Shown in pieces: positions 1 through 63,037 of a stretch of 63,037 nucleotides of DNA (the first letter of the stretch is position 1; each line of letters begins with the position of its first letter). Origin of the DNA: Bacteroidetes bacterium ADurb.Bin145 (GTDB lineage Bacteria; Bacteroidota; Bacteroidia; Bacteroidales; VadinHA17); contig MWDJ01000017.1 of assembly GCA_002070505.1 (NCBI GenBank), positions 1-63,037 on the forward strand, in the 5' to 3' direction. The notes beneath the pieces are model-generated. The model was not told the DNA's origin. It made no database searches and saw only the letters and a program-made list of their open reading frames with translations. Both the position numbers and the translations under genes were made by a program.

Positions 1-100
1 GAACATGTATTTATTAACAATAATCATATAATATATTAACAATCAATTAGTTACTATTTTTTGTCATGTACTAAGCATTTAACATTAAAATCTGGCAGGG

Positions 101-532
101 ATGGGAGATCTTCTCAGAAAACTTAATTATAAAGGATACAAGAGAATAGCTTTGATTAATGCTGAAGAGGACTTCAAAAAAGCCTTCTCGGAGGAATTGA
201 AGGATATAATAACAGACTTTGAAATTGATCAGCGCTGCCCATATGAGTTCATGATATTATTTGTCAGGACACTTGCAGACGTTGAAAGGCTCGCTCCGGC
301 AGCTCTTCATAATCTCACTGCCGATGGGATCCTGTGGTTTTGTTATCCGAAGAAAACTTCGGGGAAATACGTTGCAGGACCGGAACGGGATAAAGGATGG
401 AAAACTCTCAATAATGCCGGATTCCACGGGGTCAGGATGGTCGCTGTTGATGATGACTGGGCCGCCATGAGGTTCAGGAATATTAAATTCATCAAGTCGG
501 CATCAAAAAGGTTCAGGGAAAATAATCAATAA
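101..532 (+). CDS. conserved hypothetical protein
   Basis: This 143-residue cytoplasmic protein has no signal peptide and no membrane segment. It is a mixed alpha/beta sequence with a central stretch around GILWFCYPKK (residues 76-85) and a conserved-looking VDDDWAAMRFR near the C-terminus. The size and the WFCYPKK and DDDWAAMR patterns resemble small DUF3052-like proteins, but I do not recognise it with certainty and no function can be assigned. The ATG is preceded by GGCAGGG, a weak ribosome binding site. It is followed after 16 bp by the alkyltransferase gene on the same strand, so the two may be co-transcribed. Confidence 0.7.
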   Translation: MGDLLRKLNYKGYKRIALINAEEDFKKAFSEELKDIITDFEIDQRCPYEFMILFVRTLADVERLAPAALHNLTADGILWFCYPKKTSGKYVAGPERDKGWKTLNNAGFHGVRMVAVDDDWAAMRFRNIKFIKSASKRFRENNQ

Positions 533-548
533 TATCCGTACCAGTGCT

Positions 549-1079
549 ATGATCAGAACAGTCAAAATTGAAACACCAGTTGGCGAGATGGTTGCTGCCG
601 CGACAAAGGATGGGATATGCCTTCTCGAATTCACGGACAGGAGACCTGATTCTGATCTTCTTGAATCAATTGCAAAAATGCTGGGGTCAGAAGTGAAAGA
701 GGGAAGCAATAAGCATCTCCGATCGCTAAAGAAACAGCTGAGGGAATATTTCAAGGGGAAAAGAAAAGAGTTCTCTGTTCCACTTGTCACTCCTGGGACC
801 GATTTTCAACAGGCTGTATGGAAAAACCTTAAAAAGATCCCTTTCGGCACAACCTTATCTTATGGTGAACAGGCTAAAAATCTGAAAAGTATAAAATCAG
901 CGAGAGCTGTAGCACAGGCTAATTCTTCGAACAGGATAGCAATACTGATCCCGTGCCACAGGATAATCGGATCAGATGGTTCCCTTGTTGGATATGGCGG
1001 GGGTCTGGAACGAAAGAAATGGCTGTTGAACCATGAAAGAAAATTTTCCGGCAAAGCGGTAGAGCTTGATCTTTTCTGA
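549..1079 (+). CDS. ogt: methylated-DNA--protein-cysteine methyltransferase
   Basis: This suicide repair enzyme transfers the methyl group from O6-methylguanine (and O4-methylthymine) in DNA to its own cysteine. The active-site motif IPCHRII is visible with Cys136, inside the typical C-terminal domain (FQQAVWKNLKKIPFGTTLSYGEQAK at about 86-110, then the arginine-finger region SARAVAQA). The length of 176 residues fits the Ogt/MGMT family without an N-terminal AdaA domain, so it is a repair enzyme rather than the Ada regulator. It lies 16 bp after the preceding small gene. Family assignment is firm. Confidence 0.95.
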   Translation: MIRTVKIETPVGEMVAAATKDGICLLEFTDRRPDSDLLESIAKMLGSEVKEGSNKHLRSLKKQLREYFKGKRKEFSVPLVTPGTDFQQAVWKNLKKIPFGTTLSYGEQAKNLKSIKSARAVAQANSSNRIAILIPCHRIIGSDGSLVGYGGGLERKKWLLNHERKFSGKAVELDLF

Positions 1080-1103
1080 CAAGTCTTACATAAATATTTA
1101 TAA

Positions 1104-1460
1104 ATGAAACAGTTATTTTACGGAAAGTACTTTTTTGTCCTTCCGGCAATATCTATTATTTTAATAGTGTCTGGTTGTGCACAAAGTGAAGAGGTTGGTC
1201 AATGTCTTACCGGTCATACTTATGGTTTCTTCGGCGGGCTTTGGCATGGATTCATTGCCACTTTCGATTTCATTAGTATGCTTTTCAATAACAAAATCAC
1301 AATGTATGCCCAGAATAACAACGGTGGGTTATATGCACTGGGGTTCCTTCTCGGAAGCGGCGGCTGGGGTTTCTTTGGCGGAAAAGGTATAAAAAAGGTC
1401 CAGCATACGCGGGTAAATATCAACTCGCAGAAATTTGACAATGCTGAGATAATTGACTGA
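1104..1460 (+). CDS. small putative lipoprotein, glycine-rich C-terminal half
   Basis: This is a 118-residue protein with an N-terminal hydrophobic segment ending in VSGC (Cys25), a lipobox-like site that suggests a lipoprotein. The mature part contains GHTYGFFGGLWHGF, a short hydrophobic stretch, and a glycine-rich run ending GWGFFGGKGIKK. Its arrangement of one signal segment and two short Gly/Phe-rich hydrophobic segments looks like small conserved Bacteroidota envelope proteins, but no function is known to me. It starts 24 bp after ogt and ends 5 bp before the esterase gene, so it may be in an operon with the esterase. Confidence 0.65.
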   Translation: MKQLFYGKYFFVLPAISIILIVSGCAQSEEVGQCLTGHTYGFFGGLWHGFIATFDFISMLFNNKITMYAQNNNGGLYALGFLLGSGGWGFFGGKGIKKVQHTRVNINSQKFDNAEIID

Positions 1461-1465
1461 TCTTT

Positions 1466-2326
1466 ATGAAATATTTCTTCATTATTCTTTTCAGTATTTT
1501 AATCTCCCACTGTTGTGCACAGAACAAGGGGCTTTACAATTTATGGCCTGATAAGGTTCCCGGCGAAACCAGCCTGAAAAAAGAACCAGTTGTCGATACC
1601 ACAAGAAAAGACGGGGTCCTCAGATATTCGGAGATCACAAACCCGGCCATAGAAGTGTGGCTGACACCCACGGGAAAAGAAAGCAATCCCGCAGTTGTGG
1701 TATGCCCGGGGGGAGCATATTCGTACATCGCATACAGCAAGGAAGGCACGGAAATCGCGGAATGGCTCAATAAGTGCGGTATTAATGCATTTATTCTCCA
1801 GTACCGGGTACCGCAGAAACAAAATGGAGCACTTCAGGATGCCCAGAGGGCTTTGAGAGTTATCCGCAGTAAAGCGAGCGAGTGGAAAACAGATCCGGAT
1901 AAAGTCGGGATAATGGGATTTTCAGCAGGAGGCAGCTTAAGTGCAAGAATTTCAATTCTGCATTATAAAGAAACATATAAGCCTGTTGATAGTAAAGACA
2001 GTCTTTCATGCCGGCCAGACTATACGATGCTTATTTACCCGGCATATCTTGATCAGGGTGAGAACAGAACTCTTACTCCTGAACTGAAAATCAACGGGAA
2101 TGTCCCTCCAGTATTCATATTCCAGACATCTGATGACACCTACGGGAACAGTGCACTGGTAATGGCAGGAGCTCTGAGAGATGCAGGTTTTCATTCCGAG
2201 CTGCATTACCTTTCTGAAGGCGGGCATGGGTATGGACTGAGGTCCGGGAATGTTGCTGCTGAGACCTGGCCACTGCTTGCAGAAAAATGGCTCAATAAAA
2301 CTATCGCTTCACTAACCAAAAAATAA
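1466..2326 (+). CDS. secreted alpha/beta-hydrolase (xylan/acyl esterase-like)
   Basis: This is a 286-residue alpha/beta-hydrolase of the BD-FAE/Axe group, which often removes acetyl or feruloyl groups from plant polysaccharides. A signal peptide ends near HCCAQ (residues 15-19). The oxyanion-hole sequence VVVCPGGAY (78-85), the nucleophile elbow GFSAGG (Ser153), an Asp in FQTSDDTYG and the His in EGGHGYGL complete the catalytic triad. Substrate is inferred from the family only; no polysaccharide utilisation locus adjoins it, although two glycosidases lie about 8 kb away. The start ATG is 5 bp after the preceding stop. Confidence 0.88.
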   Translation: MKYFFIILFSILISHCCAQNKGLYNLWPDKVPGETSLKKEPVVDTTRKDGVLRYSEITNPAIEVWLTPTGKESNPAVVVCPGGAYSYIAYSKEGTEIAEWLNKCGINAFILQYRVPQKQNGALQDAQRALRVIRSKASEWKTDPDKVGIMGFSAGGSLSARISILHYKETYKPVDSKDSLSCRPDYTMLIYPAYLDQGENRTLTPELKINGNVPPVFIFQTSDDTYGNSALVMAGALRDAGFHSELHYLSEGGHGYGLRSGNVAAETWPLLAEKWLNKTIASLTKK

Positions 2327-2358
2327 ACTACCTGATGAAATCGACCGGAAAGCGCTAG

Positions 2359-2493
2359 ACCAAGGGTGTGGTGGCACTGGATGAATGGCAATGTGACGAA
2401 AGAGGATATCCGGGACCTGAGAACATTTATAAGCTTACAAAAGACCAGAGTTCATGGAAAATTAAAAGAAATGCCTTTATTTGTGATTTGTAG
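2359..2493 (+). pseudogene. possible 3' remnant of a lost gene
   Basis: Between the esterase and the porin there is a 44-codon open stretch following an in-frame TAG. It reads as plausible protein: KGVVALDEWQCDERG near its start, then YPGPENIYKLTKDQSSW, ending in a TAG two bases before the porin ATG. The composition (Trp, Cys, Pro-Gly-Pro) looks like the end of a real protein rather than random translation. There is no start codon context or upstream coding frame, so I read it as the tail of a deleted gene. It could also be chance. Confidence 0.35.
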
Positions 2494-2495
2494 TT

Positions 2496-3503
2496 ATGCA
2501 AAAAAGTCTGACCGGATATAAAAGACGACTGGCGTTATTCAGTTTTCTTGCAATAGGGACACTCCTATCAGGACAGGAAACAGGTGAAAAACGTTCAGAG
2601 TACATTCCTGATATTGATGGTATCCTGAAGACTAAAGTGGAGTATGACCTTAACAGATCCCTGATCCGTTTTGAAGTAAGGAATGCCCGGTTCGGTGCAA
2701 AGGGAAAAATAAACGACTTTATGTCGTATAAAGCTGAAATCGATCTTTCTGACGAAGGGAAAATGAAAATGCTTGACGCTTTCGTCAGGTTCTCCCCGCT
2801 CAGGAATCTGGATTTCTACCTTGGGCAGAGAAAGATACCTTTCAGCACTGATTATTTACGCAACCCTGCAGAGAATATTTTTGCCAACCGCTCATTCTTA
2901 ACCAAATATATAAACGATGGCATGAGGGATATCGGCTTCTATGCCGATTACAGATTCAATATGGAATTCCCGCTTGAAATGCTGGTTGGTGCGGTGAATG
3001 GAACCGGGAATAATAACCCTCAATGGATATCCAGACCGAATTTTGTAGGAAGGATAATTGCAGGGTCTGACAAAGGATTCCGTGCTGCCTTTAACTCTTA
3101 TTTAGGTGAAGCGAAGGACAAAGAAAAACTCGCCATGTTCGGCGGTGAACTAAGGTATTCCACGGGTTCATTTTTTATAGAATCGGAGTATATAAGAAGG
3201 AACTGGACCGATACCCTTTCGGTCAGGCAGCATGACGATGGACTTTATATTCATTCATACTATAATTTCACATTTAAGGATAAATTGTTTTATATCATCA
3301 CACCTACTGTCAGATGGGATTTCATAGGGAATTCCGTTTTTAATAATGAGATCGATGCGAACAGGATCACTCTGGGTGTAAACATAGGATTTGAACCCAG
3401 ACAGTTCTATTCCGAGATCAGGTTGAATTACGAGAACTATTTAAGAGGAAATCTGCCGGTTCATACCGACAAACTGACTCTTGAATTCATTGCGAGGTTC
3501 TGA
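2496..3503 (+). CDS. OprP/OprO-like outer-membrane porin
   Basis: This is a 335-residue outer-membrane beta-barrel of the phosphate-selective porin O/P family. An N-terminal signal segment (residues 1 to about 26, ending LLSGQ) is followed by alternating beta-strand patterns. The family landmarks RFGAKGKINDFMSYKAEID, LDFYLGQRKIPFS and GMRDIGFYADYRF are visible, and the chain ends in an aromatic residue (EFIARF), as barrel proteins do for Bam recognition. The true solute is unknown, because members of this family in Bacteroidota are not all phosphate pores. It lies 83 bp before the hydroxyacid operon and could supply its outer-membrane entry. Confidence 0.85.
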   Translation: MQKSLTGYKRRLALFSFLAIGTLLSGQETGEKRSEYIPDIDGILKTKVEYDLNRSLIRFEVRNARFGAKGKINDFMSYKAEIDLSDEGKMKMLDAFVRFSPLRNLDFYLGQRKIPFSTDYLRNPAENIFANRSFLTKYINDGMRDIGFYADYRFNMEFPLEMLVGAVNGTGNNNPQWISRPNFVGRIIAGSDKGFRAAFNSYLGEAKDKEKLAMFGGELRYSTGSFFIESEYIRRNWTDTLSVRQHDDGLYIHSYYNFTFKDKLFYIITPTVRWDFIGNSVFNNEIDANRITLGVNIGFEPRQFYSEIRLNYENYLRGNLPVHTDKLTLEFIARF

Positions 3504-3586
3504 TTCAAACAACCCGGATTTGTAATATATAATTTAATGGCGCATTTAAAGAACAGGAAAAATTAACCTATTATTACCTCAGAAAT

Positions 3587-4867
3587 ATGGTTTACAACCT
3601 GGCATACGGAAAAAGTGGTCATTCAATTGAATTACCTGACAATTATAATATTGATCTTATTGAACCAAAATGGAACGATGGTCTGCCTGATCAGTCCGGT
3701 GCTGTTTGTGAAGCACTGAGGAATCCTTACAAAACCAAATCCCTCAAAGAGATTGCCAATGCCGGAGATAAAGTTGGCATTATCTTCAGTGATATTACAA
3801 GGGCAACACCTTATCATGTAATGATCCCGGCAATACTGGGCGAACTTAAACATATACCAAAGGATAATATAATATTCTTCTGCGCTAACGGGACCCACAG
3901 ACTGGCCACAGACCAGGAATTAATCAATATACTCGGTGAAAAAGTAGTGTCAGGTTTCAGGATCATACAAAATGATGCAAATAATTCTGACCAACATACT
4001 TATGTCGGGAACACAAAATCCGGCAATTCAATCTTTCTGAATAAAGAGATCCTTGAATGCAGGGTTAAGATCCTTACGGGTTTCATCGAACCCCATTTCT
4101 TTGCCGGATTCTCAGGGGGAGGAAAAGCTCTTATACCCGGGCTGGCGTCAGTGGAAACAATTAAATTCAACCATTCAATTAGCCACCTGTCCCATGAAAA
4201 AACAAGATGGGGCATTACATACGGGAATCCTCTCTGGGAGGAGATAATGGAGGCCGCAGAATTGGTGCCTGGCTTGTTCCTGCTTAACGTGGCCCTTAAT
4301 AAAAGAAAAGAGATAACGGGAGTTTTTGCAGGTGATCTGAGAACAGCTCATAAAGCCGGTTGCAGGTTTGTAAAGGAATCAGCAATGGTTCCTGTAAAAA
4401 AATTGTACGATATTGTGATCACAAGTAATTCAGGATATCCGCTCGATCTTAATGTTTACCAGACTGTCAAGGGGATGAGCGCTGCTTCGGAGATAATCAG
4501 GGAAGGCGGAACAATTATAATGGCTGCCGAGTGCTGGGACGGGATACCATCAGGAAGCGATTATGAAACTATTCTCAGATCAGTCGGAAGTGTTGATGCC
4601 CTGATGCAGTTCATTGTAAAAAATGAAGATCACCTAAAAGATACGTGGCAGATTTTCTTCCAGGCGATGGTGCAGAAGAAAGCTGAAGTATATATGTTCA
4701 GTGATAAGCTTAGCCACGATCAGATAAAGCTGGCTCTGTTAAATCCGGTTGAAGATATTGCCGGTCTTACTGATGAACTTGTAAAGAAAAAGGGAAGCCG
4801 GGCAATGATCTGTGTATTACCTGAAGGTCCTCTTACAATGCCATATCTAAGTGTAGAAAATGATTAA
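3587..4867 (+). CDS. larA: LarA-family nickel-pincer 2-hydroxyacid racemase
   Basis: This 426-residue protein is of the LarA family, whose founder interconverts L- and D-lactate by hydride transfer to a nickel-pincer nucleotide. Known functional residues of Lactobacillus LarA align at a constant offset of four: H104 (for H108), H170 (H174), K180 (K184, the cofactor-linking lysine) and H196 (H200). These lie in CANGTHR, IEPHFFAGFSGGGKALIPG and KFNHS. An Asp/Arg pair is present in SDITRATP. Many homologues act on other 2-hydroxyacids such as malate, hydroxyglutarate or phenyllactate, so lactate is not proven. It heads a four-gene run with an aminotransferase, a glycerate kinase and a permease. 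The cofactor genes larB, larC and larE are not in this window. Confidence 0.88.
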   Translation: MVYNLAYGKSGHSIELPDNYNIDLIEPKWNDGLPDQSGAVCEALRNPYKTKSLKEIANAGDKVGIIFSDITRATPYHVMIPAILGELKHIPKDNIIFFCANGTHRLATDQELINILGEKVVSGFRIIQNDANNSDQHTYVGNTKSGNSIFLNKEILECRVKILTGFIEPHFFAGFSGGGKALIPGLASVETIKFNHSISHLSHEKTRWGITYGNPLWEEIMEAAELVPGLFLLNVALNKRKEITGVFAGDLRTAHKAGCRFVKESAMVPVKKLYDIVITSNSGYPLDLNVYQTVKGMSAASEIIREGGTIIMAAECWDGIPSGSDYETILRSVGSVDALMQFIVKNEDHLKDTWQIFFQAMVQKKAEVYMFSDKLSHDQIKLALLNPVEDIAGLTDELVKKKGSRAMICVLPEGPLTMPYLSVEND

Positions 4868-4918
4868 GAGAAATCGGAATAAAATATAACTAATTAAGAA
4901 TCATAAACCTAACTACCT

Positions 4919-6028
4919 ATGTTAAACGAACTTAAACCAAAAAGGCGTTTTCTGATGGGACCCGGTCCCAGCGACGTTAATCCCAGAGTTCTTCAGGCTC
5001 TGTCCTCTCCGATGATAGGACATCTCGACCCTCAGTTCATCCAGATAATGGACGAGGTAATGGATATGACACGGCAGGTTTTCCAGACTAAAAACGAGTT
5101 TACTTCAGCAATATCTGCCACGGGAACTGCCGGAATGGAGACTTGCCTGGTGAATTTGCTGGAACCCGGCGACACTGCCGTCATCTGTGTACATGGTGTA
5201 TTCGGAGGCAGAATGTGTGAAATAGCTGAAAGATGTGGCGCCAAAGTGGTAAGAGTGGATGCACGCTGGGGTGATCCAATCGATCCGGCAAAGGTAAGGG
5301 AAGCTCTCGAACAATGTGAGCCAAAATTAGTTGCAATAGTACACGCAGAGACGTCAACCGGAGTATTGCAGCCGCTGGGTGAAATAAGCAAAATAGTAAG
5401 GGATGCCGGAGCTCTTTTTCTTGTCGACGCTGTAACTTCCCTTGGCGGTACCCAGCTTAAAATAGATGAGTGGGGCATTGATGCTGTTTACAGTGGTTCT
5501 CAGAAATGTATCTCAGCTCCTCCCGGATTATCTCCCGTCTCTTTCAATACAAAGGCATTGGAAGCTATCGATTCCAGGAAATCAAAGGTACAGAGCTTCT
5601 ATCTGGATATATCTCTGATCAGGAAATACTGGACCGGTGCCAAAAGGGTTTATCATCATACCGGCCCTATATCGATGGTATACGCGATGCATGAAGCATT
5701 AAGGATCGTGCTTGAAGAGGGGCTTGAGGCCCGCTTTGAAAGGCACATGAACAACCATATGAAGCTGAGAAAGGGCCTTGAAGATATGGGTTTTGAATTT
5801 GTCGTTGCCCCGGAATACAGGCTCCCTATGCTCAATGCCATTAAGGTTCCCCAGGGGGTTGACGATGCTGCTGTGCGCGGACGTTTGCTTAATGAATATA
5901 ATATTGAGATCGGGGCAGGACTCGGAGATTTTGCCGGGAAAGTCTGGAGAATAGGATTAATGGGAGAAAGCTGCACTCCGAATCATATTAATATGCTTCT
6001 TGGCGCCCTTAAAAATATCCTTGGATAA
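4919..6028 (+). CDS. class V aminotransferase (alanine/serine--glyoxylate type)
   Basis: This is a 369-residue PLP enzyme of the serine-pyruvate / alanine-glyoxylate aminotransferase group. The N-terminal FLMGPGPSDVNPRVL, the PLP-contacting Asp170 (LFLVDAVTSLGG) and the Schiff-base lysine K196 in SGSQKCISAPPG are visible. Family members move an amino group from serine or alanine to glyoxylate, giving glycine plus hydroxypyruvate or pyruvate; some act on phosphonates or aspartate. Its position between the racemase (51 bp upstream) and glycerate kinase (39 bp downstream) favours a role in glyoxylate/hydroxypyruvate/glycerate flow. No hydroxypyruvate reductase is visible nearby, which leaves one step unassigned. 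Confidence 0.87.
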   Translation: MLNELKPKRRFLMGPGPSDVNPRVLQALSSPMIGHLDPQFIQIMDEVMDMTRQVFQTKNEFTSAISATGTAGMETCLVNLLEPGDTAVICVHGVFGGRMCEIAERCGAKVVRVDARWGDPIDPAKVREALEQCEPKLVAIVHAETSTGVLQPLGEISKIVRDAGALFLVDAVTSLGGTQLKIDEWGIDAVYSGSQKCISAPPGLSPVSFNTKALEAIDSRKSKVQSFYLDISLIRKYWTGAKRVYHHTGPISMVYAMHEALRIVLEEGLEARFERHMNNHMKLRKGLEDMGFEFVVAPEYRLPMLNAIKVPQGVDDAAVRGRLLNEYNIEIGAGLGDFAGKVWRIGLMGESCTPNHINMLLGALKNILG

Positions 6029-6067
6029 AATATTGATACTGAACTATTGTTGAGTAAGTAAAGCGTT

Positions 6068-7387
6068 ATGGAGAATGACCTGAGAAAAATAATCAAAGAG
6101 ATTTTCCTTGCCGGTGTCAATATAGTCAAGCCTGATGTCCTGATCCCTCATTTCGTCTCCCTGGAAAAGGACGTATTAATTATTGAGAAACACAGGTTTC
6201 AGCTTGCTGATATCAGGAACATATTTCTAATCGGTGCAGGTAAGGCCAGCGCTTTAATGGCGCAGGCTATGGAAAATATACTGGGACCAAGGATCACTGC
6301 CGGCCATATAGTAACCAAATATGGCCATTCTGTCCCCCTTAAATATGCAGGAGTCACTGAAGCCGGTCATCCTGTGCCTGATGAGAACGGCTTAAGAGGC
6401 ACCGAAAATATTGTTTCGATTGTCAGCAGGGCCTCCGAAGATGATCTTGTCATCTGTGTTATATCAGGAGGAGGTTCTGCACTTCTGACTGATGTGCCTG
6501 ACGCTTGCTCGCTTAATGACCTGAAGGCACTTACAGATCTGCTTCTTAAAAGCGGGGCAAATATCAATGAGATGAACTGCATCCGCAAACATCTGTCAAA
6601 AGTTAAAGGAGGGATGTTGTCACATACTGCATATCCGGCGAGGGTTGTAAGTCTGATCCTTTCGGACGTTATCGGGGATCCTCTCGATGTAATTGCATCC
6701 GGACCAACGGCTCCTGATCCCACGACATTCCGGGATGCACTGGGTATTATTGAAAAATACGGCATAAGTGATAATGTACCAGGAAATATCATAGAGATCC
6801 TGAATGATGGAATCCTGAAAAAACGGAAAGAGACTCTGAAAGAATCTGATGAAGCTTTCAGGCTTACTACCAATCTGGTGATCGGTAATAATAGTCTGGC
6901 GTTACAGAAGGCAAAAGAGAAAGCTGAAGCATACGGATATTCCGCGAAGATTATTACTAACGCTATCCGTTCGGATGTCAGTGATGCAGCCGATTTTATT
7001 TTCAGCAGTCTCGTAAAATTAAAGAATGAAAATGCAGGGATTAAATCCTGTCTGCTTTTTGGCGGTGAACCGACAATTAAAATAACCGGGAACGGTCTTG
7101 GTGGAAGGAATCAACATCTTGCGCTTCTTATGGCTGAAAAACTTAAAGATTTGCGGGGAGTGATCTTTTTAGCCGGAGGCACCGACGGGACCGATGGACC
7201 AACAGATGCTGCAGGAGCTATTGCAGATCCGGGAACAGTGAAGCGGTCGGAAATTCTTGGCCTTGATATAAAGAAATTCATTTCTGATTGTGATTCAAAC
7301 AATTTCTTCAGGCAGGAAGGCGGTCTCATAATAACCGGCCCCACACAGACAAATGTTATGGATTTAATGATAGTACTGATCAATTAG
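6068..7387 (+). CDS. glycerate 2-kinase, GckA/TtuD (MOFRL) type
   Basis: This 439-residue glycerate kinase of the MOFRL class normally phosphorylates D-glycerate to 2-phosphoglycerate with ATP, feeding lower glycolysis. The N-terminal half contains IGAGKASALMAQA and the SGGGSALLTDVP loop. The C-terminal MOFRL domain carries GGRNQHLALLMAE and AGGTDGTDGPTDAAGA, which are hallmarks of the family. It is co-directional with the aminotransferase and permease with 37-39 bp gaps, consistent with one transcript. This enzyme class is stereospecific for D-glycerate, which makes the neighbouring racemase interesting as a supplier of that isomer (inference). Confidence 0.92.
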   Translation: MENDLRKIIKEIFLAGVNIVKPDVLIPHFVSLEKDVLIIEKHRFQLADIRNIFLIGAGKASALMAQAMENILGPRITAGHIVTKYGHSVPLKYAGVTEAGHPVPDENGLRGTENIVSIVSRASEDDLVICVISGGGSALLTDVPDACSLNDLKALTDLLLKSGANINEMNCIRKHLSKVKGGMLSHTAYPARVVSLILSDVIGDPLDVIASGPTAPDPTTFRDALGIIEKYGISDNVPGNIIEILNDGILKKRKETLKESDEAFRLTTNLVIGNNSLALQKAKEKAEAYGYSAKIITNAIRSDVSDAADFIFSSLVKLKNENAGIKSCLLFGGEPTIKITGNGLGGRNQHLALLMAEKLKDLRGVIFLAGGTDGTDGPTDAAGAIADPGTVKRSEILGLDIKKFISDCDSNNFFRQEGGLIITGPTQTNVMDLMIVLIN

Positions 7388-7424
7388 TATAGATTTAGTC
7401 AATTAATAAAATTATTGCATTAAT

Positions 7425-9173
7425 ATGAATTGGACACAGGTTGTTGATCCCTTAAATAGTATTGTAATTTCGGCCCTTGTTGCTGCAATTCCAATTGTCT
7501 TTATCTTTTGGGCTCTGATAATCAGGAAAATGAAAGGTTATCTGGCGAGCCTCTTCACTGTTTTAATTGCTATTATTCTGGCGATAATTGTATACCGTAT
7601 GCCCGTGAAACTGGCGCTGGCTTCAACATGGCATGGTGCACTGTACGGCCTGTTACCTATTTGTTGGGTGATAATTGGTGCAATGTTCCTATATAACGTG
7701 ACTGTTAAAAGCGGCCAGTTCGAGATAATAAAGAATTTCATGGCATCTATCACTACTGACAGGCGGTTGCAGGCTTTGCTCGTTGCTTTCTCCTTCGGTG
7801 CCTTCCTTGAAGGCGCTGCAGGAATGGGAGCCCCGGTGGCAATAACCGCGGCAATGCTTGTTGGCCTGGGATTCAACCCCCTGTATGCTGCAGGCATTTG
7901 CCTTGTAGCCAATACAGCTCCGGTCGCTTTCGGATCAGTAGGTATTCCGGTTATAACTGCGGCACAGGTTGCAGGACTGCCAGAAATGACTGTTTCACAG
8001 ATGGTTGGAAGAACCCTGCCCCTCCTTGGATTAATTGTACCGCTTTACCTGGCTGTGATGATGTCAGGCTTTAAAAGATCTCTGGAAGTTTTGCCTGCCA
8101 TTTTTGTATCAGGCATTGTATTTGCCCTTGTTCAGTTCATGGTCTCGAATTATATTAATCCAATGCTGCCCGGGATACTTGCAGGACTTGCTTCAATAGT
8201 CAGCCTGGTTGTTTTATTGAAATACTGGAAACCAAAATCAATATGGAGATTTAAGGACGAAGCTCAGCAGACAATAACGACTGAGATTAAATATTCAACA
8301 GCTCAGATATTCAGGGCATGGTCACCTTTCATAATAATGACACTTATGATCATGGCCTGGGGTATGCAACCTGTAAAGGAGGCTCTGAATTCAGTCCTGG
8401 ATATAAAGTTCTTTATCCCGGGACTAAAAGAAACTATACTCAGGCCTGACAGCAGCGGCTTCCTGGACATTAAACCCTATGACTTCAATATACTTTCGAC
8501 TGCCGGGACAGCTACAATATTGTCAGCATTTATTTCACTGCCATTGATCGGTTTGAGTCTTAAGGACGGACTAAAAAGCTTTGCGGCAACTTTGAATCAG
8601 GTAAAATTCCCGATAATAACAATTGCCTCAATAGTAGGATTTGCTTTTGTAGCCAACAATTCAGGGATGTCAATAACAATTGCAATGGCACTGGCCGGTA
8701 CAGGCGTGTTATTTCCGTTCTTCTCCCCTGTACTGGGATGGCTCGGTGTATTTCTCACAGGTTCGGATACATCATCCAATGCTTTATTCTGCAAACTGCA
8801 GTATACTTCTGCACAAGCAATAGGTATTGATCCTGTATTATCTGTCGGAGCAAATGCCTCCGGCGGGGTTACCGGTAAAATGATCTCTCCACAGTCACTT
8901 GCTGTCGGAGCCGCTGCTGTAGGACTCGTTGGAAAAGAATCTGAACTGGCTCGTTTTACAATCAAGCACAGTCTGATATTGCTTCTCGTGATTAGCGTGA
9001 TAACAATTATCCAGGCTTATGTTGCCAAATGGTTCATTCCTGAATATGACATGATCGCAAGTGAAACACAAAAGGCTGTTACAGGAACAAATATGGGATT
9101 TGTATACCTGGCTGTGTTGGCAGCAATATTAATAATGCTGATGCTTATCGTTAAACTACTGAATAAAAAGTGA
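7425..9173 (+). CDS. L-lactate/glycolate permease family transporter (LctP)
   Basis: This 582-residue polytopic inner-membrane protein belongs to the lactate permease family (LldP/GlcA), proton symporters for lactate, glycolate and related 2-hydroxyacids. About 12-14 hydrophobic segments are visible. Family signatures are FGAFLEGAAGMGAPVAITAAML, NTAPVAFGSVGIP, and near the C-terminus GSDTSSNALFCKLQ and GGVTGKMISPQSLAVG. The C-terminal part ends in a further membrane helix. It is the last gene of the racemase-aminotransferase-kinase run. The substrate cannot be read from sequence; glycolate, lactate and glycerate are all compatible with the context. Confidence 0.92.
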   Translation: MNWTQVVDPLNSIVISALVAAIPIVFIFWALIIRKMKGYLASLFTVLIAIILAIIVYRMPVKLALASTWHGALYGLLPICWVIIGAMFLYNVTVKSGQFEIIKNFMASITTDRRLQALLVAFSFGAFLEGAAGMGAPVAITAAMLVGLGFNPLYAAGICLVANTAPVAFGSVGIPVITAAQVAGLPEMTVSQMVGRTLPLLGLIVPLYLAVMMSGFKRSLEVLPAIFVSGIVFALVQFMVSNYINPMLPGILAGLASIVSLVVLLKYWKPKSIWRFKDEAQQTITTEIKYSTAQIFRAWSPFIIMTLMIMAWGMQPVKEALNSVLDIKFFIPGLKETILRPDSSGFLDIKPYDFNILSTAGTATILSAFISLPLIGLSLKDGLKSFAATLNQVKFPIITIASIVGFAFVANNSGMSITIAMALAGTGVLFPFFSPVLGWLGVFLTGSDTSSNALFCKLQYTSAQAIGIDPVLSVGANASGGVTGKMISPQSLAVGAAAVGLVGKESELARFTIKHSLILLLVISVITIIQAYVAKWFIPEYDMIASETQKAVTGTNMGFVYLAVLAAILIMLMLIVKLLNKK

Positions 9174-9199
9174 AGCCCGGAGGAAAAGAAAGAAAGTTG

Positions 9200-9823
9200 T
9201 TATTTCCCGTTACTCTTTATTTTTTTTCTTTTCCTGGTTTGCCAGATCAGGTAAATAATAAATACTGCCCCAAGAAAATAGAGGATATATTCAATATATG
9301 GGAATACCTGTTCTCTTATGTCATATATGAAGTACCCTATAACCGCAAGGATTATATTCCAGATCCCTGCTCCGGCTACTGTGTAAACTATAAAGTCCTT
9401 CATGTTCATCCTTGCCAGTCCGGCTGGTATTGAAATAAGTTGTCGTACCGCAGGGACGAGTCTGCCGATGAAAGTTGAAGTTTTCCCGTTCCTGACAAAG
9501 TATTCTTCGGCATGAACTATTTTTGCTTCTGACAGCAGGAGCATTCTCCCTATCCTTGATTCAGCGAATTTGTACACAATCGGACGACCAAGATAGAGTG
9601 CAAGGTAATAGTTGACAAGCGCACCTACAAGGGCTCCTGCTGTTCCCGCAAGAAAAACTCCAAAGACGTTAAGGCCCCCCTGGGCCGCCTTGTATGCTGC
9701 AAAGGGTATTACTACTTCAGAAGGAAAAGGAATGAAAGAACTCTCAATCACCATCAGAAGAGCGACGGTGAAGTAATTGAGGTTAGCCATGTACCAGTCG
9801 ACCACGCTGTTAATTATTTCCAT
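9200..9823 (-). CDS. DedA-family membrane protein
   Basis: This is a 207-residue DedA (VTT/SNARE-associated) inner-membrane protein. Members are implicated in lipid carrier (undecaprenyl phosphate) or phospholipid flipping and in membrane homeostasis. The family features IESSFIPFPSEVVIPFA, the glycine-rich AGTAGALVGALVNYYLA and FIGRLVPAVRQLISIPAG are present, with four to five hydrophobic segments and a basic tail (RKRKKIKSNGK). The frame stays open to a TTG at 9856, but I place the start at the ATG at 9823 because family members begin close to this point. It converges with the lactate-permease gene, with 26 bp between the stop codons. Confidence 0.88.
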   Translation of the reverse strand: MEIINSVVDWYMANLNYFTVALLMVIESSFIPFPSEVVIPFAAYKAAQGGLNVFGVFLAGTAGALVGALVNYYLALYLGRPIVYKFAESRIGRMLLLSEAKIVHAEEYFVRNGKTSTFIGRLVPAVRQLISIPAGLARMNMKDFIVYTVAGAGIWNIILAVIGYFIYDIREQVFPYIEYILYFLGAVFIIYLIWQTRKRKKIKSNGK

Positions 9824-9914
9824 ATCCTTTCTAATAAAGTCACCAAATATAATCAACTTTTTGAACTAAGCGACCGGGAAGCTTCCCTTGACGTCATTGT
9901 TTCAAAAGGAATCT

Positions 9915-11531
9915 CTATTTTATTGTCAGCAGAACAACTGATTTTGAAGGCAGAACTACATTGAGAAGATCACCGTTTTTCCTGGCGCCGTTAAATCCGG
10001 CAATCTTTACTGTTTCAGGTTTGTCGAAAGTATTGATATCTGTGATCTTCGCTGAAGTCAGGATTTCTCCGGTTACTGTCGACCATTTGATCTGATTCAA
10101 AGTTGTGCTGAGCGTGATCGATTTATTGGGATCAATATTGACAAGTGTAATATGCACAGTACCTGATGAATCCTGAGAAGCTGATACATTAAGAGCCGGA
10201 AGCCTCTGATCGTCAAGAATATAATCAGGACTTACAAATTTCACCGGTATCATTTTTGCATCATGATGCACTTTGTAAAGATCAAACACATGATAGGTTG
10301 GTGTAAGGATCATCTTAGTTCCTTCTGTAAGTATTACTGCCTGAAGGACATTAATTGTCTGAGCCAGCTGAGCCATCTTTACTCTGTCGCAGTGATTGTT
10401 GAAAATATTAAGGTGAGTACCGGCGATCAAAGCATCCCGCAGGCTGTTCTGCTGGAACAGGAATCTTGGATTCGTTCCGGGTTCAGGATCAGTCCATATT
10501 CCCCACTCTCCCACTACAAGAGCAACCCTTTTCTGGGGATCATACTTTGTCATTACGGAATCATGCTTAATGATATATTCCTCCATTCTGAAGGCATTCC
10601 GCATTGTTGCGAAATAGGTCTGTTCGGTGAAGTTTGTTGCTGATCCCTGGCTCTGTACGGGAGCATTCTGCTGGCCTTGCTGCCCTGCAGGCCTTGCCCC
10701 CTGAGGAGCACCCTGTCCCATATTGCCTCTCGGCGGACGTGTATAATAGTGAAAATCAATACCCCATACGCCACCTCTTCCTGTGGCTACTGATTGCATC
10801 AGGACATCAGTCCATTTGTAATCGCCCGAATTAGGACCACATGCTACCTTGCTGAGAGGAGTGCCCGGATAATTCTTTGCGAACGATGAATACTGCCTGT
10901 ACTGTGTTGAATAATACTCCGGTGTCATATTGCCGCCGCAACCCCAGTTCTCATTGCCAATGCCCCAGAATGTCACTCCCCATGGTTTCTCCTTTCCGTT
11001 CTGTTTCCTCATATTTGTCATTGGGCTTATACCATCATAATTCACATATTCGACCCATTTACTGAGTTCCTCAACTGTACCGCTTCCCACGTTGCCCACT
11101 ATAAAAGGTTCTGCACCGATAAGGTCACATAATTCGAGGAATTCATGGGTGCCAAAACTGTTATCCTCAGTTACATTTCCCCAGTTTGTGTTGATCATTG
11201 TCGGACGCTGGTTTCTCGGACCTATTCCGTCACGCCAGTGATATTCGTCAGCAAAACAGCCGCCCGGCCATCTCAGGTTCGGGATCTTTATTTTCTTCAA
11301 TGCTTCAACAACATCCAGCCTGATGCGATCCTTCTTTGGGACAGGCATTGATTCACTTACCCAGTAGCCGTCATAGATGCATCTTCCGAGGTGTTCCGAA
11401 AAATGGCCATAAATATGCCTGCTTATTGTATATTGGGAATTTGCTCCGTCAACAAGAAGCGATACAGACGACTGGCCATAGCTGATCAGACCCAGTGTCA
11501 TTAAACTGATTAGTAAAAGTGCCTTTTTCAT
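9915..11531 (-). CDS. secreted GH51 alpha-L-arabinofuranosidase with GQ-rich insert
   Basis: This is a 538-residue glycoside hydrolase family 51 enzyme, which releases arabinose from arabinan or arabinoxylan side chains. A signal peptide is present (MKKALLLISLMTLGLISYG). The catalytic acid/base is Glu194 in GIGNENWG and the likely nucleophile is Glu342 in VVGEWGIWTD; LRWPGGCFADEYHWRDGIG is the family substrate-binding block. Residues about 265-301 form a Gly/Gln/Pro/Ala-rich stretch (NMGQGAPQGARPAGQQGQQ) that is not a normal part of the barrel. A TTG nine bases upstream is in frame, but the ATG at 11531 fits the signal peptide. It lies downstream of the GH2 gene on the same strand, 85 bp apart. 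Confidence 0.9.
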   Translation of the reverse strand: MKKALLLISLMTLGLISYGQSSVSLLVDGANSQYTISRHIYGHFSEHLGRCIYDGYWVSESMPVPKKDRIRLDVVEALKKIKIPNLRWPGGCFADEYHWRDGIGPRNQRPTMINTNWGNVTEDNSFGTHEFLELCDLIGAEPFIVGNVGSGTVEELSKWVEYVNYDGISPMTNMRKQNGKEKPWGVTFWGIGNENWGCGGNMTPEYYSTQYRQYSSFAKNYPGTPLSKVACGPNSGDYKWTDVLMQSVATGRGGVWGIDFHYYTRPPRGNMGQGAPQGARPAGQQGQQNAPVQSQGSATNFTEQTYFATMRNAFRMEEYIIKHDSVMTKYDPQKRVALVVGEWGIWTDPEPGTNPRFLFQQNSLRDALIAGTHLNIFNNHCDRVKMAQLAQTINVLQAVILTEGTKMILTPTYHVFDLYKVHHDAKMIPVKFVSPDYILDDQRLPALNVSASQDSSGTVHITLVNIDPNKSITLSTTLNQIKWSTVTGEILTSAKITDINTFDKPETVKIAGFNGARKNGDLLNVVLPSKSVVLLTIK

Positions 11532-11616
11532 AATTATCAAATTTTAAATCATACTTAATTTATCTCCCATTTACTGTGACCTATCAGATACTTAGGCTGA
11601 ACAGCCCGGAATTTTA

Positions 11617-13461
11617 CTATTTAAACCGCACCATGGCAGCTGCCTCATACAGTCTGCGGCTGGCATCATAAAGTTTCTTTTCCGGTATCTTGGCCACTTT
11701 TCTGTCGTATGTAAGCAGGCCGTTGGTCTCAATCTCAACATCGGTTGTCTGTGTATATATTGCTGCCGAAAGGCCTCTGCTGATGAATTGTACCATCTGA
11801 TCGAGATATCCCGAATAAGTCGAGAAAAGCGTATCTGCATCACTGAATGTTCTGTAACCCCAGTTGTTCTTGTCGAGCCAGGTATGGTTCTCAAGCGGAA
11901 GTCCGAGTCCGCCGAATTCACCAAGTACCAAAGCCTGTCTCATCCCGAAAACCTCGGGCTTTGCCATAACGGGGCCGGGATAATTATGCAGATCAAGTAT
12001 ATGCCCGACTTCATTGAAATTACCACCGCTCGCACTGTTCACAAGGCGTGAAGGATCTTTTTTCATTGTCCAGACAGTTATCTCCTGTGATTTGAACTGG
12101 CCCCATGCCTCGTTGAAAGGGACCCACATTATAATACAGGGGAAATTGTGCAGGTAGTCCATAATGGCATTCCATTCAGTCTGGTAAATCTTTTCTGAAT
12201 TTTCAGTTCTTATTTTGTCTGAACCTCCTTCCATACCGGGCCGGTTGTTCCACCGGTTCCCACCGAGATCTCCACTCGGCATATCCTGCCATACCAGCAT
12301 ACCCTCCCTGTCGCAATGATAATACCACCGGGCCGGTTCAACCTTGACATGTTTCCGGATCATATTGAATCCCATTTCCTTTGTTTTCCTGATATCGGAA
12401 TACAAAGCTTCATCACCCGGCGCTGTGTACAATCCATCGGGCCACCAGCCCTGGTCAAGTGTTCCATACTGAAAAATGAATTTATTATTAAGCATGATCC
12501 TCAGGACACCTTTTTCATCGGCCCTAAGATTTACCTTTCTCATCGCAAAATAACTTTTAACCTCATCAGCGACCTTTCCGTTTCTTATCACCGAGATCTT
12601 AAGGTCATACAGAAAAGGATTATCAGGTGACCAGAGTTTTGGATCAGTTATATTCATAACTATCTCCTTTCCGGTTTGCGACCGGCTTTCAGAAATCATT
12701 TTGCTGCCGTCCCAGGCTGTTACCTGTAGCAGATCGCCGCTTCCAGGGTTCTCGACAGAAACATCAATTTTCAGTAAATGCTTATCAATGTCAGGAGTTT
12801 GCTTCGTTGATCTGATATATGTCAGTGGAACTGGTTCGATCCATACCGTCTGCCATATGCCGGTTACTGATGTGTACCATATCCCTCCCGGTTTCAATAC
12901 CTGCTTTCCACGGGGCTGAGGACCATTATCAACAGGATCCTTGACCCTAAGTTCGAGCCTATGCGATCCCCGCGATTTTACAGCTTCAGTGATATCGAAG
13001 TAAAACGGATCATACCCTCCCTGATGAGATCCTATCTTCACACCATCAATGAAAACATCGCTCTGCCAGTCGACTGCTCCGAAATGAAGAAGGATATTCT
13101 TTCCTCTCATCTCAGATGGTATTGTGATCATGGTTCTGTACCATAAGACATTTCCGGGTCCTACAATTTTGTTCACTCCTGAGAGTGCAGATTCAACCGG
13201 AAAAGGCACAAGGATTTTGCCATCGTAGTTAAGAGGCAGAGTTTCACTGTCAGCAGTAATGGCGTAGTCCCATAGTCCGTTGAGGTTTTTCCATTTATCC
13301 CTCACCATCTGAGGTCTTGGGTATTCATTGAGACACTTTGCAGGATCAATCTTGTCGGCCCAGCTGGTCCTTATTTTATCGCCAGCTATTTTCCAATCCT
13401 GGGAAAATGCAATAATTGTAAATCCTGTGAAGATCAGTAGCGAAACAAGAATCTTTTTCAT
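11617..13461 (-). CDS. secreted GH2 family glycosidase
   Basis: This 614-residue glycoside hydrolase family 2 protein has a cleavable signal (MKKILVSLLIFTGFTIIAFSQ). It shows the sugar-binding jelly-roll (NLNGLWDYAIT, then VDWQSDVFIDG) and an immunoglobulin-like domain. The TIM barrel has the acid/base Glu451 in PFNEAWGQF and the probable nucleophile Glu515 in LGEFGGLGLP. The sub-specificity (beta-galactosidase, glucuronidase or mannosidase-like) cannot be told; the motif NMIRKHVKVEPARWYYHCDREG is typical of uncharacterised Bacteroidota GH2 members. It precedes the GH51 gene on the same strand, so the two may act together on arabinose- and galactose-bearing polysaccharide. Confidence 0.9.
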   Translation of the reverse strand: MKKILVSLLIFTGFTIIAFSQDWKIAGDKIRTSWADKIDPAKCLNEYPRPQMVRDKWKNLNGLWDYAITADSETLPLNYDGKILVPFPVESALSGVNKIVGPGNVLWYRTMITIPSEMRGKNILLHFGAVDWQSDVFIDGVKIGSHQGGYDPFYFDITEAVKSRGSHRLELRVKDPVDNGPQPRGKQVLKPGGIWYTSVTGIWQTVWIEPVPLTYIRSTKQTPDIDKHLLKIDVSVENPGSGDLLQVTAWDGSKMISESRSQTGKEIVMNITDPKLWSPDNPFLYDLKISVIRNGKVADEVKSYFAMRKVNLRADEKGVLRIMLNNKFIFQYGTLDQGWWPDGLYTAPGDEALYSDIRKTKEMGFNMIRKHVKVEPARWYYHCDREGMLVWQDMPSGDLGGNRWNNRPGMEGGSDKIRTENSEKIYQTEWNAIMDYLHNFPCIIMWVPFNEAWGQFKSQEITVWTMKKDPSRLVNSASGGNFNEVGHILDLHNYPGPVMAKPEVFGMRQALVLGEFGGLGLPLENHTWLDKNNWGYRTFSDADTLFSTYSGYLDQMVQFISRGLSAAIYTQTTDVEIETNGLLTYDRKVAKIPEKKLYDASRRLYEAAAMVRFK

Positions 13462-13791
13462 AGCCCAGGTTTTTTGTGTTAAATTTACACTTATTATCCC
13501 TTAGTATTAATTATGTTTTTATATCCGAACATAAAACATTATCTATCAGTATTTTAATTCGGAAACTAAGATGTCTTATTCACTGGCATCTTCCTAATAC
13601 AAATTAAAGAATTCCGTTCAACATGTCAAATTTTCAGCATAATAAAATGCAGTATTTAAAATAATGTTTTGTATGTATTATTAATGACTTAATATCTGGT
13701 TTTAATTATTATATTGCGAGCATTAATTCAGGTTGCCATTGAAATATTTCTATAGAATTTCCGCGTAAAATAAAAACTTAATAAGCTTATT
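13462..13791. other. 330-bp AT-rich divergent intergenic region
   Basis: This region separates the GH2 gene (reverse) from the acyl-CoA ligase gene (forward). It is strongly AT-rich and contains no open frame that looks like protein. It presumably carries both promoters. I could not find an unambiguous TAnnTTTG -7 box with a TTTG box 19-21 bp upstream in either direction; TAAATTTA just upstream of the GH2 gene (reverse strand) is one mismatch away. A short inverted pair AAGATG/CATCTT occurs around 13568-13592. Confidence 0.5.
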
Positions 13792-15564
13792 ATGAGCGTA
13801 GAACGAACCTTCGACCTGCTTGAGAGGTATGCCGGGCTTTTCAATAAAGAGGATGCTCTTTGTTGTAAACAAAATGGCGAATGGATTAAGTACAGTACAT
13901 CCGACTATATCGAATATTCATACAATTTCAGCTTCGGTCTGCTTGAACTGGGATTTTCCAGGGGTGACAAGATAATGACAGTCTCACACAATCGCCCGGA
14001 GTGGAATTTCATCGATATGGGAATGGCTATGATAGGAGTAGTTCATGTACCTGTGTTCACATCACTCAACAGTGATGAATACCATTATGTTTTAACCCAT
14101 TCCGATGCCAGGATGCTTATTGTCTCCGACAGGAAACTGTTCAGGGCTTTAAAAGCTGCATTGTCAGGAATAGAGCGCCGGATAGATGTGTATTCGTTTG
14201 ATGAAATTGAAGAGATAAAAAGCTGGAAAGAAATTATTGAAGCAGGAAAAGCAGCTTCGGCCAGGCACAGGTCAACTGTTGAAGAAATTAAAAGGTCCGT
14301 TCGCCCCGACGATTTTGCCTCTCTGATTTATACCTCAGGGACCACTGGCAGGCCGAAAGGAGTGAAGCTCACACACAGGAACATGGTAAGTAATTTTCTT
14401 GCAGCAGCATCAATATTTAATCTGAAACAAGAGGATAAATATCTGAGCATTTTACCATTATGCCATGTAGGAGGCAGGCTCGGAAATTATCAGACACAAT
14501 ACAGCGGAACAAGTATATATTATGCTGAGAGCATGGGAACAATTGCTTCGAATCTCCAGGAAATACAGGCAGATGGTTTCGATGCAGTTCCAAGGGTCAT
14601 TGAGAAATTCTATGATGTTATTATTTCAAAGGGCAACAAGCTTAAGGGAGTTAAAAAATCCCTTTTCTTCTGGGCTGTCAGACTGGGGCTTAAATACAAA
14701 CCTTTTGGAGAGAATGGATGGTTCTATGATCAGAAGCTTAAGCTTGCTGATAAACTGATCTTCAGTAAATGGCGTGAAGCTCTCGGCGGAAGAGTAAGGA
14801 TCGTGGGATGCGGGGGAGCAAGTCTTCAGTCGCGGCTCGAAAGGATCTTCTGGGCTGCCGGGATAAAGATCATCAATATGTACGGACTTACAGAAACCTC
14901 ACCTATAATCACGATAAACGGAACCGAAAAGGGGAAGGTAAAGCTTGGTTCTGTAGGGACGTCTATTCCGGGAGTTGAAGTTCGTATTGCTGATGATGGA
15001 GAGATCCTTTGCAAAGGGCCCAATGTTTCTCCGGGCTACTACAAAGATCCTGAACTGACAAGAGCAGCATACGATGGCGAGGGATGGTTTCATACCGGCG
15101 ACATAGGACATTTTGAAGATGGTAAATTCCTGATGGTGACCGACAGGAAAAAAGAGATATTCAAGCTATCCAATGGTAAATTCATCGCACCGCAGATAAT
15201 TGAAAACCTGTTCAAGGAACTCCCGATGATAGACCAGATAATGGTACTTGGCGAGCATGAGAAATTTGCAAGCGCACTCATTTCGCCAAATTTCAGGTTC
15301 TTTGATGAGTGGAAAACATCCAGGAACCTTTCACTCTCCGATAATGGTGAACTTATAAGCCTGCCTGAAATCCAGACACTTTTTTCATCCGAAATAGAAC
15401 GGATGAACAGGAAACTTAACCCGAGTGAAAGAATAAACAGATTCCGGCTTGTCAAGGATGAATGGACCCCTGCCACAGGAGAGCTCTCCCCTACTCTGAA
15501 ACTCAGACGGCACTTCATCAATAATAAATACAAGTCGATCATTGATCAGGTTTACATGAAATGA
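13792..15564 (+). CDS. long-chain acyl-CoA ligase (AMP-forming)
   Basis: This 590-residue ANL-superfamily enzyme activates a fatty or other carboxylic acid with ATP to the acyl-adenylate and then the CoA thioester. Visible motifs are the P-loop YTSGTTGRPKGVKLTH (about 180-195), the adenine-binding NMYGLTETSPIITI, the hinge-region WFHTGDIGHFEDGKF with TDRKKEIFKLSNGKFIAP, and the C-terminal lysine region ATGELSPTLKLRR. The architecture matches the FadD15-like long-chain group. The next gene starts 7 bp after its stop, and that gene overlaps the third, so the three are almost certainly one operon. The acid used is unknown. Confidence 0.9.
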   Translation: MSVERTFDLLERYAGLFNKEDALCCKQNGEWIKYSTSDYIEYSYNFSFGLLELGFSRGDKIMTVSHNRPEWNFIDMGMAMIGVVHVPVFTSLNSDEYHYVLTHSDARMLIVSDRKLFRALKAALSGIERRIDVYSFDEIEEIKSWKEIIEAGKAASARHRSTVEEIKRSVRPDDFASLIYTSGTTGRPKGVKLTHRNMVSNFLAAASIFNLKQEDKYLSILPLCHVGGRLGNYQTQYSGTSIYYAESMGTIASNLQEIQADGFDAVPRVIEKFYDVIISKGNKLKGVKKSLFFWAVRLGLKYKPFGENGWFYDQKLKLADKLIFSKWREALGGRVRIVGCGGASLQSRLERIFWAAGIKIINMYGLTETSPIITINGTEKGKVKLGSVGTSIPGVEVRIADDGEILCKGPNVSPGYYKDPELTRAAYDGEGWFHTGDIGHFEDGKFLMVTDRKKEIFKLSNGKFIAPQIIENLFKELPMIDQIMVLGEHEKFASALISPNFRFFDEWKTSRNLSLSDNGELISLPEIQTLFSSEIERMNRKLNPSERINRFRLVKDEWTPATGELSPTLKLRRHFINNKYKSIIDQVYMK

Positions 15565-15571
15565 CCCGGCA

Positions 15572-16741
15572 ATGAAGCTAATAAGTGTTTCCGACAGAAG
15601 CAGTGAAAGGATGTTCCTTGATACTGCAAGAAGAATTTACAGGGATGATAAGATCTGGGTTTGTCCACTCGATAATGATATCAAAGCTGTTTTCGACCCG
15701 GCAAGGAACCCTTATTTTAAACACGGAACGGCCCGGCGATGGGTCTTGACTGATGACAGTAATAATCTCATTGGAAGAATCGCTGCATTCATAGATCATA
15801 ACATGGCAAACAGCTATGATCAGCCGACAGGAGGAATAGGTTTCTTCGAATGTATAAATGACAATGATGCTGCCGTAAAACTCTTCGATACTGCTAAGCA
15901 ATGGTTGCAGGAGCAAGGTATGGAAGCAATGGATGGCCCGATCAATTTTGGCGAAACAGATAAATACTGGGGTCTGCTTGTCAATGGTTTCACACATCCT
16001 TCCTTCGATATAGCATACAACCATGCTTATTACAGGGATCTCTTCGAGTCATACGGATTCAGAGTGTACTATAAAATGGAAGGATTTCACCTTGATATCC
16101 ATAAGGGGATACCTGAAAGGATCTTCAGAATTGCCGAAAGGGTAATGAAAAAACCTGGTTACGAATTTCACCATTTCACCTGGAAAGAAACTGATAAGTA
16201 TATTAATGATTTTGCCCTTGTATTTAACGAAGCATGGGCCTCATTCAAACAATATTTCGAACCTCTCGAACCCGAATACATAAGGGAAACACTCAGAAAA
16301 GCGCGGCCGATACTGGAAGAGGAATTCATCTGGCTTGCATATTTTGAGGGGAAACCAATAGCGATTTACCTTATGTTCCCTGACCTGAACCAGATACTTA
16401 AACATTTGAATGGAAAGCTGGATCCGATAAGTGTGCTAAGATTCCTGTGGCTTAAGAAGAGAAAAACAATGACAAGGGCAAGAGGCATGCTGATGGGAGT
16501 TATCCCGAAATTCCAGGGCCTTGGAATCGAGTCCGCATTCATTGTAAACCTTGTAAATGTTTTCAGGAATAAACCGCACTACACGGAAATAGAATTCTCC
16601 TGGGTCGCTGACTTTAATCCAAAAATGCGCAAGATCTTCATCTCAGTGGGCTCTGTCCCGGTAAAAGAATACATAACTTACAGATATCTTTTCGATCCTT
16701 CGAAAGAGTTTAAGAGATACCCTATCCCTGATATAAAATGA
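15572..16741 (+). CDS. YghO-like putative acyltransferase (GNAT fold)
   Basis: This 389-residue cytoplasmic protein resembles E. coli YghO and is probably of the acyl-CoA N-acyltransferase superfamily. Conserved blocks are VCPLDNDIKAVFDPARNPYF, RIAAFIDHN, the strongly conserved MDGPINFGETDKYWGLLVNGF, and a C-terminal GVIPKFQGLGIESAFI followed by EFSWVADFNPKMRKIF. It is a paralogue of the protein encoded at 56029-57231 with the same order of blocks. No reaction is established for the family. It is tightly coupled: 7 bp after the acyl-CoA ligase, and its stop overlaps the next start in ATGA. That context suggests the ligase supplies its acyl donor (inference). Confidence 0.75.
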   Translation: MKLISVSDRSSERMFLDTARRIYRDDKIWVCPLDNDIKAVFDPARNPYFKHGTARRWVLTDDSNNLIGRIAAFIDHNMANSYDQPTGGIGFFECINDNDAAVKLFDTAKQWLQEQGMEAMDGPINFGETDKYWGLLVNGFTHPSFDIAYNHAYYRDLFESYGFRVYYKMEGFHLDIHKGIPERIFRIAERVMKKPGYEFHHFTWKETDKYINDFALVFNEAWASFKQYFEPLEPEYIRETLRKARPILEEEFIWLAYFEGKPIAIYLMFPDLNQILKHLNGKLDPISVLRFLWLKKRKTMTRARGMLMGVIPKFQGLGIESAFIVNLVNVFRNKPHYTEIEFSWVADFNPKMRKIFISVGSVPVKEYITYRYLFDPSKEFKRYPIPDIK

Positions 16742-18174
16742 AATATGATATTATAATAATCGGAGCCGGACTTGGTGGATTGACGGCCGGAGCTAAATTA
16801 TCAAAGGAGGGTAAAAAGGTACTTCTTATAGAGCAGCACAGCTGCCCCGGCGGATGCGCGACAACTTTTCGCCGGGGTGATCTCACTTTTGAGGTCGGAC
16901 TGCATGAGATGGACGGGCTTTCCCCCCGCGACATGAAAACAAGGATATTCAACGACCTTGAGGTATTTAAACACGTGGAATTCATTCCTCTCGATGAATT
17001 TTACCGGTTCACCAATGGACGTTATGATATTGTTCTGCCAAACAACCATGAAAAAGCATTAGAGAAATTGTCGCAGATATTTCCCGGCGAGACCGGTGGA
17101 ATAAAAGAGTATTTCAACCTCTTATTGAATCCTCCGAAGAAAAATGACAAAAATGAGATGCAGGACAAAAGCATCGGTGAATTCCTCGATTCGGTTTTCA
17201 CTGACGAGGATCTGAAAGTGATATTGCTTGGTAACCTCGGGTATTTTGCTGACGATCCTTATTCTTTATCACTGGCATATTACGCTGCTGCCCAGGGAAG
17301 CTATTATACCGGCGGTTCGTGTTACATAAGGGGGGGTTCACAAAAATTATCCGATTGCCTGGCTGCCTTCATCAGGGATAATGGTGGTGAAGTCATGCTG
17401 AATCATCTTGTAACAGGAATTAAAACAAGGAACGGTAAAATATACGGTATTGAATTCAGGAAGAAAAACGATAAACAGAATATTACCTTTGAAGCAGAAA
17501 CTGACAATCTTATTGCAAACAACTCCGTTGCAGGCGTTGCCGATATGTTGCCATCTGATCATGGATCGGTCCTGAAGGACCAGATCAGGGAAATGGAACA
17601 CGGGGCATCTCTTCTTACATTATACCTCGGATTCAATAAAGAACTCAGGGAGCTGGGGAACAATTATTATTCAACCTGTGTTTACGATACTTCGGTAAGG
17701 ACACAGGGGGATATTAAAATTAATAACAGGGATGATTTTTCACGTCGCAGTTTCATTTTCGTCGATTATAGTCAGATCCCTTCAGGGCTTGCCCCTGCCG
17801 GAAAAAGCGTAGGATCGGTGTGCTGCATCGACTACCTCGAAGATTGGGAAGGACTTGACAGGCAGGAATATTACCGGAGGAAAGAAGAGGTTGCTTCAGC
17901 TCTGATTGCAAGAGTTGAGGCATTTATCCCCGGGATTAGCAATTTCATCTGCCATTCCGAAGTGGCCACTTCTAAAACAATAAAACGATATACTCTGAAC
18001 CCGGCAGGATCGGTCTACGGCTTTGCCCAGACTCCTTCAAGAAAAACGATAGACCCGGCTTTGATCCCGGAGAATCTTCATTTTGCTTCAGCCTGGGGTA
18101 AGAGCGGTGGTGGTTTTTCCGGAGCAATTTACGGAGGCTATCTCTGTGCGGTGAGTGTGCTAAGAAAAAGATAA
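16738..18174 (+). CDS. FAD-dependent oxidoreductase, phytoene desaturase / retinol saturase-like
   Basis: This 478-residue flavoprotein of the CrtI/CrtISO/RetSat group acts on isoprenoid or long hydrophobic chains. The N-terminal dinucleotide-binding motif IIIGAGLGGLTAGAKLSKEG and the following EQHSCPGGCATTFRRG are clear. The C-terminal FAD motif region is ASAWGKSGGGFSGAIYGGYLCA. A middle YTGGSCYIRGGSQKLSDCL matches the family's second conserved region. Its start overlaps the stop of the acyltransferase-like gene by four bases, giving translational coupling. Together with the ligase this points to modification of a lipid or isoprenoid; the exact substrate is not visible. No crtB-type synthase is present in the window. 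Confidence 0.82.
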   Translation: MKYDIIIIGAGLGGLTAGAKLSKEGKKVLLIEQHSCPGGCATTFRRGDLTFEVGLHEMDGLSPRDMKTRIFNDLEVFKHVEFIPLDEFYRFTNGRYDIVLPNNHEKALEKLSQIFPGETGGIKEYFNLLLNPPKKNDKNEMQDKSIGEFLDSVFTDEDLKVILLGNLGYFADDPYSLSLAYYAAAQGSYYTGGSCYIRGGSQKLSDCLAAFIRDNGGEVMLNHLVTGIKTRNGKIYGIEFRKKNDKQNITFEAETDNLIANNSVAGVADMLPSDHGSVLKDQIREMEHGASLLTLYLGFNKELRELGNNYYSTCVYDTSVRTQGDIKINNRDDFSRRSFIFVDYSQIPSGLAPAGKSVGSVCCIDYLEDWEGLDRQEYYRRKEEVASALIARVEAFIPGISNFICHSEVATSKTIKRYTLNPAGSVYGFAQTPSRKTIDPALIPENLHFASAWGKSGGGFSGAIYGGYLCAVSVLRKR

Positions 18175-18184
18175 TAACCCGCGG

Positions 18185-20131
18185 TTATTCCATCCTGGTT
18201 ATCCTTTGGTCAACAGGCTGATCGATTATTATCGGAACTTTTTCAACAATTGTGCTCGTAGGGTCAAGCTGGAGTGACTTCTCTTCTGGCAGGCTCAGAC
18301 GACGGGCCAGATTTCGCAGAGTAAGGATGACATTTTCATTTTTGCTGAGCTTGTAATCCCTTATCATTATTCTGTCAATCAGCACAAACTTAAAATCAGC
18401 CGGGAAATTGTATTTCTTTAAAGTCGTATAACTGCTCTCAAGAGCGATCTCTTTTGATTTTACAAGGTCTTCTATAACCTCCCTGAAGTACAGGTTGATC
18501 TTTGGATCAATCTTAAAACCCAGATGAAAATCAATCCTTATCAGTATCCCGGGTATGATCTGATTTACTTTATACTCAAACTGATAGGGATCATTCGTAC
18601 GGTCGACATGAATAAGCCAGTAAGTATCTGCTCTCTTTGGCTGTTTACTGAAGATTGAATAGATGACTTTTGATTCAACCTGGTCAATGCGGTTCGCTTT
18701 TATAATGTAGACAAGATTGGTTGCCATTTTGGGGACTGTTTTGTCATCACGGAGCTCCCTGAACAAGTCCATATAATCACTGAGATTGATAAATGTAATA
18801 TGACGGTTTTTGATCTTTCGACCGAAATACCATCCGTACATTATAAGGAAATAAACTGCTGCAAGCAGAAGGGTGAACCACCCGCCATATACGAATTTAT
18901 GGAGGTTTGCAATGAGAAAGCTGACTTCGATCGTAAGAAAGACAACCATGAACAGTATAGCTATCCTGCGCTTAAGCCCCTGCTGATAGAGGTAGTGTGA
19001 TAAAAGCAGGGTGGTCATTATCATTGTTATTGTTATCGCAAGTCCATATGCAGCTTCCATGTTTGATGATTTTCTGAAGAATATCACAACAAGACTGCAG
19101 AAAATCCAAAGAAAATAATTCACAGAAGGAATATATACCTGCCCTTTGACAAGGGTCGGATTCAGTATTCTTACGTTAGGCCAGAAATTAAGAGAGACAG
19201 CTTCACTTATCAGTGTAAAAGATCCGCTTATAAGAGCCTGACTGGCAATAATTGCTGCTGCTGTGGAAATAATCACTCCCGGCAGCAGGAACCATCCGGG
19301 CATCATTGAGAAAAAAGGAGTTGCATAGGAGCCCGGAATATGATGCAGCATCAGCCATGCTCCCTGACCGAAATAGTTGATTACAAGTGCTGTTTTAACA
19401 AATATCCATGTAATACGGATATTAGTCCTGCCGCAATGTCCAAGGTCAGAATACAGGGCTTCAGCTCCTGTAGTACACAGGAATACAGCACCAAGCAGGA
19501 TAAAGCCTTGCGGGACCTCCGTAAGGAAGCGGAAGGCATACACAGGGTTTAGCGCAGCCAGGATCTTTGGATAATGGATAATCTGGGAGAAACCCAGTAT
19601 TCCAAGCATCATAAACCATAAAACCATTATTGGTCCGAACGAAATTCCGACAAAATTAGTCCCGAATTGCTGGATGAAGAAGAGAACTGCAAAGATGATC
19701 AGAACAATCGGGACAACCGGAATCTCATTATTGAAAAGCTGAAGTCCTTCGATTGATGACGTAACAGTTATGGCCGGTGTGATAACACCATCAGCCAGCA
19801 AAGCTCCTCCGCCTATCATTGTTAAAAAGGCGGCCCAGGCATTTTTATGACGGATCAGGGCAAAAAGCGCAAAGATACCACCCTCTCCCTTATTATCTGC
19901 ATTTAAGGTTACCAGCACATATTTTATTGTCGTCTGGAGAGTAAGCGTCCAGAAAACACAGGATAAGGCTCCAAAGACCAGAAGCTCACTGAAAGTATCA
20001 GAGCCTTCTGTAACAGCTTTGATAGTGTAAAGAGGACTGGTACCAATATCACCATATACAATTCCCAGAGTAACAAGTAATCCGGCAAATGAGAGTTTCT
20101 TAATATCAGAGTTCTTTTCAGGTTCTTTCAT
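18185..20131 (-). CDS. kup: Kup potassium uptake protein (second tandem copy)
   Basis: This 648-residue potassium transporter of the Kup/HAK/KT family is a proton-coupled K+ symporter with about 12 membrane segments. The N-terminal GIVYGDIGTSPLYTI signature, the membrane block GEGGIFALFALIRH and ADGVITPAITVTSSIEGL are typical. The C-terminal soluble domain (from about residue 440) is present in full length. The copy upstream (20192-22153) is a close paralogue, 60 bp away on the same strand, so the pair is an old tandem duplication transcribed together, with this copy second. Differences are spread throughout rather than clustered. Confidence 0.95.
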   Translation of the reverse strand: MKEPEKNSDIKKLSFAGLLVTLGIVYGDIGTSPLYTIKAVTEGSDTFSELLVFGALSCVFWTLTLQTTIKYVLVTLNADNKGEGGIFALFALIRHKNAWAAFLTMIGGGALLADGVITPAITVTSSIEGLQLFNNEIPVVPIVLIIFAVLFFIQQFGTNFVGISFGPIMVLWFMMLGILGFSQIIHYPKILAALNPVYAFRFLTEVPQGFILLGAVFLCTTGAEALYSDLGHCGRTNIRITWIFVKTALVINYFGQGAWLMLHHIPGSYATPFFSMMPGWFLLPGVIISTAAAIIASQALISGSFTLISEAVSLNFWPNVRILNPTLVKGQVYIPSVNYFLWIFCSLVVIFFRKSSNMEAAYGLAITITMIMTTLLLSHYLYQQGLKRRIAILFMVVFLTIEVSFLIANLHKFVYGGWFTLLLAAVYFLIMYGWYFGRKIKNRHITFINLSDYMDLFRELRDDKTVPKMATNLVYIIKANRIDQVESKVIYSIFSKQPKRADTYWLIHVDRTNDPYQFEYKVNQIIPGILIRIDFHLGFKIDPKINLYFREVIEDLVKSKEIALESSYTTLKKYNFPADFKFVLIDRIMIRDYKLSKNENVILTLRNLARRLSLPEEKSLQLDPTSTIVEKVPIIIDQPVDQRITRME

Positions 20132-20191
20132 TCTTAACCGCTACGGGACTTTTAATCAAAATATTTAAACCATGAAATCTCAAATGGTTTT

Positions 20192-22153
20192 TCAGGTTAC
20201 GCGTTTGATCCTGTAAGCGACTGGTTGATCAATTATAATAGGTACCTGCTCTACAATCGTATTTGTAGGATCAAGATTCATAGTCCTGAGATCAGTTATG
20301 CTGAGTTTTCTCACAAGGCTGTTAAGTGAGAGTATAAAACTCTCTGCGTTAGAGAGTTTATTGTCACGAGACATAATCCTGTCAATCAGGATGAACTTGA
20401 AATCACCTTCAAAATTATGTCTCCTAAGCGAATCATAGCTGCTATGCAGCGAAATCTCGCCCGATGCCTTAAGGTCTTCCAGCACCTCTTTGAAGTAAAG
20501 GTTGATCTTCGGAATTACTTTAAAACCAATATGAAAATCGACTCTTATCAGGACTCCGGGAATGATCTGCTTAACCTGATATTTAAAGCTGTTTGGCTCA
20601 TTAACTTTATTGACATGCAGGAACCAGTAAGTGTCGGCCCGTTTTGGCTGTTTATGAAAAATCGAATATATCACTTTCGATTCCACCTGGTCGTGCCTGT
20701 TTGCACGGATGACATAAACGAGGTTGGTTGCAAAACGGGGTACTGACTCATCTTTACTGAGATCTCTGAGTGCATCGAGGTATTTATCAAGATCTGCAAA
20801 TGTAATGTAGCGGTTTTTTATCTTCCTCCCGTAATACCATCCGTACATAACAAGAAAGTATAGAGAAGCCAGTATAAGGGCGAACCAGCCTCCGTTTTTG
20901 AATTTGTAAAGATTGGCTATGAGAAATCCTCCCTCAATTGTAATGAATATCATAAACAACAGCAATACGACCCTGTGATTGATTCCTTTCTGGAAAAGAT
21001 AGAAGGAAAGAAGCAGGGTGGTCATTATTTCAGCTATGTTTATTGCCAGTCCGTAAGCGGCATTCATGTTTGATGATTCCTTGAAAAATAAAACTGTAAG
21101 GCTGCAGGCGATCCAGAGGAACCAGTTTACACCGGGCAGATATACCTGTCCTCTCACCCATGTTGGATAAAGGACTCTCATCTTGGGCCAGAAATTGAGT
21201 GAAATTGCCTCGCTTATCAGAGTGTAAGATCCCGTTATTATGGCCTGACTGGCTATAATAGCTGCTGACGTGGCCAGAATGACACCAGGGATCAGGAACC
21301 ACCTTGGCATTATCTCAAAGAACGGATTTACATAGAACCCCGTTTCAAAATTCATCATGAGCCAGGCTCCCTGTCCGAAATAGTTCAGAAGAAGGGCAGT
21401 TTTTACAAATCCCCAGGTAACCCTTATGTTCGTCTTCCCGCAATGGCCAAGATCTGCATACAATGCTTCTGCACCCGTGGTACAGAGAAAAACGGCTCCC
21501 AGTAAGATAAATCCTCCGGGATATTCTGCAAGGAAACGGTAAGCATAGGCCGGATTCGCTGCTTTAAGAATATCAGGGTATAAAATCAATTGCGATAATC
21601 CCAGGATACTCAGCGTAAGGAACCATATGATCATTATCGGACCGAATGATTTCCCGACGAAATTGGTGCCGAACTGCTGAATGAAAAAAAGAACCGTCAG
21701 AATGCAGAGTACGATGGGAACTACCGGCATATCAGGGCGATAAAGCTTTAATCCCTCAATTGATGAAGTGACAGTGATCGCCGGGGTTATTACTCCATCG
21801 GCAAGAAGAGCTGCCGCACCTATCATTGTCAGAATTGCCGCCCAGGAACTTTTTTCTTTAATCAGAGCTATCAACGCAAAGATACCGCCTTCACCGTTAT
21901 TGTCAGCCGTTAGCGCTATTATAACATATTTTACTGTGGTTGAAAGAGTTAAGGTCCAGAAAATACAGGACAAGCCTCCGTAGATCAATAACTCGTTGAA
22001 GTTATCCTTTCCCCCTGTTATTATAGCCCTTAGAGTATAAAGAGGACTGGTGCCAAGGTCTCCAAATACTATCCCAAGCGCAATTACAGCACCAATGAGA
22101 GAAAACTTCTTAATTTCAGAATCAGATTCTGTAATCCCCGTTTTCCAGTCCAT
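20192..22153 (-). CDS. kup: Kup potassium uptake protein (first tandem copy)
   Basis: This is a 653-residue Kup/HAK/KT potassium transporter. It carries GIVFGDLGTSPLYTLRA, GEGGIFALIALIKE and ADGVITPAITVTSSIEGLKL, and has about 12 membrane helices followed by a soluble C-terminal domain ending in EQVPIIIDQPVAYRIKR, almost the same ending as in its paralogue. It is the promoter-proximal copy; a TAACTTTG -7 box lies at 22184-22191 on this strand. Kup proteins supply K+ under acidic or low-potassium conditions. Having two neighbours may give different affinities, which the sequence alone cannot show. Confidence 0.95.
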   Translation of the reverse strand: MDWKTGITESDSEIKKFSLIGAVIALGIVFGDLGTSPLYTLRAIITGGKDNFNELLIYGGLSCIFWTLTLSTTVKYVIIALTADNNGEGGIFALIALIKEKSSWAAILTMIGAAALLADGVITPAITVTSSIEGLKLYRPDMPVVPIVLCILTVLFFIQQFGTNFVGKSFGPIMIIWFLTLSILGLSQLILYPDILKAANPAYAYRFLAEYPGGFILLGAVFLCTTGAEALYADLGHCGKTNIRVTWGFVKTALLLNYFGQGAWLMMNFETGFYVNPFFEIMPRWFLIPGVILATSAAIIASQAIITGSYTLISEAISLNFWPKMRVLYPTWVRGQVYLPGVNWFLWIACSLTVLFFKESSNMNAAYGLAINIAEIMTTLLLSFYLFQKGINHRVVLLLFMIFITIEGGFLIANLYKFKNGGWFALILASLYFLVMYGWYYGRKIKNRYITFADLDKYLDALRDLSKDESVPRFATNLVYVIRANRHDQVESKVIYSIFHKQPKRADTYWFLHVNKVNEPNSFKYQVKQIIPGVLIRVDFHIGFKVIPKINLYFKEVLEDLKASGEISLHSSYDSLRRHNFEGDFKFILIDRIMSRDNKLSNAESFILSLNSLVRKLSITDLRTMNLDPTNTIVEQVPIIIDQPVAYRIKRVT

Positions 22154-22183
22154 CTGTTATGTAAAAGGTTTACGGAAAGTCGA

Positions 22184-22208
22184 CAAAGTTATAAATATTT
22201 TATCTTTG
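22184..22208. promoter_or_regulatory. overlapping divergent promoter -7 boxes for kup and capA-like gene
   Basis: Two boxes fit the Bacteroidetes -7 consensus TAnnTTTG. TAACTTTG is on the reverse strand at 22184-22191 (31 bp before the kup ATG). TATCTTTG is on the forward strand at 22201-22208 (31 bp before the capA-like ATG). They are only nine bases apart, so polymerases on the two promoters would compete. Clear TTTG -33 boxes are not seen for either, so strength is uncertain. Confidence 0.5.
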
Positions 22209-22239
22209 TGGCTTCAATGTCCTTGATAAAAACCAAAAC

Positions 22240-23379
22240 ATGCAATTTAAAACATATATAGCTATACTTCTCTTTTTCAAAGTGATTACACTTCAGGGAC
22301 AGCTGACAGGCTCATATGGTGAGAAGATAACATTATTGTTCATTGGGGACATTATGGGACATGACACGCAGATATGGTCTGCTGAAAACCGGGAAACCAG
22401 GCAGTATGACTATAATGATGTCTTTGACTACATCAGAAGTGAGATAAGCGAAACAGATCTTTCCTTTGCCAACCTCGAAGTGACATTGGCCGGTCCTCCA
22501 TATAAAGGCTATCCACAGTTCAGCTCTCCGGCTGCACTTGCTGTTGCCTGCCGGAATGCCGGAGTTGACTGCCTTGTTACTGCCAACAATCATTCTATCG
22601 ACAGGGGTTTAGATGGCATCAACCGGACTATCATGAGACTCGACAGCATTGGAATGCCTCATACCGGAACATTTGTGAACAGTTCAGCCAGGGATTCCCT
22701 CCAGCCCCTGATATTAAAAAGTAACGGAATATCGCTTGCACTTCTTAATTATACCTATGGGACCAACGGTATAAGGATCCCTGAACCTGCTATTGTGAAT
22801 ATGCTGAACAAAGATCTTATTTCCAGCGATATAGAAAAAGCTAAATTAAAGAAACCTGATATTATTGTATTATCCCTGCACTGGGGCACTGAATATGATA
22901 CCATACCCTCCAGGGAACAGGCTCTTCTGGCAGATTATTTCTTTTCAAAAGGTGTGGACCTTATTATCGGCTCTCATCCGCATGTACTTCAGAAGATGGT
23001 CTGGTACAGAAATGGAGAGACTCATGCTGGCAAGGCACTGGTCTATTCTCTGGGGAATTTTGTATCCAATCAGAGAAAACCAAAAACTGATGGGGGAGCA
23101 ATGGTCAGAATAGAAATGACAAGGCAGGGTGGTTCATTCAAAGTTTCTGAATCAGGCTATTATCTTACATGGGTCTACACACCTGTAGTAAATTACAGAA
23201 CTAAGTTCTATATCCTTCCATGCTCAAAATTTGAGGATAAGCCTGAATTCTTTTCTAAGCCTGAAGAGTATCAGCAGATGAAGAAATTCATAACGGATTC
23301 AAGGCGTTTTCTTAAGGAACAGAATCTCAGCGTAAATGAATATCTGTTTAAGGGAGACAGGTGGACTCTCAGTGATTAA
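22240..23379 (+). CDS. CapA-family putative metallophosphatase
   Basis: This 379-residue protein of the CapA/PGA_cap family has a calcineurin-like metallophosphatase fold named after poly-gamma-glutamate synthesis in Bacillus. A signal-like N-terminus (about 20 residues) precedes the metal-binding motifs TLLFIGDIMGHDTQ, FANLEVTL, TANNHSIDRG, LSLHWGTEY and GSHPHVLQ, which appear in the order expected. The protein is probably periplasmic or surface-facing. No capB or capC is nearby, so a role in poly-glutamate is doubtful and the true substrate is unknown. It is transcribed divergently from the kup pair. Confidence 0.85.
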   Translation: MQFKTYIAILLFFKVITLQGQLTGSYGEKITLLFIGDIMGHDTQIWSAENRETRQYDYNDVFDYIRSEISETDLSFANLEVTLAGPPYKGYPQFSSPAALAVACRNAGVDCLVTANNHSIDRGLDGINRTIMRLDSIGMPHTGTFVNSSARDSLQPLILKSNGISLALLNYTYGTNGIRIPEPAIVNMLNKDLISSDIEKAKLKKPDIIVLSLHWGTEYDTIPSREQALLADYFFSKGVDLIIGSHPHVLQKMVWYRNGETHAGKALVYSLGNFVSNQRKPKTDGGAMVRIEMTRQGGSFKVSESGYYLTWVYTPVVNYRTKFYILPCSKFEDKPEFFSKPEEYQQMKKFITDSRRFLKEQNLSVNEYLFKGDRWTLSD

Positions 23380-23511
23380 GGATTATTCATTCCCTATTTT
23401 AACACTGATTAACATTTAAATCATCAATTATTTCAGGTGTTAAATGTAATATATCAATTTTTATGGATATAATTGCATTTTGTTTAAGTTCACACGATTG
23501 TTAAAAAAGGT
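23380..23511 (+). promoter_or_regulatory. intergenic region with an 8-bp inverted repeat upstream of the metal-transporter-like gene
   Basis: ACATTTAA at 23412-23419 is mirrored by TTAAATGT at 23440-23447, with 20 bp between the arms. The arrangement could be a dimeric repressor site (for example a metal regulator) in front of the His-rich transporter gene. AT-rich 8-mers recur by chance in such DNA, so this is a weak call. Confidence 0.25.
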
Positions 23512-24222
23512 ATGAACGATTCTATAACTCTTCTTTCTGCAACAGCCGTATCAATTGGATTCCTGCATACTCTCCTGGGGCCTGATCACTATCTGCCATT
23601 CATTGTTCTCAGTGAAGCTAAGAAATGGACGGTCAGGAAGACGATGCTCATTACTTTTCTGTGCGGAATAGGTCATGTACTGAGCTCAGTTGTGCTTGGC
23701 TTACTTGGAATAGGGATCGGTATTGAACTTAAGAAGCTTGTCGCAATAGAATCTTTCAGAGGAAATATAGCTGCCTGGCTCTTCATTGCCTTTGGACTTG
23801 TTTATATGATCATCAGCATACGTAATCTGATCAGGAACAAGAAACATCACCATTCCCATTTTCACTTCGGGGGAGAAAAACACGACCATGAGCATAATCA
23901 TCATGAGGAACATGCCCATATCCACGACAGGGAAGTTGTCAAAACAACTCCATGGATACTGTTCCTGATATTTGTTTTCGGTCCCTGTGAACCGCTGATA
24001 CCGATACTCATGTACCCTGCAGCCCAGAATAATATTTCAGGAACCGTTTTTGTTGCTCTTCTCTTTTCAGTGGTTACGATTGCAACAATGATGTCTGTTG
24101 TACTTGTTTTCAAGCTGGGACTGAACAAAATAAACATTAAACCACTTGAGAAATACAATCACCTTATAGCTGGTTCTGTAATTCTCATGTCAGGTCTCGC
24201 TATTCAGTTCCTGGGTCTGTAA
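23512..24222 (+). CDS. UreH/NicO-like membrane protein with His-rich loop (putative Ni/Co transporter)
   Basis: This is a 236-residue protein with six predicted membrane segments, resembling the UreH/SodT/NicO-type metal exporters and importers. The first helix holds His19-x5-Asp25-His26 (in GFLHTLLGPDHYLPF), the metal-binding signature of these families. A cytoplasmic loop (about residues 113-146) is packed with histidines, including KHHHSHFHFGG, HDHEHNHHEEH and AHIHD, and so probably binds Ni, Co or Zn. A second conserved block is FVFGPCEPLIPILMYP. Direction and metal are not determinable. A nickel enzyme (LarA) is encoded 20 kb away, which gives a possible but unproven link. Confidence 0.75.
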   Translation: MNDSITLLSATAVSIGFLHTLLGPDHYLPFIVLSEAKKWTVRKTMLITFLCGIGHVLSSVVLGLLGIGIGIELKKLVAIESFRGNIAAWLFIAFGLVYMIISIRNLIRNKKHHHSHFHFGGEKHDHEHNHHEEHAHIHDREVVKTTPWILFLIFVFGPCEPLIPILMYPAAQNNISGTVFVALLFSVVTIATMMSVVLVFKLGLNKINIKPLEKYNHLIAGSVILMSGLAIQFLGL

Positions 24223-24298
24223 AATAATCCTGATATCGGGCAATTTTCTGCTATTTGATTAATAATTATTAGATTTGTTGTCAATTAAGTATCTATTT

Positions 24299-24943
24299 AT
24301 GGTTTACGATTATAACACGCAGAGGAAAAGGATGGCATTACCTGAATATGGCAGGAATGTGCAGAAAATGGTCGATCATATCAAAACTATCGGAGACAGG
24401 AATGAAAGGAACCGTGCAGCGCGGACTATTATTCAGATCATGGGAAATCTCAATCCTCATCTGCGTGATGAAGGCGATTTCAAGCATAAATTATGGGATC
24501 ATTTGGCCCTGATTGCTAATTTTGATCTCGATATTGATTCTCCTTATCCAATACCTGAGCCTACAAAGTTCGTCGAAAAGCCAAGGCAGGTACCATATCA
24601 ACAGGGAAATATAAAATTCCTGCACTATGGAAGGATTGTCGAACTTATGATTGATGCTGCATCAAAACTCAAGGACGGTGATGAAAAAGAATATCTCACT
24701 ACCTTGATTGTCAATCAGATGAAAAAATCATATGTTACATGGAACAGAAGCCAGGTAGCCGATGAGGTAATAATAAGTGATCTGAATTATCTTTCGGGAG
24801 GTAAGCTGAAAATAACAGAAGGTGTAAAGATCCTTGAAGTCAAGGAATTACTCCCGCAGGCCAAGAAAAAGCCTCAGGGAAAGACTCAGAACAAGCAGCA
24901 GAACAAACATTACAACAAAAAGAAGGGACACAGCCGTCACTAA
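24299..24943 (+). CDS. DUF4290 protein
   Basis: This 214-residue Bacteroidota-specific protein carries the DUF4290 domain. The start is the ATG at 24299 (MVYDYNTQRKRMALPEYGRN), matching the family's usual beginning; the frame runs back to a TTG at 24275. The body contains MVDHIKTI, RNRAARTIIQIMGNLNPHLRD and KLWDHLALIA. The last 30 residues are rich in Lys, Gln, Asn and His (KKPQGKTQNKQQNKHYNKK), a basic disordered tail that could bind nucleic acid. Its stop overlaps the murA start in TAATG, so the two are translationally coupled. Function is unknown. Confidence 0.85.
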   Translation: MVYDYNTQRKRMALPEYGRNVQKMVDHIKTIGDRNERNRAARTIIQIMGNLNPHLRDEGDFKHKLWDHLALIANFDLDIDSPYPIPEPTKFVEKPRQVPYQQGNIKFLHYGRIVELMIDAASKLKDGDEKEYLTTLIVNQMKKSYVTWNRSQVADEVIISDLNYLSGGKLKITEGVKILEVKELLPQAKKKPQGKTQNKQQNKHYNKKKGHSRH

Positions 24944-26247
24944 TGGGAACCTTTATTGTCCAGGGAGGGAAACGTCTCAGTGGTGAAATTATACCGCAGG
25001 GAGCCAAGAATGAGGCTCTGCAAGTCATTTGTGCAACCTTGCTTACACCTGATAAGGTAACAATAAGGAACATCCCCGATATTGCTGATGTAGCAAAGAT
25101 AATGGAGCTTCTTGAGTGCATGGGGGTCACAATCACACGTGAATCAAGATCAACAATCACTTTCAAAGCCGGAAAATTAAACCTCGATTATCTCCAGACT
25201 ACTGAATTCAGGGATCAGAGTATGAGTCTGAGAGGATCGATAATGGTTGTCGGGCCCTTGCTGGCAAGATTCGGAATAGCTTTCATCCCCAAACCAGGAG
25301 GAGATAAAATAGGACGCCGAAGGGTTGATACTCATTTTATAGGTTTTCAGAAGCTTGGAGCGGTCTTTGAATTTGATGCTCCCGGACTGTTTTACAAAGT
25401 TGCAGCCTCCTCCCTGAAAGGCTCATACATTCATCTTGATGAAGCCTCGGTTACAGGAACTGCAAACATAATAATGGCTGCAGTTCTTGCAGAAGGAACT
25501 ACAACAATATACAATGCAGCCTGTGAACCTTATGTACAGCAGCTGTGTAAAATGCTCGTGATGATGGGTGCCAGGATTGACGGCATAGGATCAAATCTGC
25601 TGCATATACATGGAGTAAAAGAACTTGGAGGGTGTACGCATACAATACTGCCCGACATGATCGAAATCGGCTCTTTCATCGGTATGGCAGCAATGACCGG
25701 GTCGGAATTAACAATTAAGAACGTCTCTTACGAGAACCTGGGAATCATACCTGATTCATTCCGCCGTCTGGGAATAGATCTTGAAAGAAAGGGAGATGAT
25801 ATTTATATCCCGCACCAGGAACATTATGAAATTGAGACATTCATCGACGGGTCTATTATGGTCATAGCTGATGCTATCTGGCCCGGCCTTACTCCCGACC
25901 TGCTCAGTATCTTTCTTGTCACGGCAACCCAGGCGAAAGGCGCAGTCCTGATCCACCAGAAAATGTTCGAAAGCCGCCTCTTTTTCGTTGATAAACTGAT
26001 TGACATGGGAGCCCAGATTATCCTGTGCGATCCGCACCGTGCAACAGTCATTGGAATGGATAAAATGATCCGTCTCCGTGGTACAGTGATGACTTCTCCG
26101 GATATCCGTGCCGGTGTGGCTTTACTCATAGCGGCAATGTCAGCAGAAGGTCAGAGTATCATCCATAATATAGAACAAATCGACAGGGGCTACCAGGATA
26201 TCGATAAAAGGCTTAACGCACTCGGCGCGGATATAAAGCGAATTTAG
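24943..26247 (+). CDS. murA: UDP-N-acetylglucosamine 1-carboxyvinyltransferase
   Basis: This 434-residue enzyme catalyses the first committed step of peptidoglycan synthesis, transferring enolpyruvate from PEP to UDP-GlcNAc. Lys22-Asn23 (GAKNEAL) and the catalytic loop PGGDKIGRRRVDTHF are clear. In E. coli the loop residue is Cys115, the target of fosfomycin; here it is Asp121, which by established knowledge of Cys-to-Asp MurA keeps activity and gives intrinsic fosfomycin resistance. Later family blocks (EASVTGTANIIMAAVLAEG, DMIEIGSFIGMAA, DIRAGVALLIAAMSAEG) are intact. It is coupled to the DUF4290 gene through a TAATG overlap. Confidence 0.96.
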   Translation: MGTFIVQGGKRLSGEIIPQGAKNEALQVICATLLTPDKVTIRNIPDIADVAKIMELLECMGVTITRESRSTITFKAGKLNLDYLQTTEFRDQSMSLRGSIMVVGPLLARFGIAFIPKPGGDKIGRRRVDTHFIGFQKLGAVFEFDAPGLFYKVAASSLKGSYIHLDEASVTGTANIIMAAVLAEGTTTIYNAACEPYVQQLCKMLVMMGARIDGIGSNLLHIHGVKELGGCTHTILPDMIEIGSFIGMAAMTGSELTIKNVSYENLGIIPDSFRRLGIDLERKGDDIYIPHQEHYEIETFIDGSIMVIADAIWPGLTPDLLSIFLVTATQAKGAVLIHQKMFESRLFFVDKLIDMGAQIILCDPHRATVIGMDKMIRLRGTVMTSPDIRAGVALLIAAMSAEGQSIIHNIEQIDRGYQDIDKRLNALGADIKRI

Positions 26248-26304
26248 AAACGGCGCAACGGTGCAAGGGCGCAATGGCGGAAAGAAGCACAATCGAGATT
26301 CCCA

Positions 26305-26340
26305 CTCTTCAACGCTTCAACGCTTCAACCCCTTCAACTC
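26305..26340. repeat. short degenerate CTTCAACGC tandem repeat
   Basis: CTTCAACG recurs with a 9-bp period (CTTCAACGC, CTTCAACGC, CTTCAACC, then CTTCAACT) in the murA-grpE gap. The preceding bases hold a similar pattern of GCGCAA/GTGCAA words. The region is not plausible as coding. Such microrepeats are often seen in Bacteroidales intergenic DNA. Confidence 0.6.
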
Positions 26341-26401
26341 TGCACTTACCCACCTGCCAGTCCTCCGGTCACAATCCATGCCACTAAACCAGATTATATT
26401 C

Positions 26402-26442
26402 TGTCAAAATGTCAATATTTCCTCATTGGCAGGTAATTTGCT
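26402..26442 (+). promoter_or_regulatory. sigma-54-like promoter with paired TGTCA boxes upstream of grpE
   Basis: TTGGCAGGTAATTTGCT (26426-26442) has GG-N10-GC, the defining -24/-12 spacing of sigma-54 promoters, and matches the consensus TGGCAC-N5-TTGC closely. Two TGTCA boxes at 26402-26406 and 26410-26414 lie in direct orientation 8 bp apart, and the second ends 13 bp before the -24 GG. The same layout, with the same 13-bp gap, occurs upstream of hsp20 (44049-44088). The grpE ATG is 35 bp after the -12 GC. Assignment to RpoN is inference from the motif. Confidence 0.6.
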
Positions 26443-26475
26443 GTTCAGAGGATATCAATCGATTAATTATAGGTG

Positions 26476-27117
26476 ATGGTTAAAAAGAAAACTCATGACG
26501 AGGCTGACGCCGTGAAGGATAAACACATTGAAACATCTGAAAATAAGGATAATAAAAGCGAAAAGGAGGTTGGCACCGATACAAAGGATGAGTCTGTTAC
26601 TGACAAATCCGGGAAACTCTCTGATAAATCTGCAGAGGATAAGACAGTAACTCCTGACAAAGTTGTCGCTGAAGAAAAGTCAATAGAAGAAAAACTGGCA
26701 GAAATGCAGGATAAATATTTACGGCTTTCTGCCGAATTCGATAATTACAGGAAACGCACTCTCCGGGAGAAGATAGATCTTACGAAATATGCTGCTGAAG
26801 AGATACTTCTGAAGATACTTCCCGTGATGGATGACTTTGAAAGAGCTCTCTCTCATATTGATGTAAGTCAGGATTGTAGTGCGGTTAAAGAGGGACTGGA
26901 TCTTATTTACAGTAAATTCAGTGAATTTCTGAAGCAGCAGGGTGTAAAGGAGGTTGATGCTCTTAATTGTCCTTTTAATTTTGAATTACACGATGCGGTT
27001 GCAAAAATTCCTGTGCAGGAAGAAGAAAAGAAGGGAAAAAATGTGGAAGTCATATTGAAAGGTTATTACCTTAATGAAAAGGTGATCAGACATTCCAAGG
27101 TTGTAGTGGGAGAATAG
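26476..27117 (+). CDS. grpE: nucleotide exchange factor GrpE
   Basis: This 213-residue co-chaperone releases ADP from DnaK. About the first 70 residues are a highly charged, probably disordered Lys/Glu/Asp-rich extension. They are followed by the long coiled coil (EEKLAEMQDKYLRLSAEFDNYRKRT) and the beta domain (VKEVDALNCPFNFELHDAVAKIPV ... VILKGYYLNEKVIRHSKVVVGE). The start is placed at the ATG at 26476 after AGGTG; an in-frame GTG immediately precedes it. It lies 45 bp before dnaJ, and dnaK is not in the window. A sigma-54-like promoter precedes it. Confidence 0.96.
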   Translation: MVKKKTHDEADAVKDKHIETSENKDNKSEKEVGTDTKDESVTDKSGKLSDKSAEDKTVTPDKVVAEEKSIEEKLAEMQDKYLRLSAEFDNYRKRTLREKIDLTKYAAEEILLKILPVMDDFERALSHIDVSQDCSAVKEGLDLIYSKFSEFLKQQGVKEVDALNCPFNFELHDAVAKIPVQEEEKKGKNVEVILKGYYLNEKVIRHSKVVVGE

Positions 27118-27162
27118 GCTAGATACTTGCCTGACAGAAGCATCAGCCAAATAGGATAATAA

Positions 27163-28314
27163 ATGGAAAAAAGAGATTATTACGAAGTACTGGGGGTATC
27201 CAAAAGCGCCACAAAGGAAGAGATAAAGAAAGCTTACAGGAAACAGGCACTAAAGTATCACCCTGACAAGAATCCTGGCAACAAGAAAGCGGAGGAGAAT
27301 TTCAAAGAGGCAGCTGAGGCTTATGAGGTACTCAGCAATGATGAAAAAAGAGCCAGGTATGATCGTTTTGGGCATGCAGGGATGGGTAGTACGGGTAACG
27401 GATACAGTGGCGGTGGGATGACTATGGAAGATATCTTCTCCTCTTTCGGGGATATCTTTGGAGATGCTTTTGGCGGCTTCGGAACTTTTGGCGGCAGCAG
27501 GCGCGGAGGCAGCAGGAGGGTTAACAAAGGTTCCAATCTCAGGGTTAAAGTCAAACTCACTCTTCAGGAGATTACAAACGGTGCTGAAAAGAAAATAAAG
27601 GTCAATAAATATGATACCTGCACCCAATGCGGAGGTTCCGGCGCAGCAGATTCAAACAGTTACTCCACATGTTCAACATGCAGGGGTTCCGGCCATGTGA
27701 CCCGGCTCACAAACACCCTGCTTGGACAGATGCAGACTACTTCAACATGTCCCGCCTGTAACGGTGAAGGGAAGATTATCACAAAGAAATGCACCGCCTG
27801 CTATGGGGAAGGCATTATTCAAAAAGAAGATATAATCAAGATCAATATTCCTGCGGGTGTTGGAAAAGGGATGCAGATGACTGTCAGCGGGAAAGGAAAT
27901 GCGGCCCGGAGAGGAGGTGTCAATGGCGACCTCCTTGTCGTTATTGACGAAGTCGATCATCCGGATCTGATAAGGGAAGGTAATGATCTGATATACAATC
28001 TATTCATTAGTATACCTGATGCCATTCTCGGCACCCATGTCGAAGTACCCACAGTAGATAATAATGTAAAGATAAAAATTGAACCCGGGACCCAACCCGG
28101 CAAGATCCTTAGGCTCAGGGGCAAGGGATTGCCTGAAGTAAACGGTTACGGGAGAGGCGATCTGCTCGTAAATGTAAATGTATGGATACCAAAAAACATT
28201 ACAAGAGATGAAGCCAGAATTATCGAAAAATTTAAGGAATCCGGCTCATTCAGACCCAATCCCGATAAAAACGACAAGGGATTCTTTGAAAGAATGAAAG
28301 GCTATTTTGAATAG
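27163..28314 (+). CDS. dnaJ: chaperone protein DnaJ
   Basis: This is a 383-residue type I J-protein that stimulates the DnaK ATPase and holds unfolded clients. It has the N-terminal J domain ([24 protein letters not shown], with HPD in YHPDKNPG) and a Gly/Phe-rich linker (about 75-125). A zinc domain has four CxxCxGxG-like repeats ([32 protein letters not shown]), followed by the C-terminal substrate-binding beta domains. The length and domain order are normal. It is co-directional with grpE and probably shares its promoter. Confidence 0.97.
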
Positions 28315-28381
28315 AGAACCTCGTAGTAACAACAAGATTTTTAATATCTTTACCAATCTTTAAGATAAATCTAAAATAATT

Positions 28382-29290
28382 ATGCCACTTTTTGAAGCAA
28401 AAAACGTTGTCAAACAGTTCGGCTCTTTTACGGCTCTTGATAACGTAAGTATTTCTGTTCCTGCACAATGCATCTATGGGCTGCTTGGTCCCAATGGTGC
28501 GGGAAAGACTACATTGATCCGGATTATAAACCAGATCACCGGCCCTGATTCGGGAGAACTCTTTATAAATGGGAAGAAACTTACGCCTGATGATGTTCAG
28601 TTCATAGGTTACCTTCCTGAAGAAAGAGGCCTGTACAAAAAAATGAAGGTCGGAGAACAGGCTCTCTACCTGGCCCAGCTTAAGGGACTATCAAAAACGG
28701 AAGCCATGAAGAGACTGAAATACTGGTTCAGGAAACTTGATATAGTCGACTGGTGGGGCAAGAAGGTGGAGGAACTTTCAAAAGGCATGCAGCAAAAAGT
28801 TCAGTTCATCACAACAATCCTTCACGAGCCCTTACTTATAATCTTTGATGAACCTTTTACCGGTTTTGACCCGGTTAATACAAACACTATCAAAAATGAA
28901 ATTCTCTTCCTGAGGGAAAGAGGTGCCACTATAATTTTCTCAACACATAACATGGGGTCCGTTGAAGAACTATGCGATAATATTACACTTATAAACAAGG
29001 CTAAAACAATCCTTGAAGGAAGTGTTGATGAAATAAGAAAGCAATGGGCGGGAAATGAATATGACCTCACACTGAAGGGAGATGTCAGACTGCAAGGCAA
29101 TAATCATTTCAGTGTGTTGGACCAGAAGTCTGAGGATGGGAAAACCTCAGTCAGGATCAAGACCGCCGATAAGGTATCAACAAATGATATCCTGAATTTT
29201 ACTATGAGATCCGGAGAAATAATTGCATTCAATCCGGCTCTTCCATCCATGAACGAAATATTCATCAGGGTTGTTGAATCACGCAACTAA
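28382..29290 (+). CDS. ABC transporter ATP-binding protein (NatA-like)
   Basis: This 302-residue ATPase subunit has Walker A GPNGAGKTT (about 37-45), the signature LSKGMQQKV, Walker B LLIIFDEPF and the switch histidine in FSTHNM. A C-terminal extension of about 90 residues follows the nucleotide-binding domain, as in NatA/YhaQ-type exporters. The partner permease gene starts 27 bp downstream. This class exports ions, drugs or lipids; in Firmicutes NatAB exports sodium, but the substrate here is unknown. Confidence 0.92.
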   Translation: MPLFEAKNVVKQFGSFTALDNVSISVPAQCIYGLLGPNGAGKTTLIRIINQITGPDSGELFINGKKLTPDDVQFIGYLPEERGLYKKMKVGEQALYLAQLKGLSKTEAMKRLKYWFRKLDIVDWWGKKVEELSKGMQQKVQFITTILHEPLLIIFDEPFTGFDPVNTNTIKNEILFLRERGATIIFSTHNMGSVEELCDNITLINKAKTILEGSVDEIRKQWAGNEYDLTLKGDVRLQGNNHFSVLDQKSEDGKTSVRIKTADKVSTNDILNFTMRSGEIIAFNPALPSMNEIFIRVVESRN

Positions 29291-29317
29291 TTTTATCCAA
29301 ACTGAAAATCCCTTAAA

Positions 29318-30685
29318 ATGAGTAAAATATCTGTTATCATAAAGAGAGAATACATCACACGGGTAAGGAAAAAATCATTCATTATAATGACAATCCTGGC
29401 CCCGATACTAATGGCTGCGATAATTATTTTACCTACAGTCTTCATGATGAGTGACAAGGACAAGGACTTCAAGAAAATTGCCGTTATTGAAGATGGGTCG
29501 GATCTTTTCAGGAACGTAATTCCTAATACAAAGGATGCCGAATACGTGTACCTTGAAAATGCCGATATAAACGAACTTAAAAAGAATTTTGAGGCAAAGG
29601 GATATTATGGCATTTTATATATCTCACCTGAACTTGTTAATATACCCAATGCTATCCAACTTATCTCCAAACAAACACCCCCTATCGGCCTGATCGATCA
29701 TATCTCCGGTTCACTTGAAAAAGAGATCGAGCGACAGAAACTTCTTGCCTACAATATACAGAACCTTGATGATATCCTCAAAAATATAAATACCCAGGTC
29801 TCTGTTCAGACTATCAAGATTGATGACACCGGAAAGGTAAAGGAAACTAGTACAGGTATTGCAATGGCGATGGCATATATCGGGGGATTCCTGATGTATA
29901 TGCTTGTGTTCCTGTTCGGATCCCAAGTGATGAGGGGAGTGATTGAAGAAAAAACAAGCAGGGTTGTTGAAGTGATAGTTTCCTCAGTTAAGCCCGTACA
30001 GCTGATGATGGGGAAAATTATAGGCATTGCACTTGTAGGCCTTACGCAGTTCATGATATGGGTCATCCTTACCTTAGGTGTTGTGACATTTGTAAGAAGC
30101 ACAGTTCTTAAAAAGACAGATATTACTGAGATACCCCAAACCATTCCACAGAGCATAATGACTGAAAATCAGCTTCCCGGCGCAACGGCTGAAGCAAGCG
30201 CTGCTGAAATAAACCCTCAGCTGGCTGAATTCTCAAAGATCTTCGAAAGCGCAATGAACCAGGAATGGCTGCTGATAATCCTGGCTTTCATTTTTTACTT
30301 CATTACAGGATACCTGCTGTATGCGTCAGTTTTTGCGGCAATAGGATCTGCAGTAGATAATGAGACAGAGACTCAGCAGTTCATGATGCCTGTGACTATT
30401 CCCATCATCCTTGGCCTGATGGTAGCCGTGGGAACAATGCAGAATCCGGAAAGTTCAATTGCATTCTGGTGTTCGATAATTCCGCTTACGTCTCCTATAG
30501 TCATGATCGCAAGGATCCCTTTTGGAGTCCCTTTGTGGCAGCTTTTACTATCAATGGGATTGATGATCATTACTTTTCTGGCTTTTGTCTGGATGGCCGC
30601 CAAAGTGTACAGAACAGGCATTCTGATGTACGGCAAGAAAACATCCTGGAAAGAGATCTGGAAATGGCTGAAATACAGTGCATAG
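29318..30685 (+). CDS. ABC-2 type transporter permease (NatB-like)
   Basis: This 455-residue membrane subunit has the topology of NatB/YhaP permeases. One N-terminal helix (SFIIMTILAPILMAAIIILP) is followed by a large extracytoplasmic domain (about 45-175) and five or six clustered helices in the C-terminal half. The coupling region GVIEEKTSRVVEVIVSSVKPVQLMMGKIIG is characteristic of the family. It is adjacent to its ATPase gene and ends 56 bp before a response regulator gene. Co-regulation with that regulator is possible but not shown. Confidence 0.9.
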   Translation: MSKISVIIKREYITRVRKKSFIIMTILAPILMAAIIILPTVFMMSDKDKDFKKIAVIEDGSDLFRNVIPNTKDAEYVYLENADINELKKNFEAKGYYGILYISPELVNIPNAIQLISKQTPPIGLIDHISGSLEKEIERQKLLAYNIQNLDDILKNINTQVSVQTIKIDDTGKVKETSTGIAMAMAYIGGFLMYMLVFLFGSQVMRGVIEEKTSRVVEVIVSSVKPVQLMMGKIIGIALVGLTQFMIWVILTLGVVTFVRSTVLKKTDITEIPQTIPQSIMTENQLPGATAEASAAEINPQLAEFSKIFESAMNQEWLLIILAFIFYFITGYLLYASVFAAIGSAVDNETETQQFMMPVTIPIILGLMVAVGTMQNPESSIAFWCSIIPLTSPIVMIARIPFGVPLWQLLLSMGLMIITFLAFVWMAAKVYRTGILMYGKKTSWKEIWKWLKYSA

Positions 30686-30741
30686 ACTATTGAAAGTATC
30701 AGCTGTCGGAAACTTCTGACGATATTAAAACCTGAGCCATA

Positions 30742-31917
30742 ATGTCGAAGATTTTGGTCATTGATGATGAAAGAGCGATCCGGAACACTCTCAAGGATGT
30801 CCTGGAATATGAGAAGTATGAAGTTGACCTTGCTGAAGACGGCCCTTCCGGTCTTGAGCTTTTTTCAGAAAATAAATATGATATAGTCCTGTGTGATATT
30901 AAGATGCAGAAGATGGACGGTATAGAGGTTCTCCAGAAGATAATGGAGATCTCCACTATCACCCCTGTTGTGATGATATCCGGACACGGGAATATCGATA
31001 CTGCTGTAGAAGCTATCAAGAAAGGTGCTTACGACTTTCTGGAGAAGCCACTTGATCTGAACAGGCTCCTGATCACAATCCGTAATGCAATGGATAAATC
31101 ATCACTGATTACCCAGACACAGGTTCTGAGGAATAAGGTCAGTAAGATGTACGAAATAATAGGCGAGTCGGATGCTATTAAGAAAGTGAGGGAAATGATC
31201 GACAGAGTTGCCCCGACTGAAGCCAGGGTGCTGATAACCGGTGCCAATGGAACCGGGAAAGAACTCGTCGCTCATCAGATACACGAAAAAAGCAACAGGG
31301 CAAAAGGTCCTTTCGTCGAGGTTAACTGTGCAGCAATTCCGTCTGAACTGATCGAAAGTGAATTATTCGGGCACGAAAAAGGATCGTTCACCTCAGCAAT
31401 AAAACAGCGGATAGGAAAATTTGAGCAGGCCGACGGAGGAACACTTTTCCTCGATGAAATAGGAGATATGAGCTTATCAGCACAGGCTAAAGTATTGAGG
31501 GCTTTGCAGGAAAACCGTATCACACGGGTCGGATCCGACAAGGACATCCAGGTGAATGTAAGAGTCGTGACAGCCACAAACAAGAACATCAAGAAGGAGA
31601 TCGAGTCTAATAATTTCAGGGAAGATCTTTACCACCGCCTCAGCGTTATTCTTATTCATGTTCCCACACTGAACGAACGGGTAGAAGATATCCCTCTTCT
31701 TGCGGAACATTTTAACTCATTGATCTGCAAAGAATACGGCATGGGTAAGAAGGTAATAAGGAAAGATGCAATAAAAGAACTTCAGAAGATTCAGTGGACC
31801 GGTAACATAAGGGAATTCAGGAATGTTCTTGAAAGGCTGATAATATTGTGCAGGGACGAAATTACGGGAGCCGACGTTCTCGCCTATGCAAGACCTGTCT
31901 CAGGTGGTAATGTATAA
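30742..31917 (+). CDS. NtrC-like response regulator lacking a DNA-binding domain
   Basis: This 391-residue sigma-54 activator-type protein has a receiver domain (residues 1-120; DD at 8-9, phospho-acceptor Asp52, Lys102) joined to an AAA+ domain. The AAA+ motifs are Walker A GANGTGKE at 167-174 and Walker B FLDEIGD at 236-242. The sigma-54-contacting loop is GSFTSA at 214-219 instead of the usual GAFTGA. The chain ends 25 residues after the WTGNIREFRNVLERLI helix, so the Fis-type helix-turn-helix of NtrC is absent. I looked past the stop for a frameshifted domain and saw none. No partner histidine kinase is adjacent. Confidence 0.9.
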   Translation: MSKILVIDDERAIRNTLKDVLEYEKYEVDLAEDGPSGLELFSENKYDIVLCDIKMQKMDGIEVLQKIMEISTITPVVMISGHGNIDTAVEAIKKGAYDFLEKPLDLNRLLITIRNAMDKSSLITQTQVLRNKVSKMYEIIGESDAIKKVREMIDRVAPTEARVLITGANGTGKELVAHQIHEKSNRAKGPFVEVNCAAIPSELIESELFGHEKGSFTSAIKQRIGKFEQADGGTLFLDEIGDMSLSAQAKVLRALQENRITRVGSDKDIQVNVRVVTATNKNIKKEIESNNFREDLYHRLSVILIHVPTLNERVEDIPLLAEHFNSLICKEYGMGKKVIRKDAIKELQKIQWTGNIREFRNVLERLIILCRDEITGADVLAYARPVSGGNV

Positions 31918-32009
31918 CTCATAAGGGTACTTAAAATTATTATCCTGCCCGGTCATACCGAAGCTGGAAATGCCGGCAATAATGCCCTCAGACAAAAACC
32001 TGCATAGAG

Positions 32010-33569
32010 TTATGAATCAACCCGCTTTTTGATCTTAAGGACTTGTCCGACCTTTATTTTCTGGGGATCAGTAATATTATTCAATGTCAGGACCTCAGTG
32101 GTAGTAACGTTGCTGTACATTTTGACGATATCCCAGATTGTGTCTCCAGAACGGACAACATGTGTTACATATTCTGAATCAGGCTCAGAAGTCAGAACCG
32201 GTGCAACCGGAGAGACAGGTACGGCCGTTTTGCCGATAGAGGCCTGTTTTTCAGCAAATGACATTGAATTTATCCTTGAATAATTTTCTGCATTTGCAGG
32301 ATCGACATAAATGACTATCTCCTGTCCTATCCTGATTGTATTACGATAAATATTATTCCAGTACCGGAGATCGGATAATCCAACATGGTACCATTCTGAA
32401 ATAAATCCAAGATTATCTCCTTCCTTCACTGTATAAAGCAGCTTTGTTTTACCTTTTATATCCGGCGGAACGAATGCTGCTCTTGCAGGATCAGCTATTA
32501 GGGTAGCCTTGTCAAGATAGATTTCAGATTTATAGCTTCTTATAGTATCGTTCATATCAATAAAATTGCCCAGATGGTTCAGCGGAAGGGTAAGTGATGA
32601 AGGTTTAGTTGATCCAGGTACAAGGCCGGTCCTGTATTGAGGATTGAGCGCCCTCAGTTCGCCGAGTGACAATCCCATAACCTCTGATATCTGGGTAAGA
32701 TGAATATCCTTGTTCAGCATAATTGTATCAGTAGCAATAGGGAAGTCAATGGGTACAGGCTGGATATTATGTTCCGGGTAATAATTTATTGCATAAGCAG
32801 CTGCAATGAACTGAGGTATGTAACCCCTTGTTTCACGGGGAAGCCTGTAGTAGATCTGCCAGTAATCCTTCCTGTTTCCTGATCTCCTGATAGCTTTGTT
32901 AACATTGCCGGGGCCGCAGTTATAGGCCGCAATGACAAGTATCCAGTCTTTGTAGATATCATAAAGGTCCCTTATATATCTTGCGGCTGCATGTGTGGCC
33001 TTGACCGGATCCCTGCGCTCATCGACAATCGAGTTGATTGTCAGTCCGTAAGACCTTCCTGTACTGTAAATGAACTGCCACAGGCCCGTTGCACCTGACC
33101 TCCTGTTTACTGCATTGGGATTGAGAGCGGATTCAATGACCGCCATATATTTCAGTTCGACTGGAAGTCCATAATAATCAAAGACATCCTCGATCATAGG
33201 GAAATAATAATCTTTCAGTCCCAGCATCACTTTAAACTGAGGCCGTTTCTTTATTGTATAAACATGGATATGGTTCCTGATTATATTGTTATAGTTAAGC
33301 TTTATAATTGAATTGATCTTTGCTATTCTGCTTGTATAAACCGAATCGGGATATTGTATGCCTGTGGTATCATCATATAAAATCCATGGATTATTCTCGA
33401 GAGCTTTTTTAACATACCAGTCATTGACCAGGCTGTCAAGGTCGGTGCTTATCTTTTGGGAATTAATGTCATCCTGCTGTATGATAATTGTGTCTGATAC
33501 CGTAAAAGCACCTGCAAGCTGTGTTGCAAGGAAAAAAAGTACCATCAGTATTCTTATTTTCTTCATCAT
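32010..33569 (-). CDS. mltD: membrane-bound lytic transglycosylase D-like, SLT plus two LysM domains
   Basis: This 519-residue peptidoglycan-cleaving enzyme cuts glycan strands to give 1,6-anhydro-muropeptides. A signal peptide (1-21, ending LAGAF) is followed by an SLT domain. In that domain the catalytic Glu146 lies in MAVIESALNPNAVNRRSGATGLWQF, with the family blocks YNCGPGNVNKAI and YYRLPRETRGYIPQFIAA. Two LysM domains follow (YTVKEGDNLGFISEWY about 385-430 and HVVRSGDTIWDIVKMY about 472-516). Two ATG codons in tandem begin the gene. It is the last of the parA-parB-DUF5683-mltD run, 12 bp after the DUF5683 stop. Confidence 0.93.
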   Translation of the reverse strand: MMKKIRILMVLFFLATQLAGAFTVSDTIIIQQDDINSQKISTDLDSLVNDWYVKKALENNPWILYDDTTGIQYPDSVYTSRIAKINSIIKLNYNNIIRNHIHVYTIKKRPQFKVMLGLKDYYFPMIEDVFDYYGLPVELKYMAVIESALNPNAVNRRSGATGLWQFIYSTGRSYGLTINSIVDERRDPVKATHAAARYIRDLYDIYKDWILVIAAYNCGPGNVNKAIRRSGNRKDYWQIYYRLPRETRGYIPQFIAAAYAINYYPEHNIQPVPIDFPIATDTIMLNKDIHLTQISEVMGLSLGELRALNPQYRTGLVPGSTKPSSLTLPLNHLGNFIDMNDTIRSYKSEIYLDKATLIADPARAAFVPPDIKGKTKLLYTVKEGDNLGFISEWYHVGLSDLRYWNNIYRNTIRIGQEIVIYVDPANAENYSRINSMSFAEKQASIGKTAVPVSPVAPVLTSEPDSEYVTHVVRSGDTIWDIVKMYSNVTTTEVLTLNNITDPQKIKVGQVLKIKKRVDS

Positions 33570-33581
33570 AATTTCAATTAA

Positions 33582-34217
33582 TCAAAAACTAAATTTCAGG
33601 TTTACTGTAAAGCCCGTCAGTGACTGCCCGTATAAAGGCATCTGAACAGGTTCTAATGCCAATCTGAGATTATCGCTGACATCAAAATCCGACAGACTAG
33701 CATCGACATTTGCGTCGAGGACGGTTACGAGCAACCATGCTGCGATGCCAATATACGAAAGATCGCGGTATTTTCTGAAATAATCAACCTGCCTTAACAT
33801 TCTTTCCCTGTACCATTCGGCATTTGATGGATCATAAGTATCGGGGTGCAATACGGGGTCGTATGTTGAAGGATCGGCATTTTTAATAAGAGCCCGGTAT
33901 GAATCTGTTTCCGGTATCTTATCAGTGAAATCCTGATAGGCTTTAATAAAAGTATTATAATTTGTAGAGTTATAATGAATTGCATAAATAATCCCTCCAA
34001 ACCCAGCATAAACGAGTGGGACCTTCCAGTATTTTTTATTATATATCTGTCCCATTCCCGGAAATGCCAGGGCAAGCATTGTTGCTCTCAAAGGATCTTT
34101 CTTTGAGACACTTTTTACAGCGTGGGCAACAGACAGAGTATCCTGAGCATTGATGTTTTTTACTGAACAACCCAGGAGTATTAAAAGAAGCAATGATATT
34201 TTACAGTACGCCTTCAA
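33582..34217 (-). CDS. DUF5683 membrane protein
   Basis: This 211-residue Bacteroidota protein is of the DUF5683 family. An N-terminal hydrophobic signal (LLLLILLGCSVKNINA) could be a lipoprotein signal with Cys17. The conserved block ATMLALAFPGMGQIYNKKYWKVPLVYAGFG is followed by a second hydrophobic stretch (YIGIAAWLLVTVLDANVDASL). The C-terminus LTGFTVNLKFSF resembles an outer-membrane beta-strand ending. No ATG fits the reading frame upstream of the signal sequence, so a TTG start at 34217 is used. It sits between parB and mltD, a conserved order in the phylum. Function is unknown. Confidence 0.82.
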   Translation of the reverse strand: MKAYCKISLLLLILLGCSVKNINAQDTLSVAHAVKSVSKKDPLRATMLALAFPGMGQIYNKKYWKVPLVYAGFGGIIYAIHYNSTNYNTFIKAYQDFTDKIPETDSYRALIKNADPSTYDPVLHPDTYDPSNAEWYRERMLRQVDYFRKYRDLSYIGIAAWLLVTVLDANVDASLSDFDVSDNLRLALEPVQMPLYGQSLTGFTVNLKFSF

Positions 34218-34280
34218 AACACATATCTGCCGGGAGAGAACTCCGGCATTCTGATAACGGCGCGATAAAGATAATATTTT

Positions 34281-35168
34281 TCAGGAGTTGAGACGATCAA
34301 ACACACCCAAAACGCGTTCCATCTCTTCCGGATTTTCGAATGGTATCACTATTTTCCCTTTGCCCTGTTCGTTTATCCTGAAGCTTACCTTTGCAGAGAA
34401 AATCCTGTTGAGGTGCTCGGTAAGCTGTATGAAATCATCATTGAGTTTCTTTTTTCTTTCAATTTTATGCGGGTCTTTTGATTGTTCAGCCTGAAGGTCT
34501 CTCACCAGTTCTTCGACCTGTCTTACAGAAAGATCCCCCTCGATTATCTTATAATATACGTTAATCTGCTTTTTAGGATCTTCAATATTAATAAGTGTCC
34601 GGGCGTGACCCATCATAAGCTGTTTATTCCGGATACCAAGCTGAATTTCTGCCGGTAATTTCAGAAGTCTGAGATAATTGGCTACAGTCGATCTTTGTTT
34701 CCCCACTCTTTCACTCAATTCTTCCTGTGTAAGCTTGCACTCTTCCGTAAGGCGCTGGAAGCAGATTGCCACTTCTATTGCATCAAGGTCTTCCCTCTGA
34801 ATGTTTTCTACAAGAGCCAGTTCAAGCATTGCCTGATCATCGGCTGTTCTTATGTATGCAGGGACATGCGTCAGTCCTGCAAGCTTGGCTGCTCTCAAGC
34901 GCCTCTCACCTGCTATCAGCTGATATCTGCCGTTTGCTGCCTCTCTGACAGTAAGCGGTTGAATAACCCCCAGTTTCCTGATTGATGCTGCAAGCTCTTC
35001 GAGTGACTGTGCATCAAACGTGGTCCTTGGCTGAAAAGGATTCCCGTCAATTGAATCTATCAAAATATCTTTGTTTGCTTCCACTTTTTTTTCCAGGATT
35101 TCTTTTTCAACACCATCAATCAGAGCTCCAAGTCCTCTTCCCAATGCATTTTTTTTTGCCATATCCAT
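34281..35168 (-). CDS. parB: chromosome partitioning protein ParB
   Basis: This 295-residue centromere-binding CTP switch protein has the N-terminal ALGRGLGALI motif that stimulates ParA, and ParB/Srx boxes (QPLTVREAANGRYQLIAGERRLRAAKLAG and the CTP-binding ENIQREDLDAIE). A central helix-turn-helix for parS (LTQEELSERVGKQRSTVANYLRLLKLP) and a C-terminal dimer domain follow. The first of two close ATG codons (35168) is chosen because GAGG lies 9 bp upstream. The gene begins four bases after the parA stop. No full parS site was found in the window. Confidence 0.95.
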   Translation of the reverse strand: MDMAKKNALGRGLGALIDGVEKEILEKKVEANKDILIDSIDGNPFQPRTTFDAQSLEELAASIRKLGVIQPLTVREAANGRYQLIAGERRLRAAKLAGLTHVPAYIRTADDQAMLELALVENIQREDLDAIEVAICFQRLTEECKLTQEELSERVGKQRSTVANYLRLLKLPAEIQLGIRNKQLMMGHARTLINIEDPKKQINVYYKIIEGDLSVRQVEELVRDLQAEQSKDPHKIERKKKLNDDFIQLTEHLNRIFSAKVSFRINEQGKGKIVIPFENPEEMERVLGVFDRLNS

Positions 35169-35172
35169 AATT

Positions 35173-35955
35173 TTAAACCTCGTTTACTTTTGCTTCGACT
35201 TTCTCTATCAACTCCCTGGCAAGATTAAGGTAGTTGACAGTACCTCTTGAATCAGCGTCATATAGTATTGCCGGCTGTCCGAAGCTTGGAGCTTCTGAAA
35301 GCTTGACATTTCTCTGGATAATAGTTTTGAATACCATTTGCTGGAAGTGTTTATTAACTTCGTCTGCTACCTGGTTTGAAAGTCTCAGCCTGTTATCATA
35401 CATTGTAAGCAGGAATCCCTCTATCTCGAGATCAGAATTGAGATTACCCTGTATTATTTTTATCGTATTTAAGAGTTTCCCGAGCCCTTCAAGTGCAAAA
35501 TACTCGCACTGAACAGGAATGATAACTGAATTTGATGCTGTTAATGCATTCACAGTAAGAAGTCCGAGAGACGGAGAACAGTCGACAAGGATATAATCGT
35601 AATTATCCCTGATCTTATAAAGCAGATTCTTCAGGATCTTTTCTCTTTCGGGTCTGTCAAGCATCTCTATTTCTGCACCCACCAGATCAATATTTGACGG
35701 CATCAGAGACAGGTTTTCCACTTCACATTTCAGTATTGCCTCTTCCGGATCCTTGCCATCGATAAGGCAATCATAAATTGTGCATTTAATATTCCGGGTA
35801 TCCACTCCCACGCCAGAGGTAGCGTTTGCCTGCGGATCGGCATCTACTATAAGTACCTTCTTCTCGAGTGCTGCCAGGCTTGCGGCCAGATTAATCGCCG
35901 TTGTGGTCTTCCCTACTCCACCTTTTTGATTAGCAATAGCTATTATCCTTCCCAT
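35173..35955 (-). CDS. parA: chromosome partitioning ATPase ParA (Soj)
   Basis: This 260-residue ParA/MinD-type ATPase moves the ParB-bound origin region over the nucleoid. The deviant Walker [19 protein letters not shown] (11-28) and Walker B region [20 protein letters not shown] are clear. The frame runs upstream to 36069, but the start is placed at the ATG at 35955 ([13 protein letters not shown]). Family members begin there, and GAGG lies 8 bp before it. It heads the parA-parB-DUF5683-mltD run. The lack of a plasmid-type partner context and the housekeeping neighbours indicate the chromosomal system. Confidence 0.95.
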
Positions 35956-36241
35956 TTCTTTACCTCGCTTTTTTAATTGCTTTTGAGCTTCAAATTTACT
36001 ATTAATAGCTCCATGGCCCGGGAAACCCGAAGATGTAATTGTAAACATTTCGTTTGTGGTTTTCAACACTTTATTAACATCACCTCAAATTAACAATCTC
36101 TGTATTGTGCTGATTTATAGATACATATAATACATGACGACTAATAGTTAATAAGTTCTTATTCTAATATTTCTGATTAAAACAGAGGTTCCGGATTCAT
36201 GATTTATTCTCATCTTTATATCAGCGTTAAAATTTATTTAA

Positions 36242-37195
36242 ATGGCATCTGATAAAGTTCGTCCTGAATGGTTTACAATTGTCAATCCGAATGCGGGTAA
36301 TGGCAAGGGGAAAAAGGACTGGAACAGGATAGCAGGACTTTTTGAAAACAAAGGTATCCCGGTTGTTCCAAAGTTCACTGAAAAGAAACTGCAGGCTATC
36401 GAGTTTGCAAGGGATGCAATTGGTGACGGATTCAGAAAAATAATCGCTGTCGGAGGTGACGGTACACTGAATGAAGTGATAAACGGGATTTTCAGTCAGG
36501 AATACTGCCCCGGGAAAGATATTTCAGTAGGTATGATACCTGTAGGTACAGGTAACGACTGGGGAAGAATGTTCGGTATCCCGCTGGTTTATGAAGCTGC
36601 CGTTGATGTAATAAAGCAAAATAAGCTTCTGCTCCACGATATTGGCGTATTAACCTACCACAATGGCAGCGAACAGAATAAAAGATATTTCATAAATATT
36701 GCAGGCCTTGGATTTGAAGCTCTCGTTGTAAGAAAGACCAACAGACAGAAAGACAGGGGAAGAAGCAACCAGACAATTTATTTCTTTAATCTTCTGACAA
36801 GTCTTATTGCCTATAAGAAAACAAATGTGGCTCTGGAAATCGACGGCAGGCAATATTCAGCAAAGATATTTTCAATAAACGTCGGGAACGGCAGATATTG
36901 CGGAGGAGGCATGAGGCAGACACCGGAGGCCCTTCCTGATGACGGTCTTCTTGATATTACAGTTATAAGGGAAATGGGGAGAATAGAAATTATCAAGAAT
37001 CTTAAGATCCTGTATGACGGTACAATCCTCAGTCACCCTAAAGTTGACGGATACCGCAGTAAAAACCTGAAAGTTACATCTGAAGCTATTCTCTATGCTG
37101 AAGCTGATGGTGAATCACTTGGACATACTCCTGTCGAGTTCAGTATTATCCCTGCAGCTGTGAATGTGGTTTATGGCATGAAGATCATTCCGTGA
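36242..37195 (+). CDS. diacylglycerol/lipid kinase family protein
   Basis: This 317-residue lipid kinase is of the DgkB/YegS family with a DAGK catalytic domain. Diagnostic motifs are TIVNPNAGNGKGKKDW (nucleotide-binding start), AVGGDGTLNEVINGI and PVGTGNDWGRMFGIP. The C-terminal beta-sandwich domain includes NGRYCGGGMRQTPEALPDDGLLDI. It phosphorylates diacylglycerol or a related lipid such as a sphingoid base, on the cytoplasmic face of the membrane. Bacteroidota make sphingolipids, so that alternative should be kept in mind. Its 3' end overlaps the convergent glutaminyl cyclase gene by 11 bp. Confidence 0.9.
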   Translation: MASDKVRPEWFTIVNPNAGNGKGKKDWNRIAGLFENKGIPVVPKFTEKKLQAIEFARDAIGDGFRKIIAVGGDGTLNEVINGIFSQEYCPGKDISVGMIPVGTGNDWGRMFGIPLVYEAAVDVIKQNKLLLHDIGVLTYHNGSEQNKRYFINIAGLGFEALVVRKTNRQKDRGRSNQTIYFFNLLTSLIAYKKTNVALEIDGRQYSAKIFSINVGNGRYCGGGMRQTPEALPDDGLLDITVIREMGRIEIIKNLKILYDGTILSHPKVDGYRSKNLKVTSEAILYAEADGESLGHTPVEFSIIPAAVNVVYGMKIIP

Positions 37196-38303
37196 TCTTT
37201 ATCTCGAAAAGCCTGGGCCAGTTCTTGCCTGTAACGAATATCCTTTTATTGTCTTTATCGTAAGCTATTCCGTTCAGAACATTTTCCCTTGTGTCTACCT
37301 GCGGATCATTAAGAATACCCTGAAGATCAATATAGGCTATCACTTTCCCCGAACCGGGATCTATCCTGGCGATAAGATCTGTGTTCCAGATGTTTGCCCA
37401 GATCTCGCCATTGATATATTCAAGCTCATTGAGCTGATCAACTTTCTTCTCATTATCATAGACCTCTCTCCTTGAAACAACATTGAACATTTCAGGGTCG
37501 ATGAAATATAAAGTATTTGTCCCGTCACTCATTACGATCTTGTCGTCCAGAGTGGTCAGTCCCCACCCCTGTGTCTGATAATAGATCTTGTTGATCTGCC
37601 TGAATGTTGACCTGTCATATACAAAGCCGACCTGGGATGTCCAGGTTACCTGATAAATACGATCCTGGTACAATGTTATCCCCTCACCGAAAAGAGAAGG
37701 GTCAAGGTTCAGCTGCCTCAGTATCCTTCCTGTTGAAAGTTCAACTTCACGCAGGTTTGAACCCGTCTCACCAGTCCCTTCATATAAAAGGCCGTCATAA
37801 TAAAAAAGACCCTGGGTAAATGCGTTACGGTCGTGAGGAAAAGTATTGATTATCCTGTATCCATTTCTTTTCGGTACAATGTTCGAAAGGATTAATACAG
37901 AACGAGTAACAGTTGTCCGTGCCTTTCCGTTCCTATAGGCAATAACCCTTAATGACTTCCTCCCGGTTGTTGTATTTAGCAGGGGAGCAACCGGAAATTC
38001 CCATGGAGATGATTTGACTGATCCTGCTCTTGATCCATTGAAGAATATCACTACAGAATCAGGTAAATTGCCGCTGCCCCTCGGAGTTATAACCACCTGG
38101 ATCTGGCTTCCCAGTCTGAATTCTGAATTTTCCGAGGGGGAAATAATGCTTATCAGCTGAACTTCCTCATCACCCGGACTTATAGGATCCGGGTTAATTT
38201 CCTGTCCGGTTTTTTGTCCGGGACGACCCGAGCAGGAAATAGTCCAGATAATAAGCAATATCGTAAATAGTGATAGCAGGTATCTCATATAATTATTTTT
38301 CAT
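37185..38303 (-). CDS. glutaminyl-peptide cyclotransferase, plant-type lipoprotein
   Basis: This 372-residue protein is a lipoprotein (signal ending IIWTISCSG) with an Ig-like linker (about 50-130). The C-terminal beta-propeller is of the plant/bacterial glutaminyl cyclase family, which converts N-terminal Gln to pyroglutamate. Family blocks are TFPHDRNAFTQGLFYYDGLLYEGTGETG, RIYQVTWTSQVGFVYDR, LEYINGEIWANIWNTDLIARIDP and NGIAYDKDNKRIFVTGKNW. In Bacteroidota such enzymes act in the periplasm on exported proteins trimmed to an N-terminal glutamine. The gene starts 11 bp inside the end of the HAD gene and overlaps the lipid kinase gene at its 3' end. Confidence 0.9.
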   Translation of the reverse strand: MKNNYMRYLLSLFTILLIIWTISCSGRPGQKTGQEINPDPISPGDEEVQLISIISPSENSEFRLGSQIQVVITPRGSGNLPDSVVIFFNGSRAGSVKSSPWEFPVAPLLNTTTGRKSLRVIAYRNGKARTTVTRSVLILSNIVPKRNGYRIINTFPHDRNAFTQGLFYYDGLLYEGTGETGSNLREVELSTGRILRQLNLDPSLFGEGITLYQDRIYQVTWTSQVGFVYDRSTFRQINKIYYQTQGWGLTTLDDKIVMSDGTNTLYFIDPEMFNVVSRREVYDNEKKVDQLNELEYINGEIWANIWNTDLIARIDPGSGKVIAYIDLQGILNDPQVDTRENVLNGIAYDKDNKRIFVTGKNWPRLFEIKITE

Positions 38304-38745
38304 TTTTTCGTTTTTTCCCGAAGAAGAACCTTTTTATTTTGTTAATCCTTGCTGCTGCGATCCGTTTTTCAGTCTCGATCTGGAGCAGTTCATAGGGGAA
38401 CAGTATCTGCCAAGCCTCGCTCCATCCAGGAAAGCCTCCGATATTCTTATCATCAATATAAATATCCGCGTCGATCTTCCGGCTTACAGTCTCATCGACT
38501 ATTTCTTCAGGATAGTTCTTGTTCACTGCATAGAATTCAATACCGTTCTTCCTGCAATATTCAACAGCATCCTCAAGCTCTTTCCCCGTACGGAAAGTCC
38601 ATAATATCAGCTTAGCGCCTTTTTTCTCGAGCTCCCTGAGTGTCTGGAAAGCAAATAATTTTTCTTTCCCGATCTCCGGGTACATGTGCTCAACTATTGT
38701 ACCATCAAAATCTACTGCGATTTTTATATTTGTAAGATCAGTCAT
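38293..38745 (-). CDS. small HAD-superfamily hydrolase (BT0820-like)
   Basis: This 150-residue HAD-fold protein has motif I IAVDFDGTIVE (nucleophile Asp and DxD pattern), motif II as LWTFRTG, and motif III/IV in DIYIDDKNIGG. It lacks a cap domain. It resembles the structurally known Bacteroides protein BT0820 and polynucleotide-kinase phosphatase-like members; the substrate is unknown. It lies upstream of the glutaminyl cyclase gene with an 11-bp overlap, and a TAAATTTG -7 box precedes it. Confidence 0.87.
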   Translation of the reverse strand: MTDLTNIKIAVDFDGTIVEHMYPEIGKEKLFAFQTLRELEKKGAKLILWTFRTGKELEDAVEYCRKNGIEFYAVNKNYPEEIVDETVSRKIDADIYIDDKNIGGFPGWSEAWQILFPYELLQIETEKRIAAARINKIKRFFFGKKRKNEK

Positions 38746-38765
38746 CGGCTGTTTCTATGAGAGGC

Positions 38766-38812
38766 CAAATTTAACCAAAATGGCATTATTACTGAAATTT
38801 ATCTTAATTTTG
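38766..38812. promoter_or_regulatory. divergent promoters between the HAD gene and pssA
   Basis: Two exact TAnnTTTG boxes lie back to back: TAAATTTG on the reverse strand (38766-38773, 21 bp before the HAD ATG) and TAATTTTG on the forward strand (38805-38812, 27 bp before the pssA ATG). I do not see strong TTTG -33 boxes at 19-21 bp for either, so this rests on the -7 boxes and their position. Confidence 0.5.
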
Positions 38813-38838
38813 CTATCCTTCCGACATTTTCATTCAAA

Positions 38839-39561
38839 ATGAAGCATATTCCAAATTTCATTACATGTCTTAACCTCGCAGCTGGTTTCATATCGCTTGT
38901 TTTTGCTGTCAACGGAGATGTGGTAACTGCATCATGGCTTATCATTGCCGCAATGATCTTTGACTGGTTTGACGGTTTCTCCGCCCGCCTTCTGAAAGCA
39001 TATTCGGACATAGGAAAAGAACTTGATTCCCTGGCTGATGCGGTTAGTTTCGGTATTGCACCGGCATTGATTATGTACCATTTTCTTGGCTCTTCACTAT
39101 CACTCACCTGGCCCATGATTACTAATGCCAGCGGGGCCGGCGATAAGCTGATCCTTTTTTCTCCGGTGATAATGTGTGTCTGTGCTGTTTTGCGGCTTGC
39201 TGTCTTCAATACAGATGAATCACAGGTCAAGTCGTTCAAAGGCCTTCCGACTCCTGCAAATGCTCTTGCTGTTATTTCACTTGTTATTGCCGCTCACTAT
39301 TCCGACAGAATAGTATTCAAAAATATTCTTGAATCCACACCCGTGCTGCTGATGCTCACCGTCGCTCTTTCCCTATTAATGGTTAGCAGGATACCCCTTA
39401 TCTCATTGAAGATTGCAAATCTGAAACTGAAAGGCAACGAAGGAAGATATCTGCTGATCATCCTTGTCGCGGCAGCATTTGTTTTCCTCGGGATCGGAGC
39501 AATAACCCTTATAATCCCCTTTTATTTAATTGTTTCAATTATCTCCCCGCTGTTTCGATGA
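38839..39561 (+). CDS. pssA: CDP-diacylglycerol--serine O-phosphatidyltransferase
   Basis: This 240-residue integral membrane enzyme of the CDP-alcohol phosphotransferase family makes phosphatidylserine from CDP-diacylglycerol and serine. The signature D(G)2AR-x8-G-x3-D-x3-D is present as WFDGFSARLLKAYSDIGKELDSLADAVSFG. Seven to eight membrane segments follow. Together with cdsA and psd elsewhere in the window (46560-47402 and 45864-46520), it completes the route from phosphatidic acid to phosphatidylethanolamine. Confidence 0.94.
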   Translation: MKHIPNFITCLNLAAGFISLVFAVNGDVVTASWLIIAAMIFDWFDGFSARLLKAYSDIGKELDSLADAVSFGIAPALIMYHFLGSSLSLTWPMITNASGAGDKLILFSPVIMCVCAVLRLAVFNTDESQVKSFKGLPTPANALAVISLVIAAHYSDRIVFKNILESTPVLLMLTVALSLLMVSRIPLISLKIANLKLKGNEGRYLLIILVAAAFVFLGIGAITLIIPFYLIVSIISPLFR

Positions 39562-39602
39562 TCTCAATATTTTTCAGTCAGACCTAATTAAGAGAAGGGG
39601 GA

Positions 39603-39719
39603 TCATTTTTTTTCTTTGTACCTTTTTTCATACCAGGCAAGAGCGATACTTACTGCAAACCAGCTGATAAGAATCAGGGCCGGCCATAAAAGATATTTTA
39701 GAATCTCTGATATATACAT
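39603..39719 (-). CDS. 38-residue single-pass membrane protein, candidate small cytochrome bd subunit (CydX/CydS-like)
   Basis: This short open frame directly follows cydB (48-bp gap, same strand). It reads as a typical small oxidase subunit: MYISEILKYLLWP, then a hydrophobic helix ALILISWFAVSIALAWYE, then a charged tail KRYKEKK. The ATG is preceded by AAAGAAGAAAA, a weak purine-rich ribosome site. Known CydX proteins (about 37 residues in E. coli) have one helix with a conserved Glu soon after it. Here a Trp-Tyr-Glu follows the helix. The sequence does not align clearly with E. coli CydX, so the assignment rests on position, size and topology. Confidence 0.7.
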   Translation of the reverse strand: MYISEILKYLLWPALILISWFAVSIALAWYEKRYKEKK

Positions 39720-39767
39720 TTTTCTTCTTTAATTTCCTGATAATTTAACTTCAGACCTGTCTTATAA

Positions 39768-40898
39768 TCAATAAAGATGCTCCTCTTCTTTCAGTTCTGT
39801 ATGTGTGATCTTTTTTCTGTTTATCTCTTTCCATGCATACCAGATATATGCAATCACAAACGGTATAATAAAGGAAACATACATCATGGTTTTCAGGGTG
39901 AAGAAACTGGATGAAGCGTTCCTTATAGTAAGAGAACTTGCCGGATCGAATGACGAAGGGTAAAATGCAGTCCCGTTGAATCCGGCTATCAGGAACAGTG
40001 CAAAAACTGCCATTATTGTTCCCGAACCCGTAAACCATATCCCCTTCCTTGAATGCCTGAATATTGTCACTCCGATCCCATAAAGGACAGCGGTCACTCC
40101 TGTAAGAAAAATTATCATCACTAATGGCATTTCAAGGAAATTAATAAGATACTTGAACTTCTGAGTAGAAACTATCCCGAACTCCCCATTAACCTGGAAT
40201 CCATCCGAAATCAGTAATGTCGTAAGAAAGAACAGAAAGAAAACGAGAAAAGATACTGAATTGGTTATAAGCTTTCTTAGTGATCTTTCATAAAGGTCTT
40301 CATCTTCAACTGAGTTGACAAGGTATAATAATCCATTCATCCTTGTCAGGAAGAGAACTGAGAGCCCCAGGGAAAGATTTCTTGCATCGAGCAAGGCCTC
40401 GAGTCCGTGCCAGTGGTTAGCCCAGGAAACCTGGTTCATATTGTTAAGGCTGAATTGTGAACCTGTAAAGAAAGTTCCTACTGCTGTTCCGATCAGGAAC
40501 GGACCTAACGCACCGTTAATGAAGAGAAATATATCGAATGTTTTTCCCCCGAAAACATTAGAAGGCTTGGACCTGTACTCATAGGCTATTGCCTGAATGA
40601 TGAAGCTGAAAAGTATTGTCATCCAAACCCAGTAAGCACCTCCGAAGCTTGAAGCATAAAAAAGAGGAAATGAGGCAAAGAAAGCCCCTCCGAAGGTAAC
40701 AAGAGTAGTAAAGGTGAACTCCCATTTTCTTCCCAGGGCATTTATAATCATTGTTTTTTGTGTTTCGCCGGCGGGAAGAGAAAAAATAAATGACTGGCCA
40801 CCCTGAACAAACATCAGGAATACAAGCAGACTTGCAAGAAGGGATATAATAACCCACCAATAATGCTGAAGAAAAAGATATGATATCATTGTTGTCAT
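39768..40898 (-). CDS. cydB: cytochrome bd ubiquinol oxidase subunit II
   Basis: This 376-residue membrane subunit partners with CydA. Eight or nine hydrophobic segments are visible, with family features LFLQHYWWVIISLLASLLVFLMFVQGGQS near the start, RKWEFTFTTLVTFGGAFFASFPLFYAS and a C-terminal TMMYVSFIIPFVIAYIWYAWKEINRKK. The reading frame is open to 41072, but the start is set at the ATG at 40898. An AGGAGG lies 7 bp upstream of it, and the ATGA overlaps the cydA stop by four bases. Confidence 0.93.
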   Translation of the reverse strand: MTTMISYLFLQHYWWVIISLLASLLVFLMFVQGGQSFIFSLPAGETQKTMIINALGRKWEFTFTTLVTFGGAFFASFPLFYASSFGGAYWVWMTILFSFIIQAIAYEYRSKPSNVFGGKTFDIFLFINGALGPFLIGTAVGTFFTGSQFSLNNMNQVSWANHWHGLEALLDARNLSLGLSVLFLTRMNGLLYLVNSVEDEDLYERSLRKLITNSVSFLVFFLFFLTTLLISDGFQVNGEFGIVSTQKFKYLINFLEMPLVMIIFLTGVTAVLYGIGVTIFRHSRKGIWFTGSGTIMAVFALFLIAGFNGTAFYPSSFDPASSLTIRNASSSFFTLKTMMYVSFIIPFVIAYIWYAWKEINRKKITHTELKEEEHLY

Positions 40899-42469
40899 TT
40901 TATTTCCTCCTGATGTTTTGGCCCTGATTTGATCTGCTTCAGCATAATCGATACCTCTGCAGTCAGAAGGGCTGTGAAAAGAACCGCAAAGAGTATGAAA
41001 GTCGTTATCACTGACCCGGCTTTGATCTGCGAAACGGCAGCTGAAACCGGCATCAGATCCTGGATAATCCACGGCTGTCTTCCCATTTCAGCAAGAACCC
41101 ATCCCAGTTCACTTGTAAGATATACAAGAGGTATTGATAGCAGAGCCACCCACAGGAACCACCTGTTCTTATGAAGATTGTCCCTCAGTACCAGGAAAAC
41201 AGAAAGCGCGCAGAGTGCTATGAAAAAGAATCCCAGCATAACCATCAGGTGGAACGAATAGAATGCCACAGGAACGTTGGGGATGGCATCCTCAGGAGAT
41301 TTCAGAAATGCATACCCGAAGTAGCTGAAATAATCATTTATGAAATCCTTCCCGCTGAAGATATTTTTTATCTCATCTGCCCTGGCATGATTATTATTCT
41401 TTTTAGCTTCCTTGTATTCATTCAGAAGGTCCCTTGCATATCTCCCTCTTATCATTTTCTGTTCCACGCTGATAAACTGCCTGTCCTGCGATGAGCCAAG
41501 GACAAGATCCTTAATCCCCGGCACATAAGTGTCTTTGTCTCCACCAGTCATAACAGAAAGAAATCCGGGTATTTCAATCTTCATTACAAAATCCCTGACT
41601 TTTTTTTCTCCTATCGTTTCATCTGATTTTTTCAGCAGTCCGATGGCTACCAGTCCGGCATTGCTCTTCCCCTCATAAAGGGCTTCGAATGCAGCAAATT
41701 TGACAGGTTGCACTTTTGCCAGTGTCCGGGCTGATGAATCACCTGTCAGGGCAACAGCGAGCGATGACAGGAAGCCGAATATTCCTGCAATAAGGATGCT
41801 TCTTTTTGCTAGCCATTCTTCTCTTTTCTTTATAAGGTACCAGGAACTGACTCCGATAACGAAAATTGATGCAAGCAGGAAGCCCGAAGTTATTGTGTGC
41901 ATGAATTTATCCACAGCAACCGGGTTAAAGAGGATGGCCCAGAAATCAACCATTTCATTTCTGGCGGTCTCCGGATTGAACACCATACCAACAGGATTCT
42001 GCATCCATGCATTTGCCACGAGGATCCATAAAGCCGAAAGATTTGCACCTATTGCAACAAGCCAGGTTGAAATTAGATGGAATCTCCTGCTTACCTTGTT
42101 CCATCCGAAGAACATAACTGCAACGAAAGTCGATTCAAGGAAAAATGCCAGAATCCCTTCTATGGCCAGGGGCGCACCAAATATATCTCCGACAAACCAG
42201 GAATAGTTCGACCAGTTTGTACCGAATTCAAATTCCAGGATGATACCTGTTGCTACCCCAATCGCGAAGTTTATCCCGAAAAGGGTCATCCAGAATTTTG
42301 TTGCCCTCTTCCATTCCTCACGTCCCGTCTTCACATAAAGAGTCTCCATTATGGCAATTATGAATGACAAACCAAGTGTAAGAGGGACAAAGAACCAGTG
42401 ATAGATGGCGGTTAGGGCAAATTGAGCACGTGACCAGTCAACTAATGACAGATCTAAATTTTCAATCAT
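40895..42469 (-). CDS. cydA: cytochrome bd ubiquinol oxidase subunit I
   Basis: This 524-residue subunit binds haems b558, b595 and d and the quinol, giving oxygen reduction at high affinity. Haem ligands are visible as His24 (TAIYHWFF), the His in DKFMHTITSG and the Met in FHLMVMLGFF. The quinol loop is long (about residues 245-390, starting FAAFEALYEGK), so it belongs to the long Q-loop class. The GRQPWIIQDLMPVSAAVS block near the C-terminus is conserved. The gene overlaps both neighbours: the DUF4492 gene by 8 bp upstream and cydB by 4 bp downstream. Confidence 0.96.
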   Translation of the reverse strand: MIENLDLSLVDWSRAQFALTAIYHWFFVPLTLGLSFIIAIMETLYVKTGREEWKRATKFWMTLFGINFAIGVATGIILEFEFGTNWSNYSWFVGDIFGAPLAIEGILAFFLESTFVAVMFFGWNKVSRRFHLISTWLVAIGANLSALWILVANAWMQNPVGMVFNPETARNEMVDFWAILFNPVAVDKFMHTITSGFLLASIFVIGVSSWYLIKKREEWLAKRSILIAGIFGFLSSLAVALTGDSSARTLAKVQPVKFAAFEALYEGKSNAGLVAIGLLKKSDETIGEKKVRDFVMKIEIPGFLSVMTGGDKDTYVPGIKDLVLGSSQDRQFISVEQKMIRGRYARDLLNEYKEAKKNNNHARADEIKNIFSGKDFINDYFSYFGYAFLKSPEDAIPNVPVAFYSFHLMVMLGFFFIALCALSVFLVLRDNLHKNRWFLWVALLSIPLVYLTSELGWVLAEMGRQPWIIQDLMPVSAAVSQIKAGSVITTFILFAVLFTALLTAEVSIMLKQIKSGPKHQEEIK

Positions 42470-42728
42470 ATATATTATTTATGGAGGTTATCTGATCAAG
42501 TACATAATCGCTTCGACGGGCATCATCTTTAAAGTTCTTCTTGAGAAAATCAGGGAAAAAGAATATTCTCAGGACAATAAAAATAATAACGATTTTAATA
42601 ATAATAATGATCCACACTCTTCTTCCCCACCACGACATGTCCCTGAAGCCGTCATAATAGAACCTGTACACGCTCCTGATTTTCCGGAAAATCCTGTCCA
42701 TCCAAGTCGGAAGTAATATTACTAACAT
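42462..42728 (-). CDS. DUF4492 protein, upstream partner of cytochrome bd
   Basis: This 88-residue protein has one membrane segment (WIIIIIKIVIIFIVLRIFFFP). The conserved N-terminal pattern IRSVYRFYYDGFRDM and WWGRR match DUF4492, a family found next to cydA in Bacteroidota. The ATG at 42728 gives the longest product; an internal ATG at 42701 (MDRIFRKIR) is closer to the usual family start, and no ribosome site decides between them. It overlaps cydA by 8 bp. A role in assembly or stability of the oxidase is likely by context but unproven. Confidence 0.85.
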   Translation of the reverse strand: MLVILLPTWMDRIFRKIRSVYRFYYDGFRDMSWWGRRVWIIIIIKIVIIFIVLRIFFFPDFLKKNFKDDARRSDYVLDQITSINNIYD

Positions 42729-42759
42729 TCAATTAAAAAGTACGATCCTTTCTGTCCGG

Positions 42760-43965
42760 TTATTCTCTTTCTCCTGAAAGAGAGCCATTCCCCTCCTTCC
42801 CGGAGTGTCCAATATCTTCCTCTTCATTTGAGGCTGAGATAGTTGCTCCGATATCAGCCGGTGTCAGCCCGGAGGTAATTTTCTGGACAGCTTTAAAGTT
42901 GTAGAAGAACTCCCGGGCAAAAACACGGATAACTGTATAGCCGGGAATTCCAAGTATCATCCCCGGGATACCTGCTGCAAAACCTGCTGCAAGAACAACT
43001 ACAAAAACCTCCAGGGGATGAGCCCTGACACTGTTTGAAAAAATGGCTGGCTGTAAAATCATGTTGTCAATCAACTGGGTTATTGCCACAACTATAGACA
43101 TATAGTATATCAATGGAATAACTACCGTCTTGAAATCCATATTGATATGCGATGCAACACCCATAGTGACTGCAATAAAAAATCCCAGCCATGGACCGAC
43201 ATAGGGTATAATATTCAGTATGCCTATTATCAGTCCGAGTACAAGAGCCTGCTGGAAATCGATCCCTATTATTATCATTCCAATATCTATAAGGATCATA
43301 ACACATGTGCTCTCAATAAGTATCCCGATGAAATATCTTGTAAGAAGGTTTTTTATTGAATACAGTGCCCTGGTAAAGTTGTCGGTATATTTATCGGGTA
43401 CCCACATTAAGATCGATTCAAAGAAAAGATGCTGGTCCTTAAGGAAGAAAAAGGTAATAAATGAGATCGAGAATATCGCAACAGCGAAATTACCAAGCAC
43501 TGCGAACACCGAACCCAGGAAGTTCTGGATAACGTTAATATTAAGAACTTCTGCAACCTTCCCTGAAAAATAATCCTTTAGCGACATATCCTGAGGCAGA
43601 TCCTTGTTCAGTGCCCGGAAGATACTCTCTATCCTGTTCAGGGGATCCTCAATCAGCTGAACTACTTTAGAACTATCAATTGTGGAAAAATATGAGATCT
43701 GCTTTGTCAGCAAAGGGACGAAAATGACAAAGAACAGGATTATGACGCCCCACAAGACAAGCAGAGCAAGCAATGCACTTAACGGTACAGGAAATGAGAA
43801 TTTACCAATCCTGATCTTTGAAAAGAGATCTACAAGCGGACGTCCTACAATTGAAAGGACGCCTGAGACAAGAATATAAACAACAATATTCCTGAAATAC
43901 CATGCACATGCGAGAAGCAGAAGAACTCCCGCAACAATTAGTATATTCCTGAAGGTTGCTTTCAT
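42760..43965 (-). CDS. AI-2E/PerM-family membrane protein
   Basis: This 401-residue polytopic protein of the PerM/TqsA family has hydrophobic segments at the N-terminus (RNILIVAGVLLLLACAWYF) and clustered in residues about 150-350. Family blocks are SFITFFFLKD, LLTRYFIGILIESTCVMILIDIG and LIIGILNIIPYVGPWLGFF, plus the Pro/Gly-rich HPLEVFVVVLAAGFAAGIPGMILGIPGY. Members transport diverse solutes (AI-2, sodium/proton); the function here is unknown. A hydrophilic tail rich in Gly/Glu/Ser ends the chain. It is divergent from hsp20. Confidence 0.9.
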   Translation of the reverse strand: MKATFRNILIVAGVLLLLACAWYFRNIVVYILVSGVLSIVGRPLVDLFSKIRIGKFSFPVPLSALLALLVLWGVIILFFVIFVPLLTKQISYFSTIDSSKVVQLIEDPLNRIESIFRALNKDLPQDMSLKDYFSGKVAEVLNINVIQNFLGSVFAVLGNFAVAIFSISFITFFFLKDQHLFFESILMWVPDKYTDNFTRALYSIKNLLTRYFIGILIESTCVMILIDIGMIIIGIDFQQALVLGLIIGILNIIPYVGPWLGFFIAVTMGVASHINMDFKTVVIPLIYYMSIVVAITQLIDNMILQPAIFSNSVRAHPLEVFVVVLAAGFAAGIPGMILGIPGYTVIRVFAREFFYNFKAVQKITSGLTPADIGATISASNEEEDIGHSGKEGNGSLSGERE

Positions 43966-44016
43966 ATCCGGTTTTCCTTATACAAACCTAACTTTTTTTT
44001 TCCGATTTACATAACC

Positions 44017-44088
44017 TGTCATTTTGTCTGCTAATTTGTCATTTACTATGACATATTGACACATTTTGTGTTTTGGAACAGAAGTTGA
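44017..44088 (+). promoter_or_regulatory. sigma-54-like promoter with a symmetric TGTCA/TGACA array upstream of hsp20
   Basis: Boxes are TGTCA (44017), TGTCT (44025), TGTCA (44037), TGACA (44049) and TGACA (44057), with start-to-start distances of 8, 12, 12 and 8 bp, a symmetric pattern. The last box ends 13 bp before TTTTGGAACAGAAGTTGA, which has GG-N10-GA (GG at 44075-44076), a -24/-12-like element with A for C at -12. The 8-bp box spacing and the 13-bp gap repeat the grpE promoter. The hsp20 ATG at 44149 is about 60 bp downstream. Confidence 0.55.
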
Positions 44089-44148
44089 AAAGATAGATAT
44101 GTAAAGATTAAAATTAATGTAAAACTTAAAATAATGGAGGACAAAACT

Positions 44149-44571
44149 ATGTTACCAATGATTTCACGCAGAACTTTCAGTCCCTTTTTATCGGATCTTT
44201 TCGATGATGATTTCTTCCCTGTAATGAACAGAAGGAATGGTTCAATGCCGGCTGTTAATATCAAGGAAAGTGAAAAGAACTACACTCTTGAGCTTGCTGT
44301 ACCGGGCATGGATAAAAAAGATCTCAAGATCGACATTAACGAAGATGTTATAGTTATATCATCGGAGTCGAAAACTGAGAATGAAGAAGAAAAGAACGGA
44401 TACAAGAGAAAGGAATTCAGTTATTCATCATTCTGCAGGAGCTTTTACATCCCTGAAAATGTGAATAAAGAGAAGATCGCAGCTTCATACAAGGATGGAA
44501 TACTGACTGTTGAGCTTCCTAAACAGGAAGAAGAAAAGAACAAAATCTCCAGACAGGTAAAGATCTCATAA
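44149..44571 (+). CDS. Hsp20/alpha-crystallin family small heat-shock protein
   Basis: This 140-residue holdase chaperone has the alpha-crystallin domain in MPAVNIKESEKNYTLELAVPGMDKKDLKIDINEDVIVISS, with the later FCRSFYIPENVNKEKIAASYKDGILTVELPK and the C-terminal tail KISRQVKIS. The start is put at the second ATG (44149) because GGAGG lies 8 bp before it; the first ATG (44134) overlaps this ribosome site. It is preceded by a candidate sigma-54-like promoter shared in design with grpE and followed by a good terminator. Confidence 0.93.
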   Translation: MLPMISRRTFSPFLSDLFDDDFFPVMNRRNGSMPAVNIKESEKNYTLELAVPGMDKKDLKIDINEDVIVISSESKTENEEEKNGYKRKEFSYSSFCRSFYIPENVNKEKIAASYKDGILTVELPKQEEEKNKISRQVKIS

Positions 44572-44597
44572 GTTGTTTTTTTAATGAGGGTCTGAGG

Positions 44598-44628
44598 AGG
44601 GTGTCCCATAAGGGCACCCTTATTTTTT
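44598..44628 (+). terminator. rho-independent terminator of hsp20
   Basis: AGGGTG, T, CCC, loop ATAA, GGG, CACCCT form a 9-bp stem with one bulge (44598-44620), followed by TATTTTTT. It sits 27 bp after the hsp20 stop and covers the last codon of the convergent flavodiiron gene. The reverse strand lacks a T-run, so it acts in the forward direction. Confidence 0.85.
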
Positions 44629-45849
44629 CTGACATTCCTCTTCAAATTTTTCGGCGAATTTTCTGCCGAATTCCTTAAGATTCTCTTCTTTGGATCCTGA
44701 GGGCCGGAATTTAAATTCAGACGTCTCTTCAAATACTTTCAGCTTAAGATTTCTGAGCGTCTCACTTATTATTTTAACAGCTTCACCGCTCCAGCCGTAT
44801 GATCCGAATGCACCCGCCAGCTTACCCCTGTCGCGAATCGGGTTTATCAAAGCAAACATTCTATAAACAGGAAGCAGGGTATTCTGGTTTATTGTCGGAG
44901 AACCCACAAGCAATGCGTCAGTTGTAGCTAAGAGTGAACCAAGTTCATTCAGATCTATGTTCTCTATGTCTGCCATCTCAACCCTGAAATCGCCACCTTC
45001 AAGAATTCCCGACTTAATTATTTCAGCAGCTTCTTTTGTATATCCGTAAGCAGATACATATGCAATAAGTATGCTTCGTTTTGCTTTTTCAGTTGTGGCT
45101 TTCAGATAATCAGAAGCATATTTCTCTGTCAGTTCGACAAAATATTTATAGTTCTTTGACAGGATCGGTCCATGACCCGGACATATATATTTTATATCCA
45201 GCGGCTTGATCCTTTCAACAGCCTTGACCATAAACCTGCTGAATGGCTGAAGGATCACGTCAAAATAGTACTTAAATGCCTTCAGATAATCATCGTTAAT
45301 ATCATCCGTCATCTCATACCTGCAATAATGAGCTCCGAAAGAATCACAGGGAAACAGTATCCTGTCCTCTTCAAGCCAGGTATATATTGAATCCGGCCAA
45401 TGAAGATTGGGGGCAGATATGAATCTCAGTCTCTTATTCCCCAGATCCAGAGTATCATTATCCTTAACGACTAACGATCTGAAGGGAATATTAAGCTGAT
45501 CCTCAAGGTACCGTATTGCGTTGCCGCTTCCCACAACAGTTGCGGAAGGAGCCGCCTTAAGCAATTGCTTCAGGCTGCCGCTATGATCAGGTTCAGTGTG
45601 GTCAAGTATGATATAACTGATCTCAGCCGGATTTGTGACCTTGCTGAGCTTACTAAAATATTGTCCGCTGAATTTCTCCTTTGCTACTTCAATGAGAGCT
45701 TTCTTATCCGCATTGATGAAGTAAGAATTATAGGTTGTGCCGAATTCAGTTGTCATTACAATATCGAAGGTTCTGATATCATAATCCAGGATGCCAATCC
45801 ATTTTACATCATCAGTGATGTCAATTATTCTGTCATCTTTCTTTTCCAT
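44620..45849 (-). CDS. flavodiiron protein (oxygen/nitric oxide reductase)
   Basis: This 409-residue A-type flavoprotein has an N-terminal metallo-beta-lactamase-like domain holding the di-iron site (H84-x-E86-x-D88-H89 in DHTEPDHSG, then His in APNLHWPDS, Asp in FPCDSFGAHYC and His in CPGHGPIL). The C-terminal flavodoxin domain (from about 255; YVSAYGYTKEAAEII, GSPTINQN, FGSYGWSGEA) binds FMN. Such proteins reduce oxygen to water or NO to nitrous oxide as protection in anaerobes. No fused rubredoxin domain is present. It is last in the rsfS-ftsH-cdsA-psd run, 14 bp after psd. Confidence 0.94.
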   Translation of the reverse strand: MEKKDDRIIDITDDVKWIGILDYDIRTFDIVMTTEFGTTYNSYFINADKKALIEVAKEKFSGQYFSKLSKVTNPAEISYIILDHTEPDHSGSLKQLLKAAPSATVVGSGNAIRYLEDQLNIPFRSLVVKDNDTLDLGNKRLRFISAPNLHWPDSIYTWLEEDRILFPCDSFGAHYCRYEMTDDINDDYLKAFKYYFDVILQPFSRFMVKAVERIKPLDIKYICPGHGPILSKNYKYFVELTEKYASDYLKATTEKAKRSILIAYVSAYGYTKEAAEIIKSGILEGGDFRVEMADIENIDLNELGSLLATTDALLVGSPTINQNTLLPVYRMFALINPIRDRGKLAGAFGSYGWSGEAVKIISETLRNLKLKVFEETSEFKFRPSGSKEENLKEFGRKFAEKFEEECQKK

Positions 45850-45863
45850 AAAAATGATAGTTT

Positions 45864-46520
45864 TCAGATTTTGGCAATTATGCTTTTGTTTGCCCTTACC
45901 TGTTGAAGTATTGGTATTTCAATTTCAGTTCCGATCGGTAGAAATATATCTACCCTTGAGCCGAACTTAATGAATCCAAGTTCATCGCCCTGTTTGACAA
46001 TCTGGTCCTTTTTTGCGTACGTTACAATTCTTCTTGCCACTGCTCCGGCTATCTGCCTTACAAGGATCTCTTTCCCCATGCCTGTCTCAATTACTATCGT
46101 ACTTCTCTCGTTGAGCTCAGACGATTTGGGATGCCATGCAACCATATAATGACCAGGGTGATAATCAACATATTTAACGCGACCCGACACAGGATACCTG
46201 TTACTGTGAACATTGAAAGGAGACATAAAAATTGATATCTGAAGACGCTGGTCCTTAAAATATTCCTTTTCTACAGTCTCTTCAATAACCACCACTTTCC
46301 CATCTGCAGGCGCATAAACAAGCCTGGGGTCCGGTTCAAGTTCCCTCTCAGGCCAACGGAAAAAAAATAAAAGGAAAATATAGAGAGATGTAGATCCTAA
46401 ACCCAGTATCCATTTCAGGGTTGTTTTGTCAGGCAGCAGGATAGCATCAAGAATATTGAATACCAGAAGTATAATGAATCCCAAGATCAGTATTTTATAT
46501 CCCTCTCTGTGAATGCTCAT
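45864..46520 (-). CDS. psd: phosphatidylserine decarboxylase proenzyme
   Basis: This 218-residue short-form (archaeal/Bacteroidota-type) decarboxylase converts phosphatidylserine to phosphatidylethanolamine. Self-cleavage between Gly187 and Ser188 in IKFGSRVD makes the pyruvoyl group. Other conserved parts are YAPADGKVVVIEE, FMSPFNVHSNRYPVSG and VRQIAGAVARRIVTYAKK. Two N-terminal membrane segments anchor it. It lies between cdsA (39 bp) and the flavodiiron gene (14 bp) on the same strand. Confidence 0.94.
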   Translation of the reverse strand: MSIHREGYKILILGFIILLVFNILDAILLPDKTTLKWILGLGSTSLYIFLLFFFRWPERELEPDPRLVYAPADGKVVVIEETVEKEYFKDQRLQISIFMSPFNVHSNRYPVSGRVKYVDYHPGHYMVAWHPKSSELNERSTIVIETGMGKEILVRQIAGAVARRIVTYAKKDQIVKQGDELGFIKFGSRVDIFLPIGTEIEIPILQQVRANKSIIAKI

Positions 46521-46559
46521 CCGAAAAAAATTTGCACAAAACTAATTAAGACCATTCAA

Positions 46560-47402
46560 TCATCCAAAAAGTAAAATAAAAAGAAACATAAGAGGAAATG
46601 CAACTATCGTACTATCAAAGCGGTCGAGGAATCCTCCGTGACCAGGCATGATTGTCCCTGAATCCTTGACCCCCAGGCTCCTCTTCAGCATTGATTCAAC
46701 GAGATCTCCATATGTCCCTGATATTGAAATAATAACAGCCATCACTAACCAGAGCGGCCTGGCTACAATTCCAAGCCAGCCTCCCAGGAACCAGGCGACT
46801 ATTGCGGTGATAATCATCCCTCCAAAGAATCCCTCCCACGACTTTTTTGGAGATATCCGCTCCATGATCCTGTTACGCCCGAATGATATACCTGTAAGAT
46901 AAGCTCCCGTATCATATGCCCATTGCATCAGAAAAAAACCGATCACTATTCCGGGTGAAAATATCACCTGTGAATGATTGAGAAAGGTGCTTAATCCGTG
47001 GTGTCCAAAAGCTGAAAAAGGGAATAAAGAAAAAGGCACTCCTATATAAAAGAGAGGGAAGAATGTATGAGCAAGCGAATCAAATGGCCTGTCCTGCTTT
47101 CTGTAAAGTTCAATCATCGGGATTAGCAGCATCAGAGGGATGAGAATAAGCAGGGAGCCTGCTTCTAGTATACCAGCGGCTGTAAGTGTTGCTATCGTAT
47201 ATCCTGTTATACCGGTTAATATTCCGGTTATAAGCTGTGGCCTGATGCCTGAGGTTTTAATTATTGAATAATACTCGTACATCGTTCCTGACAGAATTAC
47301 AAGCCCTGTCAGAAAAAACGATATAGGATGGAGCCAGAAACCTCCTAGTGTGAATATTACGATCCACACACCGGTTAACGTCCTTCTGAAAAGATTATTC
47401 AA
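46560..47402 (-). CDS. cdsA: phosphatidate cytidylyltransferase
   Basis: This 280-residue polytopic enzyme makes CDP-diacylglycerol from phosphatidate and CTP. The C-terminal signature S-x-L-K-R-x4-K-D is present as SMLKRSLGVKDSGTIMPGHGGFLDRFDS, and the preceding YDTGAYLTG and RISPKKSWEGFFGG blocks are conserved. The start appears to be TTG (47402, followed by AATAATCTT), 12 bp after the ftsH stop and behind GGAG. No ATG exists near the family's N-terminus, so an unusual start codon is used. Confidence 0.93.
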   Translation of the reverse strand: MNNLFRRTLTGVWIVIFTLGGFWLHPISFFLTGLVILSGTMYEYYSIIKTSGIRPQLITGILTGITGYTIATLTAAGILEAGSLLILIPLMLLIPMIELYRKQDRPFDSLAHTFFPLFYIGVPFSLFPFSAFGHHGLSTFLNHSQVIFSPGIVIGFFLMQWAYDTGAYLTGISFGRNRIMERISPKKSWEGFFGGMIITAIVAWFLGGWLGIVARPLWLVMAVIISISGTYGDLVESMLKRSLGVKDSGTIMPGHGGFLDRFDSTIVAFPLMFLFILLFG

Positions 47403-47414
47403 TTCTCCAGTAGT

Positions 47415-49565
47415 TTATTCTGTAGGCTGCTTTGAAGATCTTTCCGGATCGACAGCTTCATCAGGAAAAAGCTTTTCCTGTTTTGTGGTATTTTTTCTTC
47501 GCTTTTTTTGCAGCGGTTCTTCATTATTAACCGGATCCTGAATGACAGGTTCATTAACAGTTTCTGTATTAACCGTTGTTGTGGCCTGCTCATTCTTTTC
47601 CGCGGCTTCCCTGATCTCTTTAAGAAGATCTGCCTTTCTTTTTCCGAAGATCCTCTCCAGATCTTCACTGAATATTACCTCTTTTTCAAGGAGCAGCTCG
47701 GCGAGTTCAGTCAGTCCTTTCAGGTTTTGCTTCAGAACTGATTTAGCTCTTTCATACGATTCTTCAATGATCTGTTTTACTTCATTATCGATAAGTTCGG
47801 CTGTCTTCTCGCTATAGGGTTTAGTGAAACCGAAATCTGACTGTCCGGTTGAATCATAGAAACTTATGTTCCCTATTTTATCGCTCATCCCGAAGAATGA
47901 TACCATTGCGTATGCCTGTTTCGTGATCTTCTCAAGATCGCTGAGTGCGCCTGTCGAGACTTTGCCGAAAATAAGTTCTTCAGAAGCCCGGCCTCCAAGG
48001 GCATAAGCCATCTCATCAAGCAACTGCTCACGTGTTGTGATCTGCCTCTCTTCAGGCAGGTACCAGGCAGCTCCCAGAGCTCTCCCGCGTGGGATTATCG
48101 TGACCTTGACAAGCGGGCTTGCATGTTCCAGGAGCCAGCTCACTGTAGCATGACCGGCTTCGTGATAAGCTATCGTCTTTTTCTCTTCAAATGAAATGAT
48201 CTTATTCTTTCTTTCGAGGCCTCCTACAATACGGTCAATAGCATCAAGGAAATCCTGCTTTTCAACAACAGTCTTGTTTTTTCTTGCAGCTATCAGCGCT
48301 GCTTCATTACAGACGTTGGCAATATCAGCGCCAGAGAATCCCGGAGTCTGTTTTGCCAGGAATCCGACGTCAAAATTCTTTGCAAGTTTTATTGGTCGCA
48401 GATGAACTTTAAAAATCGCTTCCCTTTCAGTCAGGTCGGGCAGCTCGACATGTATCTGCCTGTCAAATCTTCCGGCTCTGAGCAACGCCCTGTCCAGTAT
48501 ATCGGCCCTGTTTGTTGCAGCGAGGATTATGACTCCCATATTTGTTCCGAAGCCATCCATCTCGGTAAGAAGCTGGTTCAGAGTATTCTCACGTTCATCA
48601 TTGGAACCGAAATTGACATTCCTGCCCCGCGCCCTCCCTACTGCATCTATTTCATCGATAAAGACAATACAGGGTGCCTTTTCCTTAGCCTGCTTGAACA
48701 GATCACGCACTCTTGAAGCTCCTACACCAACGAACATTTCAACGAAATCCGATCCTGAGATTGAGAAAAATGGCACATTAGCTTCACCAGCAACAGCCTT
48801 TGCCAGAAGGGTTTTTCCGGTACCCGGAGGGCCTATCAGCAGCGCCCCTTTAGGAATCTTGCCTCCAAGCTGTGTATATTTCTTAGGGTTCTTCAGGAAA
48901 TCAACGATCTCCATAACCTCTGTTTTAGCTTCTTCAAGACCGGCCACATCGTTGAAATTTATCTTTACATTTGTATCCTTATCAAAGATCTGAGCCCTTG
49001 ATTTCCCGACACTGAATATCCCTCCGGCTCCGCCAGCTCCACCACCGGCCATACGACGCATCATAAACAGCCATACAACTATTAGAAGGATCGGAAGTAT
49101 GAGCCAGCCAAGAATGTCAGCAAAATAATTTTTCCTAGTGACATATTCCGGATAGATCAGCTCATTATCCTTATAACCGGCATTTTTCTGTGTTTCCAGG
49201 ATAAACGGTTCGAAGTTGCTTATGTCTCCGATATTATATACAAACTGCGGTTTGGGCACCTGTAATCCGACTCCGCCTCCGGGTTTTGGAAGGTTCTCAT
49301 ACCTTCCGGATTCTATCGCGGTACTTTTAAGATATATCTCAGCCTGCTCCTTATTTACAACGACCAGGTTCTCGATATCCCGGTTGATGATCATATCCTT
49401 TAACATGCTTGTCGTAGCCTTCTGCGACGATTTTCCGCTGAACAGAACCTCAAAAAGGATGATCGAAACAGCAAGGATGGCAAAGATCCAGTTAGAGTTA
49501 AACTTTGGCTTCCCGTTATTGTTCTTATTCTTATCCGGAATATTCTTATTACTTTTTTCTGCCAT
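47415..49565 (-). CDS. ftsH: ATP-dependent zinc metalloprotease FtsH
   Basis: This 716-residue membrane-anchored AAA+ protease degrades misfolded and regulated membrane and cytosolic proteins. Two membrane helices flank a periplasmic domain ([19 protein letters not shown] and [22 protein letters not shown]). Walker A GPPGTGKT is at 245-252, and the second region of homology [22 protein letters not shown] is present. The zinc motif HEAGH is at 468-472. The C-terminal tail is long, acidic and then basic (about 645-716). It lies 11 bp after rsfS and 12 bp before cdsA. Confidence 0.97.
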
Positions 49566-49576
49566 AAATCACCAGC

Positions 49577-49951
49577 TTACTTAATTTTATCAGTCATCTC
49601 CTCAAAATTAGCATCAGCCCAGAGTGTCTCCAGACTGTAAAAATTCCTGTATTCCTCAAGAAAGATATGGACGACAACATCCCCGTAATCAAGCAGCACC
49701 CAGTAACAGTTCTCAAGGCCTTCAACATGAAAAGGTTTTTCTCCTGTATCAATCCTGACGGTATCTTCAACTGAATCACATATTGCATCTACCTGTGTAA
49801 CAGAATTAGCATGACATATAACAAAATAATCGGCTATACTGTTCTCGAATTTGCGCAGATCAATCTTAAGGACGTTTAGTCCCTTTTTATTGAAAATACC
49901 TTTAACAACACTTTTTAAAAGAACCTTTGTACCGTCAGATCTCTGCTTCAT
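49577..49951 (-). CDS. rsfS: ribosome silencing factor RsfS
   Basis: This 124-residue RsfS/Iojap protein binds ribosomal protein uL14 and blocks subunit joining in starvation. Family blocks are LNVLKIDLRKFENSIADYFVICHANSVTQVDAICDSVED and NCYWVLLDYGDVVVHIFLEEYRNFYSLETLWADA. The ATG at 49951 is used; a TTG codon directly precedes it. The gene heads the ftsH run, and a TACTTTTG -7 box lies at 49980-49987 on the same strand. Confidence 0.94.
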   Translation of the reverse strand: MKQRSDGTKVLLKSVVKGIFNKKGLNVLKIDLRKFENSIADYFVICHANSVTQVDAICDSVEDTVRIDTGEKPFHVEGLENCYWVLLDYGDVVVHIFLEEYRNFYSLETLWADANFEEMTDKIK

Positions 49952-49979
49952 CAATAATTATCAGTTAGATATCAACCTG

Positions 49980-49987
49980 CAAAAGTA
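49980..49987 (-). promoter_or_regulatory. promoter -7 box upstream of rsfS-ftsH run
   Basis: TACTTTTG on the reverse strand fits TAnnTTTG exactly and lies 29 bp before the rsfS ATG. No exact TTTG is seen at the -33 position, so the call rests on the -7 box and location. Confidence 0.5.
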
Positions 49988-50080
49988 CAAACTTTTATCT
50001 GTATTTTTGTCACTGCAGCCTAATTTTGAAATCAGTGCATGATTATCAAATAAATACTGAACGATAAAATATTTGCTTCC

Positions 50081-50821
50081 ATGATCATAGGTTCAAATCT
50101 TCTCCGGTTCGACAGCATACAATCGACAAATACGAAAGCCCTAATGCTGATAAGAAATGAGGATATTCCTGAAGGTACTGTCGTCTTTACCGGTTTCCAG
50201 ACTGCCGGCAGAGGACAGGCAGGCAATACGTGGGAAAGTGAAAAAGGCAAAAACCTGTTACTAAGTATAATCTTATATCCCGAGTCAGTATCTCCTGAGA
50301 ACCAGTTTATTATCTCAATGACTATCTCACTGGGGATATCCGATCTAATCGATAAATATCATCCCGGCTGCAAAATTAAATGGCCTAATGATATTTACCT
50401 CAACGATAAGAAAATAGCCGGTATACTAATTGAGAATTCCATATCTGGTTCAATTCTAAAAAGTTCCGTTGCGGGAATCGGTCTTAATATCAATCAGGTA
50501 AATTTTCCTCCAAATATCCCAAATGCCGGATCACTGAAACAGATCACCGGAAAGGAATTTGATACTGAAGTTCTGTTAAAAGAACTTCTTTCTGAACTGG
50601 ATAAAAGATACAAGCTCATGCTGTATGGCGACAGAGAAAGTATCAGGCGGGAATATATCTCAAAGCTCTACAGGCTGAATGAATGGAGCAGATATCGTTC
50701 AGCCGGATCAGCTTTTAAAGGCAGGATAACAAATATTTCGGATGAAGGGCATCTCATAATTGAAAACCACGGGGGTAAAATGATGACTTTTTCATTCAAG
50801 GAGGTAGACTATCTGTCCTGA
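50081..50821 (+). CDS. birA: biotin--[acetyl-CoA carboxylase] ligase, no HTH domain
   Basis: This 246-residue biotin protein ligase activates biotin to biotinyl-AMP and attaches it to carboxylase carrier proteins. The adenylate loop GRGQAGNTWESEKGKNLL, KWPNDIYLNDKKIAGILIE and GIGLNINQ are visible, with a C-terminal SH3-like domain. The N-terminal winged-helix repressor domain of E. coli BirA is absent (class I ligase), so it does not repress transcription itself. Its 3' end overlaps the convergent SRPBCC gene by 13 bp. Confidence 0.93.
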   Translation: MIIGSNLLRFDSIQSTNTKALMLIRNEDIPEGTVVFTGFQTAGRGQAGNTWESEKGKNLLLSIILYPESVSPENQFIISMTISLGISDLIDKYHPGCKIKWPNDIYLNDKKIAGILIENSISGSILKSSVAGIGLNINQVNFPPNIPNAGSLKQITGKEFDTEVLLKELLSELDKRYKLMLYGDRESIRREYISKLYRLNEWSRYRSAGSAFKGRITNISDEGHLIIENHGGKMMTFSFKEVDYLS

Positions 50822-51243
50822 TATGTCTCTTTCCATCCTTTGAAGTTCTCCATCTCTTCAATAAGCTTTGCGAGAAAATATCTTACGGGTTCATCAGCAA
50901 CCATCTTTAAAAAGGGATTCATATCGGCTGAGAGGTCAACTTTGACTTCCGACTTATCAGCTTCCTGACTGATTATATTCAGAATCAGGGAGAAATCATT
51001 AACCTGCCTTGCATATCCTGAAAAAATTACCTTGTCCGGGTAGAACTTCTCCTTAAGCCTTATAGTTACCTCTCCAAGCATGCCAACCCTGAAGCTGCAT
51101 GTGTCCCTGTCGATCTTAATGTCGGTGAATGTATCCGGCGGGATAAATCTTTCGAAATTCCTGATGTCAGTCACAAAATTATAAATATCTGCTGCACCAA
51201 AGTCAACTTTACCCTGGCGGCTTTCATATGTTGAGATGCTCAT
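50809..51243 (-). CDS. SRPBCC (START-like) domain protein
   Basis: This 144-residue protein has the helix-grip fold pattern of polyketide cyclase/START-like proteins. An N-terminal strand with VDFGAADIYNFVTDIRNFERFIPPDTF is followed by antiparallel strands and a long C-terminal helix (FLKMVADEPVRYFLAKLIEEMENFKGW). Such folds bind hydrophobic ligands; no ligand or catalytic residue can be named. It follows pyrE by 26 bp on the same strand and overlaps birA by 13 bp at its 3' end. Confidence 0.82.
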   Translation of the reverse strand: MSISTYESRQGKVDFGAADIYNFVTDIRNFERFIPPDTFTDIKIDRDTCSFRVGMLGEVTIRLKEKFYPDKVIFSGYARQVNDFSLILNIISQEADKSEVKVDLSADMNPFLKMVADEPVRYFLAKLIEEMENFKGWKETYQDR

Positions 51244-51269
51244 ATTTTTTAAAATTAAGTATGATCAGA

Positions 51270-51902
51270 TCACAGACCCCAGGTGGAAGGATCGACCCTC
51301 CATAACTTCAGGGTCTCAAGATCTGCACTGCTTATATATCCGGTATTCAATGCAGTTTCTATAAGAACCGAATAATTGCACAAAGTATTCAGCGGCACAT
51401 TTTCTGCAGCAAAGGCGTCTGATGCTTTTTTAAATTCATATGTAAAGATAGCGGCCATGCCCAATACTTGGCATCCTGCTTCCCTCAGGGCTTTCACGGC
51501 ATTGAGGCTGCTGCCACCGGTAGATATAAGGTCCTCAATAACAACAACTTTCTGGCCTTTTGTATAATAGCCCTCGATCTGGTTACCGAGGCCATGTTCC
51601 TTGGCTCCTGATCTGACATAGATAAAAGGCAGTTCCAGCTTATCCGCAACGAGGGCACCGTGAGATATTGCACCGGTAGCTACTCCTGCGATCAGTTCAG
51701 CCCCTGGATATAAGGAATTTACCAGAGAAGCAAATGAATCACGTATGTATGATCTTACCTCCGGAAAAGACAGAGTTTTCCGGTTATCGCAGTATATAGG
51801 AGATTTCCATCCGGATGCCCATGTAAAAGGATTTGATGGTTGCAATTTAATTGCTTTAATTTGTAACAGATATTCGGCTATTTTTTTTGCATTATTCTCC
51901 AT
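51270..51902 (-). CDS. pyrE: orotate phosphoribosyltransferase
   Basis: This 210-residue pyrimidine biosynthesis enzyme joins orotate and PRPP to make orotidine 5'-phosphate. The PRPP-binding motif [18 protein letters not shown], the N-terminal [16 protein letters not shown] and the mobile-loop region [16 protein letters not shown] are typical. The start codon is only five bases from the start codon of the divergent Nudix gene, so each gene's promoter must lie within or overlap the other's coding region. Confidence 0.95.
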
Positions 51903-51907
51903 AGAAT

Positions 51908-52537
51908 ATGTATAAAGTTCATTTCGAAAACAGATTCATCCTGATAAGTCCTGAACCTGACCGCTTACAAAAATACGGGTTATTCCATAAATTCTATGAT
52001 ACAAAGGAACTTTATAGAATTATTTCTGAATTCCAGGAAAATCCGACAGTTCAGGCAATAAATATCTATGGTCCCAATATCAAGCATATCTGGAAGATTT
52101 TCAGGATATATTTTACCGAAGTCGGAGCTGCCGGAGGTCTTGTTAAGCACACTTCAGGCCGTTATCTGTTTATTGAAAAGAAGGGGAAGCTGGATCTGCC
52201 AAAAGGGCATATGGAACCGGGAGAGGAAGCTTCGGTGTGTGCCATCAGGGAAGTACAGGAAGAATGCGGGATAGAGGGGCACAAAATTGTAAAGCCTCTT
52301 TTACCCAGTTACCACACTTACACCTGGGAAGGCATTTCATACCTGAAGAAGACAAACTGGTTTCTGATGGAATATAATGGTGAAATGGTAAATGAGCCGC
52401 AGGTCAAGGAAGGGATCACCAGGGTTGAATGGCTGCTTCCCGAGGAAATAAGTAAAATTAAAGGTAGTGCGTGGCTTTCACTGATGGATCTTATCAACGA
52501 ATCTATCTTTAATCCTCACCTCCCTTATAACGTTTGA
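51908..52537 (+). CDS. Nudix hydrolase
   Basis: This 209-residue protein has an N-terminal domain of about 70 residues followed by a Nudix domain. The Nudix box is [23 protein letters not shown] (about 102-124), matching GX5EX7REUXEEXGU. The preceding [11 protein letters not shown] is typical of Ap4A- or phosphohydrolase-like members. The substrate is unknown. It is divergent from pyrE (5 bp between start codons) and its 3' end overlaps coaD by 29 bp. Confidence 0.9.
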
Positions 52538-52991
52538 GGTCTATTGCAGCCGGAACAAATTTAGAGGCATCTCCCCCGCTGCGTATTATATCGCGTACTA
52601 TTGTTGAATTGATCGGAGTGTGTTCAGGAACCGTCAGTAAGAATACCGATTCGACATCCGATTTTAAGGCCTTATTGACCTGCGCGATAGCCCGTTCAAA
52701 TTCAAAATCAGCTGCAGTCCTCAAACCCCGGAGAATATATTTTGCACCCTTATTAATACAATAGTCGACAGTCAGCCCTTCATAATGATCAACTTTCACC
52801 CTTGGCTCATCGCTGAACACTTTTGCGATCATCTCTTTTCTGGTCTCAAGGGGAAAATAGCTTTTTTTCAAAGCGTTGGCACCGACAGCAATTATTATTT
52901 CATCAAAAAGTCCAAGCGCTCTTCTTACTATACCTTCATGTCCGATTGTAAAAGGATCGAAGGATCCGGGAAAGACTGCTATTTTTTTCAT
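52509..52991 (-). CDS. coaD: pantetheine-phosphate adenylyltransferase
   Basis: This 160-residue enzyme converts 4'-phosphopantetheine to dephospho-CoA. The nucleotidyl-transferase motif PGSFDPFTIGHEGIVRRA, RGLRTAADFEFERAIAQVNK and the C-terminal NSTIVRDIIRSGGD are all present. Its start overlaps the lon stop by four bases (ATGA), so it is coupled to lon. The 29-bp convergent overlap with the Nudix gene makes both C-termini constrain each other. Confidence 0.95.
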   Translation of the reverse strand: MKKIAVFPGSFDPFTIGHEGIVRRALGLFDEIIIAVGANALKKSYFPLETRKEMIAKVFSDEPRVKVDHYEGLTVDYCINKGAKYILRGLRTAADFEFERAIAQVNKALKSDVESVFLLTVPEHTPINSTIVRDIIRSGGDASKFVPAAIDLKRYKGGED

Positions 52992-55450
52992 CCGAACGTT
53001 ATTTTTCTGGCATTACTTACTTTTTGCTTGAGCAGGGCGAGATCAAGCACTTCCATTATTGTATCCACATAATGGAATTTCAATCCCCGTATATAGATAT
53101 CCTTGATATCCTCAACATCTTTTTTGTTTTCCGCAGATAGAATGATCTCCTTAATGCTTGCTCTCTTTGCTGCAAGGATCTTTTCCTTTATACCTCCAAC
53201 CGGCAGTACCTTTCCCCTCAGGGTAATCTCGCCTGTCATTGCAAGATATTTTCTGACCTTTCTCTGTGTAAATGCCGAAGCAATTGATGTTGCCATTGTA
53301 ATACCCGCCGATGGCCCGTCTTTGGGGATAGCCCCCTCAGGGATATGAATATGGATGTTCCATTTATCAGAGAAATCATCAGGGAGATCAAGCAGACTGG
53401 CATTTGACTTTAGGTATTCCAGTGCAATTATCGCTGATTCTTTCATTACCTCTCCAAGATTCCCGGTCAGTGTCAGTTTTCCGGTTCCCTTGCTCAGGCT
53501 GGTCTCAACGAAAAGTATCTCTCCTCCTGCTGCTGTCCAGGCTAAGCCGGTAACTACTCCTGCCTGGTCATTGCCTGCATAGATGTCACGGATATATTTC
53601 GGCGGTCCGAGTATTTCGCCAAGCATTTTTTCGGAAAGCGTCGGATTGTAGTCCGTCTCAGAAGCGATATTCTTTGCAGTGACCCTGACGATCTTTGCCA
53701 GCTTCTTATCAAGTTCTCTTACACCCGATTCACGGGTATATTTCTCGATGATCTTTTCCATCACATTATTCCCGATAATCAGTTGCTTCGTCTTAACTCC
53801 ATGATTTTCGAGCTGTTTAGGAAGAAGATGTCTCTGTGCGATCTCAAGCTTTTCCTCAACAAGATAGCCGGTTATCTCGATTGTCTCCATCCTGTCGCGG
53901 AGAGCGGCACTTATTGTCGATAAGGTGTTTGCAGTGGCAATGAACAGTACTTTTGACAGGTCATATTCCATCTCCAGGAAATTATCAAAGAAAGTGCTGT
54001 TCTGCTCAGGATCAAGGACCTCAAGAAGTGCGGATGAAGGATCACCCCTGAAATCCTGTCCGACTTTATCAACTTCATCAAGAATAAATACCGGATTTGA
54101 TGATCCGGCCCTTTTTATATTCTGGATTATCCTTCCGGGCATAGCTCCTATATATGTTTTCCTGTGTCCCCTTATCTCTGCTTCGTCATGAAGACCTCCG
54201 AGCGACATTCTTACATATTTTCTTCCCAGGGCCTTAGCTACGGATTTGCCGAGCGATGTTTTACCTACTCCGGGAGGTCCGTAAAGACAGAGTATCGGAG
54301 ATTTCAGGTCGCCCTTCAGCTTAAGCACTGCAAGGTGTTCAAGTATCCTTTCCTTCACATCATCAAGGCCAAAATGGTCGTTATCGAGTACCTGCCTGGC
54401 ATAATTCAGGTCAAGATTATCGGGTGTGTATTCGCCCCACGGAAGATCCAGCAGTGTCTGGATATAGTTTACCTGGACTGAATACTCCGCAGCAGCAGGA
54501 TTCAGGCGGGTAAGCTTGTCAAGTTCCTTATTGAAGGTTTTACTAACATCTTCGGTCCACTTCTTTTTCTCAGCTTTTTTCCTGTATTCTTCTATCTCCT
54601 TCTCAAGAGGATTGCCTCCAAGTTCGTTCTGAATCGTTTTCATCTGCTGATGCAGGAGGAACTCCCTCTGCTGCTGGTCGAGGTCACTTTTGACCTTCGA
54701 CTGCAGCTCGTTTTTAAGCTCAAGAACCTGTATTTCCTGGACAAGATATTCAAGGAGTGCATAGCCTCTGTCGCGGATACTGTTTATTTCGAGCAGTTTC
54801 TGCTTGTCCTGGACTTTAATGTCGGTATTTGAGCATATGAAGTTTATCAGGTAAGTATTGTTCTCAATGTTCTTGATAGCGAAGGATGCTTCGGGACTAA
54901 TATTAGGGTTGATCTTGATTATCTTTAATGAAAGGTCCTTAAGTGATCCGACTATAGCATCAAAATCCTTGCTTGTCGGTTCAGGTTTTCTTTCTGGCAT
55001 AGGTTTTACCTTTGCCATGAAGTAAGGATCGCTTGAGACAAGATCGCTTAGCACCATCCTTTTTCTTCCCTGGATAATTGCAGTAGTCGAACCGTCAGGC
55101 ATTTCAAGAAGCTTTACAATCTGGCCTATAGTACCGACGGGGTGGAGATCCTCAAATCCGGGATTCTCGGTGTCAGGATCTTTCTGGGCAACGGTCCCGA
55201 CAATCTTGTCATTCCTGTATGCATCCTTTATCAGCTGGATAGAACGCGGCCTGCCAATTGAGATAGGCAGGACAACTCCGGGGAAGAGCACAGTATTACG
55301 GAGTGAAAGGACCGGGATAACTTCCGGAACCTCAACGTTTTCAAGATCACTGTCATCTCCGTCAGCTATAATAGGGACTATATCGCCCTCTCCATCCATC
55401 ATTTCCGGCAGCAATATCTCGTTAATAGGTCTCCTGTATTTCTTCTCCAT
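52988..55450 (-). CDS. lon: ATP-dependent Lon protease
   Basis: This 820-residue AAA+ serine protease is involved in quality control and regulatory proteolysis. The N-terminal substrate domain ([27 protein letters not shown]) and central coiled coil are followed by Walker A GPPGVGKT (391-398), Walker [11 protein letters not shown] and the S16 protease domain. The catalytic Ser714 lies in [12 protein letters not shown] and the dyad lysine in [13 protein letters not shown]. Length and layout are normal. coaD overlaps its stop. Two alternative promoter elements lie upstream (55477-55484 and 55521-55535). Confidence 0.97.
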
Positions 55451-55476
55451 AAGTGTTCATTCTCCCGAATTAGTGT

Positions 55477-55484
55477 CAAAATTA
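55477..55484 (-). promoter_or_regulatory. promoter -7 box upstream of lon
   Basis: TAATTTTG on the reverse strand fits TAnnTTTG and lies 26 bp before the lon ATG. A matching TTTG -33 box was not seen. Confidence 0.4.
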
Positions 55485-55520
55485 CTTAATATTTTCTATT
55501 TGCAGGTGCCGGGAATATGC

Positions 55521-55535
55521 TCAATCTTCGTGCCA
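55521..55535 (-). promoter_or_regulatory. possible sigma-54-like -24/-12 element upstream of lon
   Basis: TGGCACGAAGATTGA on the reverse strand matches the sigma-54 consensus TGGCACG-N4-TTGC except for A in place of C at -12, with GG-N10-GA spacing like the hsp20 element. It lies about 70 bp before the lon ATG. The paired TGTCA boxes are not at the expected 13-bp distance; a single TGTCA occurs farther upstream near the end of rpmE2. Confidence 0.35.
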
Positions 55536-55564
55536 TAAATGAAAATTATACGTATAATATAAGA

Positions 55565-55590
55565 TAGGGGCGTTGCATGCAACGCCCCTA
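55565..55590. repeat. 26-bp perfect palindrome between rpmE2 and lon
   Basis: The half TAGGGGCGTTGCA is followed directly by its exact reverse complement, giving a 13-bp stem without a loop. It lies 28 bp downstream of the rpmE2 stop and about 30 bp upstream of the lon -24-like element. It may end rpmE2 transcripts, though the following T-run is poor. The GGGGCGTTGCATGCAACGCC type is a dispersed extragenic palindrome in various genomes. Confidence 0.85.
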
Positions 55591-55617
55591 CCGATATTTT
55601 ATGACAAAAATTCCCGA

Positions 55618-55908
55618 TTATTGATTTTTCTCCTCTTTTGCAGCGGTTTTCTTTTTCCCTACATGATCCTTATACCTGTTCATATATTTATCAACCCTTC
55701 CTGCTGTATCGACAAGTTTCATCTTACCTGTATAAAAGGGATGAGAGGTATTTGAAATTTCAAGCTTGATAAGAGGGTACTCCTTGCCGTCCTCCCACTT
55801 GATAGTCTCTTTCGACGGAGCAGTTGACTTGCTCATGAAAGTATAACCATTCGACATATCCTGAAATACAACAAACCTGTAATTCTCCGGATGTATTCCT
55901 TTTTTCAT
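55618..55908 (-). CDS. rpmE2: 50S ribosomal protein L31, type B
   Basis: This 96-residue L31 lacks the Cys-x-x-Cys zinc motif. It shows [24 protein letters not shown] and the B-type hallmark [29 protein letters not shown], followed by a Lys/Glu-rich tail. The zinc-free form is the usual one in Bacteroidota and keeps the ribosome functional under zinc shortage. A well-formed promoter precedes it at 55961-55990. Confidence 0.96.
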
Positions 55909-55960
55909 TGCTGTTTACTTTAAAAATGACTCCCTCTAAAATTCTGTTATTTAAGGACTG

Positions 55961-55990
55961 CAAAATTAATGAACTCCCGTTAAATTCCAA
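55961..55990 (-). promoter_or_regulatory. Bacteroidetes-type promoter of rpmE2
   Basis: On the reverse strand TTG (55988-55990) is separated by exactly 19 bp from TAATTTTG (55961-55968). This agrees with the phylum's -33/-7 promoter pattern. The expected start of transcription is about 45 bp upstream of the rpmE2 ATG. Confidence 0.65.
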
Positions 55991-56028
55991 TAATAAATCA
56001 CCAAATAATTGATCCTCCTTCCTATTTT

Positions 56029-57231
56029 CTACTTAACCTGCTGTTTATCAATAACTTCATCTTTATATCTCCTGAACAGGAGTTTGTCATTTATCATATA
56101 ACGATATGTAATATGGGTTTTTGCCCTTTTTGCGCCTAAAGCTTCATAGATAGCTATCATTTTAGGGTTATAATCGGCAACCCAAGAAAGTTCCATTTCC
56201 TTTATCCATTTTTTTTGCCTGAATACCTGGTATAGCTTTAAAAATATTGCAGATTCAACTCCCGAATTCTGGTATGCATAATGAACACCACCCACAACAC
56301 CCCTTACCCTGCTGATCTCATTTGTATTTTTGTAGTACAGAAACTTAAGCTTGCTCCAAAGATCCATTTTCCCATCCAGATGTCTCAATATCTGGTTCAG
56401 ATCGGGGAAAAGGATGAAAAATCCGATAGGCTTTTCTTTCGAGTAGGCGAACCATATGAGTTCCTCGTCTATAAAAATTTTCGCCTTTTGCAGCGATTCA
56501 TTCAGTATTTCAGGGTTAAGAGGGGTAAAATCCTCCTTTAGCAGTGTCCATGTGGAATTGTAGATCTCACAGATATCATCAATAAATTTCCGGCTGTTCC
56601 GGAATTCAAAGTGCCGGAAGCTGTAACCCTGGCGTTGAGAGATCCTTTCAGCTATTCTCATCATTCTTTCCGGGAAAGTCTCGATCTCATTTGTCGAACC
56701 TCTGATGGTCCTGTGGTGTGAATACTGTTCAAAATAGTTAAGGAACCCGTATGATTCGAAGAAATCCCTGTAATACCTTTTATTGTAAGGCATGCCGTAA
56801 GATTGCTGCATGAAGCCATCAACGAGTAATCCCCAGAAGTTATAATTCTCCCCGAAGTTGATCGGGCCATCCATCGCTTCCATTCCCTGAGCAGAAAGCC
56901 AATCTTTAACCGTATCAAACAGAAGGAATGCTGCGTCCTTATCTTCTATCACTTCGAAAAAGCCAAAACCGCCAGTCGGCTGTTTATTGGCTGCTGACCG
57001 CTGATTGTCAATAAATGCAGCTACACGACCTATTGTTCTGCCGCTGTTATCATTTAGTATCCAGCGTATTGCCGTACCGCGTTCAAAGGAATGGTTCCGT
57101 GCAGGATCAAAAATACCTTCAATCTCATCATCAGGCGGACAGACCCAGTCAGGATCGCTCCTGTATAACCATTTTGGAAAATCCAGGAATTCCGTCCGGT
57201 CTTTTCCTGTTTTTACTTCAGATATAACCAT
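56029..57231 (-). CDS. YghO-like putative acyltransferase (second paralogue)
   Basis: This is a 400-residue paralogue of the protein at 15572-16741. It has the same blocks in the same order: WVCPPDDEIEGIFDPARNHSF, GRVAAFIDNQ, MDGPINFGENYNFWGLLVDGF, HYAYQNSGVESAIF and MELSWVADYNPKMIAIYEALG. The frame extends to an ATG at 57348 that overlaps the flippase stop in TAATG and would add 39 residues. The paralogue has no such extension and aligns from MVISEVKTG, so I use the ATG at 57231, noting that coupling to the flippase makes the longer form possible. Its reaction is unknown. Confidence 0.72.
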   Translation of the reverse strand: MVISEVKTGKDRTEFLDFPKWLYRSDPDWVCPPDDEIEGIFDPARNHSFERGTAIRWILNDNSGRTIGRVAAFIDNQRSAANKQPTGGFGFFEVIEDKDAAFLLFDTVKDWLSAQGMEAMDGPINFGENYNFWGLLVDGFMQQSYGMPYNKRYYRDFFESYGFLNYFEQYSHHRTIRGSTNEIETFPERMMRIAERISQRQGYSFRHFEFRNSRKFIDDICEIYNSTWTLLKEDFTPLNPEILNESLQKAKIFIDEELIWFAYSKEKPIGFFILFPDLNQILRHLDGKMDLWSKLKFLYYKNTNEISRVRGVVGGVHYAYQNSGVESAIFLKLYQVFRQKKWIKEMELSWVADYNPKMIAIYEALGAKRAKTHITYRYMINDKLLFRRYKDEVIDKQQVK

Positions 57232-57347
57232 CAGATAACTAACTGATTTATAAAGTTTGATTGAAATTTTCCACCCTACCCTTCTGCAAATATAAACAGT
57301 TTTTTCAAACAGGATATCTGAAAAACACAGTTCCCGAAACGGGTACA

Positions 57348-58703
57348 TTACCTGATATTAATGATTCCCTTGTCGACAAGGATAAAGATAATCGTCAGGA
57401 GAATAGAATAGATCGTGAAGATCTTAAGAGGTATATATTCTGTTGGTTTGATCTTCATCTTCACCCATACATATCCGACAAGTATCATTTTACCGATACA
57501 GTAGACTATGAAAGTAGAAAGGGCGACCCCGACAATTCCGTAGCCCCATTTTATCATCAGGAGGCTGAGCGGGACATTTATTGCGATCTCGATCAGGGCG
57601 GCAATAAGGGTGACATTTGTTTTTTTCCTTCCAACCACTATTGTCTGGGGAAAAACGAGACGAGGTATTATAAGCAGTGAATATACCATGAAAATGCCGG
57701 CACTTTTATGGAATTCGGGATTGAAGAGACGTGGATAGAACCATCTCGCGAAGAGCATTATGACCATTATCATTGGAAAAAGGAGGTGCATAAGCTTTTT
57801 CGATTTCAGTTTTATCTTGGCGAGTGATTCCTTCATCATCGATCTTGTGGAAAATTCCGGCAGCATGGCATTACTGAGTCCGTTGGCAAGCAGCAATACC
57901 AGCGGGAACTCTTTCGCGCCATATCTGAACCAGGCAAAAATGGCAGGGTCCTGGTAGACAGACGATACAATTATACCGTCAACATACTGAGCTGAGCCGC
58001 TGATAAGGGTTGTTATTATCAAGGGCATCCCCAGGTAAAGATGCTCTTTCATGAATTCCCAGGAGACTCTTATCTCTGTATATCTCCTCAACAGTATTAT
58101 CAGCCAGACCCATCTCACGAATGTTATAGCCAGCAAGCCGTAAATTGACCAGATAATGTCCTTCCCCAGCAGAACGGGTAAAATTATCAGCGCCAGTTGT
58201 GCACTGAATGTATAAAGGGCATACTGAAGTATCCTGTAAGCCCTGTTATTGAGAAGATAAATATATTCGATAAGGCAAACCGGACTGCTGAGCATAATAT
58301 AGAGCAGGAGCAGGTTGATATAGGGGACATTACCGCTGAAACGGAAAACTGAGACACTGTTTTTTATTGAATGGCCGAGAGCGAAGAAAAGCAGGCTGAA
58401 GAAGCAGATTAGCAGGAAAGCATTGAATATCTCAGGCGATTTTCTTTTTTTTGTTTCACCAAATCTCCTGAAAGTTTTATTCCTGTGATAAAGAGGGAGG
58501 AGCGATTGTATTATCCCTGTGACCCAGAAGAACGTGATCAATCCTGAAATAAAAAGGAACATCTCCCACGATCCTATCTCTGCGCGTGTGAGATGACTTT
58601 TTGTAAATACAATACTTACGATAAGGAAGACTGTGAATTTGAGCAGCTGGAAAATCTGAAGCCCGGAAATGTTGTCGATGAATCGTAGCCGTCTTACTTT
58701 CAT
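57348..58703 (-). CDS. polysaccharide flippase / MOP-superfamily membrane protein
   Basis: This is a 451-residue protein with 12-14 hydrophobic segments and the general layout of Wzx-type O-antigen flippases (Polysacc_synt). An N-terminal basic start (MKVRRLRFIDNISGLQIFQ) is followed by membrane pairs. Visible parts include LGMPLIITTLISGSAQYVDGIIVSSVYQDPAIFAWFRYGAKEFPLVLLLANGLSNAMLPEFSTR and a C-terminal VGVALSTFIVYCIGKMILVGYVW. No glycosyltransferases adjoin it, so the glycan or lipid-linked substrate is unknown. It is upstream of the acyltransferase-like gene on the same strand. Confidence 0.82.
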   Translation of the reverse strand: MKVRRLRFIDNISGLQIFQLLKFTVFLIVSIVFTKSHLTRAEIGSWEMFLFISGLITFFWVTGIIQSLLPLYHRNKTFRRFGETKKRKSPEIFNAFLLICFFSLLFFALGHSIKNSVSVFRFSGNVPYINLLLLYIMLSSPVCLIEYIYLLNNRAYRILQYALYTFSAQLALIILPVLLGKDIIWSIYGLLAITFVRWVWLIILLRRYTEIRVSWEFMKEHLYLGMPLIITTLISGSAQYVDGIIVSSVYQDPAIFAWFRYGAKEFPLVLLLANGLSNAMLPEFSTRSMMKESLAKIKLKSKKLMHLLFPMIMVIMLFARWFYPRLFNPEFHKSAGIFMVYSLLIIPRLVFPQTIVVGRKKTNVTLIAALIEIAINVPLSLLMIKWGYGIVGVALSTFIVYCIGKMILVGYVWVKMKIKPTEYIPLKIFTIYSILLTIIFILVDKGIINIR

Positions 58704-58816
58704 TCTTGTCTTTTTACATTTTTTGAAAGACTAAAGATCTCTGGCCTTCATATGGCTGTTGAACAGCCGGTCAAAGATAACATTTGAACGTAAGCAGCAG
58801 AAAATAATTTTAAAAT

Positions 58817-58847
58817 TTTGTGAATAAAATTTTTGGGCTTACTTTTG
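58817..58847 (+). promoter_or_regulatory. Bacteroidetes-type promoter of the tRNA-His gene
   Basis: TTTG (58817-58820) is separated by exactly 19 bp from TACTTTTG (58840-58847). This is a full match to the phylum's -33/-7 pattern. The tRNA begins 13 bp after the -7 box. Confidence 0.75.
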
Positions 58848-58859
58848 CATTCCTGAAAC

Positions 58860-58934
58860 GGTGGATGTAGCTCAGCTGGTTAGAGTACCGGATTGTGGTT
58901 CCGAGGGTCGTGGGTTCGAATCCCATCTTCCACC
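58860..58934 (+). tRNA. tRNA-His (GTG anticodon)
   Basis: The cloverleaf is visible: G-1 at 58860, acceptor GTGGATG/CTTCCAC, D arm GCTC/GAGT, anticodon loop TTGTGGT with GTG at 58895-58897, T arm GTGGG/CCCAT with loop TTCGAAT, and discriminator C. The CCA is not encoded as such (the DNA reads CCCAAA). Two stem mismatches are present: T opposite T at acceptor position 6:67, and C opposite A at 27:43. A strong promoter and terminator frame it, so it is probably expressed. Confidence 0.9.
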
Positions 58935-59069
58935 CAAACAGAAAAAGCCTTTCCCCGTGCCAGCGGGGAAGGGCTTTGTTTTTCAATTGCGTTGAAAACC
59001 CGTTTTCATAAGCAGGTGAAAAACAAAGACCTTAAATGAGCGAAGCGAATGAAAGGCTTTTTCTGTTTG
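58935..59069. repeat. 19-bp inverted repeat directly after tRNA-His
   Basis: The sequence at 58935-58953 (beginning CAAACAGAAAAAG) has its exact reverse complement at 59051-59069 (ending CTTTTTCTGTTTG). The arms enclose 97 bp that include the terminator stem. The left arm abuts the tRNA 3' end. Confidence 0.8.
58944..58985 (+). terminator. rho-independent terminator after tRNA-His
   Basis: The arm AAAGCCTTTCCCCG, a loop of six bases and CGGGGAAGGGCTTT form a 14-bp stem with one T-G wobble (58944-58977), followed by GTTTTTC. It starts 10 bp after the tRNA and is the strongest hairpin in the window. Confidence 0.93.
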
Positions 59070-59345
59070 ACATTCCCCGCCAGGGATCGCTATCGCAGCG
59101 AAGCGAAGATAGCACTCCCATCTTTCACCGGTTAAGAGGAAGAGGATAATGGTTTTGCAAGATGCAGGGTGCACGGTGCTCGAAGCGAAACGAAGTGGAG
59201 CGGAGATTCCGCGTCAGCGGAAAGGATGCAGGATGCATGGTACATGGTTCTTAATTCCCCCTTTGAAGGGGGCTAGGGGGATGTTTTTGCATGTTGCATA
59301 GTGCAGTTTTTTTTCCTAAATTTACTGAAGCAAACCAAATCACAA
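58986..59345. other. repeat-mosaic intergenic region before the DUF4249 array
   Basis: No credible gene is seen. The region holds GCGAAGCGAA direct repeats (around 59039-59049 and 59094-59107) and a TTCCGC-GTCA-GCGGAA hairpin (59207-59222). It also holds a CCCCCTT-TG-AAGGGGG hairpin (59257-59272) followed by GGGGGA, and words such as GCAAGATGCAGG / GGATGCAGGATGCATGG that recur. It ends in the sequence conserved before every DUF4249 copy (from about 59303). The mosaic looks like accumulated extragenic repeats next to a tRNA. Confidence 0.6.
59294..59324 (+). promoter_or_regulatory. predicted promoter of the first DUF4249 gene
   Basis: TTG (59294-59296), 20 bp, then TAAATTTA (59317-59324) approximates the -33/-7 pattern with one mismatch in the -7 box. 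The block from TTTTTTCCTAAATTTACTG to the ATG is conserved in front of all three copies, which supports a functional role. Confidence 0.4.
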
Positions 59346-60482
59346 ATGGCTGTAATCAAGCAGCGGTCATATGTCTCTGTGATAACATTTGTAGCATTGA
59401 TAATCCTTCAGTGTGAAGGCAGGGAAAAGTTTTACCGGCCTGATATGCCTGAACAATTATGTGCAATTGGCCTGATTGATATAGATGATACTCTGAATTA
59501 TGCTATCTGTGATTCATCTATTAAAGCTTCATCGAAAAAGATATTCTTTGAGAAGTCATTTCAATCTGACCTCTCTTCCAGCCCAGATTCTCTGGGAGGC
59601 TTCTCATTCAGGTTTTCAGATGGTAAGGAAGATTTGTTAACTTATCACATTGATGAACCGATACTATATCCTGAAATTGAAATCCCTGCTGACTTAAAAG
59701 CTGAATCCGCCAGGAAATTTTTTTTCTATGCAGGTGAAAGAGCCTCTCCGGATATTTCGGCGGAATGCGTAGTACCGGACCTTCCTCCCGAACTTTCATT
59801 AGTATCCCTCAAGACCTGGTTTGATATCCTGGACTTTTACCCAAAAGATGAGTGCTTCAACTTGAATCCTTCCACCGGAATACATGAATCTACTTATACC
59901 AGAAGATACGCTGAGATTGAATTTGCCTTTAATAATACTGATCCTGAATCTTACTATGCCCTTTTTCTTATTGGGTCACCAAAGTATTATCGAAATGATA
60001 TACAAGGCATTGGATTGGGAGCTCCGAACTTTATGAACTATGGTATGACGGAAACCAACGCAAACGGTTTTTTTTACACCTTCAAGGGTGGTTTAACAAT
60101 TCAGCATTACTGTCAATCCTTATCTGTTTATAGTGAGAGGACTAGCTGCAATTCTGATACATTAAATGCGTACTTTTTTGATGGCAGCAAAATACCTGGT
60201 GGAAAATGCATTATTAAAATGTCTACTTATTGGGACAACATCAAGTATATACCATCATTTATAGAGTATTTCAGGGTACGACTCATGTCCATACCTAAAG
60301 AAGCCTATCTCTTCTATAAAAGTCTTTACACTTACAAAATGGAGCGTGATGATCCTTTCGGAGAATTGATAAATATTAATGGGAATGTCGTCGGAGGAAA
60401 TGGCATAATTGCTTTATGTCGAAGCAGGGATCTGATCGTTTATACAGGTCAAACTGGTGGTAGATTTGATCCGTTCTTTTAG
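59346..60482 (+). CDS. DUF4249 lipoprotein, tandem copy 1
   Basis: This 378-residue DUF4249 protein is a Bacteroidota surface-associated lipoprotein family often encoded beside TonB-dependent receptors. The start is the ATG at 59346 (MAVIKQRSYVSV), shared by all copies. The signal ends at Cys23 (ALIILQCEG). The N-terminus (FYRPDMPEQLCAIGLIDIDDT), the central FFYAGERASPDISAECVVPDLPPE and the C-terminus (SIPKEAYLFYKSLYTYKMERDDPFGELININGNV) are shared with copy 2, while the middle differs strongly. No TonB receptor is visible. The function of the family is unknown. Confidence 0.85.
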   Translation: MAVIKQRSYVSVITFVALIILQCEGREKFYRPDMPEQLCAIGLIDIDDTLNYAICDSSIKASSKKIFFEKSFQSDLSSSPDSLGGFSFRFSDGKEDLLTYHIDEPILYPEIEIPADLKAESARKFFFYAGERASPDISAECVVPDLPPELSLVSLKTWFDILDFYPKDECFNLNPSTGIHESTYTRRYAEIEFAFNNTDPESYYALFLIGSPKYYRNDIQGIGLGAPNFMNYGMTETNANGFFYTFKGGLTIQHYCQSLSVYSERTSCNSDTLNAYFFDGSKIPGGKCIIKMSTYWDNIKYIPSFIEYFRVRLMSIPKEAYLFYKSLYTYKMERDDPFGELININGNVVGGNGIIALCRSRDLIVYTGQTGGRFDPFF

Positions 60483-60643
60483 GCGGAAGGCGAGCGATGA
60501 GCGATGAGAGGTGAGCGATGAGCTTTGAGTAAGCGGTGATTCATGAGTCATTCGGCATATATAAGTATAATCTCATAGCTATGACGGAGAAATAGCACCA
60601 TTTATCCTGCATTCTGCGTGAGCCGCTGACAGGCGGCCGGATA

Positions 60644-60913
60644 TGAATAACCCCCAGTCAATCTGGGGGTAAGGAGCCACCACAAACTATAAACCCTGAA
60701 GGGGTTTAATATGTTGGATCTGATCGAGCATATAATGGGCTAGCATGACCGTCTCAATAAAAAGACATTTAAAGAGGAATACAGAAAACTTCTTCTGGAA
60801 TCGGGAATCAGGATAGATGAAAGATATTTTCCATAGGACACGTATTCAGCTCCTGTAGAGCTGAACAGTCGTGGAGTGGTGCCTACACCCCCAGATTGAC
60901 TGGGGGTTATTCA
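60644..60913 (+). mobile_element. 270-bp element with 27-bp inverted hairpin ends, IS200/RAYT-derived (copy 1)
   Basis: The left end (60644-60670, beginning TGAATAACCCCCAG) is the exact reverse complement of the right end (60887-60913). Each end can itself fold: ACCCCCAG, TCAAT, CTGGGGGT. Inside are two more hairpins, AAACCC/GGGTTT (60691-60707) and TTCAGCTC/GAGCTGAA (60845-60865), and the C-terminal remnant of a Y1-type transposase (60744-60836). Hairpin ends and this remnant point to an IS200/IS605 or REP-associated transposase element reduced to a non-autonomous form. Confidence 0.7.
60744..60836 (+). pseudogene. C-terminal remnant of an IS200/RAYT-type (Y1) transposase
   Basis: After an in-frame TAG, 30 codons read through KKTFKEEYRKLLLESGI and end in DERYFP before a TAG. 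The pattern TFKEEY...LL...GI..DERY is the usual C-terminus of Bacteroidota IS200-like/REP-associated tyrosine transposases. The catalytic HUH and Tyr regions are absent, so it cannot be active. The same remnant is at 62456-62548. Confidence 0.65.
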
Positions 60914-60945
60914 CATAATGCCCTTTCAGGGCTCATAAATGGTGT

Positions 60946-60977
60946 TTTGCAAGGTGCAGGATTTTTTCCTAAATTTA
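60946..60977 (+). promoter_or_regulatory. predicted promoter of the second DUF4249 gene
   Basis: TTTG (60946-60949), 20 bp, then TAAATTTA (60970-60977) approximates the -33/-7 pattern. It lies between the right hairpin end of the element and the gene and is repeated unchanged before copy 3 (62658-62689). Confidence 0.45.
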
Positions 60978-60998
60978 CTGAAGCAAACCAAATCACAA

Positions 60999-62213
60999 AT
61001 GGCCGTAATTAAGCGGCGGTCATATGTCTCTGTGATAATATTTGTTGCATCGATAATCCTTCAGTGTGGGGGCAATGAAAGATTTTACCGGTCTGATCTA
61101 CCGGAACAGATCTGTGCAATAGGACTGATTGACATTGATGATACGGTTGCCTATGGAGTATGTAGTAATCCAGATTGGCGTAGTAACCCAATCTATCCTC
61201 ATTACTGTCCTACGTGTCTGATTGATAGCTTAGTTTCGACACGAAAAATTTTCTTTGAAAAATCATATCAGACTGAATACTCGGATGGATCAACGGATGT
61301 GTTCATAGATTTTGAATTTAAGATTTCAGATGGCAATAATGATATATACGTTTATAAGGAAAATGAATCTGTCTGGAATCCATTTATTAGTATACCGGCT
61401 GATTTTATTTTTGAGCCTGGTAAAAAGTATTATTTTTCGGCAAGTGAGAGAGATGCAGAAGATATTTCGGCTGTGTGCACAATCCCAGCATTACCTCCGG
61501 AACCTTGGTTAGTATCACTGAAGACAGGGATTAATATTCTGGATCTGCCTAAGGATGATAAACGTTACTTCTATTCGGATCTATATGGTTTCTATAAGCC
61601 ATGGAAGGAAGATACCACTACCTATACAAGAAGATTTGCTGAGATTGAGTTTTCTTTTGCAAATAATAACCCGGAATCCTACTATACCTTTTTCCTGATT
61701 GGAACTCCTCATTATGGTATACAGTTGGATGAAGATGCACGTGGAATATGGCAATCTAATTTTTTAAATTATGGAGTACTTGAGACGAACACCGAAGGTT
61801 TTTTTTATACATATAAAGGAGGTATAACAATTCAGCATTTCCGATTAGATCTTACTGAGAATTGTTATACTACTGGATGCATGACAGATACTTTACGCAC
61901 ATATTTTATTGATGGAAGTAAAATACCCGGTGGGACTTGTACGATAAAAATATTAGCACAGTGGGATAATGTAAAATATATACCATCATTCGTAAAGTAT
62001 CTCCGGGTCAGAATAATGTCTATTCCAAAAGAAGCCTATCTTTTCTATAAGAGCCTTTATACTTACAAGATGGAACGGGATGATCCATTTGGGGAATTAA
62101 TAAATATAAATGGTAATGTTGCAGGGGGTAATGGTGTTATCGGTCTTTCCAGAAGTAAGGACCTGAAAATAGACATAAACCAGACTGGAAGTATGTATGA
62201 TCCGTTCTTTTAG
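60999..62213 (+). CDS. DUF4249 lipoprotein, tandem copy 2
   Basis: This 404-residue DUF4249 protein is a paralogue of copy 1. The start ATG at 60999 gives MAVIKRRSYVSVIIFVASIILQCGG, with lipid-anchor Cys23. Conserved with copy 1 are FYRSDLPEQICAIGLIDIDDT, FSASERDAEDISAVCTIPALPPEPWLVSLKT, TYTRRFAEIEFSF, GFFYTYKGGITIQHF and the C-terminal 50 residues. Variable parts include residues about 51-72, where a Cys-rich stretch (YPHYCPTCLID) is inserted. Codon choices differ at many synonymous sites even in the conserved C-terminus, so the duplication of the gene body is not recent. Confidence 0.87.
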   Translation: MAVIKRRSYVSVIIFVASIILQCGGNERFYRSDLPEQICAIGLIDIDDTVAYGVCSNPDWRSNPIYPHYCPTCLIDSLVSTRKIFFEKSYQTEYSDGSTDVFIDFEFKISDGNNDIYVYKENESVWNPFISIPADFIFEPGKKYYFSASERDAEDISAVCTIPALPPEPWLVSLKTGINILDLPKDDKRYFYSDLYGFYKPWKEDTTTYTRRFAEIEFSFANNNPESYYTFFLIGTPHYGIQLDEDARGIWQSNFLNYGVLETNTEGFFYTYKGGITIQHFRLDLTENCYTTGCMTDTLRTYFIDGSKIPGGTCTIKILAQWDNVKYIPSFVKYLRVRIMSIPKEAYLFYKSLYTYKMERDDPFGELININGNVAGGNGVIGLSRSKDLKIDINQTGSMYDPFF

Positions 62214-62355
62214 GCAGAGAAAGAATAGGTATGAGTAGTGAGTGGTGAGTAGTGAGACATTTTTCGACATATATAGCATAATCCCATAGTTAGTGTCAGG
62301 AAATAGCACTATTTCTTTTACATCCCGCATAAGGCCGCTGACAGGCGGCCGGATA

Positions 62356-62625
62356 TGAATAACCCCCAGTCAATCTGGGGGTAAGGAGCCACCACAAACT
62401 ATAAACCCTGAAGGGGTTTAATATGTTGGATCTGATCGAGCATATAATGGGCTAGCATGACCGTCTCAATAAAAAGACATTTAAAGAGGAATACAGAAAA
62501 CTTCTTCTGGAATCGGGAATCAGGATAGATGAAAGATATTTTCCATAGGACACGTATTCAGCTCCTGTAGAGCTGAACAGTCGTGGAGTGGTGCCTACAC
62601 CCCCAGATTGACTGGGGGTTATTCA
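62356..62625 (+). mobile_element. 270-bp element with 27-bp inverted hairpin ends, IS200/RAYT-derived (copy 2)
   Basis: This is an apparently identical copy of the element at 60644-60913, with the inverted ends at 62356-62382 and 62599-62625 and the transposase remnant at 62456-62548. Sequence identity continues 22 bp outside its left end and about 114 bp outside its right end, so it was copied as part of a larger segment rather than by its own insertion. Confidence 0.7.
62456..62548 (+). pseudogene. C-terminal remnant of an IS200/RAYT-type transposase (second copy)
   Basis: These 30 codons read the same as the remnant at 60744-60836 (TFKEEYRKLLLESGI, DERYFP, stop). No catalytic region is present. 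Confidence 0.6.
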
Positions 62626-62710
62626 CATAATGCCCTTTCAGGGCTCATAAATGGTGTTTTGCAAGGTGCAGGATTTTTTCCTAAATTTACTGAAGCAAAC
62701 CAAATCACAA

Positions 62711-63037
62711 ATGGCCGTAATTAAGCGGCGGTCATATGTTTCTCTGATAGTATTTGTAGCATTGATAATCCTTCAGTGTGAGGGCAGGGAAAGATTTTAC
62801 CGGCCAGATTTGCCTGAACAGATGTGTGCCGTTGGCCTGGTTGATATAGACGATACACTATCTTATGATATATGCCAATATTGTCACTTTCAATATGTAG
62901 ATACTTTAATTTCTTCAAAGAAAGTATATTTTGAAAAATCATATCAATCTGAATACTCAGACGGATCAATTGATAATTTCAGGGAGTTTACTTTCACGAT
63001 TTCAGATGGAGAAAAAGATATGTTCACATATCACTTT
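62711..63037 (+). CDS. DUF4249 lipoprotein, tandem copy 3 (cut by window end)
   Basis: This is the first 109 codons of a third DUF4249 gene, open to the window end. It begins MAVIKRRSYVSLIVFVALIILQCEG with lipid-anchor Cys23, then FYRPDLPEQMCAVGLVDIDDT and SSKKVYFEKSYQSEYSDGS. It aligns with copies 1 and 2 through the N-terminal domain and differs from both around residues 52-65 (ICQYCHFQYVDT). It shows that the array has at least three members and continues beyond this window. Confidence 0.85.
   Translation, partial: MAVIKRRSYVSLIVFVALIILQCEGRERFYRPDLPEQMCAVGLVDIDDTLSYDICQYCHFQYVDTLISSKKVYFEKSYQSEYSDGSIDNFREFTFTISDGEKDMFTYHF

Follow-up and report, generated by a model that had tools for sequence, protein, structure and literature searches.

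Known sigma-54 systems and the chaperone genes of Bacteroidia

Sigma-54 promoters carry the signature GG-N10-GC and require an activator. Enhancers of the NtrC/LuxO type consist of a short palindrome for a Fis-type helix-turn-helix dimer, placed roughly 100 bp upstream [TTGCA-N3-TGCAA in the case of LuxO]. PspF, the phage-shock activator, has no N-terminal sensor domain and is restrained by a partner. The HrcA/CIRCE and sigma-32 systems, as generally described, act on the same target genes as the system presented here, but differ from it in operator and sigma factor. To our knowledge, chaperone induction in Bacteroidia (Bacteroides, Prevotella, Flavobacterium, and kin) is poorly understood; it seems unlike the textbook routes.

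The same chaperone genes stand under -24/-12 promoters in Flavobacterium psychrophilum: transcription of groES-groEL, lon, dnaK, grpE-dnaJ, htpG, and clpB has been mapped to start at sigma-54 motifs, the chaperone motif being named SM4 (PMC9723704). A motif survey (PMC12316311) reports sigma-54 dependence for grpE in both F. psychrophilum and Bacteroides thetaiotaomicron, and for groES in the latter. RpoN was encoded in all 31 genomes searched, including the genome from which our sequence derives; together with the mapped starts, this upholds the control of chaperone genes by RpoN that had been proposed in a first-pass annotation. No description of the dyad treated below, of its spacing, or of its regulator was found in the available parts of PMC9723704 and PMC12316311, and neither the box nor its reader was found described elsewhere in the literature searched. 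For B. thetaiotaomicron, the main text of PMC12596196 holds no mention of RpoN, sigma-54, groE, grpE, or chaperon; PMC10994844 mentions none of RpoN, groES, and grpE, and its references to sigma and chaperone, examined at 12 of 16 places, are not about sigma-54.

The dyad and -24/-12 element in the window and in relatives

In the window (the whole stretch of DNA analysed, 63,037 nucleotides), paired TGTCA boxes followed by a -24/-12 element are seen upstream of grpE-dnaJ and hsp20, as first annotated (Table 1). The distance of 13 bp then given from box to GG is correct at both promoters, the TGG of the -24 beginning 12 bp past the box (at 26427 for grpE). The -12 position is GC at grpE and GA at hsp20; the box starts at hsp20 are 8, 12, 12, and 8 bp apart, in agreement with the earlier reading. 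The elements are of the TGG-N8-TTGC-like form of sigma-54 promoters, with GG and a G near -12. Because the gaps between genes are 27–67 bp, the grpE-dnaJ operon likely runs through two ABC transporter genes and the gene for an enhancer-binding protein, EBP1.

Table 1 Features of the grpE-dnaJ and hsp20 loci. Positions are those of the window; each start codon was taken as the first one in frame.
Feature	Position	Strand	Sequence	Remarks
Proximal dyad, grpE promoter	26402..26414	+	TGTCAAAATGTCA	TGTCA 26402-26406 and TGTCA 26410-26414
-24/-12 element of grpE-dnaJ	26427..26442	+	TGGCAGGTAATTTGCT	Sigma-54 consensus from general knowledge; RpoN present
grpE	26485..27117	+		PF01025 in the part scanned; listed frame from 26473, GTG
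dnaJ	27163..28314	+
ABC transporter ATP-binding protein	28382..29290	+		Likely in grpE-dnaJ operon
ABC-2 permease	29318..30685	+		Likely in grpE-dnaJ operon
EBP1	30742..31917	+		Receiver and sigma-54 AAA+ domain; likely in grpE-dnaJ operon; no DNA-binding domain found
Distal dyad, hsp20 promoter	44017..44029	+	TGTCATTTTGTCT	TGTCA 44017-44021, TGTCT 44025-44029; ends 44 bp before TGG
Lone TGTCA box between the two hsp20 dyads	44037..44041	+		17-bp inverted repeat with 44049-44053
Proximal dyad, hsp20 promoter	44049..44061	+	TGACATATTGACA	TGACA 44049-44053, TGACA 44057-44061
-24/-12 element of hsp20	44074..44089	+	TGGAACAGAAGTTGAA
hsp20	44134..44571	+

The window alone is weak evidence for the box pair: TGTCA-N3-TGTCA occurs twice (0.28 expected), a count reached in 5 of 100 shuffles, and the -24/-12-like string by itself is not significant there (16 found, 14.0 expected). 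The strength of the case lies in the combination of box and -24/-12 element, and in the relatives. The source genome holds 11 copies of TGTCA-N3-TGTCA (reversed-pattern control, 3), seven of them within long reading frames; the only copies outside such frames are the four upstream of grpE-dnaJ, hsp20, clpB, and groES-groEL. A scan of 296 genomes of the phylum returned 22 matches, against none for the reversed control; 20 precede grpE and two htpG. They fall in 22 of the 73 genomes of one class, which we infer to be Bacteroidia, as for the 23 class genomes below, and in none of the 223 genomes of other classes. With one genome per GTDB species, the full pattern gave at least 118 matches, all in Bacteroidota among the matches listed; 115 of the 116 readable ones, again among those listed, precede grpE, dnaK, clpB, htpG, hsp20, or groES-groEL, the pattern demanding TGGCA and TTGC and so favouring grpE of Flavobacteriaceae. 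The enrichment at chaperone genes of relatives that had been predicted was found. Two copies in 5 of 100 shuffled windows would fit boxes that arose at the two promoters by chance or from base composition; the own-genome, phylum, and GTDB-wide scans and the shuffles given below refute this reading, to which we assign practically no weight.

Across the 23 class genomes, the paired boxes form a 13-bp palindrome, TGHCA-N3-TGDCA. Its dyad symmetry shows in 45 strong sites, where G is absent from the centre of box 1 and C from the centre of box 2. TGTCA..TGACA and TGACA..TGTCA variants occupy the same position as TGTCA..TGTCA. A dedicated TGTCA-binding regulator, as first suggested, agrees with a chaperone-specific box in a nearly fixed place; the site itself has to be redefined, since with a palindromic unit the direct-repeat orientation is not essential.

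The dyad lies 11–13 bp before TGG in 61 of 92 chaperone promoters of the 23 genomes, against a mean of 1.3 and a largest count of 5 in 200 first-order shuffles. Other offset triples from 24 on average 4.0, peaks at 44 and 54 included; counts at 4–5 and 20–21 bp are inflated, since moving a site by 8 bp leaves one box in common. Eight of the genomes had matches in the phylum scan; the 15 without, scored apart, carry the dyad in 35 of 59 promoters. Dyad copies occur at 44 or 54 bp from TGG in some promoters, and a second dyad stands about 32 bp upstream in some, as at hsp20, clpB, and groES. The simple test is passed by nine of 24 groES and 12 of 22 clpB promoters; these low rates may be due in part to the sigma-54 score (consensus from general knowledge, weights likewise and set by hand) choosing the wrong -24/-12 element. 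In other classes one of 14 grpE or groES promoters passes, at a poor -24/-12 element, and three promoters with strong elements (L216, L218, L225) yet fail the dyad test.

As a palindrome upstream of a sigma-54 promoter, the dyad resembles an enhancer, and its 13-bp geometry is that of the LuxO site in its commonly given form. It differs from NtrC and LuxO sites in lying 11–13 bp from TGG and in being common to the whole chaperone set. The varying distance of enhancers is not seen in those 61 of 92 promoters, and with its place nearly fixed the proximal dyad was not accepted as a classical free-standing enhancer. We call it enhancer-like, a term chosen on its sequence and position. An activator site nearly fixed relative to the polymerase would be unlike the usual picture of sigma-54 activators.

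EBP2, a candidate reader of the dyad

The search for a reader covered enhancer-binding proteins. EBP2 is such a protein without a sensor: a PF00158 AAA+ domain with a GAFTGA-type loop, a conserved middle segment, and a Fis-type helix-turn-helix, in which GISERTLYRK is invariant (15 of 15). Each of the 23 class genomes has one match at E ≤ 1e-100 (610–734 bits), and in 15 of them the gene lies within 5 kb upstream of groES. Among 41 other genomes the best score is 495 bits over the whole profile length, in G026, outside the class; at its groES and grpE (L218, L225), good -24/-12 elements stand without a dyad, despite this relative of EBP2. By synteny, EBP2 corresponds to THC0290_0733, a gene upstream of lptE that Table 2 of PMC9723704 lists under another promoter motif, its product being a probable sigma-54-dependent regulator. 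EBP2 shares with PspF the absence of a sensor domain and a stress role, and restraint by a partner would be a guess from this analogy. It differs in its conserved middle segment and in its presumed targets, cytosolic chaperones, and scores 267.7 bits against the NCBIfam equivalog cut-off of 443.55 for PspF.

EBP1 of the window was rejected as reader of the box: no DNA-binding domain was found by Pfam at E ≤ 1 in its copies from the window, G029, G041, and G281, and of the 21 class genomes having EBP1, 19 showed no helix-turn-helix when the tail sequences were inspected by eye. It was also rejected as a class marker, relatives outside the class reaching up to 608 bits against 624–731 inside. 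An obligatory partnership of EBP1 and EBP2 is weakened by G230 and G238, which are without EBP1 (E ≤ 1e-150) yet have EBP2; dyads stand at two of four promoters in each.

EBP2 is most likely the reader of the dyad, the best candidate by its domains and distribution. It is favoured because in G029, G041, and G281, where dyads are present at three of four, two of three, and two of four chaperone promoters, it is the sole enhancer-binding protein with a DNA-binding domain that was found: each genome has two PF00158 matches at E ≤ 1e-30, a threshold that a very divergent protein could escape, namely EBP2 and EBP1 without helix-turn-helix. The same elimination makes it very improbable that another enhancer-binding protein of the source genome, encoded at C23, C39, or C116, reads the dyad, even though that genome has five PF00158 proteins above 200 bits and the proteins encoded at C23 and C116 contain a helix-turn-helix. 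EBP2 and dyad occur together in all 23 class genomes, so that these offer no lineage, having lost one of the two, in which to test the link.

Proposed mechanism and alternatives

Site, symmetry, spacing, and gene specificity were computed, and RpoN and EBP2 are present in every class genome examined. We consider it probable that these belong to a class-wide sigma-54 heat-shock regulon of Bacteroidia, activated by EBP2 bound to the dyad; the binding, and activation by it, we infer from sequence. Sigma-54 RNA polymerase would wait, closed, on the -24/-12 element, with an EBP2 dimer on the adjoining dyad (about -51 to -39, taking -26 as the first base of TGG) and a second dimer, where a distal dyad is present, some three helical turns upstream. 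EBP2 would form an ATPase ring and then open the promoter; a stress signal would free it, perhaps by way of a chaperone bound at the conserved middle segment. One operator and one candidate activator could be tested by a single gene deletion, and the motif is usable to predict the regulon in very many genomes.

The direction of the effect, activation or repression, is undecided by sequence, and an activator is favoured. The dyad might instead bind a dedicated repressor outside the enhancer-binding proteins, which would block sigma-54 polymerase beside the -24 until heat releases it; the activator would then act from elsewhere or, as EBP1, from solution. A site directly upstream of the -24, nearer than textbook enhancers, would suit a repressor too, and with EBP1 lacking a DNA-binding domain in most class genomes, promoter specificity would have to come from elsewhere. 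Such a repressor appears unlikely to us: sigma-54 promoters need an activator, all 23 genomes encode EBP2, which has a DNA-binding domain, and the 32-bp phasing of two dyads, as at hsp20, clpB, and groES, fits cooperative binding of an activator.

Activation by EBP2 might also be one half of a split sigma-54 switch across the class Bacteroidia, an extension we regard as doubtful. EBP2 would supply DNA binding without a sensor and EBP1 a receiver sensor without DNA binding (its helix-turn-helix lost within the class, and the protein made in the chaperone operon in some lineages), both ATPases assembling jointly at the dyad, next to the polymerase. A dyad and -24/-12 element before their own genes would link large phages, and one or more CBASS defence operons, to the switch. 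The phage Hsp20 (L340) and UVR protein (L352) had no match to named phages at 1e-5 in the phage collection; phages may borrow the heat-shock switch of the host.

Chaperone promoters in the window and its genome

On direct reading, the grpE and hsp20 promoters (see table) matched the sequences written in the first-pass annotation; at both, 12 bp separate the proximal TGTCA-type box from the first base of TGG, the start of the -24 element. Within the window alone the box pair is only mildly surprising (2 observed, 0.28 expected; at least 2 in 5 of 100 shuffles), and the bare -24/-12 string by itself is not surprising (16 observed, 14.0 expected). Short direct repeats of the CTTCAACG type lie just 5' of the grpE promoter (26300–26340).

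Coordinates of promoters in the window and, in viral contigs, of genes preceded by this dyad and -24/-12 element
Feature	Location	Strand	Remark
grpE promoter, box pair through -24/-12 element	26402–26442	+	read directly
hsp20 promoter, boxes through -24/-12 element	44017–44089	+	read directly
phage hsp20	L340:1288–1845		same protein as L355
phage hsp20	L355:8689–9246		same protein as L340
phage hsp20	L359:8358–8923		
dnaK	L346:7687–10883 (stretch of dnaK with the dnaJ-like frame)		
dnaK	L347:428–2365		
tandem-UVR-motif protein	L339:8197–8696		
tandem-UVR-motif protein	L341		
tandem-UVR-motif protein	L345		
tandem-UVR-motif protein	L352:1374–1875		

In the whole assembly (3.95 Mb, 92.5% complete), of which the window is one contig, TGTCA-N3-TGTCA occurs 11 times and a reversed-pattern control 3 times. 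Seven copies lie inside long reading frames; the remaining four stand 5' of grpE-dnaJ, hsp20, clpB, and groES-groEL, and downstream of every one of them there is a -24/-12 element. Common to hsp20, clpB, and groES are a distal pair ending 44 bp from TGG and a second site ending 12 bp from TGG (degenerate at clpB and groES, 6 of 8 letters), a step of 32 bp, near three helical turns. A second site at 44 bp was looked for at grpE and not found (2 of 8 letters); at htpG, TGACTATTTGTCA ends 11 bp 5' of TGGCACATCTTTTGAA.

RpoN is encoded in this genome, and together with the -24/-12 elements at four chaperone loci and the starts mapped in a relative (PMC9723704, in the portion available) it upholds the earlier proposal of sigma-54 control. 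In that portion, transcription starts of F. psychrophilum at groES-groEL, lon, dnaK, grpE-dnaJ, htpG, clpB, and other genes are attributed to a sigma-54 motif, and three proteins with the sigma-54 ATPase domain PF00158 are noted, none being assigned to the motif there. Predicted sigma-54 targets are enriched in chaperones in Bacteroidota and Planctomycetota (PMC12316311, likewise in part). Sigma-54 control of these chaperone genes has thus been described before. Searches of open-licence PMC listings turned up neither the dyad nor, in the role of its reader, EBP2, an enhancer-binding protein encoded near groES; within those listings the operator with its geometry and the candidate regulator appear to be novel.

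Position and distribution of the dyad

Regions 5' of grpE, groES, htpG, and clpB (92 in all; no clpB from genome G041, two groES from G037) were taken from 23 genomes of the window's class (families f1–f12); the best -24/-12 element was picked by score alone, and TGNCA-N3-TGNCA was then scored at every distance. At 11–13 bp from TGG, 61 regions matched 6 or more of the 8 fixed letters and 45 matched 7 or more, the means in 200 first-order shuffles being 1.3 (largest 5) and 0.13 (largest 2), respectively. By gene, the 6-letter threshold was passed at htpG in 22/23, grpE in 18/23, clpB in 12/22, and groES in 9/24, with at least one passing promoter in each genome; without the eight genomes already matching in the phylum scan, 35 of 59 regions pass. 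Lesser peaks lie at 44 bp (10/92) and 54 bp (7/92). Of 14 grpE/groES promoters examined outside the class, a single one passes, and its -24/-12 is poor; the dyad was not found at three with a strong -24/-12.

Across the 45 sites with 7 or more letters, G never occupies the middle of box 1 (A, C, or T there), and C never that of box 2 (A, G, or T). The unit, TGHCA-N3-TGDCA, equals its own reverse complement and is a palindrome, which explains the pair in either orientation in the first-pass annotation and the mixed orientations among relatives. Sigma-54 activators have a dimeric Fis-type domain, for which a 13-bp palindrome is a fitting site.

The pattern TGWCA-N3-TGWCA-N12-TGG-N8-TTGC matched once in each of 22 of 296 phylum genomes (reversed control 0), in 22/73 of the window's class versus 0/223 of other classes. 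A slightly stricter pattern, scanned across GTDB with one genome per species, gave at least 118 stretches; among the matches listed, all 118 titles are Bacteroidota, some of them by the placement of the genus. Two sites fall at a border of their stored stretch and are unreadable, leaving 116 readable among the matches listed; the genes downstream of these are grpE (101), dnaK (6, called by N-terminal motif), clpB (4), htpG (2), hsp20 (1), and groES-groEL (1, called by GroEL match), therefore chaperone genes at 115. The predicted enrichment 5' of chaperone genes in relatives is thus borne out, by these and by all 22 phylum-scan matches (grpE, 20; htpG, 2).

The sole non-chaperone gene among the 116 readable matches listed is in a Taibaiella MAG (L052:1148–2996), where the promoter lies 5' of a CBASS-type cyclase (SMODS) accompanied by an S-4TM effector. 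This may be a defence operon that uses the heat-shock switch, or the match may be due to chance.

Candidate reader and proposed mechanism

Five enhancer-binding proteins above 200 bits are encoded in the genome. The gene for EBP1 (30742–31917) lies in the window, 3' of grpE-dnaJ and two ABC genes (gaps 27–67 bp); the protein has receiver and ATPase domains, and a Pfam scan of the window copy found no helix-turn-helix. EBP1 has a match in 21 of 23 class genomes. Because 19 of these 21 tails show no helix-turn-helix, while a helix-turn-helix-like end is retained in G002 and G080 and in all three relatives read from other classes, loss of the DNA-binding domain probably took place inside the class. 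Pfam was used for the window, G029, G041, and G281 copies, and the other tails were judged by eye. Among the EBP1 copies in the window and L314–L334, many have GAFTSA or GSFTSA instead of GAFTGA.

The EBP2 gene lies 5' of groES and groEL and is separated from them by two genes named by eye as lptE and secG. EBP2 has no sensor domain; besides an ATPase near the N-terminus it carries a middle segment that is conserved and a helix-turn-helix with invariant GISERTLYRK (15/15). The middle segment (ER-ILYK-LF-M-D---LK; residues about 281–300 of L214:4775–6016, and orthologs), in which no Pfam domain above cut-off was found, could be where a regulator docks. Each of the 23 class genomes has a single EBP2 match, at 610 bits or more versus at most 495 outside the class, and in 15 of the 23 it lies within 5 kb 5' of groES. 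In G029, G041, and G281, where dyads are present, EBP2 is the only enhancer-binding protein with a DNA-binding domain found at E<=1e-30. Of the dedicated regulator proposed earlier, the chaperone-specific box stands, on gene specificity and spacing; its reader, we infer from sequence, is EBP2. Counting against EBP2 as reader, a relative of EBP2 (495 bits, matching 6–419 of the 420-position profile) is encoded outside the class, in genome G026, and no dyad was found at groES and grpE of that genome despite good -24/-12 elements; the box would then be confined to the class.

With EBP2 as reader, sigma-54 polymerase would sit closed on the -24/-12 element until EBP2 dimers on the adjoining dyad, plus the phased distal dyad where present, build an ATPase ring and the promoter opens. 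EBP2 would likely be held by a partner, since it has no sensor domain, and a chaperone on the middle segment would provide feedback. Activation is favoured over repression, a choice that sequence cannot decide, because a sigma-54 promoter depends on an activator and EBP2 is present in all 23 class genomes.

Viral contigs

A looser pattern occurs in 26 stretches of viral contigs, a number that by our estimate could be reached by chance alone in so large a collection, and many of them look like chance. Three contigs of 106–413 kb carry hsp20 directly 3' of a host-type promoter, and may borrow the host heat-shock switch, since the gene lies behind the same dyad and -24/-12 as host chaperone genes. 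In L346, dnaK is followed by a dnaJ-like frame (read by eye); L347 may be host DNA. A second exact dyad begins 42 bp 5' of the first in L339, L341, and L345. Genes were called by Pfam for L340, L359, L346, L347, L339, and L352, and by near identity for the others. Phage genes adjoin: terminase in L339; topoisomerase II and thymidylate synthase in L340.
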